Assembly: GCA_028554795.2 (NCBI GenBank)
Contig: CM068824.1
Coordinates: 157,836,789-157,900,788 of the forward strand
Direction: 5' to 3'
From: Sinohyriopsis cumingii
Taxonomy: Eukaryota; Mollusca; Bivalvia; Unionida; Unionidae
Length of the DNA: 64,000 nt
Position numbers and translations under genes: made by a program. This document shows, piece by piece, positions 1 through 64,000 of this stretch. Position 1 is the stretch's first letter. The number at the start of each line of letters is the position of its first letter. The notes under the pieces are model-generated. The model made no database searches, was not told the DNA's origin, and saw only the letters and a program-made list of their open reading frames with translations.

Positions 1-3000
1 TCCAAATTCACAACTCTCAAGACCAGATGTGTTTAGCCAGGGCTATCGTGGTGGGACGAGCCTATGCCAACAAGAACGACACGGTAGAATGGAAAAGAGC
101 CTGGAAAACTATTCAAAAATCGGACCGAGCCAAACAACAAAACGAAGCAGAACTTCTGTTGCTACAAGCTGACTTGCCCAAAGACACAACCTGTGGCATT
201 CCTGAAATGCAAAAATTGCAAGATGCCCCAGCTCCACGCTACACCTTGAAAGTGCACCCTCAAGAAGTGCGTGGACCTCTGTTGTTTCGAGGGAAAGACT
301 TTAAGGATGGAAAATACATTCATCTCTATCATCACGATGAACATTTCGATACCATTACCAGTATCACCGGTTTCCTGGGATACAGTTATTACTGTGAGAA
401 ATGTGACTATAGCTATAACAATCGAGAGCAACACAAACATTGTGGATCGAAATGCTCAGCATGTTTGGCTTCTCCACCCTGTCTGAGCGAAGGACAAGAA
501 CGAGTGCATTGTCCAGCTTGTCTGCGCACGTTTGTCAGCCCTGCCTGTTACCATCAACATCTGAAGACGCAAGGTTCCCAGAAGAAATGCGCTTGTCAAC
601 TCCTGAGATTGTGCCCCGCGTATGGACATGGCATAAGTACCAATAATGCCAAGGCACACGTATGTTCAGAAAAGAAAAAATGTCACATTTGTCACCACAT
701 CGTGGACATGGAACATCAATGCTACGTGCAAAAGTACAAAACCCAACCAGAGAAAGAGGACGGTCACAAGAAGAAAGGCAATTTCATCTTTTTCGATTTC
801 GAATGCATGCAAGAGACCGGCATTCACATTCCTAATGTCTGTGTGGGTCATCGAGCGTGCGAGAAGTGCATTCAAGAACCTATCTTCAGTCATTGCCCTC
901 ACTGCAGCAAGATTCCTGGAGGACATGAAAAAATCTTTCGAAGACCGAACACGCTAGCCGATTTAGCCCGATGGGTCTTAGACCCCATCGACAAGACGTG
1001 GAGCCAAGAGGACATCGAACGTTACGGAGATTGTCATCGTCATGCCACAGTAATGGCCCACAATTTCTCCGGATATGATGGAAAGTTTCTTCTCAGATAC
1101 TATACGAATCATGGTACCGAGCGTCCTAAAGTGACTTTGAACGGAGCCAAAATCATTTTCATGCAAGTGGGACAAGTGCAGTTTAAAGATTCGATGAGTT
1201 ACTCAGCCATGCCTTTGAGACAAATGCCTAAAACGTTTGGAATGACAGAAATGGCTAAAGGGTACTCTCCACACTTTTTCAATACCGAAGCCAATCAACA
1301 TGCCGTTCTACCCCATTTGCCTGAGGCTAAAGACTACGACCCCGACAATATGCGTACCGAACAACGTGAAGCTTTCTACGCTTGGTACCAGACCCATGCC
1401 TCGGACCCTTTCGACTTTCAGGAAGAAATGCTAAAGTATTGTCGTTCCGACGTGGACATTTTATGGCGATGCTGTGGAAAATTTCGAGAACTGTTCATGG
1501 AACACGGAGGGGTTGATCCTTTGAAAGAAGCTTGCACCATTGCCAAAGCATGTTCCTTAGTGTACCGACAATGATTCATGCCTGAAAACACCGTGGCTGT
1601 CATCAGTCCTCAAAACGACCAACTATGTCAAACGTCAATACTCGGTCAAAGCCCTACGCTCTTTACATTACTTGTGCGACAAGGAAGACAAATGGATTCA
1701 GCATGCCCGCAACGGAGGAGGCGAAAAGATCATCGGAACGCATTCGGTCGATGGCTGGGACTTAGAAAACCCCAAGATCGTGTACGAGTTTAACGGTTGC
1801 TTATTTCACGGCTGCCCCGTCTGTTACCCTGACCGCGGCACTAAAAATCAGTTTTTACAACGAACCATGGAAGACTTGTACCAGGACACTTGTCGGCGAC
1901 GCCTAAAGTTAGAACAGGAAGGATACCAACTGGTGGAAATGTGGGAACACGAGTACGATCACCGTTTGAAAACATATCACAAGTTTAAACGCCTCGTGGA
2001 AAGTTACCAGTTCATGGACCCCCTGAACCCGAGGGATAGTTTGTACGGAGGAAAGACCAATGCCACCTGTTTGCTGTACCAAGCCGACGAAGAGAAAGGA
2101 GAAGAAATCGAAAACTTGGACGTGTGTTCGCTGTATCCCTACGTGTGCAAATATTGTCGCTTTCCTGCAGGGCACCCACAATTGTTAACGGAACACATCG
2201 ACCTGAAAAACATTCGACAATACGAAGGTCTGATCAAGTGTAAAGTTTTGCCTCCCATGGACTTGTACCATCCCGTCTTACCTCACCATTGCCAAGACAA
2301 ACTGATGTTTCCTTTGTGCCGTACTTGTGCCGAAACGTGCAACCAAGACCAGACACGTCAGCACACCCAGGAAGAACGGGCCTTGACGGGAACCTGGGTC
2401 AGCGTAGAATTGTTCAAAGCTCTGGACATGGGATACCAACTGTTAGAAGTGTACGAAATTTGTCACTTTCCCAAGACACAACAATACCACAAGGGTGACC
2501 CCACGCAGAAAGGCATTTTCGCAGACTACGTGGATGCCATTTTGAAACTGAAGCAAGAAGCCAGTGGCTATCCTTCCTGGTGTCACACTCCCGAAGACCA
2601 AAAGATATTCAAAGAGAAATACTGGGCACAAGAAGACATTACTTTAGATCACATCGAGAAAAACGAATGCAGGCGATCGTTTGCCAAAGTGATGTTAAAT
2701 TGTTTGTGGGGTAAAATGGCACAACGGCCGTGTTTACTCAAGAAGGAATATTTGACAGAACCTTACCGTTACTTTCAGATGATTCATGACAAAACCAAAT
2801 TTATAAGGATTTGATCTTAGTCAATTAGGAAGAAGACATGGACTTTGTAGAAGCCGACCCCTTTGGAAATGTCATCATTGTGGCTTACGTGACAGCTCAT
2901 GGTCGCTTAAAATTGTACGAAGCTTTAGAACTCTTCGGGGGAACGTGTCCTGTACTTTGACACGGACAGTTGCATTTACATCGACCACCCGAGTCAACAG

Positions 3001-3401
3001 CACCCTGACATCGAAGGAGACCGTTTAGGAGCCTGGACAGACGAGCACCCCGACGACAAGATTCTAAGTTTCGCCAGTATCGGTCCTAAAAATTCGGCTA
3101 CGAATACCGGGACAAACAAGGAGAAGTACACACGAAGTGTAAAGTGAAAGGATTGACTCTGAATTATCGTACCAGTCGAGTGGTTAACTTTGGCGTATTG
3201 AAAGACGCCTTACACTCTGGAAAAGATGACCACTTTAAAGTGACCACCTATCAACCGAACAAGATTGTACGTTTACCCACTCACCACATCGTCAGTCGAC
3301 CCTTGGAAAAAGTCTATCAAATCGTGTAGCAGAAGCGAGTGCGGCTTCCCAACCACTTTACTTTGACGTATGGACACGTTGGTATAAAACATTGGTTGTA
3401 G
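1..3401 (+). pseudogene. PolB: Protein-primed DNA polymerase B, 5'-truncated by the window and broken
   Basis: Family B polymerase of the protein-primed type, which would replicate the linear element. Visible motifs are the exonuclease I core FDFECM (about 795-815), exonuclease II HNFSGYDG (about 1060-1080), exonuclease III YCRSDVDIL (about 1440), palm motif A DVCSLYPYV (about 2120) and motif B LNCLWGK (about 2700). Breaks relative to copies 2 and 3: TGA at 1572-1574 where the others have CGA, a 1-nt insertion near 1610, a deletion of roughly two dozen bases near 2800, a further frame change near 2935, and TAG at 3327-3329. The normal stop is at 3399-3401. The N-terminal part lies left of the window. 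Confidence 0.92.
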
Positions 3402-3424
3402 GAGGATAGCCACCCACCAGAAGC

Positions 3425-3781
3425 ATGACTTCGCCACAGCGAGAATCGAGTGAGAAACCCGATGAGAACTCCAAGTTCAAACCCTACCCTTTTCCAGTCT
3501 TCTTACCCGACTATTGTGATTGTGCCCGTCGATTGGACACGTTTCAGAAATGGCCTACGGATAGGGAAGGATTACCTTCTTCGCATGTTTTAGCTAGAAC
3601 AGGATTTGTCTACTTGGGACCTGAGTCAGGATTGGGATACGAAGTACAGTGTTTCGCTTGCGGACTGAAGTTACGAAAGGATCTATGTATCTACAAAGAT
3701 TCAGCTATTCTGGAACATACTCGATGGTCTCCGCACTGTCATTACCTTTCTATGGCCTTTCCACCCATGACACTACGGTAG
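3425..3781 (+). CDS. BIR-domain protein 1 (IAP-like), C-terminally shortened
   Basis: A 118-aa protein with one baculovirus IAP repeat at about residues 35-110. The zinc ligands are C76, C79, H98 and C105, with the usual RLDTFQKWP start and EHTRWSP-C core. BIR proteins bind caspases, IAP antagonists or other BIR partners; in DNA viruses they usually restrain apoptosis, which is an inference here. No RING finger follows. The stop at 3779-3781 (TAG) lies where copy 2 reads TAC and continues into a basic tail, so this copy has lost about 35 residues. It starts 24 nt after the polymerase stop, and a TATA-like GGTATAAAAC lies in the end of that gene. Confidence 0.85.
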   Translation: MTSPQRESSEKPDENSKFKPYPFPVFLPDYCDCARRLDTFQKWPTDREGLPSSHVLARTGFVYLGPESGLGYEVQCFACGLKLRKDLCIYKDSAILEHTRWSPHCHYLSMAFPPMTLR

Positions 3782-3936
3782 AATGATGACGGCACCTTAG
3801 AGACGGTACCTTCCAAAACAAGACATATAAAAGGAACGATGTACAAGCTTGAGACTGCATTGCGACTAGTATAAAAAGGGACTATGGTCAAGATCGATAG
3901 TTCATTGTGACTACCTACCAAGACCGAGCGAACAAG

Positions 3937-4245
3937 ATGAATACTTTCAGAGAAATACAAAACAAGTTCGGACAGGCACAATTCAAGTGTGGGGCTTCTG
4001 AAGTGGAATGCGATTGTGAGCCTTGCGATGGGAACGATGCTGTACGCTGTGACCTTAGCGATGCCGTAAAGCATCATGGGAAGTTTGTTCTCACTTCCCC
4101 TATCATGGAAAGTGATGCTGTGCGAGCCATACCTGAGGGACGCGAAAGTGAAACCGCTCGTCCTCATGGACACTTTACTGGGTTTCGTTTTAAAGATGGA
4201 TGTTCACCTTCACGTCTACCCCCTACGGATGTCATCCAGCCCTGA
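3937..4245 (+). CDS. Small Cys-containing accessory protein
   Basis: A 102-aa protein of unknown function. It has a CDCEPCDG cluster near residue 30 and then a segment with the pattern DAVR repeated about every 25 residues. The ATG was chosen because copies 2 and 3 start at the same MNT. Copy 2 carries an extra Cys-rich stretch before CDCEPCDG that this copy and copy 3 lack. A GTATAAAAAGG TATA box lies about 65 nt upstream (near 3870). It sits between two BIR genes and ends just before the second one starts. Confidence 0.55.
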   Translation: MNTFREIQNKFGQAQFKCGASEVECDCEPCDGNDAVRCDLSDAVKHHGKFVLTSPIMESDAVRAIPEGRESETARPHGHFTGFRFKDGCSPSRLPPTDVIQP

Positions 4246-4259
4246 GCAAACTCCTGTCC

Positions 4260-4564
4260 ATGTCACCCAACCCTCATCGAAACGAACCTGTGAAAGACGA
4301 ATATTCGTTTCCTGTGCTTTTGTCTGAATACTGCGACTTTGAAAATCGTCTTCAATCGTTAAATGGCCTAAGTATCTGGGAGGACCAACCCCCGAAGAAT
4401 TAGCCAGAGTCGGATTTTTCTACTTGGGCGAAGGGAATAAAGTCAAGTACTTCAGCTGCGGTGTGTCACTTCACCACTGAGAACCACAAGATTCGGCCTA
4501 CCTAGAACATGCTCGATGGTCACCGAATTGTCATTACTTACCCTTAGTGGGACCGAGACATTGA
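4260..4564 (+). pseudogene. BIR-domain protein 2, broken
   Basis: Counterpart of the intact BIR gene at 30,805-31,116 in copy 2. The N-terminal MSPNPHRNEP segment and the start of the BIR (YCDFENRLQS) are readable. A deletion near 4360 then shifts the frame and a stop follows at about 4401. The remaining BIR core (EHARWSPNC-like) is present in another frame but carries a TGA (near 4480) where copy 2 has TGG, and a CF to YF change at the first zinc cysteine pair. Confidence 0.75.
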
Positions 4565-4575
4565 AGTAACTTACC

Positions 4576-4965
4576 ATGTCGTTGAAGAAGAAACCAGATT
4601 GGTTAGGAATCAAATGTTGGACATCACTGAGACCAGTATTTAAACTTCATTTCAAGAACGATATTGAATCATTACCTAAAGAACTGCAAGAGAAGATTTA
4701 CAAGGAAGTTTGGCAGGGACTTGCCAGAGTGAAATCACAATGGGTAACTGTAGAACTTTTATGCCAAGAAATTCACAAGAGGAAAGTGAAAAAAATTAAT
4801 CAATGTGTTAGATTTCTCTGGGTCAAGTGTGCATTCGTCCTATTATATCACTCTAGACCGTTTACATCAAAAGAGTTCAGTGAGATTCTTGGACGTTACC
4901 CTGAGAGGCAGTGGTCAGAAATTACTCACTATGTGGATTACTTTTGCTCTAGGAGAAGCTTGTGA
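4576..4965 (+). CDS. F-box-like accessory protein A
   Basis: A 129-aa basic protein. Residues around 32-50 read SLPKELQEKIYKEVW, which fits the N-terminal F-box pattern LPxELxxxIxxxL; the same pattern recurs in the next gene. F-box proteins recruit substrates to SCF ubiquitin ligases, but this role is inferred from the motif only, and the poxvirus PRANC domain, also F-box-like, is an alternative. This is the fuller version: copy 2 has lost about 45 bp in the middle and ends early. It starts 12 nt after the BIR2 stop. Confidence 0.6.
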   Translation: MSLKKKPDWLGIKCWTSLRPVFKLHFKNDIESLPKELQEKIYKEVWQGLARVKSQWVTVELLCQEIHKRKVKKINQCVRFLWVKCAFVLLYHSRPFTSKEFSEILGRYPERQWSEITHYVDYFCSRRSL

Positions 4966-4986
4966 ATTGTACTGACTGCCCTATTA

Positions 4987-5478
4987 ATGGATACTTTACA
5001 AGAGAACATTCTTGCTTTGCCTGTAGAGTTGAGAGAACGCATTTACCGAGAGCTGGTCAAAATACAAGTCAAACGTAAAGAACAGTTGCATCCGTTACGT
5101 CACCAGATCTTTAACCACTGGTACCTGAATGGTATAAGAGAACTGATTCGTCAGAAATTGTTTCAGTGGTCAGACCTTGTTCAATACTTCCAGGCCCCCG
5201 ATGATCTACGTGTTCATAATTTTGGTTCCTTCGAGATTCACCTAGTGCAACGCATTGAGGAAGACAAGTTAAAGGATTACCAACATATTTTACGCGGAAT
5301 CTACTTATCGGAAGAGGAAACTTCTAAACGAACTCTGAAGTTTAGGTTACAGTATGCAAGATTTAGATTCCCAACTGGAGAACGAAGATCTCTGGGTAGA
5401 AAGTACGTGTATTGTTTCCGAAACAAAGAGAGTATAAAAACAGGCTGCCATGCCACGACTTTTATCACATATGATTGA
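4987..5478 (+). CDS. F-box-like accessory protein C
   Basis: A 163-aa protein with the F-box-like motif ALPVELRERIYRELV at about residues 11-25, followed by a basic linker and a 100-residue domain rich in aromatic and charged residues that I do not recognise. It is a paralogue of protein A upstream and of two genes in copy 2 (31,479-31,751 and 31,714-32,238). Only one gene of this MDTLQEN type is present here against two in copy 2. Its last 29 nt overlap the start of the next small gene at 5450. Confidence 0.6.
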   Translation: MDTLQENILALPVELRERIYRELVKIQVKRKEQLHPLRHQIFNHWYLNGIRELIRQKLFQWSDLVQYFQAPDDLRVHNFGSFEIHLVQRIEEDKLKDYQHILRGIYLSEEETSKRTLKFRLQYARFRFPTGERRSLGRKYVYCFRNKESIKTGCHATTFITYD

Positions 5479-5673
5479 ACAAATTCCGTGGAAGGAACTC
5501 AATGACCATATTGAAACCGTGGATAATTACCATCAATTATTACAAGAACTGTATCATTCAATTTGGGTCGACAAGTGTTGTGTGTCTTAGTGACTTGTTT
5601 TCTAGGATTTCATTTACCAGCCGATTCCTTATGTACTCTTTACGATCAGTACTTACCACCCAAATGGCCTTAA
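5450..5673 (+). pseudogene. Small accessory protein (74-aa type), frameshifted
   Basis: Matches the 74-aa gene at 32,183-32,407 of copy 2. A one-base deletion near 5555 relative to copy 2 shifts the frame, and TAG at 5588-5590 ends the protein after 46 residues. The original stop TAA at 5671-5673 is still there, overlapping the start region of the next gene exactly as in copy 2. Function unknown. Confidence 0.6.
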
Positions 5674-5987
5674 ATGGTCACGAAAGACTCCTTTTGCTCA
5701 AAGCCTTGCGGTTTCATCTGGATACTTCTCGACCTCTACGGGAAAAAAAGATTCGTCAACTTTTAGCTACCCAAGACGTGTATGACGATGTGTGTGTAGC
5801 TTGTGACTTACACCTCCACTGGACAGATGTCCGTGCCTGGAAAAAATGGGATTTTGAGACTTGGATCCAAGAAGTGGCCCAGTATTCACGAGAGTTGTTC
5901 AAGGAAAAAAGTCACGTTTCAACCTGTGTTAGTGACGGTGCCAGAAGAACCCGTCACTCAGGACAGGACTGTCGTGAACATGCCTGA
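5664..5987 (+). CDS. 107-aa accessory protein with CVAC motif
   Basis: Starts at an ATG inside ATGGCCTTAA, where TTAA supplies the TAA stop of the previous gene, so the two overlap. The N-terminal half is predicted helical (HERLLLLKALRFHLDTSR), followed by CVACDLH-HW, a possible metal-binding cluster. The tail is read in a frame that overlaps the next gene. It is conserved in copy 2 (32,398-32,721) and deleted in copy 3. I do not recognise the family. Confidence 0.55.
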   Translation: MALNGHERLLLLKALRFHLDTSRPLREKKIRQLLATQDVYDDVCVACDLHLHWTDVRAWKKWDFETWIQEVAQYSRELFKEKSHVSTCVSDGARRTRHSGQDCREHA

Positions 5988-6168
5988 AAGACCCTTTCAG
6001 GAGGACACTTGTGTGACCTTACCCAAAATAGAATTGGTCACAACATTACCCAAAACATGTTGTACAGACACTTGTTTCTATTCCACGTTGATGATTTTGA
6101 TGTGCCTTTTATCTTTGAACTTAAGCATTTGGCTTTTATGTATTTTTGTATTTCGTTTTCATGTTTAA
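5827..6168 (+). CDS. Single-pass membrane protein, start uncertain
   Basis: The C-terminal 30 residues form a strongly hydrophobic span (MILMCLLSLNLSIWLLCIFVF), preceded by Thr/Pro-rich sequence containing CVTLP and TCCTDTC. The hydrophobic part is conserved in copies 2 (ends 32,905) and 3 (near 57,400), so the reading frame is real. The start is not clear: it overlaps the previous gene for about 160 nt if ATG 5827 is used, and copy 2's closest ATG (32,618) is an ATT here. Probably a tail-anchored membrane protein. Confidence 0.5.
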   Translation: MSVPGKNGILRLGSKKWPSIHESCSRKKVTFQPVLVTVPEEPVTQDRTVVNMPERPFQEDTCVTLPKIELVTTLPKTCCTDTCFYSTLMILMCLLSLNLSIWLLCIFVFRFHV

Positions 6169-6251
6169 AACATTCAATACACGTGTCCTCAAAAAGTATA
6201 AAAAAGTCTTGACTTCTCTGTTTTCGTGTCACAAGTGACATTCCTAACACT

Positions 6252-6978
6252 ATGGCTACCTCTGCTGTTTCTGCTCCCTCTTCCTCTACTGTCAAAGTCA
6301 TCGACGAACACTTAGATCGTGCCAGTTGGGAGGCTTTGTATCTTCGCCATCCCTTTAACATGCTCATTGCTGGATCTAGCGGTTCAGGCAAAACCGAATT
6401 CGTCAAACGTTTGATCGAACATAAACATCATTTGATCGATCGTCCACCTCATCGCATCATGTGGTGTTACAAAGAGTGGCAATCGGTACAGTCTCTTGCG
6501 AGAAAGTCAAGGTGATTCCATCGTGTTTGTGGAAGGCATTCCTAAAGAAGACGATGGTATCGTCTCTGACTCCCGTCAAACCCATTTGGTCATTTTTGAC
6601 GACATGTTAGGAGAAGACGAAGAAGAAATTAAACTTTGGTTCACGCGCAAAGGGCATCACCGTAATGCTAGTGTCATTTACATCACTCAAAGTTTGTTTT
6701 TACAAAGTAAAGCCCATCGCACCATCAGTCTCAATGCGCATTATGTGGTCTTGTTTAAAAGCCCTCGAGATAAATCGCAAGTGCAAGTCTTAGCCAAACA
6801 GTTAGGAACGCCTTGGCTGACTCAGGCATACGACGATGCCTCTCAAACTCCACACGCCTATTTACTCGTCGATTTGAAACCTACGACCCCCGATGATTTG
6901 CGATTTCGTACCCAATTGTTTCACCACTGGTGTCAAGACGGAGGGCCTGTCCTGTACACGTCTCCGTCTTCGACTTAA
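6252..6978 (+). pseudogene. ATP: FtsK/HerA-type packaging ATPase, frameshifted
   Basis: A32-like genome-packaging ATPase with Walker A (GSSGSGKT, near 6370-6395) and Walker B (LVIFDDML, near 6588-6610). A 2-nt loss near 6488, relative to copies 2 and 3, breaks the frame between the two motifs. The N-terminal part is open to about 6515 and the C-terminal part from about 6496 to 6978. The intact version is in copy 3 (57,512-58,240). Confidence 0.88.
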
Positions 6979-7037
6979 TCCCACCAAAAAATCTATAAAA
7001 CCTCAGACAAGTTTCGTCTGTCTCACACAGTTTGAAC

Positions 7038-8006
7038 ATAACGTCCTTTCAGTCGCATCTTCACGTCAAATTGATTCGTGCCTTGTATGCCATCAGTCGA
7101 GAAAAAATTCCACAAATACGGGCTTGTTTCTTAGAAGCTAGTCTCAAAGAAGTCTTACGATGGTTCACGGTGACAGCACGTCAATTACTCCAAGGGATCA
7201 TTCAGATTCCTCATCAAACCAAACGCTTTTTTGATCGGAACAAAGTCGCTTTGACCCAACTGGCCGATCGCCGCATCGACACTCAAACCAAAAAACAAAT
7301 TATTTTAAAACCTGGAGGGAGCGGTGCTCTAGGAGGGGTCAAAATTCGCTCTGTCTCAAGATGGGATCCTAATGCTCCCAAAGTTCTCCCCAAGAAAAAA
7401 GTCAAAAGAAGCTCCAAGAAGAAGAAAAAGAGCCACGGTGGCAAGACCAGGTCCTCAAGGAGACCCGTGTCTCCAAGAACTTCTACAGTGGCGGGACCCT
7501 CTTCTTACCAGTCACCACCCCGGAAAAAGAAAAGCCCCCAGAAAAAGAAACAGAGGAAAAGTCCCCAGAAAAAGAAAAGCCCACAGAAAACTAGTCGCAA
7601 GTGAGGTACTTCGGCCAGGACGCAACCTTACACTCGCAAACCACGATCTGCCGCGGCGGTGACCGCGTCTCCGGTAACCTCATGTTCATACACTTCTCCG
7701 TTGATGACACCAAGAACTGAAAAGTACTTGGAGACGTTGATCACACCAAGAACTTCTCCGCTGATGACCCCAAGAACTTCTCCAACGGCAGGACCCTCCA
7801 ATTTAGCGGCAGTGGCCGCTGCTCACAAAGTACCTGCACCCAAAATCAAAGTTCAAGAAAGATCGGGCATGTTACAGAATTTACTGGATTTGTCCAAGCA
7901 AGAACTGACTCGATTTAGTCCGTTACGTACCCCTGCACGACGTGTCATGCCTGTCTTCAAGTTGATACGTCGTAAAGACAATCAGTGGCGACGCGTTCCA
8001 GTATAA
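7038..8006 (+). pseudogene. Lys/Pro/Ser-rich core-like DNA-binding protein, broken
   Basis: Equivalent of the 317-aa basic protein at 33,792-34,745. The start codon is ATA here (7038-7040) instead of ATG, and TGA at 7602-7604 replaces AGA in the basic repeat region. The rest reads on to the common stop at 8004-8006, inside a GTATAAAAAGG box. The middle consists of KKKS/SPQKKK-type repeats, as in histone H1 tails and viral core proteins. Confidence 0.75.
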
Positions 8007-8050
8007 AAAAGGCCTTTGACCAAGTAGAGGTATTAGTGAACTCTCAAAAG

Positions 8051-8239
8051 ATGTCACCTCCAAGAAGTCAACAAAGAAAGAGACAAAGGCAGACTCGTCA
8101 TCCGACAAAACGCTTAACCAAGCATCGACGTTACCCTAAGAAAAGACTCAGTCGTTCCAGGAAAAAGAGGCGTCAACAAAGGGGAGGATTCCTTGGCGAT
8201 TTTGGGAAAAACATTGTCACCTTTATGACAAAGCGATAG
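8051..8239 (+). CDS. Small Arg-rich protein, only in this copy
   Basis: A 62-aa, very basic protein: the first 45 residues are dense in Arg/Lys/Gln/His, and the end reads RGGFLGDFGKNIVTFMTKR. Composition is like adenovirus core peptides and protamines; identity is not established. It is absent from copies 2 and 3, where the upstream gene is followed directly by the next one. The sequence AAAGATGTCACC occurs both at its start (8048) and at the next gene's start (8322), so recombination between these repeats could explain the loss in the other copies. Confidence 0.55.
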   Translation: MSPPRSQQRKRQRQTRHPTKRLTKHRRYPKKRLSRSRKKRRQQRGGFLGDFGKNIVTFMTKR

Positions 8240-8324
8240 TCCCAAAAAAAAGATAAAAGAGCGTGTCTTAAGTCATCGACGTAAGTTTTATGTTTGGTGA
8301 ATGTCCCGGAACCCACAAGAAAAG

Positions 8325-8726
8325 ATGTCACCCTCCAGAAAGCATTCCTTTTCTAAACCCCAAGGAATGAAAAGGAAAGGACTGCCTCCACGTTTAGTCA
8401 AACATGGGGACATGTTATCTGTCCTGTCCAAAGGTTGTCCACCCCTGCGAAAAAAACTCATTCAAACGGCCTCCAAAGAGGTCATCGATACCGTGTGCGA
8501 ATATTGTTTGAACGATTTGAAAGGCACGATCCCATTGTCAAAACACCAGAAACAATGCTTAGGCAAACATCGTCACGTTCTTCGCCAAATGGTTCAAAAG
8601 AAAATCCCCATCGGACAAAAGAAGAAGATGTTGGTCCAACGTGAAGGAATTTTACCCCTCTTGTTAGGCCCATTACTGAAAGAAGTCTTGGGAACCGTGT
8701 TGGGAGGACTGATGGGAGCCAGATAA
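8325..8726 (+). CDS. Basic protein with hydrophobic Gly/Leu-rich tail (pX-like)
   Basis: 133 aa, intact. It has a basic N-terminus, a central helical region with two cysteine pairs (CEYC, then QKQC), a basic KKKMLVQR segment, and a C-terminal stretch of about 25 residues rich in Leu and Gly. Proteins of this build recur in Polintons and adintoviruses and are often compared with adenovirus core protein X/mu; I rely on memory for that. The start was set at the second in-frame ATG because copy 3 begins there. The gene ends in AGATAAAAAGG, a likely TATA box for the gene that follows. Confidence 0.65.
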   Translation: MSPSRKHSFSKPQGMKRKGLPPRLVKHGDMLSVLSKGCPPLRKKLIQTASKEVIDTVCEYCLNDLKGTIPLSKHQKQCLGKHRHVLRQMVQKKIPIGQKKKMLVQREGILPLLLGPLLKEVLGTVLGGLMGAR

Positions 8727-8774
8727 AAAGGCCATCTGAAGTCCCAAGATCTCAGAATCGACCCCTGACGTCCC

Positions 8775-9431
8775 ATGGAAGGACGAAAACTAGCTTTAGT
8801 GCCTTACAAACGATGGATGGAATACCGTCGTTGGCAAGAGCAACGCACCCCGCATTTACCTCCCAATCGCAATTTGAGCGAGATGTCCCGGTTACAACAC
8901 GAATTGCAAACCTTGATGGATCGCCAAGATTTGTCCGAAACAGAAAAATCGCAAAAGTACGACCAACTCTTGCAACGACTGCAACTCTTTCACCAGAAAG
9001 CCTCAGACGAAACAGATCTTCCCAGTCTGAAAAATTTTAAGACCTTAATGAAAAGTCCAGCACCATCACCACTACCACCACTACTACTGCCAGTGACCAA
9101 GAGAGAAAAAGGAGAAGAAGAAGAGGAAGGGTTTCAAACTCCACCAGAAAAAGTACGCAAGTTAACAACACCACCTACCTTTAGAATTGGATGGATTAAA
9201 AAGATGATAACAACCCCTTAGAATTGGATGGATTAAAAAGATGATAACAACCCCTCCTTCATCAGACGAGAAAAAGAAGGTGAAGACAGAAGTGAAACAA
9301 GAACCGATGTCCCCTGCTCAGACATCTTCCTCCTGACACCTATTGCCGGTCACATACGCAAAGCATTGCAATCCAAGAAAATACCCCAAGAGAAAAAGAG
9401 TAGCATCCTCCAAGAGTGGGTACGTTATTAA
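8775..9431 (+). pseudogene. MEGRK protein (unknown), broken by a 37-bp duplication
   Basis: The N-terminal 140 residues are open: a basic start (MEGRKLALVPYKRW), a helical Q/L-rich region, then a Pro-rich linker. A 37-bp tandem duplication (units 9183-9219 and 9220-9256) shifts the frame and creates a stop at 9219-9221. The C-terminal part, ending in an EWVRY-type sequence at 9429-9431, is still visible. All three copies share the EWVxY end, so it is the true C-terminus, yet each copy needs a frame change to reach it. Confidence 0.6.
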
Positions 9432-9446
9432 CACACAAACCAACAA

Positions 9447-10556
9447 ATGGAAAAAGTGTTAGCCAGCATTTACTACGATCCCTCCCATCATGCAGGTTAC
9501 GCGGGAGTTCAAAAATTGTATCGTGCTGCAAAAACTCGACTGAAAAGTCTCCGTTTACCTCAAGTGCAACGATGGTTACAAGAACAAGCTACTTACACTT
9601 TACACAAACCCATTCGACGCAAGTTTTCCAGAAGTCGCACCCGAGTGGAAGGCATCGATCATCAATGGCACGCCGATTTAGCCGATGTCTCTCATTTGGC
9701 CAGCTACAATCGTGGCTACAAGTATTTGTTCTGTGTCATCGACGTCTTTTCCAAATTTGTCTGGTTCGTGCCCTTGACTTCCAAATCGAGCAGCGAGTTA
9801 GTGCGAGCCCTGCAACGGGTCTTGTAACAAAGCGGTCGTCACCCTCTTCGATGGCAAACGGACAAAGGTACCGAATTTCTGAACCAAGCTTTCCAAAAAG
9901 AATTAAAGAAACGTGACATTCATTTTTTTACCACCGAGAATCCTGAAACCAAAGCCAGCATCGCGGAACGTTTTCAACGCACTTTGAAAGAACGCATGTG
10001 GAAATATTTTACCCATCACCACACTCTGAAGTACATTGACATCTTACCGCACCTGGTGCAAGCGTACAACCAATCTTACCATCGAAGCACTGGACGTGCC
10101 TCGCAAGAGGTGACTCCCGAGAACGAAGTGCTGATGTCTGATCGCCTGTTTGGTAGGTCCCAGACGAGAGCTGTCCCCAAGAAAAGTGGAGTGTTGGCCG
10201 TAGGAGATTGGGTACGCATTGGCAAAACCAAACGCACTTTCGACAAAGGTTACTTACCTAACTGGACCACCGAATTGTTTAGTGTCACTGGACGAGTGCA
10301 TGGTCGTGATCCTGCCGTCTATAAATTGGAAGACATGAACGGAGAAGTGCTCAAAGGAACGTTTTATTTGCCCGAGTTACAACTTGTCACCAAAAAAGAA
10401 GACGACGTGTACGACATCGAAAGCATTCTCGACCGCAGAACCCGTAAAGTGGGCAAACGACGTGTCAAAGAAGTCAAAGTACGTTGGAAAGCATATCCAC
10501 CCAGTTTTGATTCTTGGATCGACGCTTCGCAAGTCATCGACTATAAAAAGAAGTGA
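9447..10556 (+). pseudogene. INT: Retroviral-type integrase with chromodomain, one nonsense codon
   Basis: Full-length counterpart of the intact integrase at 35,892-37,001. A TAA at 9825-9827 stands where copy 2 has AGA, ending the protein after 126 residues, between the first and second catalytic acidic residues. The frame then stays open to the normal stop. The first catalytic motif also differs slightly (HADLADV instead of QADLADV). The chromodomain is readable at about 10,410-10,540. Confidence 0.9.
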
Positions 10557-10561
10557 CCATC

Positions 10562-10965
10562 ATGCCCTTTCACACAGACGCAGCTACTGCGACCACTCCT
10601 TCACCCAGTTCTTCTCTGCAATATTTACAAAAACAACCCTTGTGGGTGTGGTGTGGAGAACGTGTGCCTAAAACTCAAATAGTCTTTTTCTGCCAAATCT
10701 TCGTGGTGTATTGTGTCATCGGTGCAGCCATTGCCAATTTGAGTTTGCAACAAGGAGACAAACGATTGTGGACCTTTTTATTAAGCAATTGCATCGATTA
10801 CTTGTTTCCCAATACCTCTCTGAAATTCTTTTCGAACAGGAACAACGAAACCTTGTGTCCAGTGCCAGTGACAGTCACCACTCCAGCAACAATCCCATTT
10901 TGGGCGGAGACACTCCTCTGACTTCCAGTAACCCCTCGGACAGCCACAGAACTCTGGAATTATGA
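10562..10965 (+). pseudogene. Membrane protein downstream of integrase, frameshifted tail
   Basis: The N-terminal part with two hydrophobic spans (IVFFCQIFVVYCVIGAAIA and LWTFLLSNCIDYL) is intact. A frame change near 10,846 replaces the conserved C-terminus, so the open frame stops at 10,921 instead of 10,965. The lost frame still reads SNPSDSHRTLEL to an ATGA overlap with the next gene. Topology suggests a small two-pass membrane protein; function unknown. Confidence 0.6.
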
Positions 10966-11891
10966 GTCACCAAAACCAATTTTACTTAACCTTACCCAGT
11001 GACAGTTCCATATATGTGTTTCCCAACAACACGTTGTGCTGTTACACGGCCAAATTACCTTAGGCCATCCAATTAGATCACGAAGCCCATTGGGAAGTGG
11101 CTTTGGTAGAAATCATTCACCCGACTCAAGTCCTCAATGTTCTTCCCAATCAAAATTATTTTGCGGTCGAAGTTCATGACGAGCAAATGCAACAGTACTT
11201 GAATACCAACGTCAAATATGATAACAAAATCTACATCTCACAAACTCAGAAAAAGACTTACCGCTTGATCATTCCCCCCAGGATATTATTTTAGTGGGCA
11301 ACATTTGGCCAGCACCATTACCTCCAGATTTAATGTCGTGTTTCTGAAAGCTTTGGAAAGTGTCAGAAAAGTGTCACCCTGAAGTACCACAAAGTAGCTC
11401 GTCGCTTGCTGATGAAATTTGACGGGGGTAAAATCATGTCCATTTTATTTTGTCCTGAATTGTTTGACATGTTGGGTGGGGACATGGACATGAGAATGGC
11501 CATGATCAAGAAAAACGAATTACCAGTCATTTCCGACAACGATTCTTTTACCAAGTTATTTCGTTCCCCGGTAGAACTGAACCAAGGACTGAATTTGATC
11601 TTTGTGTACTCCGATGTGGTGGAGTACAACGTGGTGGGACACACCTCCATACCGTTACTGCGTGTCATTCCTTTCAAAGTGGATTCTGCCACGCTCGCTG
11701 ACGAGGAAGGTGGAAACACTTATCACGTCCACCGCGAATTTGTACATCCTCACTATTTGCCTGTCATCAAGTCGTATTTGGATACGGTCGACATTGCTAT
11801 AAAAGGAGATCTGGGACAAAATATTCCATTCACCAAAGGAAACGTCACGGTGAAACTCCATTTTCGAAAACGGTTCTCTCACGACTCGTAA
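10962..11891 (+). pseudogene. Penton-like minor capsid candidate, broken
   Basis: Counterpart of 37,417-38,337. TAG at 11,061-11,063 replaces CAG, and a frame change near 11,290 splits the middle. The C-terminal half (11,406-11,891), containing the YNVVGHTS and HFRKRFSHDS segments, is open. A TATA-like GCTATAAAAGGAG lies within its 3' coding part at about 11,798. Confidence 0.7.
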
Positions 11892-11894
11892 GTC

Positions 11895-12336
11895 ATGTAT
11901 CCAGTGTACCGAGGGGTTGCTCGACAGCGAGGACACGGTTTAGGAGATGTTAAAATCGGCTTTTCATTCGGTGGCTCCGATGTTGAAACCGATGGTGACA
12001 CGCGGATTGCACGCCTTGAAAGATGCGGCATTGACACACGGCAAAGAATTTCTCCAAAATGTCATCATCGACAAACAAAACCCTAAAGAAGCCTTCTTGA
12101 GGGCAGGCAAAAATGTCTTGCTGGAAACAGGTAAAGACCTTTTGGGCCGACGAGAAACACCTATAAATGCCCTGCGCACTACTGAGTGAGGCATTCCTAC
12201 TTCCCTGAAGCCACTGCAAGGACAAGGCAGAAAAAGACGACGAAGAAAACACCCTTTCACCAGACTTCACACTTCTAAAGCTAGAAATACAAAGAGAAGA
12301 AAAACCGTTCGAGACTTAGACGTTTTCGATTATTAA
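11895..12336 (+). pseudogene. pVI-like basic protein, broken
   Basis: Starts with the conserved MYPVYRGVARQRGHGLGD. A 2-nt deletion near 11,950 shifts the frame, and TGA at about 12,187 (TCA in the other copies) interrupts the tail. The end retains the basic RRRKH region and the RDLDVFDY C-terminus. The intact form is in copies 2 and 3. Confidence 0.7.
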
Positions 12337-12356
12337 TGTATTGAGAAACAGAAAAA

Positions 12357-13666
12357 ATGATGCACCGAGAATCTTGCGCCTGTTCCAAGTCGGAACTGGA
12401 TCTGTTTGCCATGCCCCCCCCCCCCCCATGACCATGCAAGAATCTCAATGGGTGGAATTTCACCCTGTCTCCTCTTTGACAGATTCCGCACCCATCGAGT
12501 TTGAAATCAAAGGACAGCCCGAAGATTACATCGATCTGAACAGCAGTTACTTGTACCTGAAAATCAAAGTTCTAGATAAAACAGGAGGTGTTATAGATGA
12601 CGAGCAAGTGGCTCCCGTCAACAATTTCATGCATTCCTTGTTTAGCGGAGTGGACTTGTACTTGAATAACAAACTAGTCAGTAGCAGCATGGATACTTAC
12701 CCTTATCATGCGTACCTGGAAAATCTCTTGACGTACGGAATAGACGCCAAGAACACTCATCTCAATGCTTGTGTAGTATGGGTAGCTGACGATGCAGGCT
12801 AGTTTGACGAAACCGAAATTGATACAACCAAAACACACAACGAGGGATTTGTAGAACGAAGAGACAAAATCAAAAATAGACAGAGTTTAGAACTGATGGA
12901 TCGTTTGCATTTGGACATGTGGCTGCAAGAAAAGTATTTGCTGAACGGGGTGAATGTTCGTCTGGGACTGAATCGTAGCAGTGCCGCTTTCCATTTAGTG
13001 GCTGATAGTGACAATTACAAAATCATCATCCAAGAAGCCAGACTCTACGCATGACGTGTGGAAGTGTTACCTAAAGTGGGAAACGACATCAGTCGCACAT
13101 TAAGCAGAACGACCGCCAAGTATCCCATACGACGCGTGGAAGTCAAAACCTTCACCATTCCTGCTGGACAGCGATCCATGATCGAAGACCATCTGTTCCA
13201 AGGGCAGTTACCCCAATGTTTAATCCTTGGTATGGTCGAGAATAGAGCCTTCAACGGAGTCCACAATCAAAATCCTTTTGAGTTTAAACATTACAAAGTG
13301 TCCAAGATTGAAGTCAGTCGCGATGGCAAGACCTTGTGTACCCGACCTTTCGAACTTGACTTTGACAAGAAGAATTACTTGAGGTGGTACTTGTCCCTGT
13401 ACGAAGCCACCGGACAGTTAGGGACCAACACCAGTCATGGCATTACGTACGACGATTGTGCAAGAGGCTATGCTTGGTGGGCTTTTGATTTCACTCCAGA
13501 CCAAAGTAGTGACGACAGACATTTCCACCCTATAAAATCCGGCCAGATTCGTGTGGAACTTCAGTTTGCAGAAGCTCTAACTGAGACGGTGAACGTCCTC
13601 CTGTATGCAGAATTTGATAATACGATAGAAATCAACAGTTTAAGAGAAGTCATTCTAGACTATTAG
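12357..13666 (+). pseudogene. MCP: Major capsid protein (F54H12.2-like), broken
   Basis: Double jelly-roll capsid gene. The N-terminus is out of frame because a cytosine run at 12,414-12,427 has grown to 14 C (6 in copy 3, 7 in copy 2). Two further breaks are C-to-T changes: TAG at 12,800-12,802 (CAG in copy 3) and TGA at 13,052-13,054 (CGA in copy 2). From there the frame is open to the normal stop at 13,664-13,666. Confidence 0.88.
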
Positions 13667-13671
13667 AAACC

Positions 13672-14175
13672 ATGGAAGACTGTTATCCCTCTTTACCTAG
13701 TGGAGAAACTTTAGACATGGAATGTAAGGAGACCGTGGAAGAGGAATCCTAAGACAAAGACGAAGAAGTTATCATGATGAAGTCGAGATGGCCAGAATAA
13801 GAAGCCCATTTAGTCTCCTGTTTTGCTACATTCCTGACAGATATAATGAAAGTATTGATCAAGGAAGAGTGCTATGGATGTCACAACGATCATCCCAGTC
13901 AAATTCAACACGACAAATGTCTGATGTTGAGCCAAGAAGAAAAATTGGACGAATATGTGGACAAGGCTTGGGGTGTCATCGAGATAGAATTCGTGTTGAA
14001 CGAGTGGTATAAAGGCTTGGGTAAACATTCTTCTCCTCCATTAACGTCTCTTGAGCGCCGTCGCATCGAATCTCTCTTTGACCAGAATAAGAAGTCGGAG
14101 CTAAACGGCTTTTACTTGTCAGACATTTTCAAGCAAAAAGTCAGGATCGAATTGATCACTTATCATTACCTGTGA
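13672..14175 (+). pseudogene. CYGC-motif conserved protein, two nonsense codons
   Basis: Counterpart of 40,094-40,597. TAA at 13,750-13,752 and 13,798-13,800 both replace CAA of copy 2. The rest is open and keeps the CYGCHNDHPSQIQHDKCL motif and the hydrophobic IELITYHYL end. It starts 5 nt after the capsid stop. Confidence 0.75.
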
Positions 14176-14199
14176 AGAAGAAAAAAAACCCCACAAAAA

Positions 14200-14764
14200 A
14201 TGGATACGTGGGAACTTTATTATCTTTTGAACCACAGTTCGCACACTGCTTCTTGGAATCCTGTCGTCTGTGCTTAGGATGAACTCCCTCATCGCAAACC
14301 TAAAGACCATCAGGATTAACACGGACGACAGTCATCTCCCAGGAACCCACTGGGTAGCCGTCTACTTTCCTCAAGAAGGATGTGTGGAATATTTCGATTC
14401 CTATGGATTGCCCCCTCTGGAAGACGATATCATTGACTTTATGAGAAGAAATGCTCAGACCACCCGATTCAATAATGTGAAATTACAAGGCACAGATTCC
14501 TTGGTGTGTGGACAATATTGTGTGTATTTTCTGCATTATCGCAGTCTGGGCTATTCTTTAGAACATTTAGTAACTCATTTTGATCCTCGTTCTTCTTCAA
14601 GAAACGATGTGAAAGTAGATAAATGGTTTTGTGACCATTATGCTTATCTTTTGTCTCAAGTTAGGAAACGTAGTGTCCATCAATGGCCTAATGACTTCCA
14701 ACAGTGGAAATCACAATTTCATTCACAACGTTGTCAGCCCTGTCCAAAACAATGTGTTAGTTGA
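14200..14764 (+). pseudogene. PRO: Adenain-type cysteine protease, broken
   Basis: The maturation protease family of adenoviruses and Polintons. TAG at 14,275-14,277 (AAA in copy 2) and a small deletion near 14,315 disrupt the N-terminal third. The catalytic region is intact in sequence: HW in GTHWVAVYF, the FDSYG acid, and the CGQYC cysteine motif. An AATAAA at 14,765 and another near 14,862 mark an ordinary poly(A) signal after this gene. Confidence 0.85.
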
Positions 14765-14996
14765 AATAAATGTTTGTGATTTGAAGAAAAAAATGTTTGA
14801 TATTATATTGTTAGATTATTGTTAAAAATGTTATAGCCGTTTGTTAGTGTTAAGGGATTTTGAATAAAAAAAATGTTGTGTTTTGGAAGAAATGTCTTTG
14901 TGGTTTGTTTGGCTATAAGAGTTTTGATTCATGCTCTTTGACTTCTCTCTGTCTCTCTCATGACACTCATTAAACGTTCCGACTCGAAAACCGTGT

Positions 14997-15025
14997 AGGG
15001 ATGTTTTCCTTCACGTCCGCGCTTT
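14997..15025 (+). promoter_or_regulatory. Right-end promoter box
   Basis: A GGGATGTTTTCCTTCACG core, continued by TCCGCGC, 64 nt before the ATG of the small gene that follows; a weak TATA-like TTTAAGAA comes right after it. The same box precedes the other right-end genes in copies 1 and 2. Confidence 0.6.
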
Positions 15026-15088
15026 GACTTTAAGAACCGGGGTAGTTTCCAGTCTAACCATTCATTGTCGACTCATCCTCCTACGAAG

Positions 15089-15445
15089 ATGTGCTCCAGA
15101 CTAGCTCAGCTAAACGAAGCCTACGTGAATTTGCATAGGGTCAGACACAGTCTGATACCGAAGGCTGAGGAGATAGAGAATGTGAGAATGTTAAAAGTCA
15201 CTGAAGACCTGATAGAAGAGCTCTTCAGAGAAGAAATTAACAGGGAGAAAGAAGAATGGACAGAGAAGTACAGACTTCAGAAACAGCAGAGAAAGCAGCA
15301 ACAGCAGCAACAGCAACCTGAACCTGACAGAGGCTTTGTCGATTGTCGTATCGATACCAAAGAGTCCTTCTTCTCTTTCCGAAGAAGCAGACCGTATCCA
15401 GCGAGAATGCCTATCGTCAAAGGAGGCCGCAATCTTAGAACCTAA
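15089..15445 (+). CDS. Right-end gene 1: coiled-coil protein with poly-Gln
   Basis: 118 aa from the ATG shared with copy 2. Residues 1-70 are strongly helical and charged (LIEELFREEINREKEEW), followed by a Gln run encoded by CAG/CAA, then a conserved FVDCRIDTKE segment and a basic Arg/Ser tail. The Gln run is shorter than in copy 2 (41,518-41,880). It is one of three small right-end genes with a shared promoter box and a histone-like 3' stem-loop. No known family recognised. Confidence 0.6.
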   Translation: MCSRLAQLNEAYVNLHRVRHSLIPKAEEIENVRMLKVTEDLIEELFREEINREKEEWTEKYRLQKQQRKQQQQQQQPEPDRGFVDCRIDTKESFFSFRRSRPYPARMPIVKGGRNLRT

Positions 15446-15473
15446 AAAAGATTGCCATAGCAAACAACAAAAC

Positions 15474-15489
15474 AGCCCTTTTCAGACCT
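15474..15489 (+). terminator. Degenerate histone-type 3' stem-loop
   Basis: AGCCCTTTTCAGACCT, 28 nt after the stop. The TTTC loop and inner AG/CT pairs are kept but two stem pairs are lost. The purine element CTAGAAAAGAAAT follows about 12 nt later. Confidence 0.5.
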
Positions 15490-15850
15490 ACCCCAATCTC
15501 TAGAAAAGAAATAGTAATCAATTTGCCAATGTGTGTATGTAGAGTAGTGTGAATATAAACACTGCCTCTTTTTTCCTAGTGTGATTGTATATGTTTATGT
15601 GTGTATGTGTGTGATTGTAAGCGCTTACGTACGTTTGTGTGGATATTAGATTATGATAATGTTTTTTGTTGTTTGAAGTGTGGGAATAGTAGATTTGGGG
15701 TTTGATTTGACTGCTTTACGTATGTGGATAGTATATTATTTGTTTAATGACATTTTGTTTAGAATAGTGAAGGGTAGTATTAAAAATTGAGTGAGTGTTT
15801 CTTTTAGGTCCGAGCGTTGTTTAGTCATGATCTAGGTAATATAAGTTTTG

Positions 15851-17434
15851 AATGCAAACAAGCCATCACTGACAAGAAAAAAGCCCTCAATAAATTCAAA
15901 CGCACTAAAAACTCTATTGATTTCACTATATATAAACAAAAGGAGAAAAACCTTAAAAACATAATTAAACAGGCAAAGGAATCAACTTGGCATAATTACG
16001 GCACGAATATCAAGTACCAAACAAGTCTGGGATAAGATTAGATCAATTAGAGGAAAGACAACTAACATCACCCCAAAAATAGCTGGAGCCATTACTAATA
16101 AAGAAAAAGCTGACCGACTAGCTCAGCATTTCTCAGATATGAGTAGCAACACCAACCACACCCCATCATTTCAATTACATAGGGACAAAGTAGAAAGAAC
16201 CCATAGTAATCTCTTTAAAGACCTCGGTCCCAAAGTCTCGAACCTAAATAAAGACATTACAACTTACGAATGGGACCTAGCATTGAAAACTAAAAACGAA
16301 ACTAGCCCAGGGGAAGATCAAATAGGATACACAATATACAAAAATATCCCAAATAACATTAAACAAACAATTATTAAATTACTAAACCAAATATGGACCT
16401 CAGGCTAACTACCCGATAAATGGAAACACGCAATAGTAATTCCAATACCCAAGCAAGGAAAAGACCCTAACGATATTAGCTCCTACAGACCCATTTCCCT
16501 AACAAACAACATTTGTAAGATCATGGAAACCATAGTCACCAACCGACTCAAACACGACACAGAGAGCAATAATTTAATCTCTGATAATCAATGAGGATTT
16601 AGAAACAAAAGATCCACCACGGATCAGCTAATACGATTGGAAACCGCAATCAAATTAGCGTTCAACTCCAAACGCAAAGCTGATAGGAATTTAATTGCAG
16701 TATTTATTGACCTCGAAAAGGCATTCGACCTTGTATGGACCAAAGGCTTATTAGCCAAACTCAACCACTACGCCATCACAGGTCGAATGTTTAAATTCAT
16801 TGAAACTTCCTCGCTGACCGTAAAATATCAACCAGAGTCGGCGACACCTACTCTGAACCACACACACTTGAAAACGGTACATCACAAGGGAGCGTAATCA
16901 GCCCAACCCTTTTCAACATCATGATTAATGACTTGGACACCAACTTAACATCAAAACTAATTGAACTCTCACAATTTGCTGATGATAGTGGATTATGGAG
17001 AGCAGGAAACCCCTCCAACCACAAAGTAATCAGCGTTATTCAAACAGGTTTAAACAAAATAGGGAAATGGGCTGATAAATGGGGTTTCAAATTATCCCAT
17101 GAAAAAACCATAGCAGTATTATTCACCACCAAACGTAAATTACAAAATCAGTTTCCCAAACTCACCATCCAAAATCAAGCAATTAAATTCGTAAAAGTAG
17201 CACGATTTTTAGGAATGCATTATGACTCCAAGCTAAACTGGGGACACCTCATAAACGAACTAGTCAAAAGGTGCAATAAAGACCTTAACCTCCTTACAAC
17301 CCTTAAAGGAACCACCTGGGGATCCAATCAAGAAACCTTACTAGCATTATATAAATCGTTAATTAGATCTAAACTAGATTACGGATGCCAAATTTACAAC
17401 TCGGCACCCCAAAATAACCTCAAGAAACTAGATA
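15851..17434 (+). pseudogene. LINE reverse transcriptase part, decayed
   Basis: RT motifs are readable in several frames: SPGEDQIGYTIYK (about 16,300), SSYRPISL (about 16,480), a LEKAFDLVW segment (about 16,710) and the catalytic FADD (about 16,974-16,986). Stops and frameshifts near 16,005, 16,405, 16,590 and 16,855 make it non-functional. The coding sequence is cut at 17,434 by the solo LTR and resumes at 18,024. Confidence 0.85.
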
Positions 17435-18018
17435 TGTTCTGGATCTCATTCACTCCTCTAGTGATTCGATCCGTTGTGGAAATATATTAAATATCTTGTT
17501 TATTAAATTCCCGAACTCCCGTTTTACCGTTTAAATAAATTTCATTAGTTTCCGGATTTGACTCCGTATTCCGCTTCCGCTATTTTACTTACACCTGGAT
17601 TTCCTGAAAATCGTTCAACATACGACACGTTTTAAATCGACAGGACAGGACAAACTACTGTCAAGTAAGACTATATATCTATTCCTTTGTGCTCAGGAAC
17701 ATTGTTTCGGACTGTTCAATGTATTAATTATTAGTTTACAACCGTCAGATGTGTAGTTTCAATGTTTTGAATTGTATTTTCGTTTTCGTATGAACTGGAC
17801 ATTTCGTCACATATATATTTCGTCATGTAATTATAATTTTCCCTCATTTTTTGATCATATTGTAATAGCCCCTTACCTTATTTTTCAGTTTACCATTCTA
17901 CTATACATCCATTGGGAATTTGAATAAATACAAGCCTCTACACTGAGTTGTCTTTGTTTTCACCTTCGCCAAGTAGGTCCATATGTACTAGGTTGCACTG
18001 TCTGGTCCGGCCAGAACA
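17435..18018 (+). mobile_element. Solo LTR (584 bp) nested in the LINE
   Basis: Begins TGTTCTGG and ends CCAGAACA, a perfect 8-bp inverted end pair with TG...CA tips. It is flanked by a 5-bp target-site duplication AGATA (17,430-17,434 and 18,019-18,023). The LINE reading frame continues across if the LTR and one AGATA are ignored. A TATA-like CTATATATC near 17,670 and AATAAA near 17,923 fit promoter and poly(A) parts of an LTR. No internal retroviral genes are present, so this is the product of LTR-LTR recombination; the superfamily (likely Ty3/gypsy) is an inference from the 5-bp duplication. Confidence 0.92.
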
Positions 18019-18023
18019 AGATA

Positions 18024-19330
18024 GCTTACAAAGAAAGGCCCTAATTATTTGCACTGGAGCACTGCCATCCACATCACTAGTGGAACTTCAAATCTTAACT
18101 GGAGAACTGCCACTCCACCTTAGAAGACAAGAACTCACGCTCAGATATGCAGCCAGGCTAACAACACACCCCGACACACACCCCACCCGGCTAGCTATAA
18201 ATAAATGCAACATACCTTTTAGAACTAAATTATCACAAAACATACCAGCAGGGAAATTAGTCCATCAATTAGTTGAACAACTTCCTACAGACAACCTCCA
18301 AGCAGAAATTGCAAATCACCATGACAAAGAACCATGGATAAATATCAACCCCTCAGTTAACACCCTCATTACGAAATATGGCAATAAAAACGAACAGGAA
18401 CTCAAACTAAACACAATCTGTACAGAAGAAATCGACTCAAAATGTTGCAACTACATTAAGATTTACACTGATGGGTCCAAAATTACAGAACCACCCAGAA
18501 CAGCAGCAACTTACGTAATCCCCGAACTTAACATTGAAGTAGGACGAAGACTACCTAACCTCTGCTCCATATACACAGCTGAATTCTGGGCCATACTTGA
18601 AGCACTCAAATGGATCAAAGAGAACAAAATACCCCAAGCGGTAATAATAAGTGACTCGCTAAGCGTCATAAACTCAGTACTTAATAACAACACCAAATCA
18701 AGAGAAAACTATCTTAAGCAAACCAATTTATTGTTAAAAATACTGAACAATAATAACTTACAAGTAGAATTTATGTGGATACCATCCCATATTAACATAC
18801 CAGGTAACGATATGGCAGATATAACAGCTAAACAAAAACTAAACGAAACCACTCACATCAACCTAGATTATAGCATATGCGAAGTCAATAGCATATCTAA
18901 AACCCTCATTTATAATAAATGGCAGGAATTATGGAACACAAGCACTCAAGGCTGGAAACTAAAAACCATCATTAAAGAAGTATGTAGAAATAGGAAACCA
19001 CCCAAAACAAAAGGCAGTGAACAAAAATTCATAAATAGAATACTCACGGGCAAAACCAAGCTGGCTAACAGCTTCGAACAGTACATAGGACCACAACCAC
19101 ATAACCCTAACTGCTACCACTGCAGGGTCCCAGAAGACATAGAGCATAGTTTTAACAACTGCCATACACTTGAAAAAGAAAGGGTTAAGTTTAAACAGCA
19201 AAATATTGGATCCCCTGCAACATACCCAGAATGCTTGATGAACACAAACCCCAATATTAATCTAACATTCAAAAATATCATAAGTTTTATACACGAATCC
19301 AATCTAATAAAAAAAAATCTAAGAAAGTAA
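18024..19330 (+). pseudogene. LINE ORF2 3' half: RNase H and zinc knuckle
   Basis: The frame is open from the LTR junction to the stop at 19,330. It contains the end of RT (LQRKALIICTGA), then RNase H with acidic residues in IYTDGSK, TAEFWAILEA, ISDSLS and GNDMAD, and a CX2CX7HX4C knuckle near 19,110-19,160. It is separated from the rest of ORF2 by the solo LTR. This half looks younger or better preserved than the RT half. Confidence 0.85.
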
Positions 19331-19337
19331 ATCAAAG

Positions 19338-19548
19338 ACCAGTCAAAAATATTACAAATCACTGTTTGGGAATTATGACGGCCGGTTCGGTCTCGTGGGT
19401 TCACAGACTGACACAGCCGTTCATAGCCCGAATAATAAAAACCAGTTAAGGACGAATATTACAATATCACTGTTTGGGAATTATGACGGCCTGCTAGGTC
19501 TCGTAGGTTCACAAACTGACACAGCCGTTCATAGCCCGAATAATAAAA
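19338..19548 (+). repeat. Tandem duplication in LINE 3' UTR (about 105 bp x 2)
   Basis: Units at 19,338-19,440 and 19,441-19,548, both containing CACTGTTTGGGAATTATGAC and the GTTCATAGCCCGAATAATAA end. They directly follow the LINE stop codon. Confidence 0.85.
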
Positions 19549-20051
19549 ACCAATTAAGGCCATAAAAAATTAAAATAGGAAAATTGGAATTAATTAAAAC
19601 AGGACTCCATAATAACATGCAAGCAACCATAAAACAAGTTTTCATTCCAAACCAATAAGATAAGAAATCAAAATAAATAAGGAATTCAAGAATAAAAAAG
19701 AAAAAGAAAAAAAAATACTCCTAACCGTCTCCTTGTCTCTTAAACAACATCTGGCTGAACGTTTAAATCAAGCTTCCACAGCTATTTCCAACTAAGAAAC
19801 ACGAGTGTGTCGTGTGACTATTCCCACTCATGTTTATTAGCCTTTCAGTCAGGTTATTAAGGACTAGTTAGTCCTACACCTGAGTGGCTAAATTAAAAAG
19901 TACTCTTTGAGTACATAAAAGCCTGGGGGATGAGGCTCCTTTTCCTTCCCCCAGGAGTAATTAAAAATCACGCAGTGCGTGAATAAACAAGTGGTACATG
20001 TTCAAAAGAACGGAAACCACTATAATCCAACTAACTAACAAGTTTTGTCTT

Positions 20052-20080
20052 GGGGGTGTTTTCCTTCACGTCTGTGCTTT
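20052..20080 (+). promoter_or_regulatory. Right-end promoter box with TATA
   Basis: GGGGGTGTTTTCCTTCACG followed by TCTGTGC and TATAAATTG, 63 nt before the ATG at 20,143. It lies immediately outside the LINE insertion, so the gene kept its promoter. Confidence 0.6.
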
Positions 20081-20142
20081 AAGTATAAATTGAAAATCGC
20101 TCGGCAGTCTAGCTACCCTTGTTGATTGATCAACACTAGAGA

Positions 20143-20361
20143 ATGAGCAGAAGGCTAGCGAAACTATTCGAACTTCATGTGCACCTGGAATATGCCAGGC
20201 TCATACTGAATGAGCTGGCCGCAGAGGCTATAGTAGAAGAGGGAAGTATAAAGAAGGAAGAGAAGGAGAGAAGACAGAGGGAAGAGGAAGAAAAGAAAAC
20301 AGGAGAGAGGATGTTGCCAGTCCGGGGAGGTGTAACCATTAGCCAGGTGTCCTGGAGTTAA
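20143..20361 (+). CDS. Right-end gene 2: short coiled-coil protein
   Basis: A 72-aa protein, acidic and basic residues mixed, helical (ELHVHLEYARLILNELAAEA). It matches the first 50 and last few residues of the 157-aa gene at 42,403-42,876 of copy 2, so about 250 bp have been lost from the middle. It also resembles the N-terminus of right-end gene 1, which suggests an old duplication of the end genes. A histone-like stem-loop lies 8 nt after the stop. Confidence 0.5.
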   Translation: MSRRLAKLFELHVHLEYARLILNELAAEAIVEEGSIKKEEKERRQREEEEKKTGERMLPVRGGVTISQVSWS

Positions 20362-20368
20362 AAAAAAG

Positions 20369-20384
20369 AGTCCTTTTCAGCGCT
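20369..20384 (+). terminator. Histone-type 3' stem-loop, one mismatch
   Basis: AGTCCTTTTCAGCGCT with TTTC loop; one stem pair is broken. CTCTAGAAAAGAAAT follows 13 nt later, and AATATAAACAC about 75 nt on. Confidence 0.5.
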
Positions 20385-20641
20385 ACTTCAATCTCTAGAA
20401 AAGAAATAGTAATCAATTAGCCAATGTGTGTATGTAGAGTAGTGTGAATATAAACACTGACTCTTTTTCCCTAGTGTGAGTGTATGTGTTTGTGTTTGTA
20501 AGCGCTCACGTAGGTTTGCGTGGATAGTAGATTATTGGGTTTTGTAAGTGATCAAGTAAGTTTGTGTGAATAGTAGATTTTGGGTTTATTTATTGCTGCT
20601 TCACGTATGTGGATAGTAGATAATATGAAATGAAAAAAGTA

Positions 20642-20736
20642 GGGGATGTTTTCTTTCACGTCCGCACGTTTTAAGTGATGATCTAGGTAATATAAGATTT
20701 GGGCCTAAGGGGATGCTTTCCTTCACGTCCGCGCTT
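20642..20736 (+). promoter_or_regulatory. Two right-end promoter boxes
   Basis: Box a at 20,642-20,669 (GGGGATGTTTTCTTTCACG...) and box b at 20,708-20,736 (GGGGATGCTTTCCTTCACG..., followed by GTATAAGAACCCAC). They match the pair at 43,160 and 43,238 in copy 2. Box b should drive right-end gene 3, but a LINE fragment now separates them. Confidence 0.6.
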
Positions 20737-20768
20737 TTCGTATAAGAACCCACAGTGTTCGTCGTTCG

Positions 20769-21440
20769 CAAAATCGTATGTCCTAGATGTCCTTAACGAA
20801 CCGAGTAATCAGCTAGGATTCCGGTCCTAGATGTCCTTAACGAACCGTGTAATCGGCTAGGACTCCGGTCTCTTGATAAATAAAGTATAAATAACATTCA
20901 ATCTCTAAAAACATCAATTAATAAATAACTTAAAGAGGTAATATCTATAAACTTATAAATAACATAACGTAGGAAACACACCCTAAACACCTCGACTAGT
21001 AATACCATAATAACCTTGAAAATTTCTCTTCATACATGATATCTACTAAGAACCTCTATAAACAGCATAGAACATCCCCCTCCTTTTAGAACATTTTGAA
21101 GAAGAAAAAAAGAAAAAGAAAAAAAAATCGAGAAAAATATAAAAAATAAAATAAAATAAAACACCAGGCAAATGCAACAAGAAACCAGCGATATAAAGCA
21201 AGCAGGACCGTTCCCGAGCTCTCCTTCCCACTAATGACAGCCAACCATTCAACTGTAGGGACCTTTATGGACCCACAGATTGAGGCCAAACTATCAGGGT
21301 TCCTTGAATCCATAAAAGCCTGGGGGAGGTGGCACCATCCCGTTCCCCAGGAACAACTAGCAGGCTGCGGTGCAGTCAGAAAAAAGTGGCACATGCACAA
21401 TTGTGCGCACGCCACTATAATTAAACTCAACAACAACAAC
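20769..21440 (+). mobile_element. LINE 3' fragment inserted in the leader of right-end gene 3
   Basis: About 670 bp present here but absent from the same place in copy 2 (43,290). It begins with a 44-bp unit repeated twice (20,781-20,824 and 20,825-20,868), is A-rich, and ends in (AAC)n. Its end shares a hairpin-rich segment (AAAAGCCTGGGGG..., then AGTGG...CCACTATAAT) with the end of the LINE at 15,851-20,039, so both come from related non-LTR families. Target-site duplications are not clear. Confidence 0.7.
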
Positions 21441-21466
21441 CATTCTAAGGAATAAAGACAAGGAAG

Positions 21467-22060
21467 ATGGTGGCTGTAACAGAATTGTTTAACCAGTTGA
21501 AGGACATTTGGTATTGGATGGTGGATGGAGCCTATGTAGTAGAAAGTATTGAACGTGAATAGAAGCATGAAGTTACCAGGGATTTTGTCAGAAGGCAAGT
21601 GACAAACCTGAAATTAGCTATGGATCTGGTGAAAGAGATGATAGAAGAAGAAGTAAAAAGACTAAGAGGCTTTATAGATCCAGAGTATGTAAAGATTGGT
21701 CACTTGAAAGAAGCCATGGATAATGTGATAGAAGTAAGGTGCTTTTTGGAAGACGTAATGGAATGGACAGAGTGGTCCTTTGTCAAAAAAGGCCTGAACC
21801 AGCTTAAGAAATCGGAAGAACTTATGAGAAAAGTGATGGAGGAAGAGGTCATGAAGATCAAAGACAAGTGGAATAAAGAACAAAAGGATAAGGAAAACGT
21901 AAAGGAAAAAGAGGCCTTTGAAAAACTCAACAACAATTGGATCATAATACAGGAGAAATTCAGAGCGATAGGTCATCCAGACTGGATGCCAGAGAAGGAG
22001 AAGAAGAAGAAAGGAATGATGGAAAAAGTGAGAACTTGGTGGAAGAAGTGGAGAAAATAA
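21467..22060 (+). pseudogene. Right-end gene 3, one nonsense codon
   Basis: Counterpart of 43,328-43,926. It reads MVAVTELFNQLKDIWYWM-like at the start, then TAG at 21,559-21,561 replaces TGG. The rest is open to 22,060 (RLRGFIDPEYVKIGHLKEA, then a long basic helix ending in WWKKWRK). This copy has no frameshift where copy 2 does, so the nonsense codon is its only visible break. Confidence 0.65.
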
Positions 22061-22078
22061 AAGAAGATGATGATGATG

Positions 22079-22408
22079 AAACCAAAGGCCCTTTTCAGGG
22101 CCACTCCTATATCTCGAAAAGATCTTGACTTTCATTGCCTACTCCTTTTTTTATTTAAAAAAAATACAGACCTACCCTGTTAAATTTCCTTTGTTAATTT
22201 CCCTTGTCGCTAAACAAGCCCAGGGTGATTAATGTTAAATTTCCCTTGTTGCTAAACAGGCCCACGATTTATTCCCCATGTTAATTCCCCTTGTCGCTAA
22301 TCAAGCCCAGGGTTTTTGCCCATGTTAAATTTCCATTGTCGCTAATCAAGCCCAGGGTGGTTTGTAATGCTAATTCCCATTGTCGCCAAATCGCCCCACT
22401 TCACTACT
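22079..22408 (+). repeat. Right terminal inverted repeat of copy 1
   Basis: Contains the stem-loop of gene 3 and then subterminal repeats of roughly 45 bp with a TTGTCGCTAA or TTGTCGCCAA box. The tip is CACTACT at 22,402-22,408. Its reverse complement matches the left end of copy 3 (48,134 onward) better than either end of copy 2. Confidence 0.8.
22087..22102 (+). terminator. Perfect histone-type 3' stem-loop
   Basis: GGCCCTTTTCAGGGCC: 6-bp stem, TTTC loop, preceded by ACCAAA and followed by ACTCC. CTCGAAAAGATC follows 11 nt later. It begins 27 nt after the stop of right-end gene 3. Confidence 0.85.
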
Positions 22409-22524
22409 TTCGCCAAACCTACCAGTGTATGGATAATATCCAAATTTGATAGTAAATCGTCAGGTAACGGAGGCACTTATTTAGCGACGATGATGTAGAG
22501 TGAAACACTGGCACACCATTTGGG

Positions 22525-22775
22525 GGCCCCAAGTGGCCGAGTGGTCTAACGCGCTCTCCGTTACCGATCACTGCCATCTCACCTCTGTCTGCGTAGGTTC
22601 GAGTCTCGGATTCGGCCAATGTGGGTATGTGAGAAAGCATGCCAGTAGCTTCTCGAGGGTCGGTGGTTCTTTCCGGGGATTTCCCGGGTTCTTCCTCCAC
22701 CATTAATACTGGCCGCCATGTATAGCCTATCGTGTGCTGAAAAATGGCGTTAAACACTACAACAACAACAAAAAT
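22525..22775 (+). mobile_element. tRNA-derived SINE
   Basis: 251 bp flanked by 13-bp target-site duplications CACACCATTYGGG (22,512-22,524 and 22,776-22,788, one mismatch). The 5' part has a pol III A box TGGCCGAGTGG (22,534-22,544) and B box GGTTCGAGTCTC (22,596-22,607), as in tRNA-Leu/Ser-like heads. The 3' part ends GGCGTTAAACACTAC then (AAC)n. The ACTGGCCGCCAT...GGCGTTAAACAC segment resembles SINE tails I recall from molluscs. Confidence 0.88.
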
Positions 22776-22877
22776 CACACCATTCGGGATTACCTGGGTT
22801 ATTTCTGTGAGACAAAAATATGCCTCAGCTATATATAGGCACATTAATTTATAGGTAAGCCGGAATAGATATATATA

Positions 22878-22878
<1 letters not shown>

Positions 22879-22918
<40 letters not shown>
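22879..22918. repeat. (AC)20 microsatellite
   Basis: Forty bases of alternating A and C following a short TA run. Confidence 0.98.
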
Positions 22919-22920
<2 letters not shown>

Positions 22921-23463
22921 TCTATTCGGACCACCTCGACAATATCTGCGATCAGATTGATAGCCTGATACCCTGGTCTCTAGGATGCTCTGCACACGAG
23001 GTCGTGCTCGCACCGTTGAATGGCCGATACCGGGGGAGGGGAGAAATTTTAGAAGCAATTCGTAATACTAAATTTCGTCATAAAAAAGCATTAAATCAGA
23101 TTATTTACAACCGTTATGCTATGTTTAAATTCCAACATGTTATAACAATATGATTTTCATGTCCTTGAGCATATTTTGTCTTAAAATGCAATAAAGTCAC
23201 AGACAACGGGGTTGCTTGGGTGGCATTCTGTCGGTAATAAATAGAGACCTGTATATGCAACGCAATATTTTGAAAAGAATGCTTGGTCAGAATCCTTGCT
23301 TCAAGATTACCCAGTATATTCGCAAAAAAGGAATAATTATACTTTTAAAACATTCAACACCTATTTAGTTTTAAAAATATGTATACCTATATGACATAAA
23401 TAGAAAGCAAAAGATCATTAAATTATTTAAAAACCTTTCAGATAGGCTTTTTATAGTAACAAA

Positions 23464-23860
23464 AGTAGTTAAGTGGGATACTCTACGTACAATGGGAATT
23501 AGCATTACAGACCCCCCTTGGGACAATCTACGTACAATGGAAATTTAACATGGCGAAAAATCGTGGGTCAATCTACGTACAAGGGGAATTTAACATGGGA
23601 ATAAATCGTGGGTCACTCTACGTACAAGGGAAATTGAATATGGCGAAAAATCGTGGGTCACTCTACGTACAAGGGGAATTTAACATGGGGAATAGAGTTT
23701 GGGCTTGTTAAGGGACAAGGGGAATTGAACATGGGATTTTTTTATTTTTTTAAAATTTAAAAAAAAAAAAAAAAAAAATTTTAAAAAAAGGGGTAGGCAA
23801 TTGAAAGGCTATCTCTTTTCGAGAAATATGGCTGGCCCTGAAAAGGGCCTTTGGGTTTAT
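23464..23860 (+). repeat. Left terminal inverted repeat of copy 2
   Basis: About 397 bp, matched by 43,940-44,315 on the opposite strand with few differences, mostly in the A/T run near 23,735-23,785. It contains five TCTACGTAC boxes spaced exactly 45 bp apart (23,482, 23,527, 23,572, 23,617, 23,662), each followed by AA-GGGAATT-AACATGG-like sequence. It also includes the inward-facing gene's 3' stem-loop. Confidence 0.95.
23834..23849 (-). terminator. Histone-type 3' stem-loop inside the left TIR
   Basis: On the minus strand GGCCCTTTTCAGGGCC, a perfect 6-bp stem with TTTC loop, 24 nt after the stop of the minus-strand gene. On that strand CCAGCCATA and TTCTCGAAAAGAGAT follow. The mirror copy in the right TIR serves right-end gene 3. 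Confidence 0.85.
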
Positions 23861-23873
23861 GTTAATATTAATA

Positions 23874-24104
23874 TTAACATAGATGGCGTCTGTCACATCT
23901 TCTTCTTCTTAAACTCCTTCTAACTGCAGGTCCATACACAAGTACCCTCTTGAGACATCCTTGTCTTTCTATGTAAACTCTTCTCATCCATAGACTAGTA
24001 TCTGTCCTATCAACAATAGTCCACTTGGACCGGACATACATGAGCATGTCCGTCCTAAACATCATGGAAGAAACAAGGGTGGATGACTCGAATGTGGTCC
24101 ACAT
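23874..24104 (-). CDS. Left-end gene 1: small basic protein
   Basis: 76 aa, nearly identical in copy 3 (48,713-48,943), so it is a real gene. The first half is hydrophobic/mixed (STLVSSMMFRTDMLMYVRSKW); the C-terminus is Arg-rich, SLRRRRCDRRHLC. It could bind DNA or act as a small nuclear protein; no family recognised. Transcription runs towards the element end, from a TATAAATA at 24,149-24,156 (minus strand) about 45 nt before the ATG, and ends at a histone-type stem-loop inside the TIR. Confidence 0.65.
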   Translation of the reverse strand: MWTTFESSTLVSSMMFRTDMLMYVRSKWTIVDRTDTSLWMRRVYIERQGCLKRVLVYGPAVRRSLRRRRCDRRHLC

Positions 24105-24140
24105 CTTGAAGCGACGAGAACAGGTGAATCAATGCAGTGA

Positions 24141-24280
24141 ACTGTGCTTATTTATAGGCAGAGGAAGGATTGAAACGGATTGAGTTCATTCACCAATCCG
24201 AACACGCGTTACAAAATTCAGTCAGCTCGCATCCAATCCGAAGAGAGCAGTCTGAGACGTCACGTAGTCTATATAGATTC
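24141..24280. promoter_or_regulatory. Divergent promoter with CCAAT and CRE-like sites
   Basis: TATAAATA for the minus gene (24,149-24,156), two CCAATCCG boxes (about 24,192 and 24,234), a GACGTCAC CRE-like site (24,256-24,263) and TATATAG (24,270-24,276) for the plus gene. The layout, a bidirectional CCAAT/CRE promoter between two stem-loop genes, resembles metazoan histone gene pairs. Copy 3 has the same arrangement at 48,980-49,115. Confidence 0.7.
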
Positions 24281-24323
24281 GCTAGTGCTTGTGTACAGTC
24301 AATCTATGCGACAGTGATTCAAC

Positions 24324-24903
24324 ATGACGGAAACTCAGAAAACGATCCATTGGGGTGCACCAGCAGGGGAGACTGACCAAGGGAACCCGGACTTACTTTC
24401 AGAAGAGGTACAATGGGATTTTGTGGATTTTCTTACCTCGCAAGAATTTGTTCCGGAACCTTCGTTACCTTCTTCATTACCGCAAGTGGAGAATTTTAGA
24501 CAGAGACAGAAAGAAGAATTGGAGAAATTTATACAACGACAAAAGGAAGCGGAACAAGCTTTTCTCTTACAGCAGCAGCAAGAAGAAGAGGTAAGAAAAA
24601 AAACAACAGCAACAACAGCAAGAAGAAGTATCAGCAAAGAAACAAGAGGGTGAAAATCAAACGGTCACGGTACTGTTGGACATTTTAACGGAGTTAAGAA
24701 GTCTGAAACAAATGTATCAGACTTCTTTATTACGACCGAAGAGAATACGACCTTCCCGAGCTAAACACGTTAACCCTGTAACTAAGCCTACCGTACCACC
24801 CTTAGTGATTTCAACCCAATCATCATCATCATCAACATTACCAAGTCCAGAAGTAGGCATTGGCCGTGGCAAAGGCTTAAGGCAGTTAAAGTTCATTGCT
24901 TAA
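24324..24903 (+). pseudogene. Left-end gene 2: Gln-rich coiled-coil protein with frame change
   Basis: Starts MTETQKTIHWGAP, has an acidic segment and a long Gln/Glu/Lys coiled coil. At a run of 8 A (about 24,597-24,604), preceded by a splice-donor-like AGGTAAG, the frame changes. The first frame stops at 24,653. The second frame continues as DILTELRSLKQMYQTS and a Pro/Ser-rich tail to 24,903. Copy 3 has 6 A at the same place and also changes frame. Either both copies are broken there, or the site is spliced or slippery. Function unknown. Confidence 0.6.
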
Positions 24904-24929
24904 ACTCACCCCCTACACCAAAATAAAAA

Positions 24930-24945
24930 AGCCCTTTTCAGGGCC
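24930..24945 (+). terminator. Histone-type 3' stem-loop
   Basis: AGCCCTTTTCAGGGCC with a 5-bp stem plus TTTC loop, 26 nt after the stop, followed by ACCCACA and then TTCTCGAAAAGAAAT. ACCCA directly after the stem is the classic histone flank. Confidence 0.85.
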
Positions 24946-25255
24946 ACCCACATTTCTCGAAAAGAAATATAATTTCAATTGCCAATAACTAAAAAAAAAT
25001 AATGAACAACCCATTTTACCCCTATAGTACGTGTCTGTATATGAGTGCGTGAGTGTACGTTCTTATTTTAAAATCATAAATCAAAGACACTTACCTTATA
25101 TCATTAATTTATTCTTTTATCCATTGTTACAATCCAATTCACAATTCACAACGCAACACTTTAATTAAAAGTTCATTGACTTCTTCTATCTCCTTATTTA
25201 GTCTCTCTGTTTTTTGAATTTCTTCACTGTCGCACTCTTTTCCTCTTCTTCCTCC
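24946..25255. other. Intergenic space between two convergent genes
   Basis: The 3' regions of the plus-strand left-end gene and the minus-strand zinc-knuckle gene. On the minus strand an AATAAA lies at 25,108-25,113, about 145 nt after the zinc-knuckle stop, so that gene uses an ordinary poly(A) signal. Nothing else seen. Confidence 0.6.
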
Positions 25256-25660
25256 TCACTTTCTTCCCTTCTTCTCCTGTTTCTTTTTCTTCACCTGTCT
25301 GCTTTCTTCCTCTGAAAAATCCCTCTCTTCTTCCGAAGAATCCCTCTCTTCTTCTGAAGAATTCGTTTTTTCTTCTGACTTCTCTTGTTTCTTTTTTGGG
25401 CAATCTGGAGACCAATGTCCTTTTTCTTTACAATAATAACAGGTATCTTGACTTTTGTCTTTTTTAGCCCCTGTTTTTGTTCTTTTTTGACGGTCTGGAC
25501 ACTCTGAAGACCAATGCCCTTTCTTCTGACAGATATAGCAAGTATCTTGACTTTTATCTCGAAAGGAAGGAGAGTAGTCCGTGGGCTGGTCTGAAGAGAA
25601 TTTTCTAATGACCCCTCGCAAAGCTCTGACGAAACGTTCCATCTGGGTAGTCTCTTCCAT
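25256..25660 (-). CDS. CCHC zinc-knuckle protein
   Basis: 134 aa. Two CCHC knuckles, CYICQKKGHWSSEC and CYYCKEKGHWSPDC, 31 residues apart, then an acidic Ser/Glu-repeat and a Lys-rich tail. Such knuckles bind single-stranded nucleic acid, as in retroviral nucleocapsids. The ATG at 25,660 was chosen because the minus-strand TATATAAAAGG at about 25,715-25,725 would place the transcript start after the upstream in-frame ATG at 25,708. It is divergent from PolB and shares a 130-bp promoter region with it. Conserved in copy 3. Confidence 0.8.
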   Translation of the reverse strand: MEETTQMERFVRALRGVIRKFSSDQPTDYSPSFRDKSQDTCYICQKKGHWSSECPDRQKRTKTGAKKDKSQDTCYYCKEKGHWSPDCPKKKQEKSEEKTNSSEEERDSSEEERDFSEEESRQVKKKKQEKKGRK

Positions 25661-25794
25661 CGTTGTGCTCGGTTTGAGAGTGAAATGAATAGTGAAAGGA
25701 CAAGACACACACCCTTTTATATACGCTGGTCTGCCATGACTATAAATTAGTCTATGGTGTTTAAACTTGAGTCATTTGATGTTTTACACTCAAG
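25661..25794. promoter_or_regulatory. Divergent promoter of zinc-knuckle gene and PolB
   Basis: Minus-strand TATATAAAAGG near 25,715-25,725 and plus-strand CTATAAATTAG near 25,740-25,750, the latter about 45 nt before the PolB ATG. Closely conserved in copy 3 (52,910-52,990). Confidence 0.65.
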
Positions 25795-28700
25795 ATGAAA
25801 CGATCCAATTCATTTCAGAAGAAAGAAGAAGAAAGTAAGAGGCAGAAACGTGATCTATCGCCTCGTACCAGGGCTGAAATCTTGGCACAAATTCATGCCA
25901 GTGATTTTGAAGAGGACATGAGTGAACCAGAATTTGAAACCTCTAAACCAAGTTCACCACCCTTAGTCAACCCTGAAAAATACTATTCCATTCGAGAGAC
26001 GGAAAAGCGCTCCTCTAGAAAATTTAGAACCACGGCTTACAAATACACGGTGAAGTTTAAAGATTTCAAGGCCGAAGTGCCGTTGGAGAAAGCAGAAGTG
26101 TTTATCACTGGGGTGTGGGATTCTTTGCTCACTGCACTCAAGCGACAATGTCAACCCAAAGAAGACGATCGCTTGAGACTTTCCATACAACACGACGGTT
26201 TGAAATCCCCTGTTTGGATCGAGGTTAGCACCCCTGCAGAATTGACCGCTTCCAAAGTCATGGACAAGATTCAACACGTACAACAATCCAATGACAAGTT
26301 TGACATCACCGATGGAAATGCCACACTGGACATGACCCACGTCTCTCCTCCTCAAGGGACAGGACGCAAAAAGATGTTATTGGTGGACGACCTTCGCAAC
26401 ACCAAAACAAGTCTCGTCCGAATTAACAACCCCAAGGACCAGATGTGTTTAGCCCGTGCCATCGTGGTGGGACGAACCTATGCCGACAAGAACGACACGG
26501 TAGAATGGAAAAGAACCTGGAACACTATTCAACGTTCCCATCGAGCCAAACAACGAAATGAAGCAGAACTCCTGTTGCAACAAGCTGACCTGTCTAAAGA
26601 CACACCCTGTGGCATTCCTGAAATGCAAAAATTGCAAGATGTCCTAGCTCCACGCTACACCTTGAAAGTGCACCCTCAAGAAATGCGCGGGCCTCTGTTG
26701 TTTCGAGGTCAACATTTTAAGGACGGAAAATACATTCATGTCTATTATCACGATGACCATTTCGATACCATTACCAGTATCACCGGATTCCTAGGATACG
26801 GTTATTATTGTGAGAAATGTGATTATGGTTATAACAATCGAGAGCAACACAAGCATTGTGGATCGAAATGCCCAGGATGTTTGGCCTCTCCACCCTGTCT
26901 GAGCGAAGAACCAGTGCCTTGTTCAACTTGTCTGCGCACGTTTGTCAGCCCTACCTGTTACCAACAACATCTGAAAACACAAGGTTCACAGAAGAAATGT
27001 GCTTGTCAATTGCTGAGATTGTGCCCTACCTGTGGACAAGGCATACTTACCAATAATGCCAAGGCACAAGTATGTCGAGGAAAGAAAAAATGTCACATTT
27101 GTCACCACATCGTGGACTTGGAACACCAATGCTACGTGCAAAAATACCAACCCCCACCAGAGAAAGAGGACGATCAAAAGAAGAAAGGGAATTTCATCTT
27201 TTTCGATTTCGAATGCATGCAAGAGACCGGCATTCACATCCCTAATTTCTGCGTGGCTCATCGAGCGTGCGAGAAGTGCATTCAAGAACCTATTTTCAGT
27301 CATTGCCCTCACTGCAGCAAGATTCCCGGAGGGCGTGAAAAAATCTTTCGGGGACCGAACACGTTAGCCGATTTTGCCCAATGGGTCTTAGACCCCATCG
27401 ACAAGACGTGGAGCCAAGAGGACATCGAACGTTACGGAGATTGTCATCGTCATGCCACGGTGATGGTTCACGATTTCTTCGGATACGATGGACAGTTTCT
27501 TTTGAGATACTATACGGAACAAGGCACCGAGCGTCCTAAAGTGACTTTGAACGGAGCCAAAATCATTTTCATGCAAGTGGGACAAGTGCAGTTTAAAGAT
27601 TCGATGAGTTACTTGGCCATGCCTTTGAGTCGATTGCCTAAAACGTTTGGAATGACAGAAATGGCTAAAGGGTACTTTCCACACTTTTTCAATACGGAAA
27701 CTAATCAACACGCCGTTCTACCCCATTTGCCTGAGGCTCACTATTACGACCCGACAACATGCGTACCGAACAACGAGAAGCTTTCTACGCTTGGTACCAG
27801 GCTCACGCCTCGGACCCTTTCGACTTTCAGGAAGAAATGCTAAAGTATTGTCGTTCCGACGTGGACATTTTACGACGTTGCTGTGGAAAATTTCGAGAAC
27901 TGTTCATGGAACACGGAGGGGTCGATCCTTTGAAAGAAGCTTGCACCATTGCCAAAGCGTGTTCCTTAGTGTATCGACAACGATTCATGCATGAAAACAC
28001 CGTGGCTGTCATCAGCCCTCAAACGACTCACTTTGTCAAACGTCAATACTCGGTCAAAGCCCTACGTTGGTTACATTACCTGTGCGACAAGGAAGACAAA
28101 TGGATTCAGCATGCCCGTAACGGAGGAGGCGAAAAGACCATCGGAACGTATTCGGTCGATGGCTGGGACTTAGAAAACCCCAAGATCGTGTACGAGTTTA
28201 ACGGTTGCTTATTTCACGGATGTCCCGTCTGTTACCCTGACCGTGACACTAAAAATCAGTTTTTGCAACGAACCATGGAAGACTTGTACCAGGACACTTC
28301 TCAGCGGCGCCTAAAGTTGGAACAGGAAGGATACCAAGTGGTGGAAATGTGGGAACACGAGTACGATCACCGTATGAAAACCGATCCCGAGTTTAAACGC
28401 CTCGTGGAAAGTTACCAGTTCATGGACCCGCTGAACCCGAGGGATAGTTTGTACGGAGGAAGGACCAATGCCACCTGTTTGCTGTACCAAGCCGACGAAG
28501 AGAAAGGAGAAGAAATCAAATACTTGGACGTGTGTTCGCTGTATCCCTACGTGTGCAAATATTGTCGCTTTCCTGTAGGGCACCCGCAATTGTTCACGGA
28601 ACACATCGACCTGAAAAACATTCGACAATACGAAGGCTTGATCAAGTGCAAAGTTTTGCCTCCCACGAACCTATACCATCCCGTCTTACCTCACCATTGT

Positions 28701-29831
28701 CAAGGCAAACTGATGTTTCCCTTGTGCCGTACTTGTGCCGAAACGTGGAACCAAGATCAGCCTTGTCAGCACAGCCAGGAAGAACGGGCCTTGACGGGAA
28801 CCTGGGTCAGCGTAGAATTGTTCAAAGCTCTGGACATGGGATACCAACTGTTAGAAGTGTACGAAATTTGCCACTTTCCTAAGACACAACAATACCACAA
28901 GGGTGACCCTACTCAGAAAGGCATTTTCGCCGACTACGTGGATGCCTTTTTGAAACTGAAGCAAGAAGCCAGCGGCTATCCTTCCTGGTGTCACACTCCC
29001 GAAGACCAAATAAAATTCAAAGAGAAATACTACGAACAAGAAGGCATCACTTTAGACCACATCGAGAAAAACGAAGGCAGGCGATCGTTTGCCAAAGTGA
29101 TGTTAAATTGCTTGTGGGGTAAAATGGCACAAAGACCGTGTTTACCCAAGACGGAATATTTGACAGAACCTTCCCGCTACTTCCAGATGATTCACGACAA
29201 AACCAAATACATGAAACACGTGGACGTCGTTCGAGAGGATTTGATCTTGGTCAATTACGAAGAAGATTTAGACTTTGTACAAGACGACCCTTTTGGACAT
29301 GTCATCATTGCGGCTTACGTGACAGCCCATGCTCGCTTAAAATTGTACGAAGCTTTAGAACTGTTAGAAGAACGCGTCCTGTACTTTGACACGGACAGTT
29401 GCATCTACATCCATCACCCGATTGAACATCACCCTGACATCGAAGGAGACCGTTTAGGAGCCTGGACAGACGAGCATCCCGACGACAAGATTCTAAGTTT
29501 CGTCAGTGGTGGTCCCAAAATTTACGGCTACGAATACCGGGACAAACAAGGAGAAGTGCACACGACGTGCAAAGTGAAAGGACTGACTCTGAATCATCGT
29601 ACCAGTCGAGTGGTCAACTTTGGGGTATTGAAAGAAGCCTTGCAATCGGGAGAGGATGGAAACTTTAAAGTGACCACCTATCAACCGAACAAGATTGTAC
29701 GTTTACCCACTCACCACATCGTCAGTCGACCCTTGGAAAAAGTCTATCAAATCGTGTATCAGAAGCGAGTGCAACTACCCAACCACTTTACTTTGCCGTA
29801 TGGACACGTTGGTATAAAACATTGGTTGTAA
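25795..29831 (+). pseudogene. PolB: Protein-primed DNA polymerase B, one frameshift
   Basis: Replicates the element from its termini with a protein primer. Order: an N-terminal domain of about 330 residues without recognised motifs; a Cys/His-rich insertion (YCEKCDYGY to HICHHIVD); exonuclease I FDFECM (D471, E473); exonuclease II HDFFGYDG (about 559-566); exonuclease III YCRSDVDIL; motif A DVCSLYPYV (28,527 on); motif B LNCLWGK; motif C FDTDS (DTDS at 29,388-29,399). The two polymerase aspartates are intact. One C is missing near 27,750, so the first frame ends at 27,843 and the rest is read in the next frame. In exonuclease II the usual Asn is Asp and the next Ser is Phe, unlike copies 1 and 3. 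Confidence 0.93.
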
Positions 29832-29854
29832 GAGGATAGTCACACGCTAGAAGG

Positions 29855-30313
29855 ACGACTTCGCCACAGCAAGAATCCAGTGAGAAACCCGATGAGAACT
29901 CCAAGTTCAAACCCTACCATTTTCCAGTCTTCTTACCTGACTATTGTGATTGTGCCCGTCGATTGGACACGTTTCAGAAATGGCCTACGGATTCGGAAGG
30001 ATTACCTTCTTCGCATGTTTTAGCTAGAACAGGATTTGTCTACTTGGGACCTGAGTCAGGATTGGGATATGAAGTACAGTGTTTCGCTTGTGGCCTGAAG
30101 TTACGAATGGATCTATGTATCTATAAAGATTCAGCTATTCTGGAACATACTCGATGGTCTCCGCACTGCCCTTACCTTTCTCTGGCCTTTCCACCCATCA
30201 CACTACGGTACAATGTTGACGGTACCTTAGAGACGGTACCTTCCAGAACAGGACATAAAAAACGTAAAAAAGGAAAGATGTACAAGCTGGAGACTGCATT
30301 GCGGCTAGTATAA
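29855..30313 (+). CDS. BIR-domain protein 1, ATG replaced by ACG
   Basis: Same BIR protein as 3425-3781 but with a complete tail: after the zinc site (CFACG, EHTRWSPHC) it continues into a basic GHKKRKKGK segment and stops at 30,313, about 152 aa in all. The start codon of copy 1 is ACG here (29,855-29,857). The next in-frame ATG (29,963) lies inside the BIR and would remove its beginning. ACG can initiate weakly in some viral genes, so this may be a leaky start or simply a lost gene. TATA-like GGTATAAAAC precedes it in the PolB end. Confidence 0.7.
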   Translation, partial: TTSPQQESSEKPDENSKFKPYHFPVFLPDYCDCARRLDTFQKWPTDSEGLPSSHVLARTGFVYLGPESGLGYEVQCFACGLKLRMDLCIYKDSAILEHTRWSPHCPYLSLAFPPITLRYNVDGTLETVPSRTGHKKRKKGKMYKLETALRLV

Positions 30314-30320
30314 AAAGGGG
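30303..30320 (+). promoter_or_regulatory. TATA box before the Cys-rich gene
   Basis: CTAGTATAAAAAGGGGC, overlapping the BIR1 stop and 60 nt before the ATG at 30,372. Conserved in copy 1 near 3870. Confidence 0.55.
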
Positions 30321-30371
30321 CTATGGTCAAGATCGATAGTTCATTGTGACTACCAAGACCGAGCGAACAAG

Positions 30372-30887
30372 ATGAATACTTTGAAAGAGACATCGTTCCA
30401 GTTTGGGGATTGTAGAAAAGTTGTATCTTCCTCTAGTGTGACTAATACTGGATGGATAAGACCCAGGCATTGCGACGGAAAATGTCCGGAAGGAAACTGC
30501 GATTGTCCATGTGGTTACCATTGTAATTGCGTAACGGAGTTCGCAGACGAGTGCGATTGTGAGCCTTGCGATGGGTACGATGCTGTACGTTGTGACCTGA
30601 GCGATGCCGTAAAGCATCATGGGAACTTTAGTGTCCCTACCCCTATCATGGAAAGGGATGCTGTGCGTGTCAAACCTGTGGGATGCGAAAGGGATGCCGC
30701 TCGTCCTCTTGGACATTTTACTGGGTTTCGTTTTAAAGGGGAAATGTTCACCTTCACGTCTAGCCCCTTACGGATGTCATCCAGCCTTGAGCAAACTCCT
30801 GTTCATGTCACCCAACCCTCATCGAAACGAACCTGTGAAAGACGAATATTCGTTTCCTGTGCGTTTGTCGGAATACTGCGACTTTGA
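30372..30887 (+). CDS. Cys-rich accessory protein
   Basis: 171 aa. It has a central cluster of cysteines (HCDGKCPEGNCDCPCG, then HCNC and CDCEPCDG) that may bind metal, then two DAVR-type segments. The extra 35-residue Cys cluster is missing from copies 1 and 3. The last 83 nt overlap the BIR2 gene in another frame; the tail read here (EQTPVHVTQPSSK...) is the shadow of BIR2 coding sequence, so the true functional end is uncertain. Unknown family. Confidence 0.5.
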   Translation: MNTLKETSFQFGDCRKVVSSSSVTNTGWIRPRHCDGKCPEGNCDCPCGYHCNCVTEFADECDCEPCDGYDAVRCDLSDAVKHHGNFSVPTPIMERDAVRVKPVGCERDAARPLGHFTGFRFKGEMFTFTSSPLRMSSSLEQTPVHVTQPSSKRTCERRIFVSCAFVGILRL

Positions 30888-31116
30888 AAATCGTCTTCAA
30901 TCGTTCAAAGGAAAATGGCCTAAGTATCTGGGAGGACCGACCCCCGAAGAATTAGCCAGAGCCGGATTGTTCTACTTGGGCGAAGGAGATAAAGTCAAGT
31001 GCTTCAGTTGCGGTGTGTCACTTCACCACTGGGAACCGCAAGATTCGGCCTACGTTGAACATGCTCGATGGTCACCGAATTGTCATTACTTACCCTTAGT
31101 GGGACCGAGACATTGA
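30805..31116 (+). CDS. BIR-domain protein 2 (IAP-like)
   Basis: 103 aa, a nearly pure BIR: starts YCDFENRLQSF-KGKWPKYLGG, then LARAGLFYLGEGDKVKCFSCG, and EHARWSPNCHYL. The zinc ligands CXXC, H and C are complete. No RING. The ATG at 30,805 gives a compact protein; the frame is open upstream to 30,619, so a longer form cannot be excluded. Two different BIR proteins in one element suggest control of host cell death or innate signalling, which is inference. Confidence 0.8.
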   Translation: MSPNPHRNEPVKDEYSFPVRLSEYCDFENRLQSFKGKWPKYLGGPTPEELARAGLFYLGEGDKVKCFSCGVSLHHWEPQDSAYVEHARWSPNCHYLPLVGPRH

Positions 31117-31127
31117 AGTAACTTACC

Positions 31128-31391
31128 ATGTCGTTGACGAAGAAGAAACCAGATTGGTTAGGAGTCAAATATTGGACATCACCGAGACCAGTATTTAAAC
31201 TTCATTTCAAAAACGATATTGAATCATTACCTAAAGAACTGCAAGAGAAGATTTACAAAGAAGTTTGGCAGGGGTTTGCCAGAGTGAAATATCAATGGGT
31301 CACTGTAGAACTTTTGTGTCGAGAAATTCATAAGAGGAAAGTGAAAAAAGTCAACCAGTGTGTTAGATTTCTTTGGGTCAGTGTTCAGTGA
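31128..31391 (+). CDS. F-box-like accessory protein A, truncated
   Basis: 87 aa, with SLPKELQEKIYKEVW at about 33-47. Relative to copy 1 about 45-50 bp are deleted near 31,382, and a stop follows at once, removing the C-terminal third. Confidence 0.55.
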   Translation: MSLTKKKPDWLGVKYWTSPRPVFKLHFKNDIESLPKELQEKIYKEVWQGFARVKYQWVTVELLCREIHKRKVKKVNQCVRFLWVSVQ

Positions 31392-31478
31392 CATTCTTGG
31401 ACGTTACCCTGAATGGCAGTGGTCAGAAATTACTCACTATGTGGATTACTTTTGTGAATTGTACGGACTGACCTATTC

Positions 31479-31751
31479 ATGAATACTTTACAAGAGAACA
31501 TTCGTGCTTTGCCTGTGGAATTGAGAGAAAGGATTTACCGAGAACTGGTCAAAATACAAGTGGAACGCAAACTCGAAGTGATTGAACTGTTTTTAAATTA
31601 TGCTCTGTTCCAAAGTACAAGAAGACTGATTATGAGTGGATATTACATTAGGCACAAAGTTAAACGAGGCTATTGGCCACCACCCAACGATTCCAAAAAC
31701 AGTGTATATACTTATGGATACTTTACAAGAGAACATTTTGGGCTTGCCTGA
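31479..31751 (+). CDS. F-box-like accessory protein B, short
   Basis: 90 aa, beginning MNTLQENIRALPVELRER. It has the same F-box-like start as A and C but a different second half (LNYALFQSTRRLIMSGYYI). The final 38 nt run over the start of protein C in another frame. It looks like a partial tandem duplicate of C; absent from copy 1. Confidence 0.5.
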   Translation: MNTLQENIRALPVELRERIYRELVKIQVERKLEVIELFLNYALFQSTRRLIMSGYYIRHKVKRGYWPPPNDSKNSVYTYGYFTREHFGLA

Positions 31752-32238
31752 GGAGTTGAGAGAAAGGATTTACCGAGAGCTGGTGAAAATACAAGTCAAA
31801 CGTAAAGAACAATTACATGCGTTACGTCACCAGATCTTTAACCACTGGTACCTGAATGGTATAAGAGGACTGATTCGTCAGAAATGTTTTCAGTGGTCAG
31901 ACCTTGTCGAACACTTTCAGTTTATGGATAAGGATGGACCAGACGTTCGTAATTTTGGTTACTTCGAGATTCACTTACTGCAACGTATTGAGGAAGACGA
32001 GTTAAAGGATTACCAACATTTGTTACATGGAATCATCTTAGAAAAAGACGAAACATCTAGACAAACTCTGACGTTTCAATTACAGTATGTAACATTTAAA
32101 TTCCCTACTGGAGAACGAACGTGTTTGGTTAGAAATTACCTTTATTGCTTCCGATACAAAGACACTATAAAATCAAGTTGCCATGTCACGGATTATGTCA
32201 CATATCATTCAACAGATTCCGTGGAAGGAACTCAATGA
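31714..32238 (+). CDS. F-box-like accessory protein C
   Basis: 174 aa. LGLPEELRERIYRELV at about 9-24 is the F-box-like motif; the remainder includes WYLNGIRGLIRQKCFQWSDLVEHF and a C-terminal aromatic region. The ATG at 31,714 matches the start in copy 1 (4987). It overlaps the next gene (ATG 32,183) by 56 nt. Possible SCF adaptor; confirmation needs a structure-based comparison. Confidence 0.6.
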   Translation: MDTLQENILGLPEELRERIYRELVKIQVKRKEQLHALRHQIFNHWYLNGIRGLIRQKCFQWSDLVEHFQFMDKDGPDVRNFGYFEIHLLQRIEEDELKDYQHLLHGIILEKDETSRQTLTFQLQYVTFKFPTGERTCLVRNYLYCFRYKDTIKSSCHVTDYVTYHSTDSVEGTQ

Positions 32239-32407
32239 CCGTATTCAAACCGTGGATCATTACCATCGATTATTACAAGAATTTTATCCATTCAATTTGG
32301 GGCGACAAGTGGTGTGTGTCTTAGTGACTTGTTTTCTGGGATTTCGTTTACCAGCCGATTCTTTGTGGACTCTTTACGATCAGTACTTACCACCTCAATG
32401 GCCTTAA
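32183..32407 (+). CDS. 74-aa accessory protein with hydrophobic centre
   Basis: Starts MSRIMSHIIQQIPWKEL, has a hydrophobic stretch VVCVLVTCFLGF around residues 43-54 and ends QYLPPQWP. It overlaps protein C at its start and the 107-aa gene at its end: the latter's ATG (32,398) lies 7 nt before this gene's TAA. Possibly membrane-associated. Frameshifted in copy 1, deleted in copy 3. Confidence 0.55.
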   Translation: MSRIMSHIIQQIPWKELNDRIQTVDHYHRLLQEFYPFNLGRQVVCVLVTCFLGFRLPADSLWTLYDQYLPPQWP

Positions 32408-32721
32408 ATGTTCACGAAAAACTCCTTTTGCTCAAAGCCTTGCGTTTTCATCTGGATACTTCTCGACCTCAACAGGAAAAAAAGATTCGTCAACTTTTAG
32501 CTACCCAAGACGTGAATGACGATGTGTGTGTAGCTTGTGACTTACATCCCCATTGGACAGATGTCCGTGTCTGGAAAGAATGGGGTTTTGAGGCTTGGAC
32601 CCAAGAAGTGGCCCAGTATGCACGAGAGTTGTTCAAGGAAAAAAGTTACTTTTCAACCCGTGTTAGTGACGGTGCCAGAAGAACCCGTCACCCAGGACAG
32701 GACTGTCGTGGACAGACCTGA
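32398..32721 (+). CDS. 107-aa accessory protein with CVAC motif
   Basis: MALNVHEKLLLLKALRFHL start, predicted helices, CVACDLHPHW near the middle. The C-terminal third (RARRTRHPGQD-like) is in a frame overlapping the membrane protein that follows, and this overlapped tail is less constrained than the front. Same layout in copy 1. Unknown family. Confidence 0.55.
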   Translation: MALNVHEKLLLLKALRFHLDTSRPQQEKKIRQLLATQDVNDDVCVACDLHPHWTDVRVWKEWGFEAWTQEVAQYARELFKEKSYFSTRVSDGARRTRHPGQDCRGQT

Positions 32722-32905
32722 AAGACCCTTTCGGGAGGACACTTGTGTGACCTTACCCCCTACTATAGAACTGGTTAGAACATTACCCAAAACATGTTGT
32801 ACAGACACTTGTGTTTATTCCACGTTCATAGTTATTATGTGCCTTTTATCCTTGTACTTAAGCCTTTGGCTTTTATGTATTTTTGTCTTTCGTATTCATG
32901 TTTGA
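32618..32905 (+). CDS. Tail-anchored membrane protein
   Basis: 95 aa from this ATG. Pro/Thr/Glu-rich front (TVPEEPVTQDRTVVDRPERP), cysteine cluster TCCTDTC, then a C-terminal span of about 25 hydrophobic residues with a short basic end. Upstream in-frame ATG at 32,561 is possible. Conserved across all three copies, although copy 3 keeps only this C-terminal part. Confidence 0.6.
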   Translation: MHESCSRKKVTFQPVLVTVPEEPVTQDRTVVDRPERPFREDTCVTLPPTIELVRTLPKTCCTDTCVYSTFIVIMCLLSLYLSLWLLCIFVFRIHV

Positions 32906-32936
32906 AAAAAAAAAATTCAATAAACGTGTTCTGAAA

Positions 32937-32949
32937 AAAGTATATAAAC
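32937..32949 (+). promoter_or_regulatory. TATA box of the ATPase gene
   Basis: AAGTATATAAACTC about 50 nt before the ATPase ATG, identical in copy 3 (57,454 region). Confidence 0.6.
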
Positions 32950-32995
32950 TCTTGTCTTGTCTGTTTTTCGTGTCACAAGTGACATTTCTCACACC

Positions 32996-33895
32996 ATGGC
33001 TACCTCTGCTGTCTCTGCTCCCTCTTCCTCTACTGTCAAAGTCATCGACGAACACTTAGATCGTGCCAGTTGGGAGGCTTTGTATCTTCGCCATCCCTTT
33101 AACATGCTCATTGCTGGACCTAGCGGTTCTGGCAAAACCGAATTCGTCAAACGTTTGATCGAACATAAATATCATTTGATCGATCGACCCCCTCAACGGA
33201 TCGTGTGGTGTTACAAAGAGTGGCAATCGGCGTACAGCCTCTTGCGAGAAAGTCAAGGCGATTCCATCGTGTTTGTGGAAGGCATTCCTAAAGAAGACGA
33301 CGGCATCGTCTCTGACTCCCGTCAAACCCATTTGGTCATTTTCGACGACATGTTAGGAGAAGACGAAGAAGAAATTAAATTGTGGTTCACGCGCAAAGGG
33401 CATCACCGTAATGCCAGTGTCGTTTACATCACCCAAAATTTGTTTCAACAAAGTAAAGCCCATCGCACCATCAGTCTCAATGCGCATTACGTGGTCTTGT
33501 TTAAAAGCCCTCGAGATAAATCGCAAGTGCAAGTCTTAGCCAAACAGTTAGGAACGCCTTGGCTGACTCAGGCGTACGACGATGCCACTCAAACGCCACA
33601 CGCCTATTTACTCGTCGATTTGAAACCTACCACCCCCGAGGATTTCTATTTCGTACCCACTTGTTTCACCACTGGTGCCAAGACGGAGGGCCTGTCCTGT
33701 ACACGTCTCCGTCCTCGACTTCATTTCACTCCCCATCAAAAAATCTATAAAAACTTCAGACCCTTTTTCGTCTGTCTCACACAGTGTGAACATGACGTCC
33801 CTTCAGTCGCATCTTCCCGTCAAATTGATTCGTGCCTTGTATGGCATCAGTCGAGAAAAAAATCCACAAACACGAGCTCGTGTCTTAGAAGCTAG
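32996..33895 (+). pseudogene. ATP: FtsK/HerA-type packaging ATPase, 3' frameshift
   Basis: Walker A GPSGSGKT, Walker B LVIFDDML and the YITQNLF sensor are intact and in frame. One base is missing near 33,645 (GATTTCTATTTCG against GATTTGCGATTTCG), so the last 20 or so residues of the normal protein are replaced by an unrelated tail that runs on to 33,895. The core ATPase domain may still fold. See the intact gene in copy 3. Confidence 0.88.
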
Positions 33896-34745
33896 TCTCA
33901 AAGAAGTCTTACGATGGTTCACGGTGACGGCACGTCAATTACTCCAAGGAATCATTCAGATTCCTCATCAAACCAAACGCTTTTTCGATCGAAACAAAGT
34001 CGCTTTGGTCCAACTGGCCGATCCCCGCATCGACACTCAAACCAAAAAACAAATCATTTTGAAACCTGGAGGGAGCGGTACTCTAGGAGGGGTCATCATT
34101 CGCTCACTCTTAAGATGGGATCCTATTGCCCCCAAAGTTATACCCAAGAAAAAATTCCAACGAAGCCCCAAGAAGAAAAAGAAAAAGACCAAGTCCCCAA
34201 AGAGAAGAACTTCTCCAGTGGCGGGACCCTCCTCTTATCAGACACCACCCCGGAAAAAGAAAAGAAGCCCCCAGAAAAAGAAACAGAGAAAAAGTCCCCA
34301 GAAAAAGAAAAGTCCACAAAAGAAAACTAGTCGCAAGAGAGGCACTTCGGCCAGGATGCAACCTTACACTCGCAAACCACGACCTGCCACGTCGGCGACT
34401 GTGTCTCCCGCATCCTCACGTTTATCCACTTCTCCGTTGATGACACCAGGAACTGAAGAGTACTTGGAGACGTTGATCACACCAAGAACTTCTCCGTTGA
34501 TGACCCCCAAAAGAACTTCCCCAGTGGCAGGACCCTCCAATTTAGTGGCAGTGGTTGCTGCTCACAAAGTACCTTCTCCCAAAATCAAAGTCCATGAAAG
34601 ATCGGGCATGTTACAAAGTTTACTGGATTTGTCTAAGCAAGAACTGGCTCGATTTAGTCCGTTACTTACCCCTGCACGACGTGTCATGCCTGTCATGAAG
34701 TTGATACGCCGTAAAGACAATCAGTGGCGACGCGTTCCAGTATAA
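33792..34745 (+). CDS. Lys/Pro/Ser-rich core-like DNA-binding protein
   Basis: 317 aa, intact. Residues 1-115 form a folded-looking basic domain (LIRALYGISREKN, WFTVTARQLLQG, RFFDRNKVAL). Residues 120-200 are KKKK and SPQKKK repeats like a histone H1 tail. Then Thr/Pro repeats (SPLMTP, three times) and a C-terminal domain ending LIRRKDNQWRRVPV. Probably condenses DNA in the particle, by analogy with adenovirus core proteins. The ATG was set by the conserved MTSLQSHL. It overlaps the frameshifted ATPase tail. TATA (CTATAAAAAC) near 33,745. Confidence 0.75.
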   Translation: MTSLQSHLPVKLIRALYGISREKNPQTRARVLEASLKEVLRWFTVTARQLLQGIIQIPHQTKRFFDRNKVALVQLADPRIDTQTKKQIILKPGGSGTLGGVIIRSLLRWDPIAPKVIPKKKFQRSPKKKKKKTKSPKRRTSPVAGPSSYQTPPRKKKRSPQKKKQRKSPQKKKSPQKKTSRKRGTSARMQPYTRKPRPATSATVSPASSRLSTSPLMTPGTEEYLETLITPRTSPLMTPKRTSPVAGPSNLVAVVAAHKVPSPKIKVHERSGMLQSLLDLSKQELARFSPLLTPARRVMPVMKLIRRKDNQWRRVPV

Positions 34746-34804
34746 AAAGGCCTGTGACCAAGTCGGGGGTATCAGTGTTTTTTGGTGCTCCTGAAGACTC
34801 AAAG

Positions 34805-35191
34805 ATGTCACCCTCCAGAAAACCCCAAGGAAAGAAAAGGAAAGGACTACCACGACGTTTACCCAAACATGGGGACATGTTATCTGTCCTGTCCAAAGCT
34901 TCTCCACCCTGACGAGAAAAACTCATTCAAACAGCCTCCAAAGAGGTCATCGATACCGTGTGCGAATGTTGTTTGAATGTTTTGAAAGGCACGATCCCTT
35001 TGTGAAAACACCAGAAACAATGCTTAAGCAAACATCGTCACGTTCTTCGCCAAATGGTTCGAAAGAAAATTCCCATTCGTCAAAAAAAGAAGATGTTAGT
35101 GCAACGTGGAGGCATTTTGCCCCTCTTGTTAGGCCCCATACTGAAAGGAGTCTTGGGAACCATGTTGGGAGGTCTGGTGGGAGCAAGATAA
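34805..35191 (+). pseudogene. pX-like basic protein, broken
   Basis: Starts like copies 1 and 3 (MSPSRK). One base is lost near 34,907 giving TGA at 34,910-34,912, and TGA also replaces a Ser codon near 35,002. The conserved Leu/Gly-rich C-terminus is readable up to 35,191. Confidence 0.7.
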
Positions 35192-35240
35192 AAAGGCCCT
35201 CGGAAGTCGCAAGATCTCAGAATCGACCCCTGACAACCCC

Positions 35241-35843
35241 ATGGAAGGACGAAAACTAGCTTTAGTGCCTTACAAACGATGGATGGAATACCATCGGTGG
35301 CAAGAACAACGCACCCCGCATTTACCTCCCAATCCCAATTTGAGCGAGATGTCCCAGTTACAACACGAATTACAGTCCTTGATGGATCGCCAAGATTTGT
35401 CCGAAACAGAAAAATCGCAAAAGTACGGTCAACTCTTACAACGACTGCAACTCTTTCACCAGAAAGCTTTAGACGAAACAGCTCTACCCACTTTGAAAGA
35501 TTTTAAGACCTTGATGAAAAGTCCAGCACCATCACCAGTACCAGTACCAGTTCCACCAGTACCCGTGACCAAGACAGAAAAAGGAAAAGAAGAAGAAGGG
35601 TTTCAAACTCCACCAGAAAAAGTACGCAAGTTAACAACACCACCTACCTCCAGAATTGGATGGATTAAAAAGATGATGGCCACCCCTTCTTCATCACAAG
35701 AGAAAAAGAAAGTGAAGACAGAAGTGAAGACAGAAGTGAAACAAGAACCGATATCCCCCGCTCAGACATCCTCCTCCACCTATTGCCGGTCGCACACGCA
35801 AAGCATTGCAATCCAAGAAAATACCCCAAGAGAAAAAGAGTAG
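35241..35843 (+). CDS. MEGRK protein, unknown
   Basis: 200 aa: basic N-terminus with WMEYHRWQEQRTP, a helical region (LQHELQSLMDRQDLSETEKSQ), a Pro/Val linker, then RIGWIKKMM and a KTEVK repeat. In the last 80 nt the frame differs from the one that encodes the EWVxY end shared by all copies (stop at 35,869-35,871 in the next frame), so the C-terminus here may be an artefact of a small indel near 35,770. May be a minor virion protein given its place between core proteins and integrase. Confidence 0.6.
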   Translation: MEGRKLALVPYKRWMEYHRWQEQRTPHLPPNPNLSEMSQLQHELQSLMDRQDLSETEKSQKYGQLLQRLQLFHQKALDETALPTLKDFKTLMKSPAPSPVPVPVPPVPVTKTEKGKEEEGFQTPPEKVRKLTTPPTSRIGWIKKMMATPSSSQEKKKVKTEVKTEVKQEPISPAQTSSSTYCRSHTQSIAIQENTPREKE

Positions 35844-35891
35844 CCTCTTCCAAGAGTGGGTGCCTTATTAAGACACCAATCAACACAAAAA

Positions 35892-37001
35892 ATGGAAAAA
35901 GTCTTAGCCAGCATTTACTACGATCCCTCGCATCCTGCAGGTTACGCAGGAGTTCAAAAATTGTATCGGGCTGCCAAAACGCGACTGAAAAGTCTCCGTT
36001 TACCTCAAGTGCAACGATGGTTACAAGAACAAGCTACCTACACTTTACACAAACCCATTCGACGCAAGTTTGCCAGAAGTCGCACCCGAGTGGAAGGCAT
36101 CGATCATCAATGGCAAGCCGATTTAGCCGATGTCTCTCATTTGGCCAGCTACAATCGTGGCTACAAATATTTGTTCTGTGTCATCGACGTCTTTTCCAAA
36201 TTTGCCTGGGTCGTGCCCTTGACTTCCAAATCGAGCAGCGAGTTAGTGCGAGCCCTGCAACGGGTGTTGAGACAAAGCGGTCGTCACCCTCTTCGATGGC
36301 AAACGGACAAAGGCACCGAATTTCTGAACCAAGCTTTCCAAAAAGAATTAAAGAAACGTGACATTCATTTTTTTACCACCGAGAATCCCGAAACCAAAGC
36401 CAGCATCGTGGAACGTTTTCAACGCACTTTGAAAGAACGCATGTGGAAATATTTTACGCATCACCACACTCTGAAGTACACCGACATCTTACCTCACCTG
36501 GTGCAAGCGTACAACCAATCTTACCATCGAAGCATCGGACGTGCCCCGCAAGACGTGACTCCCGACAACGAAGTGTTGGTGTTTGAGCGTCTGTTTGGTA
36601 CGTCCCCGACGAGGGCTGTCCCCAAGAAAAGTGGAGAGTTGGCCGTAGGAGATTGGGTGCGCATTGGCAAAACCAAACGCACTTTCGACAAAGGTTACTT
36701 ACCTAACTGGACGACCGAATTGTTTCGTGTCACTGGACGAGTGCATGGTCGTCATCCTGCCGTCTATAAATTGGAAGACATGAACGGAGAAGTGCTCAAA
36801 GGAACGTTTTATTTGCCCGAGTTACAACGTGTGACCAAAAAAGAAGACGACGTGTACGACATCGAAAGCATTCTCGAACGCAGAACCCGTAAAGTGGGCA
36901 AACGACGTGTCAAAGAAGTCAAAGTACGTTGGAAAGGATATCCACCCAGTTTTGATTCTTGGATCGACGCTTCGCAAGTCATCGACTATAAAAAAAAGTG
37001 A
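35892..37001 (+). CDS. INT: Retroviral-type integrase with chromodomain, intact
   Basis: 369 aa. The rve core has catalytic D77 (QADLAD), D139 (TDKGTEF) and E174 (ASIVERF), the D,D-35-E arrangement used to join DNA ends into a target. A basic region (GDWVRIGKTKR) follows and then a chromodomain at about 322-364 (YDIESILERR to GYPPSFDSWIDASQVI), which may direct insertion to marked chromatin. No zinc HHCC domain is evident at the N-terminus. The ATG at 35,892 matches copies 1 and 3. This is the only intact integrase in the window. Confidence 0.95.
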   Translation: MEKVLASIYYDPSHPAGYAGVQKLYRAAKTRLKSLRLPQVQRWLQEQATYTLHKPIRRKFARSRTRVEGIDHQWQADLADVSHLASYNRGYKYLFCVIDVFSKFAWVVPLTSKSSSELVRALQRVLRQSGRHPLRWQTDKGTEFLNQAFQKELKKRDIHFFTTENPETKASIVERFQRTLKERMWKYFTHHHTLKYTDILPHLVQAYNQSYHRSIGRAPQDVTPDNEVLVFERLFGTSPTRAVPKKSGELAVGDWVRIGKTKRTFDKGYLPNWTTELFRVTGRVHGRHPAVYKLEDMNGEVLKGTFYLPELQRVTKKEDDVYDIESILERRTRKVGKRRVKEVKVRWKGYPPSFDSWIDASQVIDYKKK

Positions 37002-37006
37002 CCATC

Positions 37007-37420
37007 ATGCCTTTTCACACAGACGCAGCTACGTCGACCACTCCTCCTTCACCTAGTTCTTCTGTGCAAGAGTTACAAAAACAACCCTTGTGGGTGTGGT
37101 GTGGAGAACGTGTGCCTAAAACGCAAATCGTCTTTTTCTGCCAAATCTTCGTAGTGTATTGTGTCATCGGGGCAGCCATCGCCAATTTGAGTTTGCAACA
37201 AGGAGACAAACAATTGTGGACCATTTTATTGAGCAGTTGCATCGGATACCTACTTCCCAATCCCTCCCTGAAATTCTCCTCGAACGGGAACCCCGGGAAC
37301 CTTGTGTCCAGTGCCAGGGCCAGTCACCACTACAGCCACAATCAGAACCCCATTTTGGGCGGAGACACGCCTCTGACGTCCAGTAACCCCTCGGACAGCC
37401 ACAGAACTCTGGAATTATGA
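37007..37420 (+). CDS. Small two-pass membrane protein
   Basis: 137 aa: a Ser/Thr-rich front, then TQIVFFCQIFVVYCVIGAAIANL and LWTILLSSCIGYLL as two hydrophobic spans, and a polar tail rich in Asn/Ser ending RTLEL. The first true ATG is at 37,007, 6 nt after the integrase stop. Its TGA overlaps the ATG of the next gene (ATGA at 37,417-37,420), which hints at coupled translation. Function unknown. Confidence 0.65.
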   Translation: MPFHTDAATSTTPPSPSSSVQELQKQPLWVWCGERVPKTQIVFFCQIFVVYCVIGAAIANLSLQQGDKQLWTILLSSCIGYLLPNPSLKFSSNGNPGNLVSSARASHHYSHNQNPILGGDTPLTSSNPSDSHRTLEL

Positions 37421-38337
37421 GTCACCAAAACCAATTTTACTTAACCTTACCCAGTGACAGTTCCATGGAGGTGTTTCCCCACAACACGTTGTGCTGTTAC
37501 ACGGCCAAATTACCTCAGGCCATCCCCTTAGATCACGAAGCCCATTGGGAAGTGGCTTTAGTAGAAATCATTCACCCGACCCAAGTCCACAATGTCCTTC
37601 CCAATCAAAATTTTTTTGATGTGGAAGTTCATGACGAACAATTGCAACAGTGGATGGATAGCAATGTCAAATATGACAAGAAAACCCGTACACAAAAGTA
37701 CACCACCTATCACTTTGTTATTCCCCCAGGCTATTATTTTGGTGGTCAACATTTGGTCAGCACCATTACCTCCAGGTTTAATGTCGTGTTTCTGAAAGCT
37801 TTGGAGCATGTCAACAAAAGTGTCACCCTGGAGTACCACAAAGCAGATCGTCGCTTCATGATGAAATTTGAACGGAGTAAAATCCTGTCCATTTTATTTT
37901 GTCCTGAATTGTTTGACATGTTGGGCGGGGACATGAACCTGAGAATGACCATGCTCAAGAAAAACGAATTACCCATCGTTTACGACAACGAGTCGTTTAG
38001 CAAGTTATTTCGTGCTCCGGTAGAACTGAACCAAGGACTGAATTTGATGTTCGTGTATTCCGATGTGGTGGAGTACAACGTGGTGGGACACACCTCCGTA
38101 CCGTTACTGCGTGTCATTCCTTTCAAAGTGGATTCTGCCACGAACGCTGACGAAGAAGGTGGAAACACTTACCACATCCACCGCGAATTTGTCCATCCTC
38201 ACTATTTGCCGGTCAGCAAGTCGTATTTGGACACGGTCAACATTGCTATAAAAGGAGATTTGGGACAAAATATTCCATTCACCAAAGGAAACGTCACGGT
38301 GAAACTCCATTTTCGAAAACGGTTCTCTCACGACTAG
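37417..38337 (+). CDS. Penton-like minor capsid protein candidate
   Basis: 306 aa, intact. Beta-rich sequence of the size of a single jelly-roll: FYLTLPSDSS, HWEVALVEIIHPTQ, FVIPPGYYFGGQHLV, VTLEYHK, FDMLGGD, LNLMFVYSDVVEYNVVG, HFRKRFSHD. In Polintons the protein encoded next to the major capsid is thought to be the penton; I assign it on position, size and family resemblance from memory. The central 120 residues differ strongly from copy 3 although both flanks are nearly identical. Confidence 0.7.
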   Translation: MSHQNQFYLTLPSDSSMEVFPHNTLCCYTAKLPQAIPLDHEAHWEVALVEIIHPTQVHNVLPNQNFFDVEVHDEQLQQWMDSNVKYDKKTRTQKYTTYHFVIPPGYYFGGQHLVSTITSRFNVVFLKALEHVNKSVTLEYHKADRRFMMKFERSKILSILFCPELFDMLGGDMNLRMTMLKKNELPIVYDNESFSKLFRAPVELNQGLNLMFVYSDVVEYNVVGHTSVPLLRVIPFKVDSATNADEEGGNTYHIHREFVHPHYLPVSKSYLDTVNIAIKGDLGQNIPFTKGNVTVKLHFRKRFSHD

Positions 38338-38347
38338 TAAGTAAGTC

Positions 38348-38764
38348 ATGTATCCAGTGTACCGAGGGGTTGCTCGACAGCGAGGACACGGTTTAGGAGA
38401 CATGCTGAAATCGGCCTTTCGTTCGGTGGCCCCGGTGTTGAAACCGATGGTGACACGCGGATTGCACGCCTTGAAAGATGCGGCACTGACGCAAGGCAAA
38501 GAATTTCTCCAAAATGTCATCATCGACAAACAAAACCCTAAAGAAGCCTTCATGATGGCTGGCAAAAATGTCTTGCTGCAAACGGGCAAAGATATTTTGG
38601 GCCGACGAGACACACCTATAAATGCCCTGCATGTTACCGAGTCAGGCATTCAGCAAGGACAAGGCAGAAAGAGACGACGAAGAAAACACCCTTTCACCAG
38701 ACTTCAAGATAGAAAGGCCAAGAAAAGAAGAACCGTTCGAGACTTAGACGTTTTCGATTATTGA
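38348..38764 (+). CDS. pVI-like basic protein
   Basis: 138 aa. Conserved start MYPVYRGVARQRGHGLGD, an amphipathic helical stretch (MLKSAFRSVAPVLKPMVTRG), a middle with KEFLQNVI and GKNVLLQTGK, then a RKRRRRKH nuclear-localisation-like cluster and RDLDVFDY end. An N-terminal amphipathic helix with a basic tail resembles adenovirus protein VI, but this is a build-level analogy. A TATA-like CCTATAAATGCC lies in its coding region at 38,614, 160 nt before the capsid start. Confidence 0.6.
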   Translation: MYPVYRGVARQRGHGLGDMLKSAFRSVAPVLKPMVTRGLHALKDAALTQGKEFLQNVIIDKQNPKEAFMMAGKNVLLQTGKDILGRRDTPINALHVTESGIQQGQGRKRRRRKHPFTRLQDRKAKKRRTVRDLDVFDY

Positions 38765-38776
38765 AACACAGAAAAA

Positions 38777-40088
38777 ATGATGCACCGAGAATCTTGCGCT
38801 TGTTCCAAGACGGAACTGGATCTGTTTGCCATGCCCCCCCACCATGATGACCATGCAAGAATCCCAATGGGTGGAATTTCACCCCGTCTCCTCATTGACA
38901 TCCTCAGCTCCCATCGAGTTTGAAATCAAAAGACAGCCCGAAGATTACATCGATCTGAATAGCAGTTACTTGTACTTGAAAGTCAAAGTTGTCGATGAGG
39001 ACAATTCGACCCTAGATGGCGATGAGGTAAGAGCTCCCGTCAACAATTTTATGCATTCCTTGTTTAGCTTAGTGGACTTGTACTTGAACAACAAACTGGT
39101 CAGCAGCAGCATGGATATTTACCCTTATCGAGCGTACCTGGAAAATCTCTTGACGTACGGAATAGACGCCAAGAACACTCATCTCAATGCCTCTGTGCTA
39201 TGGAAAGTTGACGAAGCTGAAAAGTTTGAAAATTTCGAAACTGATGAAAAGAAAGACAACAATGACGGACTTCTAGAACGAAGAAACAGAATCAAAGATG
39301 GACAGAGTTTAGAACTGATGGATCGTTTGCATTTGGACATGTGGTTACAAGAGAAATATTTGCTAAACGGGGTGAATGTTCGCCTGAGACTGAATCGTAG
39401 CAGTGCCACTTTCCATTTGATAGGTACTACTGCTTGCAAAACTGTCATCGAGGAAGCCAGGCTCTACGTACGACGCGTGGAAGTGTTACCTAAAGTGGGT
39501 AACGACATCAGTCAAACATTGAGCAGAACGACCGCTAAGTATCCCATACGACGCGTGGAAGTGAAAACCTTCACCATTCCCAAGGGACAGCGATCCATGA
39601 TCGAAGATCATTTGTTGCAACGACAGTTACCCAAACGTTTGATCGTTGGTATCGTCGAGAATGAAGCCTTCAACGGAGTTTTGGGTAAAAATCCTTTCTA
39701 CTTTCAACACTTTGGCGTGTCCAAGATCGAAGTCAGTCGCGATGGCAAGACCTTGTGTACCCGACCGTTCGAACCTAACTTTGAGAAGAAGAATTACTTG
39801 AGATCGTACTTGTCCCTGTACGAAGCCACCGGCCAGTTAGGAACCAAATCCAGTCACGGTATTACGTACGACGATTATGTAGGAGGCTACGCTTTGTGGG
39901 CTTTCGATTTCACTCCTGACCAAGGCAGCGACGAGGGACATTTCCACCCTATAAAATCCGGCTAGATTCGTGTGGAAATTCAGTTTGCAAACCGAGACCC
40001 TGATGTAACGGTGAACGTCATCCTGTATGCAGAATTCGATAATACCATAGAAATCAACAGTTTGAGAGAAGTCATTCTAGATTACTAG
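38777..40088 (+). pseudogene. MCP: Major capsid protein (F54H12.2-like), two defects
   Basis: The double jelly-roll major capsid protein of Polintons, which databases often carry under the name F54H12.2-like. It starts MMHRESCACSKTELDLF at 38,777. A run of 7 C at 38,834-38,840 (6 in copy 3) shifts the frame; an ATG at 38,844 could still start a protein lacking about 22 residues. From there the frame reads WVEFHPVSSLTSS, DYIDLNSSYLYLKVKV, MDRLHLDMWLQEKYLLNGV, and RVEVLPKVGNDIS to TAG at 39,963-39,965, which replaces CAG. The normal end (LREVILDY) is at 40,086-40,088. CCTATAAAATCC at 39,949 may serve the next gene. Confidence 0.9.
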
Positions 40089-40093
40089 AAGCT

Positions 40094-40597
40094 ATGGAAG
40101 ACTGTTATCCCTCTTTACAAAGTGGAGAAACTTTGGAGATGAAATGTGAGGAGACCATGGAAGGAGGAGAATCTCAAGACAAAGAAGAAGTTGTCATAAT
40201 GAAGTCGAGATGGCCAGAACAAGAAGACCATTTAGTCTCCTGTTTTGCCAAACACTTGGTCGATAAAATGACGAAACTGATCAAGAAAAATTGCTATGGA
40301 TGTCAAAACGATCATCCCAGTCAAATTCAACACGATAAATGCCTGATGTTGAGTCAAGAAGAAAAACTGGACGAGTATCTGGACGAAGCTTGGAGTCTCA
40401 TCTCGAACAAAGACGTGTTGCACCAGTGGTATAAAGACTTGCGTGAACATTCTTGTCCACCATTAACCACTCAAGAGATCCATCGTATCGAAGCTCTCCT
40501 GAATCAGAGTGAGGAAACAGAACGAATAACCGTTTATTCGTCAGACATTTTCAAGCAAAAAGTCAGGATCGAATTGATCACTTATTATTACCTGTGA
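40094..40597 (+). CDS. Conserved CYGC-motif protein
   Basis: 167 aa, intact. Acidic N-terminus (CEETMEGGESQDKEE), then the signature CYGCQNDHPSQIQHDKCL, a likely zinc site with two Cys, two His and a further Cys, and a C-terminus ending RIELITYYYL. I recall this signature from genes next to the capsid in other animal Polintons, without a known function. It starts 5 nt after the capsid stop. A GTATAAAGAC near 40,428 may be the promoter for the protease. Confidence 0.7.
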   Translation: MEDCYPSLQSGETLEMKCEETMEGGESQDKEEVVIMKSRWPEQEDHLVSCFAKHLVDKMTKLIKKNCYGCQNDHPSQIQHDKCLMLSQEEKLDEYLDEAWSLISNKDVLHQWYKDLREHSCPPLTTQEIHRIEALLNQSEETERITVYSSDIFKQKVRIELITYYYL

Positions 40598-40621
40598 AGA
40601 AGAAAAAAACCACACAAAACA

Positions 40622-41182
40622 ATGGATACCTGGGAACTTTATTACCTTTTGAACCACAGTTCGTATACGGCTTCTTGGAATCCTGTCGTCTGTGCTAAAG
40701 ATGAACTCCCTCATCGCAAACCTAAAGACCATCAAGCTTACGTGATCAACACGGACGACAGTCATCTCCCAGGAACCCACTGGGTAGCCGTTTACTTTCC
40801 TCAAGAAGGATGTGTGGAATATTTCGATTCGTACGGATTGCCCACTTTGGAAGACGATATCATCGACTTTATGAGAAGAAATGCTCAGACCACCCGATTC
40901 AATAATGTGAAATTACAAGGCACAGATTCCTTGGTGTGTGGACAGTACTGTGTGTATTTTCTGCATCATCGCAGCCTGGGCTATTCCTTAGAACATTTAG
41001 TGACTCATTTTGATCCTCGTTCTTCTGCTAGAAACGATGTGAAAGTAGATCGATGGTTTTGTGACCATTATGCTTATCTTTTGTCTCAAGCTAGGAAACG
41101 TAGTGTCCATCAATGGCCTAATGATTTCCAGCAGTGGAAATCACAATTTCATTCACAACGTTGTCAGCCCTGTTTAAAGTAG
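40622..41182 (+). CDS. PRO: Adenain-type cysteine protease, intact
   Basis: 186 aa, clan CE peptidase that in adenoviruses cleaves capsid and core precursors. Catalytic residues by pattern: H53 (GTHWVAVYF), D69 (EYFDSYG), Q99 (LQGTDS) and C110 (CGQYCVYFL). Length matches adenain (about 200 aa). It is the last gene of the core block; AATAAA at about 41,294 supplies an ordinary poly(A) signal. Confidence 0.93.
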   Translation: MDTWELYYLLNHSSYTASWNPVVCAKDELPHRKPKDHQAYVINTDDSHLPGTHWVAVYFPQEGCVEYFDSYGLPTLEDDIIDFMRRNAQTTRFNNVKLQGTDSLVCGQYCVYFLHHRSLGYSLEHLVTHFDPRSSARNDVKVDRWFCDHYAYLLSQARKRSVHQWPNDFQQWKSQFHSQRCQPCLK

Positions 41183-41424
41183 ATTGTGAATTAAGAAAAA
41201 AATGTTTGAGATTTGAAAAAAATTGTTTGATGTTATAGTGTTGTATTATTGTTAAAATGTTAGTGTTGTTGTTTAGTGTTAAGTGATTTTTGAATAAAAA
41301 ATGTTGTGTTTTGAAAAAAATGCCTTTGTCTTTTGTTTAGCTATAAGAATGTTGGATTGATGCTCTTTCATTTCTTACTATCCCTCTCATGACACTCACT
41401 GAACGTTGCGGCTCGAAAACCGTG
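41183..41424. promoter_or_regulatory. 3' region of the core block
   Basis: T-rich, GTTT-rich spacer with TGAATAAAAAATG around 41,293 as poly(A) signal. Similar to 14,765-14,996 of copy 1. No gene seen. Confidence 0.5.
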
Positions 41425-41453
41425 GGGGGATGTTTTCCTTCACGTCCGCGCTT
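41425..41453 (+). promoter_or_regulatory. Right-end promoter box 1
   Basis: GGGGGATGTTTTCCTTCACG then TCCGCGCTT, with TTTAAGAACC after it, 65 nt before the ATG at 41,518. Same as 14,997-15,025. Confidence 0.65.
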
Positions 41454-41517
41454 TGACTTTAAGAACCGGGGTTGTTTCCAGTCTAACCATCCATTGTCGA
41501 CTCATCCTCCTACGAAG

Positions 41518-41880
41518 ATGTGCTCCAAACTAGCTAAACTCAACGAAGCCTACGTGAATTTGCATAGGGTCAGACACAGTCTGATACCGAAGCCAGAAGA
41601 AATAGAGAATGTGAGAATGTTAAAAATCACTGAAGACCTGATAGAAGAACTCTTCAGAGAAGAAATGAACAGGGAAAAAGAAGAATGGACAGAGAAGTAC
41701 AGACTTCAGAGACAGCAGCAGCAGCAGCAGCAACAACAACAACAGCAGCAGCAACCTGAACCTGACAGAGGCTTTGTCGATTGCCGTATCGACACCAAAG
41801 AGTTCTTCTTCTCTTTCCGAAGAAGCACACCTATTGCCAGAAAGTCTATCATCAGAGGACATCGCATTCTTAGAAACTAA
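41518..41880 (+). CDS. Right-end gene 1: coiled-coil protein with poly-Gln
   Basis: 120 aa. Helical charged N-terminal 65 residues, then about 17 consecutive Gln encoded by CAG/CAA (41,710-41,756), the conserved FVDCRIDTKE segment and a basic tail. The Gln run is longer than in copy 1, showing repeat-length instability. The N-terminal pattern (MCSKLAKLNEAYVNL) resembles that of right-end gene 2. Confidence 0.65.
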   Translation: MCSKLAKLNEAYVNLHRVRHSLIPKPEEIENVRMLKITEDLIEELFREEMNREKEEWTEKYRLQRQQQQQQQQQQQQQQPEPDRGFVDCRIDTKEFFFSFRRSTPIARKSIIRGHRILRN

Positions 41881-41929
41881 AAAAAGAATGCCATAGAAAA
41901 CAAAAAAAAAAAAAAAAAAAAAAAAAACC

Positions 41930-41945
41930 AGCCCTTTTCAGGGCT
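41930..41945 (+). terminator. Perfect histone-type 3' stem-loop
   Basis: AGCCCTTTTCAGGGCT with TTTC loop, 49 nt after the stop and after an A-rich run; ACCCC follows, and CTCTAGAAAAGAAAT starts 9 nt after that flank. A back-up AATAAA lies near 42,012. Confidence 0.85.
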
Positions 41946-42309
41946 ACCCCAATACTCTAGAAAAGAAATAACGATCCATTTGCCAATGTGTGTAGGTAAA
42001 GTAGTGTGAAAATAAACACTAACTCTTTTTTTAAAAATGTGAGGGTATGTGTTTGTGTGTTTGTGTTAGTAAGTGCTTAAGTAAGTTGGTATGGATAGTA
42101 GATTAAAATGATGTCTTTTTTTGGTGTTTGAGGTGTATATTTGGAGTTAGATTGGATTGCTTTGCGTATGTGGATAGTCTATTGAAGTGATTTATAAAAA
42201 ATTTTAAAATAGTGATGGGTAGCATAAAAAAGTGAGTGAGTGTTTCTTTTAGGTCCGCGCGTTGTTTCTTTTGGTCATGATCTAGGTAAGATCAATTTTA
42301 TGTTTTTTA
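41946..42309. other. Spacer between right-end genes 1 and 2
   Basis: GT-rich spacer with the purine element after the stem-loop, AAAATAAACACT near 42,010, and a TTTTAGGTCCGCGCGTTG half-box with GGTCATGATCTAGGTAAG (about 42,250-42,300) that is repeated at 43,183-43,220. No gene seen. Confidence 0.5.
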
Positions 42310-42339
42310 GGGGGATGTTTTCCTTCACGTCCGCGCTTT
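42310..42339 (+). promoter_or_regulatory. Right-end promoter box 2 with TATA
   Basis: GGGGGATGTTTTCCTTCACG, TCCGCGCTTT and then AGTATAAATTG, 64 nt before the ATG at 42,403. Confidence 0.7.
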
Positions 42340-42402
42340 CAGTATAAATTGAAACTCGCTGGACAGTCTAGCTACCCTTGTTGATTGTTCAACACTAGAA
42401 AA

Positions 42403-42876
42403 ATGAGCAGCAGACTGAGTAAATTGATGGACCTTCAGATGCATCTGGAGTATGCCAGATGCCTCTTGAATGAGCTGGCTGCAGAGGCCCTTGTGGAAGA
42501 AGCCAGGATAGAACAAGAGGAAGAAGAAAGAAAACTGAAAGAAGAGGAAGAAAAAAAGAGAGGGATAAGGTCTCACGTGTTCATGATAGAGAAATGTGAG
42601 GTGAAGCCCTGGGTGATGGAACCTCCACAGGCAATGACTGCACCACAGTTACAACCACAACAAGAGGTAAGGAGACCAATTGTTCATCCTCGAATGAGGA
42701 ATAGAAGAGAAAGAAGACAAAGGGAAGAAGAAGTGTTCACTATTCCGCAAACGGAGGAGTGGGATAGTGAAGCCACTCACCCCCCGTCAGCTCTTCCAAC
42801 CACTTCAGTCAATTGGGCCAATGATTGGAGTAGGCGTTGTGTCTGTGGTGCCAGACCCGGAAGGTGCCACCATTAG
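42403..42876 (+). CDS. Right-end gene 2: coiled-coil protein
   Basis: 157 aa. A helical start (LSKLMDLQMHLEYARCLLNELAAEA), a Glu/Lys/Arg coiled coil, a Gln/Pro region, a second Arg/Glu cluster (RNRRERRQREEE) and a C-terminal CVCGARPGRCHH. The middle is missing in copy 1. The two Cys pairs at the end could bind metal. Same promoter box and stem-loop arrangement as its neighbours. No family recognised. Confidence 0.6.
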   Translation: MSSRLSKLMDLQMHLEYARCLLNELAAEALVEEARIEQEEEERKLKEEEEKKRGIRSHVFMIEKCEVKPWVMEPPQAMTAPQLQPQQEVRRPIVHPRMRNRRERRQREEEVFTIPQTEEWDSEATHPPSALPTTSVNWANDWSRRCVCGARPGRCHH

Positions 42877-42902
42877 CCAGGTGCCTCTGAAGTTCCAAAA
42901 AC

Positions 42903-42918
42903 AGTCCTTTTCAGGGCT
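42903..42918 (+). terminator. Histone-type 3' stem-loop
   Basis: AGTCCTTTTCAGGGCT, a 6-bp stem with one T-G wobble and TTTC loop, 26 nt after the stop; ACCCC and CTCTAGAAAAGAAAT follow. Confidence 0.82.
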
Positions 42919-43159
42919 ACCCCAATACTCTAGAAAAGAAATAACGATCCATTTGCCAGTGTGTGTAGGTAGAGTAGTGTAATTATAAACACTAACTCTT
43001 TTTGAAAAAAATGTGAGGGTATGTAATTGTGTGTTTGTGTGTTTGTGTTTGTAAGAGCTCAGGTATGTTTGTGTGAATAGTAGATTATGGGTTTCTTTAT
43101 TGTTTCTTTGCGTATGTGGAGAGTATAGTTTGGGTTTGATTATATGAAATGAGAAAAGT

Positions 43160-43267
43160 GGGGGATGTTTTCCTTCACGTCCGCGCGTTGCTGTTTCTTT
43201 GGTCATGATCTAGGTAAGATCAATTTTATGTTTTTTAGGGGGATGTTTTCCATCACGTCCGCGCTTT
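43160..43267 (+). promoter_or_regulatory. Two right-end promoter boxes before gene 3
   Basis: Box a 43,160-43,188 (GGGGGATGTTTTCCTTCACG...) has no TATA right after it. Box b 43,238-43,267 (GGGGGATGTTTTCCATCACG...) is followed by CACTATAAGAACCC and lies about 60 nt before the ATG of gene 3. The TCATGATCTAGGTAAGATCA stretch between them also precedes box 2. Confidence 0.65.
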
Positions 43268-43327
43268 CACTATAAGAACCCACCACGTTCGTCGTTGGAA
43301 CCATTCTACGGAATAAAGACAAGGAAG

Positions 43328-43926
43328 ATGGTAGCTGTAACAGAATTGTTCAACCAGTTGAAAGACATTTGGTATTGGATGGTGGATGGAGCTTATGCAG
43401 TGGAAAGGATTGAACGAGAATGGAAGCATGAACTTACCCGAGATTTTGTCAGAAGGCAAGTGACTAACCTAAAATCAGCCATGGATCTGGTGGCAGAGAT
43501 GATAGAAGAAGAAGTAAAAAGACTAAGAGGCTTTATAGATCCAGAATATGTAAAGATTGGTCACTTGAAAGAAGCCATGGATAATGTGCTAGAAGTCAGG
43601 TGTTTTTTGGAAGAGGTAATGGAATGGACAGAGTGGTCCTTTGTCAAAAAAGGCCTAGACACCAGCTTAAGAAATCGGAACAACTTATGAGAAAAGTAAT
43701 GGAGGAAGAAGTGAAAAAGATCAAAGACAAGTGGAGTAAAGAAAGAAAGGAGAAAGAAAACTTAAAGGAAAAAGAGGCCTTTGACAAACTCAACAACAAT
43801 TGGATCAAGATACAAGAGAAGTTCAGGGCTATGGGTCACCCAGACTGGTTACCTGAAAAAGAAAAAAGGAAGAACAAAGGAATTTTGGGAAAGATTAGGG
43901 GGTGGATGAGGAAATGGAGGAAATAG
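43328..43926 (+). pseudogene. Right-end gene 3, one small frameshift
   Basis: About 198 aa in the undamaged layout. An aromatic N-terminus (LFNQLKDIWYWMVDGAY), a helical middle (RLRGFIDPEYVKIGHLKEAMDN) and a long basic coiled coil ending in Trp-Arg-Lys-rich sequence. Two extra bases near 43,655-43,665 relative to copy 1 shift the frame, giving an early stop at 43,690. The 3' part is open to 43,926. Unknown family. Confidence 0.6.
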
Positions 43927-43939
43927 AAGAAGAAGCAGA

Positions 43940-44315
43940 ATAAACCCAAAGGCCATTTTCAGGGCCAGCCATATTTCTCGAAAAGAGATAGCCTTTCAAT
44001 TGCCTACCCCTTTTTTTAAAAAAATTTAAAAAAAAAAAAAAATCCCATGTTCAATTCCCCTTGTCCCTAAACAAGCCCAAACTCTATTCCCCATGTTAAA
44101 TTCCCCTTGTACGTAGAGTGACCCACGATTTTTCGCCATATTCAATTCCCCTTGTACGTAGAGTGACCCACGATTTATTCCCATGTTAAATTCCCCTTGT
44201 ACGTAGATTGACCCACGATTTTTCGCCATGTTAAATTTCCATTGTACGTAGATTGTCCCAAGGGGGGTCTGTAATGCTAATTCCCATTGTACGTAGAGTA
44301 TCCCACTTAACTACT
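43940..44315 (-). repeat. Right terminal inverted repeat of copy 2
   Basis: About 376 bp, reverse complement of 23,464-23,860. It contains the 45-bp spaced GTACGTAGA boxes, one inner CCCTAAACAAGCCC variant, and the stem-loop of gene 3. Confidence 0.95.
43951..43966 (+). terminator. Histone-type 3' stem-loop in the right TIR
   Basis: GGCCATTTTCAGGGCC: TTTC loop with one mismatch (C to A) compared with the left TIR copy. 24 nt after the stop of gene 3. CCAGCCATA and TTCTCGAAAAGAGAT follow. Confidence 0.8.
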
Positions 44316-47094
44316 AACAAAGTTTATTATTTCTTTCTTTCTTTTTTCTTCATAAAATTTTGTTCAGTTTAGATATGAACATGATAAAAGCTTGCAGCAC
44401 CACTCTGGTGAACACATGTGTGTTCTGACGGTGAGAAAAAATATACATACAAATGTTGTACAAGGAAAATCTTGTAACTGGTAGTCAACAATTTAAACAA
44501 AGAGAAATAATTTAAACATGATTACAACATGTATTCGAAGAAATGCAAGGAATAAACCTAATTCGGATGGAAAAAGGCATGTTCTAAATCACACGAAACC
44601 GATAAATAGGTGAGGTTCAAAAACGCGTGCAAATATAAAAATGCTGTTAGCACGTGCAGCATGGGGCAATCTGTGACTGGCGTGCAGGCAGGTAAACTGA
44701 CAAAAGGAAAACGCGTGGATGGATAACAAAATTAACAAATGTACAACTGAATATATCGAAAACAGGTCAACTTTAACTATAATTAAAAGTAAGCTATGAT
44801 TTATATTGTATACTAAAATTAAAGATTACTTAAATATTGTAAAGAGAACATAATAAATCAGCTAAGCACCTTTTAGCAATGAAGTGAATGATGTCGATTT
44901 GGGACACGTAAGCTCTGATTTTGCATTTTGAACGAGAGAGAAAGAAGGATAACAATGTATTACTAGTTACCACTTTATGATAATATGCTTGTATACGTTG
45001 TATCCATAAATCGTATTTATATGGAGTACATAATAAGAGGCAAGGGTCTTCAAATCCAGCTTCCGAGATCGATGCTCCATTCAAGATAATGAAAAAGTTA
45101 AGAAAATTGTAGAGGGTGTTGTTTATTCTAGTTATGCTTTGGCAATATATGAGTATATTTGTTTATATTTTTCCATAAGGTTTTTGTTTATGTTGATAAT
45201 TGAGACAACTGCAGAATTGTGTAATTGAGTCGTGTAATTTTGTGGGTAACCATGAACTAGAAAATTCAATACTACAATGATGATAAATTAGTCCATTTCG
45301 CAAGAGTGATGAATTGATATTGATCTGCCTTTTTAAAATTTATTTTGTACATATATTTAGCAGTAGTTCCATAAAGACAAGCTAACTATGTTAACACCAA
45401 GCAGTATCCAAGCCAGTTCACAGGGATTCGCTACAAAGAAAATTAGGTGTACCCATCCATGAATCAAGGGACGGGGGTTCTAACCTGCAACACTATAATA
45501 CAAGGGAAGACACGAGTCCGCACCCCTCGGCAGTTCCAAACCCTCCTAGTTTATCCTAACTGTGTCTTCTAATTTCCAACTTGAGCCAGTCGTAATCAAG
45601 AATAGTTCAATTTTCAAAACATCTCGACACACTTCGTTCAGTTTGTGACATAATGAAGACAATACAATAATTGTTCGCCGATTTGGACGTCTGGACAAAT
45701 AATGTCTGGCAGTGCCGTTTGCATTCGGAGAGTATTGGATTTCACTATTGAACAACATACAGTAGGTTGTTCGGATCTTATATTTCGGTCAATGGTGAAA
45801 TCGAACAGTTAATTTAAGTCTTTTATTAATGACAGTTAATTTAAGTCCTTGTATTACCCATCATCCATGTTTCAAACATATCATAGCAATATTAAACCTT
45901 GTATCCAATAATTTTCCTATTGTATTTCTAATCAGTTCATCCTTGATTGACCAGCTTGAAAAAATTAACCTAACTTGACTTTGTTTTTGACATGAGGTGT
46001 GAACATTCCGCACTTGCACTGTTGTTTAAATTGTTTTGAATGCAGGGGAAGGCCCTAGTAGTGTCAAACGAAACGTTTCTCCTGACTTTTGATGTGTGGG
46101 TATATTTAAGTTAAAAATTATTTAGCAAGGTTAGTAGCTATCACATTAGCTGAACAGTATTTTGGACAGAAACAAATGCCTTATGTATTCCGCTGTAAAT
46201 CGACAAAAATCCATTTACATGTTTTATTGAATATTGCATTTCTTGTTCAATGACATGCTTGATATGAAATGACAACTTTTGTCAAATAAAAGGGAGAAAA
46301 CCATTCTAAAGGCTTTCTATGTCTTGAAAATCATTTCCTTGCTTTTTTCATGCATTGTTAAGTACTAACACTGACTTTTGAAACAATGAAAGTTCAAATA
46401 TTTTCTCATTGTTTGACAATAAACCCTGTAAATTAAATGTTCCTTCAGTAAACGTCTGTGTGGAAGCAAACATTCATGTGGTTATTCTCTACATATCACA
46501 ATTTTGTATCTCTGCCTCATATTACCAAACTAACCCCCAAAAGGCAGTTAAACAGTTGCTGAAATTATAATACATAAAAATATCTCAAAAATCTACTTTT
46601 GGTTTAAAAATATTAAATTTTTCTTTTTTAAACAATTGAATAATCTTTATGAATGTGCCACATTTGGTTTTGATGTCTCTACAAATACAAAACCGTGGTT
46701 ATGGTACCACTTTTTGACACAAAAATAATTGTTAAACAGGATTAAGTCGATGCTGTTAGAACAAATTCATAAAAAATACAATTTCAGACATGTTCATAAA
46801 ATAAACTTTTTTATACTTCTTTGTATTAGCATTACTTGTGTGTAAATTGTGATTGAGATAACTTTCAAATACAAAAAAAAAATCATTGGTTCACCCTACT
46901 TGTATTGTCACACTTTAAGCAGTAGTTCCAATCAGTCACAGACAATCCCAGGATTCCTCTCATATTTGAGCAGTTATTTGTTTCAAGTCATAAGTAAACA
47001 AAACATTAAAACCTTGACACTTCTTTAAAAAGTGCACCTTAAGGCAGTGCAAGATGAGGTACTAAAGTTGATACATTTATAAAGTAACTTACTT

Positions 47095-47222
47095 GGTAGC
47101 AGTTTGTAAATTTTGTAGCAGTTTATAAATGTGTTAGCAGTTTATAAATTTGGTTATAAATTAGGTAGCAGTTTATAAATGTATTAGCAGTTTATAAATT
47201 TGGTAGCAGATTGTAAATTTGC
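47095..47222. repeat. Irregular minisatellite, GTAGCAGTTTATAAAT type
   Basis: Six or so units of about 18-25 bp with core AGCAGTTTATAAAT, diverged and with variable spacers. Confidence 0.7.
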
Positions 47223-47254
47223 ACTACGAGGATCATATATATTCATTCCTGTTT

Positions 47255-47446
47255 CAGAAAGTTGTAACTGTATGTGTATTTAGCATACTAGTGGTCTGTC
47301 CGTAGCATACAATATTTTCAGAAAGTTGTAACTGTATGTGTATTTAGCATACTAGTGGTCTGTCCGTAGCATACAATATTTTCAGAAAGTTGTAACTGTA
47401 TGTGTATTTAGCATACTAGTGGTCTCTCCGTATCATACAATATTTT
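47255..47446. repeat. 64-bp tandem repeat, 3 copies
   Basis: Units start at 47,255, 47,319 and 47,383 with CAGAAAGTTGTAACTGTATG; the first two are nearly identical and the third has a few changes. Confidence 0.92.
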
Positions 47447-48133
47447 CCATTTACAAACTCGCATAAAACTGTTAATAGTGTTTTACATAAAGTAATATGA
47501 CCTGAAGTTAAAATGTCATCAACGCCTGACTAAATTAAATAAAAGAAAATATTAAATTCGAAAGATATTTCTCTTAACCTAGCATCTACCTTACGTTAGA
47601 GCTCATTATTTTTCTGTTAGCATTTAATAGCTACATAAATCTAATAATTTCTATGTCAAAACAAATCATATAATTTTTAAGACGTACATCTAGCATGCAT
47701 TTCATGTAATGTTAATAGTAATACGTGAAATGTCCAGATTTCCAGACGTTGCTATCACATCTATACTAGCAAAATGGTATTGTCTAAACAAGATACACGG
47801 AAAAGGCAAAACTGTAAAGTTTAAAATAATTGCATTGCATAAGTTGGAATCTATTGCATTACCTTCCTAATCACACCCACCCCTACTTCCGACACCATAA
47901 TCCGTTTCATAAATGCGCGCATTGTAAAATAAACTGCAAGAAAGGAAAGTCGGTATATTCCAAAATGGTGAAAGTTAATGAAAAATAACGGTAAAACACA
48001 ATCACACTTTCACTCAAATAAAGCATCTTTGACACAAAGATACAATTGTGCAATTTCTCACCATACCCGCCCCCCCCCCCCCCCGGCCTGAAAATGACAG
48101 TACCTCATAGTGACACTTTAAACAAACAATTAG

Positions 48134-48710
48134 AGTAGTGAATGGGGTCACATTAGCGACAATGGGAACTAGCATTAAAAACCACCCTGGGTCTCTTTGG
48201 CGACAATGGAAATTTAACATTAACCACCCTGGGTCACTTTGGCGACAATGGAAATTTAACATGGGCAAAAAACCCTGGGTCACTCTGGCGACAAGGGAAT
48301 TTAACATTGGAGAAAGGAAATATCCATGCTAGGGACATTCTAGGGACAAAGGCATTCGAACAATGGAAATTTAACATAGGAGATATTGCTGGGTCACTCT
48401 AGGGACAAGGGGAATTGAACATGGGGAATAGAGTTTGGGTCTGTCTAGGGACAAGGGGAATTGAACATGGGAATAGAGTTTGGGCTTGTCTAGGGACAAG
48501 GGGAATTGAACATGGGAATAGAGTTTGGGTTTGTCTAGGGACAAGGGGAACTGAACATGTTAGAAAAAAAAACTACTTTAGGGACAAGGGGAATTGAACA
48601 TGGGATTTTTTTTTAAAAAAAAGTTTTTTAAAAAAAGGGTAGGCAATGGAAAGTCAGTCTCTTTTCGAGAAATGTGGGTGGCCCTGAAAAGGCCTTTGGT
48701 TTTATGTTAA
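48134..48710 (+). repeat. Left terminal inverted repeat of copy 3
   Basis: About 575 bp, longer than in copy 2 because of more subterminal units. Outer units carry GGCGACAA boxes at 42-46-bp spacing (48,156, 48,200, 48,242, 48,288); inner units carry CTAGGGACAAGGGGAATTGA at roughly 45-bp spacing up to about 48,600. The partner TIR is outside the window, so the length is an estimate. Confidence 0.8.
48680..48694 (-). terminator. Histone-type 3' stem-loop, one base short
   Basis: Minus strand GGCCTTTTCAGGGCC followed by ACCCACA and TTTCTCGAAAAGAGAC. One base of the 5' stem arm is missing compared with copy 2. 18 nt after the stop of the minus-strand gene. Confidence 0.75.
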
Positions 48711-48712
48711 TA

Positions 48713-48943
48713 TTAACATAGACGGCACCTGTCACATCTTCTTCTTCTTAAACTCCTTCTAACTGCAGGTCCATACACAAGTACCCTCTTGAGGCATCCT
48801 TGTCTTTCTATGTAAACTCTTCTCATCCATAGACTAGTATCTGTCCTATCGACAACAGTCCACTTGGACCTGACATACATGGGTATGTCCGTCCTGAACA
48901 TCATTGTTGACACAAGGGTGGAAGATTGAACGTCGGTCCACAT
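48713..48943 (-). CDS. Left-end gene 1: small basic protein
   Basis: 76 aa, same length and end position relative to the stem-loop as in copy 2, with about ten substitutions. The Arg-rich C-terminus and the RSKWTVVDRTDTSLWMRRVY centre are the conserved parts. Preservation of the frame in two separate insertions supports a functional protein. Confidence 0.68.
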   Translation of the reverse strand: MWTDVQSSTLVSTMMFRTDIPMYVRSKWTVVDRTDTSLWMRRVYIERQGCLKRVLVYGPAVRRSLRRRRCDRCRLC

Positions 48944-49108
48944 CTTGAGACTCCGACAACAGGTGAGTGATTGCGCTGAACTGCGCTTATTTATAGGGAG
49001 AGGCAGGATTGAAACGGATTGAGTTCATTGACCAATCCAAACACGCGTGACAAAATTCAGTCAGCCCGCATCCAATCCGAAGAGAGCAGTCTGTGACGTC
49101 ACGTGGTC

Positions 49109-49115
49109 TATATAG
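49109..49115 (+). promoter_or_regulatory. TATA box of left-end gene 2, cut off by a transposon
   Basis: TATATAG followed at once by the transposon insertion at 49,120, so the start codon (51,567) is now 2.4 kb away. CCAATCCA (about 49,033), CCAATCCG (about 49,072) and GACGTCAC (about 49,095) sites remain upstream. Confidence 0.6.
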
Positions 49116-49119
49116 ATTC

Positions 49120-51520
49120 CACTGGTCAACAGTGAAATCATTACTGACTTGAAAAGGCCCTAATCTGTAGTATTTTGGTGTGCCGAATACGAATATAACC
49201 GTGAAAAATTTGTATTGGCTCTCGTTTTGAAGATATTCATATACCTCATTTTATATGTTTCACTGTGTAAATTTCTCCAGTAGGACTGCAGCAACATCCG
49301 GAATAATGATGTAACATTGCATAATACCATCATGCTCACATCATCCACAGTTGATTGCATCATTTTCTGATGCAATGCAATACTAATGCCATGCGGCTGC
49401 TGAAGTAAGTTGACGTCAGCAGTGTACTATACATGTGTAGGCCTATTATACTAATGCCAGGCGGCTGCTGAAGCTGACGTAAGCAGTGTACTATATAAAG
49501 CCCAATCAGATAGGTTCAGCATTTAAAATATTTTAGACGTTGTGCGAGACAGTTCAAGCTACTGTTACATAAAACTTATTATTTTATCCATTTACGTACA
49601 ATAAAGAACAGTAATGCCTCGAAAGTGTGTTAATACCGCGGACAATTTTTGCTATATTTGTGGGGAAGTGACATTTGCCAACCAGAAGAAAAGTATCAAT
49701 TCTCAAGTGAAGAAGGCATATCATCTTTACTTTGGATGCAAGGTTGGTGACCAAGACAAGCCTTGGGCTCCACATATATGCTGTGCTACATGTACAACAC
49801 AGCTTTCACAGTGGTTGAATTGCAAAAGGTCATCAATGCCGTTTGCAGTCCCAATGGTGTGGAGAGAGCCAAGCAACCACCTAAATGACTGTTACTTCTG
49901 CTTGGTTCCTCCTCTTTCCGGCGGAATAAAGAAGCGAAAGAAGTCGAGAATAGTCTACCCAAACATTCCGTCTGCATTGAGACCAGTTCCACATGGTGAG
50001 GGACTTCCTATTCCAGAACCTCCAGCAGAATATTCTCTTGATTCATCTGACGAAGACAAAGGTGAGTCGACCTGTTCTTCTCCTGGTCCATCAGCATGCA
50101 GTGATCCAGATTTTCACTGTGGTGCATCATCAACCCCACACAGAATAACACAGGAAGAACTAAATGACCTGATTCGTGATTTGGACTTATCAAAGAACAA
50201 GGCAGAATTGCTAGGATCAAGACTCCAACAATGGAATCTTCTAGAAGAAGATGTCACAATTACTGCATATCGAAAGCGCCACCAGCAATTGGAGCCTTTC
50301 TTCAGAAAGGAAAGTAATCTGATATTCTGTTCCGATATTGAGGGCCTCATGAATGCTTTAAAAATCACTCATGACCCACAAGAATGGAGACTATTTGTGG
50401 ACTCTTCGAAACTGAGTCTCAAGGCTGTGCTTTTGCACAATGGAAACATTCTTCCATCTATTCCAGTAGCGTATGCTGTCCACATGAAAGAGACATACGA
50501 TAACTTAAGGCAGCTACTTAATTCCATTGAGTATAACAAGTACAGCTGGCACCTCTGTGGTGATTTGAAGGTAGTTGCCCTTTTAATGGGACTGCAGCAA
50601 GGATATACAAAATACATGTGTTTCTTATGCGAGTGGGATAGCCGAGCAAGGGAAATGCACTACATGAGGAAGGAATGGACTCACAGGCAGAATGTAGCCA
50701 TTGGAGAGAAGAATATCCAACACCCAGCTCTGGTTGAGGCTCAGAAAATCTTGCTACCACCCCTTCACATCAAACTAGGTTTGATGAAGAACTTCGTGAA
50801 AGCCATTGACCGGACTTTGCCAGCATTCCGATACCTGCATGAAAAATTCCCTCGACTCAGCGAAGCAAAGATTAAAGAGGGAGTTTTTGTGGGTCCTCAG
50901 ATTCGAGAGCTTTTCAAAGATGACCGGTTCAACAACTTGCTGGAAGGTGACGCGAAACAAGCATGGAATGCTTTTCGCCTAGTTTCTACAAACTTCCTCG
51001 GAAATGTTAGGGCAGAAAACTATAAGGAACTAGTAGAAGACATGTTGATGAAGTATAAGAAACTTGGCTGCAATATGTCTCTAAAGATTCACTTCCTTCA
51101 TTCCCATTTGGATTTCTTTCCTAGCAACTGTGGTATTGTTAGTGATGAACACGGCGAACGTTTTCATCAAGATATCGCAACAATGGAACAAAGATACCAG
51201 GGAAAATGGTCCACTACAATGCTGGCTGACTACTGCTGGACACTCCTCAGAGATGCTCCCGAACAGCTGTACAAGAGACAGGCGAAGAAATCTAAGATGT
51301 AGTCAATGACTTGATTTTTTATAGGTAGGCTATTACAGTTGACCTTTTACTATTGGAATGCATTTCGTTATGTAAACATTAATTTCTTGCAGATTACAAA
51401 AAAAACTAGAGCCAATTTTGCAATTTGACTGTCATATTCGTGTTCAGCACATAAAAATTGATAAGAATTGACTAATTTTATTTCAGTAACATGACTTTTG
51501 TAAAAATTTGTTGTCCAGTG
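49120..51520 (+). mobile_element. DNA transposon with CACTGG ends (CMC/CACTA-like)
   Basis: 2,401 bp absent from the same position of copy 2. The ends are CACTGGTCAACAG and, on the other strand, CACTGGACAACAA. It is flanked by TTC (49,117-49,119 and 51,521-51,523), a 3-bp target-site duplication. CACTG/CACTA tips with 2-3 bp duplications are typical of the CMC (CACTA/Mirage/Chapaev) group. It carries one intact gene. Two related 50-bp segments, GCGGCTGCTGAAG..., lie upstream of that gene (about 49,383-49,500). Confidence 0.88.
49614..51302 (+). CDS. Transposase-like protein, 562 aa, intact
   Basis: N-terminal Cys pairs (C13/C16, C56/C57/C60) suggest a zinc finger of the kind that binds transposon ends. 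The central part has acidic residues in VDSS (D263) and GDLK (D317), a CFLC pair (C336, C339) soon after, and DEHGERFH (E512/E515) near the end. D, D, then CxxC, then E is the layout described for CMC-group transposases, so I infer a DDE transposase; the exact residues need alignment. Similar proteins are common, unnamed, in arthropod and mollusc genomes (from memory). TATA TATATAAAG near 49,492 and CCAAT just after it precede the ATG. Confidence 0.75.
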   Translation: MPRKCVNTADNFCYICGEVTFANQKKSINSQVKKAYHLYFGCKVGDQDKPWAPHICCATCTTQLSQWLNCKRSSMPFAVPMVWREPSNHLNDCYFCLVPPLSGGIKKRKKSRIVYPNIPSALRPVPHGEGLPIPEPPAEYSLDSSDEDKGESTCSSPGPSACSDPDFHCGASSTPHRITQEELNDLIRDLDLSKNKAELLGSRLQQWNLLEEDVTITAYRKRHQQLEPFFRKESNLIFCSDIEGLMNALKITHDPQEWRLFVDSSKLSLKAVLLHNGNILPSIPVAYAVHMKETYDNLRQLLNSIEYNKYSWHLCGDLKVVALLMGLQQGYTKYMCFLCEWDSRAREMHYMRKEWTHRQNVAIGEKNIQHPALVEAQKILLPPLHIKLGLMKNFVKAIDRTLPAFRYLHEKFPRLSEAKIKEGVFVGPQIRELFKDDRFNNLLEGDAKQAWNAFRLVSTNFLGNVRAENYKELVEDMLMKYKKLGCNMSLKIHFLHSHLDFFPSNCGIVSDEHGERFHQDIATMEQRYQGKWSTTMLADYCWTLLRDAPEQLYKRQAKKSKM

Positions 51521-51566
51521 TTCGCTAGCGCCTGTGTGCAGTCAATCTATGCGACAGTGATTCAAC

Positions 51567-52123
51567 ATGACGGAAACTCAGAAAACGATTCACTGGGGTG
51601 CACCAGCAGTGGAGACCACCCAAGGGAACCCGGACTTACTTTCAGAAGAGGTACGTTGAGATTTTGTGGATTTTCTTACCTCGCAAGAATTTGTTCCGGA
51701 ACCTTCGTCTCATTCTTCATTACCGCAAGTGGAGAATTTTAGACAGAGACAGAAAGAAGAATTGGAGAAATTTATGCAACGACAAAAGGAAGCGGAACAA
51801 GCTTTTCTCCTACAGAAACAGCAACAGCAACAAGAAGAGGTAAGAAAAAACAACAAGAAGAAGAAGTAGCAGCAAAGAAACAAGAGGGTGAAAATCAAAC
51901 GGCTACGGTACTGTTGGACATTTTAGCGGAGTTAAGAAGTCTGAAACAAATGTATCAGACTTCTTTATCACGACCGAAGAGAATACGACCTTCCCGAGCT
52001 AAACACGCCAACCCTGTGACTAAGCCTACCGTACCACCTTTAGTGATTTCAACCCAATCATCATCATCAGAAGTAGGCCTCGGCCGTGGCAAAGGCTTAA
52101 GGCAGTTAAAGTTGATTGCTTAA
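51567..52123 (+). pseudogene. Left-end gene 2, broken and separated from its promoter
   Basis: Counterpart of 24,324-24,903. TGA at 51,657-51,659 replaces the TGG of copy 2. The A run after AGGTAAG (about 51,844-51,849) has 6 A, so the frame also changes there. The C-terminal half (DILAELRSLKQMYQTS) is open to 52,123. The promoter is 2.4 kb away because of the inserted transposon. Confidence 0.65.
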
Positions 52124-52144
52124 ACTCACCCCTACACCAAAAAA

Positions 52145-52160
52145 GGCCCTTTTCAGGGCC
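52145..52160 (+). terminator. Perfect histone-type 3' stem-loop
   Basis: GGCCCTTTTCAGGGCC, TTTC loop, 21 nt after the stop, directly followed by ACCCACTT and CTCGAAAAGAGAT. Confidence 0.87.
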
Positions 52161-52467
52161 ACCCACTTCTCTCGAAAAGAGATAGCCTTTCAATTTGCCA
52201 TTAACTCAAAAACCAACAAAATAACCCATTTTACCCTTATAGTACGTGTCTGTGTATGAGTGCGTGAGTGTAGCTTCTTATTTAAAATCAAAACTCAAAG
52301 ACACTTACCTTATATAATTAATGTATTCTTTTCTCCATAATTACAATCCAATTCACAATTCACAACAGAACACTTTAGAAATTACATTCACTTCTTCTGT
52401 TTCTTTTTTTACTCTCTCTTTTTTTTTCAATTTCTTCACCATCACAGTCTTTTCCTCCTCTTCCTCC

Positions 52468-52854
52468 TCACTTTCTTCCCTTCTTCTTCTGTTTCTTTTT
52501 CTTCACATGGCTGCTTTCTTCCGATGAAGAATCTGTCTCTTCTTCTGAAGAATGCCTCTCTTCTTCTGACTCCTCTTGTTTCATTTTTGGGCAATCCGGA
52601 GACCAATGTCCTTTTTCTTGACAATAATAACAGGTATCTTGACTTTTGTCTTTTCTAGCCCCTGTTTTTTTTCTTTTTTGACGGTCTGGACACTCTGAAG
52701 ACCAATGCCCTTTCTTCTGACAGATATAGCAAGTATCTTGGCTTTTATCTCGAAAGGAAGGAGAGTAGTCCGTCGGATGGTCTGAAGAGAATTTTCTAAT
52801 GACCCCTCGCAAAGCTCTGATGAAACGTTCGATTTGGCGGCTAGTCTCTTCCAT
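52468..52854 (-). CDS. CCHC zinc-knuckle protein
   Basis: 128 aa. Same two knuckles as copy 2 (CYICQKKGHWSSEC, CYYCQEKGHWSPDC) and an acidic Ser/Glu tail that is slightly shorter. Start chosen as in copy 2, downstream of the minus-strand TATA-like TATAAAAGGG near 52,910. Confidence 0.8.
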   Translation of the reverse strand: MEETSRQIERFIRALRGVIRKFSSDHPTDYSPSFRDKSQDTCYICQKKGHWSSECPDRQKRKKTGARKDKSQDTCYYCQEKGHWSPDCPKMKQEESEEERHSSEEETDSSSEESSHVKKKKQKKKGRK

Positions 52855-52990
52855 CGTTGTGCTCGGTTTGAGAGTGAAATGAATAGTGAAAGGACAAGAC
52901 ACACACACCCTTTTATACACGCTGGTTTGCCATGACTATAAATTAGTCTATGGTGTTTAAACTTGAGTCATTTGACGTTTTGCACTCAAG

Positions 52991-55900
52991 ATGAAACGAT
53001 CCTATTCATTCGAGAAGAAAGAAGAAGAAAGTAAGAGGCAGAAACGTGATCTATCGCCTCGTACCAGAGCTGAAGTCTTGGCACAAATTCATGCCAGTGA
53101 TTTTGAAGAGGACATGAGTGAACCAGAATCCGAACCCTCTAAACAAAGTTCACCACTCTTCGTCAACCCTGAAAAGTACTATTCCATTCGAGAGACGGAA
53201 AAACGCTCCTCTAGAAAATTTAGTACCACGGCTTACAAATACACGGTGAAGTTTAAAGATTTCAAGGCCGACGTACCCTTGGAGAAAGCAGAAGGGTTTA
53301 TCACCGAGATGTGGGATTCGTTGCTCACCGCACTCAAGCGACAATGTCAACCCAAAGAAGACGATCGCTTGACACTATCCATAGATCACGACAGCTTGAA
53401 ATCCCTTGTTTGGATCGAGTTTAGCAGACCGGCAGAACTAACCCTTTCCAAAGTCATGGACAAGATTCAACACGTACAACAATCTAATGATAAGTTTGAC
53501 ATCACCGATGGTAAAGCCACACTGAAAATGGCACACGTCTCTCTTCCTCAAGGGACAGGACGCAAAAAGGTCTTATTGGTGAACGACCTTCGCAGCACCA
53601 AAAATAGTCTCGTCCAAATTAACAACCCTCAAGACCACGTGTGTTTAGCCCGAGCCATCGTGGTGGGACGAACCTATGCCAACAAGAACGACACGACAGA
53701 ATGGAAAAGAGCCTGGAAAACTATTCAACGATCCGACCGAGCCAAACAACGAAACGAAGCAGAATTCCTGTTACAACAAGCCGGACTGTCCAAAGACACA
53801 CCCTGTGGCATTCCTGAGATGCAAAAATTGCAAGATGTCCTAGCTCCATTCTATACCTTGAAAGTGCACCCTCAAGAAATGCGCGGACCTCTGTTGTTTC
53901 GAGGGAAAGACTTTAAGGACGGAAAATACATTCATGTCTATTATCACGACGACCATTTCGATACCATTACCAGTATCACCGGATTCCTGGGATATGTTTA
54001 TTATTGTGAGAAATGTGACCATGGCCATAAAAATCGAGAACAACACAAACATTGTGGATGGAAATGCTCAGGATGTTTGGCCTCTCCACCCTGTCTGAGC
54101 GAAGGACAAGAAAGAGTACATTGTCCTGCTTGTCTGCGCACGTTTGTCAGCCCTGCCTGTTACCAACAACATCTGAAGACGCAAGGTTCACAGCAGAAAT
54201 GTGCTTGTCAACTGCTGAGATTGTGCCCTACGTGTGGACAAGGCCTACGTACCAACAGTACCAAGACACACGTATGTTCAGGACAAAAAATGTCACATTT
54301 GTCATCACATCGTGGACTTGGAACACGAATGCTACGTGCAAAAATACCAACCCCCACCAGAGAAAGAGGACGGTCACAAGAAGAAAGGCAATTTCATCTT
54401 TTTCGATTTCGAATGCATGCAAGAGACCGGCATTCACATTCCTAATTTCTGCGTGGCTCATCGAGCGTGCGAGAAGTGCATTCAGGAACCTATCTTCAGT
54501 CATTGCCCTCACTGCAGTAAGATTCCCGGAGGGCGTGAAAAAATCTTTCGAGGACCGAACACGTTAGCCGATTTTGCCCAATGGGTCTTAGACCCCATCG
54601 ACAAGACGTGGAGCAAAGAGGACATCGAACGTTACGGAGATTGTCATCGTCATGCCACAGTGATGGCTCACAATTTCTCCGGATACGATGGACAGTTTCT
54701 TTTGAGATACTATACGGAACAAGGCACCGAACGCCCTAAAGTCACTTTGAACGGAGCCAAAATCATTTTCATGCAAGTGGGACAAGTGCCTTTTAAAGAT
54801 TCGATGAGCTACTTGGCCATGCCTTTGAGTCGAATGCCTAAAACGTTTGGAATGACAGAAATGGCTAAAGGGTACTTTCCACACTTTTTCAATACGGAAG
54901 ACAATCAACACGCCGTTCTACCCCATTTACCTGAGGCTCACTATTACGACCCTGACAACATGCGTACCGAACAACGAGAAGCTTTATACGCTTGGTACCA
55001 GGCTCACGCCTCGGACCCTTTCGACTTTCAGGAAGAAATGTTAAAGTATTGTCGTTCCGACGTGGACATTTTACGGCGTTGCTGTGGAAAATTTCGAGAA
55101 CTGTTCATGGAACACGGAGGGGTCGATCCTTTGAAAGAAGCTTGCACCATTGCCAAAGCGTGTTCCTTAGTGTATCGACAAAGATTCATGCCTGAAAACA
55201 CCGTAGCTGTCATCAGTCCTCAAACGACCAACTTTGTCAAACGTCAATACTCGGTCAAAGCCCTACGTTGGTTACATTACTTGTGCGACAAGGAAGACAA
55301 GTAGATTCAGCATGCCCGCAACGGAGGAGGTGAAAAGACCATCGGAACGTATTCGGTCGATGGCTGGGACTTAGAAAACCCCAAGATCGTGTACGAGTTT
55401 AACGGTTGCTTATTTCACGGATGTCCCGTCTGTTACCCTGACCGTGGCACTAAAAATCAGTTTTTACAACGAACCATGGAAGACTTGTACCAGGACACTT
55501 GTCAGCGACGCCTAAAGTTGGAACAGGAAGGATACCAAGTGGTGAAAATGTGGGAACACGAGTACAATCACCGTATGAAAACCGATCCCGAGTATAAACG
55601 TGTCGTGGAAAGTTACAAGCTGATGGACCCCCTGAACCCGAGGGATAGTTTGTACGGAGGAAGGACCAATGCCACCTGTTTGCTGTACCAAGCCGACGAA
55701 AAGAAAGGAGAAGAAATCAAATACTTGGACGTGTGTTCGTTGTATCCTTACGTGTGCAAATATTGTCGCTTTCCTGCAGGGCACCCACAATTGCTGACTG
55801 AACACATCGACCTGAAAAACATTCGACAATACGAAGGCTTGATCAAGTGTAAAGTTTTGCCTCCCACGAACCTATACCATCCCGTCTTACCTCACCATTG

Positions 55901-57055
55901 CCAAGGCAAACTGATGTTTCCTTTGTGCCGTACTTGTGCCGAAACGTGCAACCAAGACCAACCTTGTCAGCACACCCAAGAAGAACGGGCCTTGACGGGA
56001 ACCTGGGTCAGCGTAGAATTGTTCAAAGCTCTGGACATGGGATACCAACTGTTAGAAGTGTACGAAATTTGTCACTTTCCCAAGACACAACAATACCACA
56101 AGGGTGACCCCATTCAGAAAGGCATTTTCGCCGACTACGTGGATGCCTTTTTGAAACTGAAACAAGAAGCCAGCGGAAATCATCCTGGTGTCACACTCCC
56201 GAAGACGAAAAGACATTTAAAGAGAAATAGTACGAACAAGAAGGCATCTCTTTAGACCACATCGAAAAAAACGAAGGCAGGCGATCGTTTGCCAAAGTGA
56301 TGTTAAATTGCTTGTGGGGCAAAATGGCACAACGACCGTGTTTACCCAAGACGGAATATTTGACAGAACCTTCCCGCTACTTCCAGATGATTCACGACAA
56401 AACCAAATACATGAAACACGTGGACGTCGTTCGAGAGGATTTGATCTTGGTCAATTACGAAGAAGATCTGGACTTTGTACAAGACGACCCTTTTGGAAAT
56501 GTCATCATTGCGGCTTACGTGACAGCTCATGCTCGCTTAAAATTGTACGAAGCTATAGAACTGTCAGGGGAACGTGTCCTGTACTTTGACACGGACAGTT
56601 GCATTTACATCCATCACCCGAGTCAACAGCACCCTGCCATCGAAGGAGACCGTTTAGGAGCCTGGACAGACGAACATCCCGACGACAAGATTCTAAGTTT
56701 CGTCAGTGGCGGTCCCAAAAATTACGGCTACGAATACCGGGACCCACAAGGAGAAGTGTACACGACGTGCAAAGTGAAAGGATTGACTCTGAATTATCGT
56801 ACCAGTCGTGTGGTCAACTTTGGGGTATTGAAAGAAGCCTTGCAATCGGAAGAGGATGAACACTTTAATGTGACCACCTATCAACCGAACAAGATTGTAC
56901 GTTTACCCACTCACCACATCATCAGTCGACCCTTGGAAAAAGTCTATCAAATCGTGTACCAGAAGCGAGTGCGACTTTCCAATCATTTCACCTTACCGTA
57001 TGGACACGTCGGTATTGGTCTGTATATGAAAAGGAACCCTAGGCAAGATCGATAG
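52991..57055 (+). pseudogene. PolB: Protein-primed DNA polymerase B, several breaks
   Basis: The N-terminal part is open from ATG 52,991 to 54,445. A short deletion near 54,283 (GGACAAAAAATG against GGAAAGAAAAAATG) shifts the frame. TAG at 55,303-55,305 replaces TGG. Another frame change near 56,176 is followed by TAG at 56,228. The last part (56,297 on) contains motif B LNCLWGK and motif C DTDS. The exonuclease II motif is HNFSGYDG, as expected. The C-terminus differs from copy 2 (GIGLYMKRN... instead of GIKHWL) because a deletion starts there. Confidence 0.92.
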
Positions 57056-57080
57056 TTCATTGTGACTACCAAGCGAAGAA

Positions 57081-57175
57081 GATGAATACTTTCAGAGAAA
57101 CACAAAACAAGTTTAGACAGGCACAATTCAAGTGTGGGGCTTCTGAAGTGGAATGCGATTGTGAGCCTTGTGACT
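57081..57175 (+). pseudogene. Remnant of the Cys-rich accessory gene
   Basis: Starts MNTFRETQNKF like copy 1 and ends after the CDCEPCD-type segment, where the sequence jumps to the 3' part of the membrane-protein gene. It marks a small island between two deletions. Confidence 0.65.
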
Positions 57176-57460
57176 TTTTCAACCTGTGGTAGTGACAGTA
57201 CCAGAAGAACCCGTCACCCAGGACAGGACTGTCGTGGAAAGGCCTGAAAGACCCTTTCGGGAGGACACTTGTGTGACCTTACCCCCTATAGAACTGGTCA
57301 GAACTTTACCCAAAACATGTTGTACAGACTCTTGTTTTTATTCCACGTTAATGGTTATCATGTGCCTTTTATCGTTGTACTTAAGCCTTTGGCTTTTATG
57401 TTTTTTGTCTTTCGTATTCATGTTTAAAACATTCAATAAACGTGTTCTGAAAAAAGTATA
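57176..57460 (+). pseudogene. Remnant of the tail-anchored membrane protein
   Basis: Keeps the TVPEEPVTQDRT, TCCTDSC and hydrophobic segments, but has no start codon of its own, and a 1-base loss near 57,400 changes the frame within the membrane span. Confidence 0.65.
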
Positions 57461-57511
57461 TAAACTCTCGTCTTGTTTGTTTTTTGTGTCACAAGTGACA
57501 TTCCTCACACT

Positions 57512-58240
57512 ATGGCTACCTCTGCTGTCTCTGCTCCCTCTTCCTCTACTGTCAAAGTCATCGACGAACACTTAGATCGTGCCAGTTGGGATGCTTTGTA
57601 TCTTCGCCATCCCTTTAACATGCTCATTGCTGGACCTAGCGGTTCAGGCAAAACCGAATTCGTCAAACGTTTGATCGAACACAAACATCATTTGATCGAT
57701 CGACCACCTCAGCGGATCGTGTGGTGTTACAAAGAGTGGCAATCGGCGTACAGCCTCTTGCGAGAAAGTCAAGGTGATTCCATCGTGTTTGTGGAAGGCA
57801 TTCCTAAAGAAGACGACGGCATCGTCTCTGACTCCCGTCAAACCCATTTGGTCATTTTTGACGACATGTTAGGAGAAGACGAAGAAGAAATTAAACTGTG
57901 GTTCACGCGCAAAGGGCATCACCGTAATGCCAGTGTCGTTTACATCACCCAAAATTTGTTTCAACAAAGTAAAGCCCATCGCACCATCAGTCTCAATGCG
58001 CATTACGTGGTCTTGTTTAAAAGCCCTCGAGATAAATCGCAAGTGCAAGTTTTAGCCAAACAGTTAGGAACGCCTTGGCTGACTCAGGCGTACGACGATG
58101 CCACTCAAACTCAACATGCCTATTTACTCGTCGATTTGAAACCTACGACCCCCGATGATTTGCGATTTCGTACCAAATTGTTTCATCACTGGTGTCAAGA
58201 CGGAGGGCCTGTCCTGTACACGTCTCCGTCTTCGTCTTAA
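57512..58240 (+). CDS. ATP: FtsK/HerA-type packaging ATPase, intact
   Basis: 242 aa. It would pump the element DNA into capsids. Walker A GPSGSGKT at 41-48 (K47), Walker B LVIFDD at 112-117 and the conserved ITQN at 144-147. The length fits A32-like ATPases of Polintons and related viruses. The ATG lies after a TATA at about 57,455 and matches the other copies. This is the only undamaged ATPase in the window. Confidence 0.94.
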   Translation: MATSAVSAPSSSTVKVIDEHLDRASWDALYLRHPFNMLIAGPSGSGKTEFVKRLIEHKHHLIDRPPQRIVWCYKEWQSAYSLLRESQGDSIVFVEGIPKEDDGIVSDSRQTHLVIFDDMLGEDEEEIKLWFTRKGHHRNASVVYITQNLFQQSKAHRTISLNAHYVVLFKSPRDKSQVQVLAKQLGTPWLTQAYDDATQTQHAYLLVDLKPTTPDDLRFRTKLFHHWCQDGGPVLYTSPSSS

Positions 58241-58302
58241 TCCCACCAAAAAATCTATAAAAACCTCAGACCCTTTTCGTCTGTCTCACACACATTTTGA
58301 AC

Positions 58303-59004
58303 ATGACGTCCCTTCAGTCGCATCTTCCCGGAGGGAGCGGTACTCTAGGAGGGGTCATCATTTGCTCTCTCTTAAGATGGGATCCTAATGCCCCCAAACT
58401 TCTCCCCAAGAAAAAAGTCCAACGAAGCTCCAAGAAGAAGAAGAAGAAAAAGACCAGGTCCCCAAGGAGAACTTATCCAGTGGCGGGACCCTCCTCTTAC
58501 CAGACACCACCCCGGAAAAAGAAAAGAAGCCCCCAGAAAAAGAAACAGAGAAAAAGTCCCCAGAAAAAGAAAAGTCCAGAGAAAACTAGTCGCAAGAGAG
58601 GCACTTCGGCCAGGACGCAACCTTACACTCGCAAACTACGACCTGCCACGGCGGTGACTGCGTCTCCAGCAGCCTCAAGTTCATCCACTTCTCCGTTGAT
58701 GACACCAAGAACTGAAGAGTACTTGGAGACGTTGATCACACCAAGAACTTCTCCGTTGATGACCCCAAGAAGAACTTCCCCAGTGGCAGGACCCTCCAAT
58801 TTAGTGGCAGTGGCTGCTGCTCACAAAGTACCTTCTCCCAAAATCAAAGTCCAAGAAAGATCGGGCATGTTACAAAGTTTACTGGATTTGTCCAAGCAAG
58901 AACTGGCTCGATTTAGTCCGTTGCGTACCCCTCCACGACGTGTCATGCCTGTCCTCAAGTTGATACGACGTAAAGACAATCAGTGGAGAGGCGTTCCAGT
59001 ATAA
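58303..59004 (+). CDS. Core-like DNA-binding protein with N-terminal deletion
   Basis: 233 aa, in frame. Compared with copy 2 it lacks about 80 residues of the folded N-terminal domain: MTSLQSHLP is joined directly to GGSGTLGG. The Lys/Ser-Pro repeats, the SPLMTP repeats and the C-terminal NQWRGVPV end remain. Loss of the domain without loss of frame may leave a DNA-binding tail protein. Confidence 0.7.
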   Translation: MTSLQSHLPGGSGTLGGVIICSLLRWDPNAPKLLPKKKVQRSSKKKKKKKTRSPRRTYPVAGPSSYQTPPRKKKRSPQKKKQRKSPQKKKSPEKTSRKRGTSARTQPYTRKLRPATAVTASPAASSSSTSPLMTPRTEEYLETLITPRTSPLMTPRRTSPVAGPSNLVAVAAAHKVPSPKIKVQERSGMLQSLLDLSKQELARFSPLRTPPRRVMPVLKLIRRKDNQWRGVPV

Positions 59005-59060
59005 AAAGGTGTGTGACCAAGTAGGGTATCAGTGTTTTTGGTGCTCCTGAAGACTCAAAG

Positions 59061-59465
59061 ATGTCACCCTCCAGAAAACATCCCTCTTCTAAACAACCCC
59101 AAGGAAAGAAAAGAAAAAGACTGCCTCCTCGTTTAGTCAAACATGGGGACATGTTATCTGTCCTGTCCAAAGCTTCTCCACCCCTACGAAAAAAACTCAT
59201 TCAATCAGCCTCCAAAGAGGTCATCGATACCGTGTGCGAATGCTGTTTGAACGTCTTGAAAGGCACGATCCCTTTGTCCAAACACCAGAAACAATGCTTA
59301 GGCAAACATCGTCACGTTCTTCGCCAAATGGTTCAAAAGAAAATTCCCATTCGTCGAAAGAAGAAGATGTTGGTCCAACGTGGAGGTATTTTACCCCTCT
59401 TGTTAGTCCCCTTACTGAAAGGAGTCTTGGGAACCATGTTGGGAGGACTGGTGGGAGCAAGATAA
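59061..59465 (+). CDS. Basic protein with hydrophobic Gly/Leu-rich tail (pX-like), intact
   Basis: 134 aa. KKRKRLPPRLVKHGDML, CECCLNVLKG, QKQCLGKHRHVLRQM and RRKKKMLVQRGGILPLLL segments in order, ending VLGTMLGGLVGAR. It sits 56 nt after the core-like gene, whose end carries GTATAAAAAGG. Confidence 0.7.
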   Translation: MSPSRKHPSSKQPQGKKRKRLPPRLVKHGDMLSVLSKASPPLRKKLIQSASKEVIDTVCECCLNVLKGTIPLSKHQKQCLGKHRHVLRQMVQKKIPIRRKKKMLVQRGGILPLLLVPLLKGVLGTMLGGLVGAR

Positions 59466-59514
59466 AAAGGCCCTCGGAAGTCCCAAGATCTCAGAATCGA
59501 CCCCTGACAACCCC

Positions 59515-60218
59515 ATGGAAGGACGAAAACTAGCTTTAGTGCCTTACAAACGATGGATGGAATACCATCGTTGGCAAAAACAACGCACCCCGCATTTACC
59601 TCCCAATCCCCATTTGAGCGAGATGTCCCAGTTGCAACACGAATTGCAGTCCTTGATGGATCGCCAAGATTTGTCCGAAACATAACAATCGCAAATGTAC
59701 GGTCAACTCTTGCAACGACTGCAACTCTTTCACCAGAAAGCTTTAGAGGAAACAGCTCTACCCACTCTGAAAGATTTTAAGACCTTGATGAAAAGTCCAG
59801 CACCATCATCACTACCACCACCACCACTACCATCCGCAGAGGTCACCAGAGATGCTACCCCACGAAGACCTGAGGAAGAAGAGATGCGAGAAGTGTTTCA
59901 AACACCGTCAGCAGCGCCCATTTCGAGTAAGATTTCAGCATCCTTGTTGACCCCGTCCCCCCACACCCCAACGAGAAGAAATGAAAGCTTGGGTTAAAAA
60001 GATGATGTCCACTCCTCCTTCGACAGAAGTGAAAAAGAAAGAAGGGGAACCAGAATTGAAAAAAGAAAAGAAGACCAAAGCCATTCCAATGCCACCTCCA
60101 TCACCATTACCTACCTTCGACTTCTACTCCCGTAGCCCATCGGACACGTAAATCCGTTTCCAAACCACCCTTTCGACCCACCCAAAGTAGCATCACCGAA
60201 GAGTGGGTGACTTATTAA
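59515..60218 (+). pseudogene. MEGRK protein, broken
   Basis: TAA at 59,683-59,685 ends the first frame after 56 residues (copy 2 has a Glu-Lys reading there). The frame continues to 59,997, then changes before the EWVTY end at 60,216-60,218. The central linker differs from copies 1 and 2 (PPPPLPSAEVTRD...), so this gene has a variable middle. Confidence 0.6.
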
Positions 60219-60230
60219 CACACCAAAAAA

Positions 60231-61339
60231 ATGGAGAAGGTGTTAGCCAACATTTACTACGATCCCTCCCATCCTGCAGGTTACGCAGGAGTTCTAAAAT
60301 TGTATCGTGCTGCCAAAACTCGACTGAAAAGTCTCCGTTTACCTCAAGTGCAACGATGGTTACAAGAACAAGCTACCTACACTTTACACAAACCCATTCG
60401 ACGCAAGCTTGCCAGAAGTCGCACCCGAGTGGAAGGCATCGATCATCAATGGCAAGCCGATTTAGCCGATGTCTTTCATTTGGCCAGCTACAATCGTGGC
60501 TACAAATATTTGTTTTGTGTCATCGACGTCTTTTCCAAATTTGCATGGGTCGTGCCCATGACTTCCAAATCGAGCAGCGAGTTAGTGCGAGCCCTGCAAC
60601 GGGTGTTGAAACAAAGCGGTCGTCACCCTCTTCGATGGCAAACAGACAAAGGTACCGAATTTCTGAACCAAGCTTTCCAAAAAGAATTAAAGAAACGTGA
60701 CATTCATTTTTTTACCACCGAGAATCCTGAAACCAAAGCCAGCATCGTAGAACGTTTTCAACGCACTTTGAAAGAACGCATGTGGAAATATTTTACGCAT
60801 CACCACACTCTGAAGTACACCGACATCTTACCGCACCTGGTGCAAGCGTACAACCAATCTTACCATCGAAGCATCGGACGTGCCCCGCAAGAAGTGACTC
60901 CCGAGAACGAAGTGCTGGTGTTTGAGCGCCTGTTTGGTACGTCCCGACGAGGGCTGTCCCCAAGAAAAGTGGAGAGTTGACCGTAGGAGTTTGGGTACGC
61001 ATTGGCAAAACCAAACGCACTTTCGACAAAGGTTACTTACCTAACTGGACGACCGAATTGTTTCGCGTCACTGGACGAGTGCATGGCCGTCATCCTGCCG
61101 TCTATAAATTGGAAGACATGAACGGAGAAGTGCTCAAAGGAACGTTTTATTTGCCCGAGTTACAACGTGTGACCAAAAAAGAAGACGACGTGTACGACAT
61201 CGAAAGCATTCTCGAACGCAGAACCCGTAAAGTGGGCAAACGACGTGTCAAAGAAGTCAAAGTATGTTGGAAATTATATCCCCCCAGTTTTGATTCTTGG
61301 ATCGACGCTTCGCAAGTCATCGACTATAAAAAGAAGTGA
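60231..61339 (+). pseudogene. INT: Integrase with chromodomain, frameshifted
   Basis: The catalytic core (QADLAD, TDKGTEF, SIVERF) is intact. One C is missing near 60,945 and the frame ends at 60,980. The C-terminal DNA-binding region and chromodomain (60,977-61,339) are read in another frame, with CWKLYPPS where copy 2 has RWKGYPPS. Confidence 0.9.
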
Positions 61340-61344
61340 CCATC

Positions 61345-61752
61345 ATGCCCTTTCACACAGACGCAGCTACGTCGACCACTTCTTCACCTAGTTCTTCTCT
61401 GCAAGATTTACAAAAACAACCCTTGTGGGTGTGGTGCGGAGAACGTGTGCCTAAAACGCAAATCGTCTTTTTCTGCCAAATCTTCGTGGTGTATTGTGTC
61501 ATCAGTGCAGCCATTGCCAATTTGAGTTTGCAACAAGGAGACAAACAATTGTGGACCATTTTATTGAGCAGTTGCATCGGTTACCTGCTTCCCAATCCCT
61601 CCCTGAAATTCTCCTCGAACGGGAACCTTGTGTCCAGTGCCAGTGCCAGTCACCACTCCAATAACAACAACAACAACAACCCCATTTTGGGCGGAGACAC
61701 GCCTCTGACGTCCAGCAACCCCTCGGACAGCCACAGAACTCTGGAATTATGA
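61345..61752 (+). CDS. Small two-pass membrane protein
   Basis: 135 aa, intact; the two hydrophobic spans are identical to copy 2 except for I to S near the first. The tail has a run of Asn from an AAC repeat (61,660-61,680). ATGA overlap with the next gene, as in copies 1 and 2. Confidence 0.65.
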   Translation: MPFHTDAATSTTSSPSSSLQDLQKQPLWVWCGERVPKTQIVFFCQIFVVYCVISAAIANLSLQQGDKQLWTILLSSCIGYLLPNPSLKFSSNGNLVSSASASHHSNNNNNNNPILGGDTPLTSSNPSDSHRTLEL

Positions 61753-62664
61753 GTCACCAAAACCAATTTTACTTAACCTTACCCAGTGACAGTTCCATGG
61801 AGGTGTTTCCCAACAACATGTTTTGCTGTTACATTACCAAATTACCTCAGGCCATCCAGTTAGATCACGAAGCCCATTGGGAAGTGGCTTTGTTAGAAAT
61901 GATTCACCCTACACAAATCCAAAACATCACTGAAAAGCAAAACACTTTTGAGGTCGAAATCCTGAACCAACAATTGCAAGAAACCATGAATGAAATGGGG
62001 TTTTCAAGGGACACAAGACCATCCAACAATTCACCCTTCAATATCTACACCTTGAAAATTCCGCCAGGGTTTTATTTTAGTGGCCAACATTTGGTGGACA
62101 CCATTGCTTCCAGGTTCGAGTCAGCCTTTGGCAAAGCCCTGAACAAAGCCAGAAAAAGTGTCACCCTGGAGTACCATAAAGTGGCTCGTCGGTTACTGAT
62201 GAAATTTCAGGATACCCAAACGTTGTCCATCAGTTTTAATCGTGACTTGTTTGATATTTTGGGTGGAGACACAAAAAATGGCTCCAAATTTTAAACCGAA
62301 AATCAACAGCAATATGGAATTTTACAAGTTTTTTCGATTCCCTGTAGAATTGAACCAAGGACTGAATTTGATGTTTGTGTACTCCGATGTGGTGGAGTAT
62401 AACGTGGTTGGAAACACCTCCGTGTCGTTACTGCGTGTCATTCCTTTCAAAGTGGATAGTACCACGACCAGTGACCAGGAAGGTGGAAACACTTACCATG
62501 TTCACCGTGAATTTGTACATCCTCACTATTTGCCCGTCAGTAAGTCGTATTTAGACAGTGTCAACATTGCTATAAAAGGAGATCTGGGACAAAATATTCC
62601 ATTCACCAAAGGAAAAGTCACGGTGAAACTCCATTTTCGAAAACGGTTCTCTCACGACTCGTAA
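61749..62664 (+). pseudogene. Penton-like minor capsid candidate, divergent centre, frameshifted
   Basis: The first 60 and last 110 residues are nearly identical to copy 2, but residues about 60-190 (61,915-62,320) are strongly different, with only a few shared anchors (IPPGFYFSGQHLV, VTLEYHKVARR, FDILGGD). A frame change near 62,270, in an A run, ends the first frame at 62,294. The 3' part is open to 62,664. Confidence 0.7.
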
Positions 62665-62667
62665 GTC

Positions 62668-63111
62668 ATGTATCCAGTGTACCGAGGGGTTGCTCGACAG
62701 CGAGGACACGGTTTAGGAGATATGTTGAAATCGGCCTTTCGTTCGGTGGCCCCGGTGTTGAAACCGATGGTGACACGAGGATTGCACGCCTTGAAAGATG
62801 CCGCACTGACGCAAGGCAAAGAATTTCTCCAAAATGTCATCATCGACAAACAAAACCCTAAAGAAGCCTTCATGAGGGCAGGCAAAAATGTCTTGCTGCA
62901 AACGGGTAAAGACCTTTTGGGCCGACGAGAAACACCTATAAATGCCCTGCACGCTACCGAGTCAGGCATTCCTACTTCCCTGACGCAACAGCAAGGACAA
63001 GGCAGAAAGAGACGACGAAGAAAACACCCTTTAACCAGACTTCACACGTCTAAAGCTGGAAAGACAAAGAAAAGAAGAACCGTTCGAGACTTAGACGTTT
63101 TTGATTATTGA
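62668..63111 (+). CDS. pVI-like basic protein, intact
   Basis: 147 aa; the longest version. Conserved N-terminus MYPVYRGVARQRGHGLGD, amphipathic stretch, GRKRRRRKHPLTRL basic cluster and RDLDVFDY end. Starts 3 nt after the penton-like stop. Confidence 0.65.
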   Translation: MYPVYRGVARQRGHGLGDMLKSAFRSVAPVLKPMVTRGLHALKDAALTQGKEFLQNVIIDKQNPKEAFMRAGKNVLLQTGKDLLGRRETPINALHATESGIPTSLTQQQGQGRKRRRRKHPLTRLHTSKAGKTKKRRTVRDLDVFDY

Positions 63112-63127
63112 GACACAGAGAAAAAAA

Positions 63128-64000
63128 ATGATGCACCGAGAGTCTTGCGCTTGTTCCAAGTCGGAACTGGATCTGTTTGCCATGCCCCCCACGATGATGA
63201 CCATGCAAGAATCCCAATGGGTGGAATTGACCGATTCCGCTCCCATCGAGTTTGAAATCAAAGGACAGACCGAAGATTACATCGATCTGAATAGCAGTTA
63301 CTTGTACTTGAAAGTCAAAGTTCAAGATAAGAATGGAAATGCTATAGACACTGAGCCTGTAGCTCCCGTCAACAATTTCATGCATTCCTTGTTTAGCGGA
63401 GTGGACTTGTACTTGAATAACAAACTAGTCAGTAGCAGCATGGATACTTACCCTTATCAAGCGTACCTGGAAAATCTCTTGACGTACGGAATAGACGCCA
63501 AGAACACTCATCTCAATGCTTGTGTAGTATGGGAAGCTGACGATGCAGGCCAGTTTGACGAAACCGAAATTGATACAACCAAAACACACAACGAGGGATT
63601 TGTAGAACGAAGAGACAAATTCAAAGACGGACAGAGTTTAGAACTGATGGATCGTTTGCATTTGGACATGTGGCTGCAAGAAAAGTATTTGCTGAACGGA
63701 GTGGATGTCCGCCTGAGACTGAATCGTAGCAGTACCGCTTTCCATTTAACGGCTGATAGTGACGATAATTACAAAACCAAAATCCAAGAAGCCAGACTCT
63801 ACGTACGCCGTGTGGAAGTGTTACCTAAAGTGGGAAACGACATCAGTCACACGTTGAGCAGAACGACCGCCAAGTATCCGATCCGACGCGTGGAAGTGAA
63901 AACTTTCACTATTCCCAAGGGGCAACGATCCATGATCGAAGATCATCTGTTCCAAGGACAGCTACCCAAACGTTTAATCGTTGGTATGGTCGAGAATGAA
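63128..64000 (+). CDS. MCP: Major capsid protein (F54H12.2-like), 3' end outside window
   Basis: Open from ATG 63,128 to the window edge, 291 residues. N-terminus MMHRESCACSKSELDLF is typical of the family, then a 6-C run that keeps the frame, and DYIDLNSSYLYLKVKV, NNFMHSLFSGVDLYLNNKLV, MDRLHLDMWLQEKYLL and RRVEVLPKVGNDIS. It lacks seven residues (FHPVSSL) found in copies 1 and 2. This is the best-preserved capsid gene visible. Confidence 0.92.
   Translation, partial: MMHRESCACSKSELDLFAMPPTMMTMQESQWVELTDSAPIEFEIKGQTEDYIDLNSSYLYLKVKVQDKNGNAIDTEPVAPVNNFMHSLFSGVDLYLNNKLVSSSMDTYPYQAYLENLLTYGIDAKNTHLNACVVWEADDAGQFDETEIDTTKTHNEGFVERRDKFKDGQSLELMDRLHLDMWLQEKYLLNGVDVRLRLNRSSTAFHLTADSDDNYKTKIQEARLYVRRVEVLPKVGNDISHTLSRTTAKYPIRRVEVKTFTIPKGQRSMIEDHLFQGQLPKRLIVGMVENE

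What the first reader, a model, noticed from the sequence alone, without database searches (positions are those of the whole stretch)
23834..43966. Histone-mRNA-type 3' stem-loops end the small terminal genes of a Polinton
Five genes in copy 2 (one leftward, four rightward) are followed 24-49 nt after their stops by a stem-loop of the form GGCCCT-TTTC-AGGGCC, then an ACCCA-like flank, then about 10-14 nt later a purine element such as TCGAAAAGAGAT. This is the layout of replication-dependent histone mRNAs: SLBP stem-loop plus U7-binding downstream element. The core block (polymerase to protease) lacks it and has ordinary AATAAA signals. I do not recall histone-type 3' ends in Polintons or adintoviruses. 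They would give poly(A)-less, S-phase-coupled mRNAs for exactly the end genes.
Basis: partly seen in the sequence, partly recalled or inferred. Interest (0 to 1): 0.93.

Follow-up and report, generated by a model that had tools for sequence, protein, structure and literature searches.

The report
Histone-type 3' ends on Polinton genes
In a large, probably mollusc, genome the small genes at the ends of Polinton virus-like elements carry the same stem-loop-plus-downstream-element ending as the host's own replication-dependent histone genes, which suggests that these elements use the cell's poly(A)-less, DNA-replication-linked messenger RNA pathway.

Summary
Rfam Histone3 matches eight places in the window (3 over the gathering score) and no other family is significant. 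All eight follow small end genes of Polintons, on the sense strand; none lies in the core. In copy 2 they start 24-49 nt after the stops. The host's histone repeat (H3, H4, H2B, H2A, H1) has the same 6-bp stem/UUUN loop, then 13-14 nt, then GAAAAG; so have all eight Polinton sites. Genome-wide, 45 of 45 inspected Histone3 loci (of 75 scored) hold Polinton end genes. Of 44 neighbouring end genes that had not brought in their locus, 40 have a clear stem-loop, 3 a worn one, 1 none. Two copies fetched by polymerase position have it at 4 of 4 left-end genes. A distant Polinton (polymerase 37% identical), in a bacterial genome bin, has stem-loop, flank and AAAGAG element after an end zinc-finger gene. 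Best reading: SLBP/U7 processing of end-gene mRNAs, without poly(A), probably tied to S phase. RNA was not tested. My searches found no report of it.

The parts
23464..44315 (.). Polinton copy 2 between its terminal inverted repeats (arms 23464-23768 and 44011-44315, 98%; 23779-23860 and 43940-44021, 99%)
23874..24104 (-). L1, leftward end gene, 76 aa, Arg-rich C terminus
   Evidence: same gene in many genome loci
23834..23849 (-). L1 histone-type stem-loop GGCCCT-TTTC-AGGGCC, 24 nt after the stop, inside the inverted repeat
   Evidence: Rfam Histone3 35.6 bits, E 1.2e-6
23814..23822 (-). L1 histone-downstream-type element TCGAAAAGA
24324..24903 (+). L2 end gene (frame interrupted in this copy; open frames of 183-195 aa in other copies)
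24930..24945 (+). L2 stem-loop, 26 nt after the stop
   Evidence: Histone3 33.2 bits, E 9.6e-6
24957..24965 (+). L2 downstream element TCGAAAAGA
41518..41880 (+). R1 end gene, 120 aa
41930..41945 (+). R1 stem-loop AGCCCT-TTTC-AGGGCT (A-U closing pair), 49 nt after the stop
   Evidence: Histone3 28.2 bits, E 7e-4
41960..41966 (+). R1 downstream element GAAAAGA
42403..42876 (+). R2 end gene, 157 aa
42903..42918 (+). R2 stem-loop AGTCCT-TTTC-AGGGCT, 26 nt after the stop; weakest site
   Evidence: Histone3 21.9 bits, E 0.16; alternative fold
42933..42939 (+). R2 downstream element GAAAAGA
43328..43926 (+). R3 end gene (frame interrupted in this copy)
43951..43966 (+). R3 stem-loop with one stem mismatch, 24 nt after the stop, inside the inverted repeat
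   Evidence: Histone3 24.7 bits, E 0.014
43978..43986 (+). R3 downstream element TCGAAAAGA
22087..22102 (+). copy 1 R3 stem-loop, 26 nt after the stop at 22060; downstream element at 22114
   Evidence: Histone3 37.0 bits
48680..48694 (-). copy 3 L1 stem-loop, one base short in the 5' arm, 18 nt after the stop; downstream element at 48668 (-)
   Evidence: Histone3 26.6 bits
52145..52160 (+). copy 3 L2 stem-loop, 21 nt after a stop; downstream element at 52172
   Evidence: Histone3 38.4 bits
25795..41182 (+). core block (polymerase B, packaging-type ATPase, integrase, protease and others): no histone stem-loop; AATAAA at 32919 and 41293

Best explanation
The small genes at both ends of this Polinton family have histone-type 3' processing signals in place of, or in a few copies beside, ordinary poly(A) signals. 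Their transcripts would be bound at the stem-loop by host SLBP. The host U7 snRNP would recognise the GAAAAGA element 13-14 nt downstream, and CPSF73 would cut a few nucleotides after the stem, behind the ACCCA flank. That gives short mRNAs without poly(A), stable and translated mainly while the cell replicates DNA, and kept apart from the poly(A)-type core genes. SHOWN by sequence: the signals, their place, orientation and spacing, their identity with the host's own histone ends, and their recurrence in many copies and in one distant Polinton. INFERRED: cleavage, lack of a tail, SLBP/U7 use, S-phase gating, and the benefit. The benefit may be to have end-gene products only in replicating nuclei, with clean, compact transcription ends beside the inverted repeats.
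For: Histone3 hits at eight end-gene 3' ends and nowhere else in 64 kb. In one 8.3-kb host repeat unit H3, H4, H2B, H2A and H1 have Histone3 stem-loops (35.0-39.4 bits), then 13-14 nt, then GAAAAG; the H2B stem-loop is letter for letter that of L1. All 45 inspected genome Histone3 loci contain a Polinton end-gene match. Ends outside the window that had not brought in their locus and are in none of the 75 hits: 40 of 44 with at least 13 of 16 matches, 3 with 12, 1 with 7; of the 43, flank ACCCA in 30, spacing 13 nt in 41 and 14 in 2. Polymerase-anchored copies L085 and L086 (2 of 57 rows taken): 4 of 4 left-end genes. Distant Polinton L001: 35.8 bits with ACCCC flank and AAAAAAGAGA. The second stem pair is G-C in 31 of 31 distinct sequences and the first switches between G-C and A-U. 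ACCCA before the cleavage site, the AAAGAG core and U7 CUCUUU are described for mouse histone H2a in PMC7026596 (passages). Negative controls: 0 of 84 bacterial genomes match at E 1e-4, 0 exact hits in viral contigs.
Against: No RNA data. Within one gene family the stem-loop is not more conserved than some nearby 3' sequence. AATAAA or ATTAAA lies between stop and stem-loop in 9 of 75 gene ends and within 100 nt after it in 5 of 75 (for the 43 non-selected ends 4 and 0), so some copies could be polyadenylated. Two copy-2 sites are poor or mismatched. Host SLBP was not found (14 candidates, exon by exon) and U7 gave only sub-threshold hits. 26 of the 35 aligned stem-loops were picked by a degenerate stem pattern, which favours pairing. 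The case outside this host rests on one contig of unknown source (L001); three other stray Polinton pieces had no hit.
Confidence: 0.85

Rival explanations
1. The stem-loops work in DNA, as part of the inverted repeat (replication origin, priming, packaging), and resemble histone ends by chance.
For: The L1 and R3 stem-loops lie inside the 99%-identical inverted repeat, so their likeness can be kept by repeat homogenisation.
Against: L2, R1 and R2 stem-loops lie outside that repeat, sense to the gene and just after its stop. Loop, spacing and GAAAAG match the host's five histone genes.
Confidence: 0.05
2. Relic or hitch-hiking: a host histone 3' end was captured with a gene and spread by duplication of end cassettes; it is no longer used and the mRNAs are polyadenylated.
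For: R1 and R2 share UTR and upstream sequence. 3' sequence is similar within a family. Some ends carry AATAAA. The sequence behind the downstream element has a weak, uncorrected likeness to host H2A in 5 of 11 rows.
Against: Stem-loop, flank and downstream element persist after different proteins (L1, L2, R1/R2, R3, R3') and in a Polinton with 37% polymerase identity. The A-U/G-C swap keeps the pair.
Confidence: 0.07
3. Decoy: the many stem-loops and downstream elements titrate SLBP or U7 and so disturb the host's histone supply, rather than serving the end genes' own mRNAs.
For: Many copies exist (75 scored hits is a lower bound).
Against: The stem-loops are placed as proper 3' ends of genes. 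There are no dosage data.
Confidence: 0.03

Closest known systems
Replication-dependent histone mRNA 3' ends (Rfam RF00032; SLBP/U7 snRNP pathway)
   Same: 6-bp stem with 4-nt U-rich loop, ACCCA-type flank, purine element of AAAGAG type at 13-14 nt, close behind the stop; stem-loop, spacing and GAAAAG as in the host's own histone genes
   Different: The genes are Polinton end genes with no histone domain found; the R1/R2 class has an A-U first pair; host histone flanks in the one unit read are less ACCCA-like (ACACA, ACAAA, ATACA, ACACA, ACTTT)
Polintons/Mavericks and adintoviruses
   Same: Family-B DNA polymerase (PF03175), RVE-chromo integrase, A32-like ATPase, adenain-like protease, long inverted repeats; the polymerase is 43% identical to one listed as PolB-C of Rhodactis coral adintovirus
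   Different: My searches found no report of histone-type 3' ends in them
Virus-encoded histone-like genes ('Histoid' of adomaviruses)
   Same: A link between animal DNA viruses and histones (PMC11071296, passages)
   Different: There the protein is histone-like; here only the RNA ending is

Membership tests
Histone-type mRNA 3' end (SLBP/U7) | Covariance match to RF00032 | tested here: met
   3 of 8 window sites over the gathering score, 7 of 8 with E <= 0.014, the eighth E 0.16; 75 genome hits over it
Histone-type mRNA 3' end (SLBP/U7) | ACCCA-like flank between stem and cleavage site | tested here: met
   ACCCA in 30 of 43 non-selected ends, near variants in the rest; role of ACCCA from PMC7026596, passages
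Histone-type mRNA 3' end (SLBP/U7) | Purine-rich downstream element at the host's own histone spacing | tested here: met
   GAAAAG at 13-14 nt in the five host histone genes of one unit and in all eight window sites
Histone-type mRNA 3' end (SLBP/U7) | No ordinary poly(A) signal | tested here: inconclusive
   AATAAA/ATTAAA before the stem-loop in 9 of 75 and within 100 nt after in 5 of 75
Histone-type mRNA 3' end (SLBP/U7) | Host has SLBP and U7 snRNA genes | tested here: inconclusive
   SLBP domain search 0 hits; U7 best 29.3 bits, below 34. The host's histone genes with the same signals make the machinery likely.
Histone-type mRNA 3' end (SLBP/U7) | mRNA ends after the stem without poly(A); SLBP binding; S-phase control | not testable with these tools
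   needs RNA or bench work
Histone gene | Encodes a histone | tested here: not met
   no histone domain in the end proteins scanned
Polinton/Maverick | PolB, RVE integrase, ATPase, protease, long inverted repeats | tested here: met
   (protease match weak, E 0.0079, below cut-off)
Polinton/Maverick | Target-site duplication; capsid proteins | not tested
   the frame at 38826 (a candidate capsid by size and place only) has a homologue in L001 but no Pfam name

The most novel reading that the evidence does not exclude
Polintons/adintoviruses of several animal groups, not only of this host, have tied their end (regulatory or host-interaction) genes to the host's histone mRNA pathway. These genes then make poly(A)-less transcripts only in replicating nuclei. 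This would be a second natural class of SLBP/U7 substrates and an S-phase sensor built into an endogenous virus.
Probability: 0.5. Interest if true: 0.95.

Novelty: new variant of a known kind. Interest (0 to 1): 0.88.

Why it matters
[quoted passage not shown] If these Polinton mRNAs are processed in that way, there is a second, mobile class. It would show a virus-like element coupling selected genes to host DNA replication through RNA 3' ends. Poly(A)-selected RNA-seq would then miss these genes, which may bear on why Polinton activity is hard to see (inference). It is directly testable with total RNA from the host.

Tried and rejected
Histone gene capture: no end protein scanned has a histone domain. 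Likeness of the 32 nt behind the downstream element to single host histone genes was tested in 55 comparisons (11 rows x 5 genes). H2A gave uncorrected p 0.008-0.022 for five rows of the L2 and R1/R2 types, and H3 gave 0.000 for one L1 row. The rows are related and nothing was corrected, so I do not claim capture; an H2A-like origin stays possible.

Purifying selection within a family: R2 stem-loop identity is 0.926 (15 copies), but 0.945 for a stretch further 3'; for L2 (20 copies) 0.953 against 0.954 in the coding end. So I rest the case on the likeness across different genes and hosts.

Other sources: viral contigs gave nothing. The stray Polinton pieces L002-L004 had no Histone3 hit. By their frames L002 and L004 show no recognisable end genes and L003 is only 3.6 kb, so I take them as neutral. 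The phage collection gave 5 weak polymerase matches, four Methanosarcina spherical virus records and one uncultured phage. 84 bacterial genomes: 0 hits (stricter filters, E 1e-4). U7 by DNA pattern did not complete.

Rows dropped: one search left out L046 (99.8% identical to L045) and tblastn hits that did not reach within 6 residues of the C terminus. Five of its 49 non-selected ends are the window's own, so 44 are counted. One search left out L035 and the ends that had brought in their locus. Of the 75 genome hits I read 45; of 57 polymerase rows I fetched beside 2.
Full report
WHAT WAS CHECKED. The window lies on contig C1 (193 Mb) of an unnamed 2.90-Gb genome, G000. It holds three copies of one Polinton family; copy 2 has both inverted repeats, 23464-44315. 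Copy 2 encodes polymerase B, an A32-like ATPase, an RVE-chromo integrase and an adenain-like protease (the protease match is weak). The polymerase and the host's histone H1 have oysters and mussels among their nearest named relatives, so the host is probably a bivalve. That is inference; no name was given.

A full Rfam scan of 64 kb found Histone3 at eight places and no other significant family: 52140, 22082 and 23854 over the gathering score (38.4, 37.0, 35.6 bits), then 24925, 41925, 48699, 43946 and 42898 below it (33.2, 28.2, 26.6, 24.7, 21.9 bits). All eight lie 18-49 nt behind the stop of a small end gene, on its sense strand. None lies in the core, where AATAAA follows the frame ending at 32905 and the protease. 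In all eight, GAAAAG begins 13-14 nt after the stem. Single sites are not all strong. R3 of copy 2 has a stem mismatch and R2 prefers another fold; R2's own E-value, 0.16, is no better than a chance match in the same scan. The bare 16-nt pattern occurs 6 times against 1.1 expected, and the highest of 200 shuffles also had 6.

THE HOST'S HISTONE GENES HAVE THE SAME ENDING. A histone-domain search of the host genome found tandem arrays with a repeat of about 8.3 kb (150 of 662 candidates scored). One unit (L084) has H3, H4, H2B, H2A and H1, each with a Histone3 hit of 35.0-39.4 bits. Their stem-loops are GGCCCTTTTTAGGGCC (H3, H4), GGCCCTTTTCAGGGCC (H2B), GGCCCTTTTAAGGGCC (H2A) and GGTCCTTTTCAGGACC (H1). 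In all five GAAAAG follows after 13-14 nt. The H2B stem-loop is letter for letter the L1 stem-loop. The host flanks (ACACA, ACAAA, ATACA, ACACA, ACTTT) are less ACCCA-like than the Polinton ones. A histone paper gives the logic: SLBP binds the stem-loop, U7 pairs with the downstream element (mouse core AAAGAG, U7 CUCUUU), ACCCA precedes the cleavage site, and CPSF73 cuts between (PMC7026596, passages seen).

GENOME-WIDE. The host genome gave 75 scored Histone3 hits, all over the gathering score, out of 589,472 first-look candidates; this is a lower bound, and no histone gene need be in that list. I read 45 of the 75, including the six lowest; all 45 loci contain a match to a Polinton end-gene protein. 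Of the first 30, 25 have a further stem-loop by a simple pattern. I then found end genes by their proteins (L1, L2, R1, R2, R3, R3') and looked behind those that had not brought in their locus. Of 49 such ends 45 have at least 13 of 16 matches, 3 have 12 and 1 has 7. Without the window's own five ends this is 40, 3 and 1 of 44, and none of these 44 is itself among the 75 hits. Of the 43 with a stem-loop the flank is ACCCA in 30, ACCCC in 4, AGCCA in 3 and single variants in 6; the purine element lies at 13 nt in 41 and at 14 in 2; AATAAA/ATTAAA lies before the stem-loop in 4 and within 100 nt after it in none. Taking all 75 gene ends with a stem-loop, selected and window ones included (not the same 75 as the hits), the figures are ACCCA 59, spacing 13 in 69 and 14 in 4 with 2 unmatched, and poly(A) signals 9 before and 5 after. 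These neighbours lie in elements chosen for one stem-loop, so two copies (of 57 polymerase rows) were also fetched by polymerase position. Both have L1 and L2 with Histone3 hits of 35.6 and 41.2 bits, 4 of 4 genes. Of 31 distinct aligned stem-loops all keep G-C at the second pair; the first pair is G-C in 16, A-U in 10, G-U in 1 and unpaired in 4. The A-U form belongs to the R1/R2 class and may be one event; most rows were picked by a stem pattern, which favours pairing.

A DISTANT POLINTON. A scan of bacterial and archaeal genomes for the polymerase gave four stray pieces that look eukaryotic. L001, in a Bacteroidia bin, is 8.9 kb and Polinton-like throughout: polymerase 37%, integrase 34%, the frame at 38826 29%, protease 30% identical to the window. 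Its outermost rightward gene is an 89-aa C2H2 zinc-finger protein. Its stop is followed after 28 nt by GGCCCTTATCAGGGCC, then ACCCC, then AAAAAAGAGA, 35.8 bits. CCATTGT repeats follow (10 in the last 284 nt); the window's inverted repeats hold 2 each. The other three pieces have no hit and show no recognisable end gene, so they say little.

MECHANISM. Most likely these end genes are expressed as histone-type mRNAs: SLBP on the stem-loop, U7 on GAAAAGA, cleavage after the flank, no poly(A), translation and stability tied to S phase. Sequence, placement and identity with the host's own histone ends are shown; everything about the RNA is inferred. A plausible use is to have end-gene products only in nuclei that replicate DNA, with a compact terminator beside the inverted repeats. 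R1, R2 and R3 also share an upstream motif, so each looks like a self-contained cassette. The SLBP gene was not found by its domain and U7 only below threshold. The host's own histone genes make their presence likely.

AGAINST. Within a family the stem-loop is not more conserved than some of its surroundings. A few ends have AATAAA nearby. There is one case outside this host, of unknown source. No RNA was seen.

PRIOR ART. Full-text searches of the held library: histone stem-loop + Polinton, 0 papers; Maverick + histone mRNA, 0; Polinton + histone + stem-loop, 3, none of which by title concerns this (listing only); adintovirus + histone, 5, of which passages of PMC11071296 were read and concern histone-like proteins. 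Histone stem-loop + virus + SLBP gave 14 papers, 13 listed, none by title on viral histone-type ends (listing only); others (10 papers; 6 papers; 15 of 19,168 listed) likewise, listings only. Bivalve transposon papers turned up and were not read. Subscription papers are not held, so this is no proof of absence.

Searches recounted the genome figures.

Noticed in passing
window 41424, 42312, 43243 (approx.; a further one near 43160): R1, R2 and R3 share an upstream motif gggggatgttttcc(t/a)tcacgtccgcgc ahead of the gene, so each end gene looks like a promoter-gene-terminator cassette.
   Followed up: partly
window 23790-23812 (-), 24970-24985, 41975-41992, 43988-44004 (approx.): A second motif, (t)tcaattgcc / catttgcc, lies some 7-9 nt behind the downstream element in many copies; similar caattttg occurs behind host H2A and H2B. 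Function unknown.
   Followed up: partly
window 49120-51510 (approx.): Copy 3 carries an inserted stretch with a 562-aa open frame between L1 and L2; no Pfam match.
   Followed up: no
window 22530-22765 (approx.): Element resembling a tRNA-derived SINE, followed by an (AC)n run, between copies 1 and 2 (by eye; no tRNA scan was run).
   Followed up: no
L001-L004: Polinton pieces, apparently of eukaryotes, sit as stray contigs in public bacterial genome records.
   Followed up: partly
G000: Many of the 57 listed polymerase matches lie in open frames of about 1350 aa, so the family looks recently active in this host; two loci 10 kb apart (L045, L046) are 99.8% identical.
   Followed up: no
window 23874-24104 (-): L1 protein is small with a highly basic RRSLRRRRC-type tail, conserved in many copies; a copy from L022 has no Pfam match.
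   Followed up: no
L038:927-1475: L2 protein has 20 relatives in the protein collection (55-88% identical), all unnamed or 'hypothetical'.
   Followed up: partly
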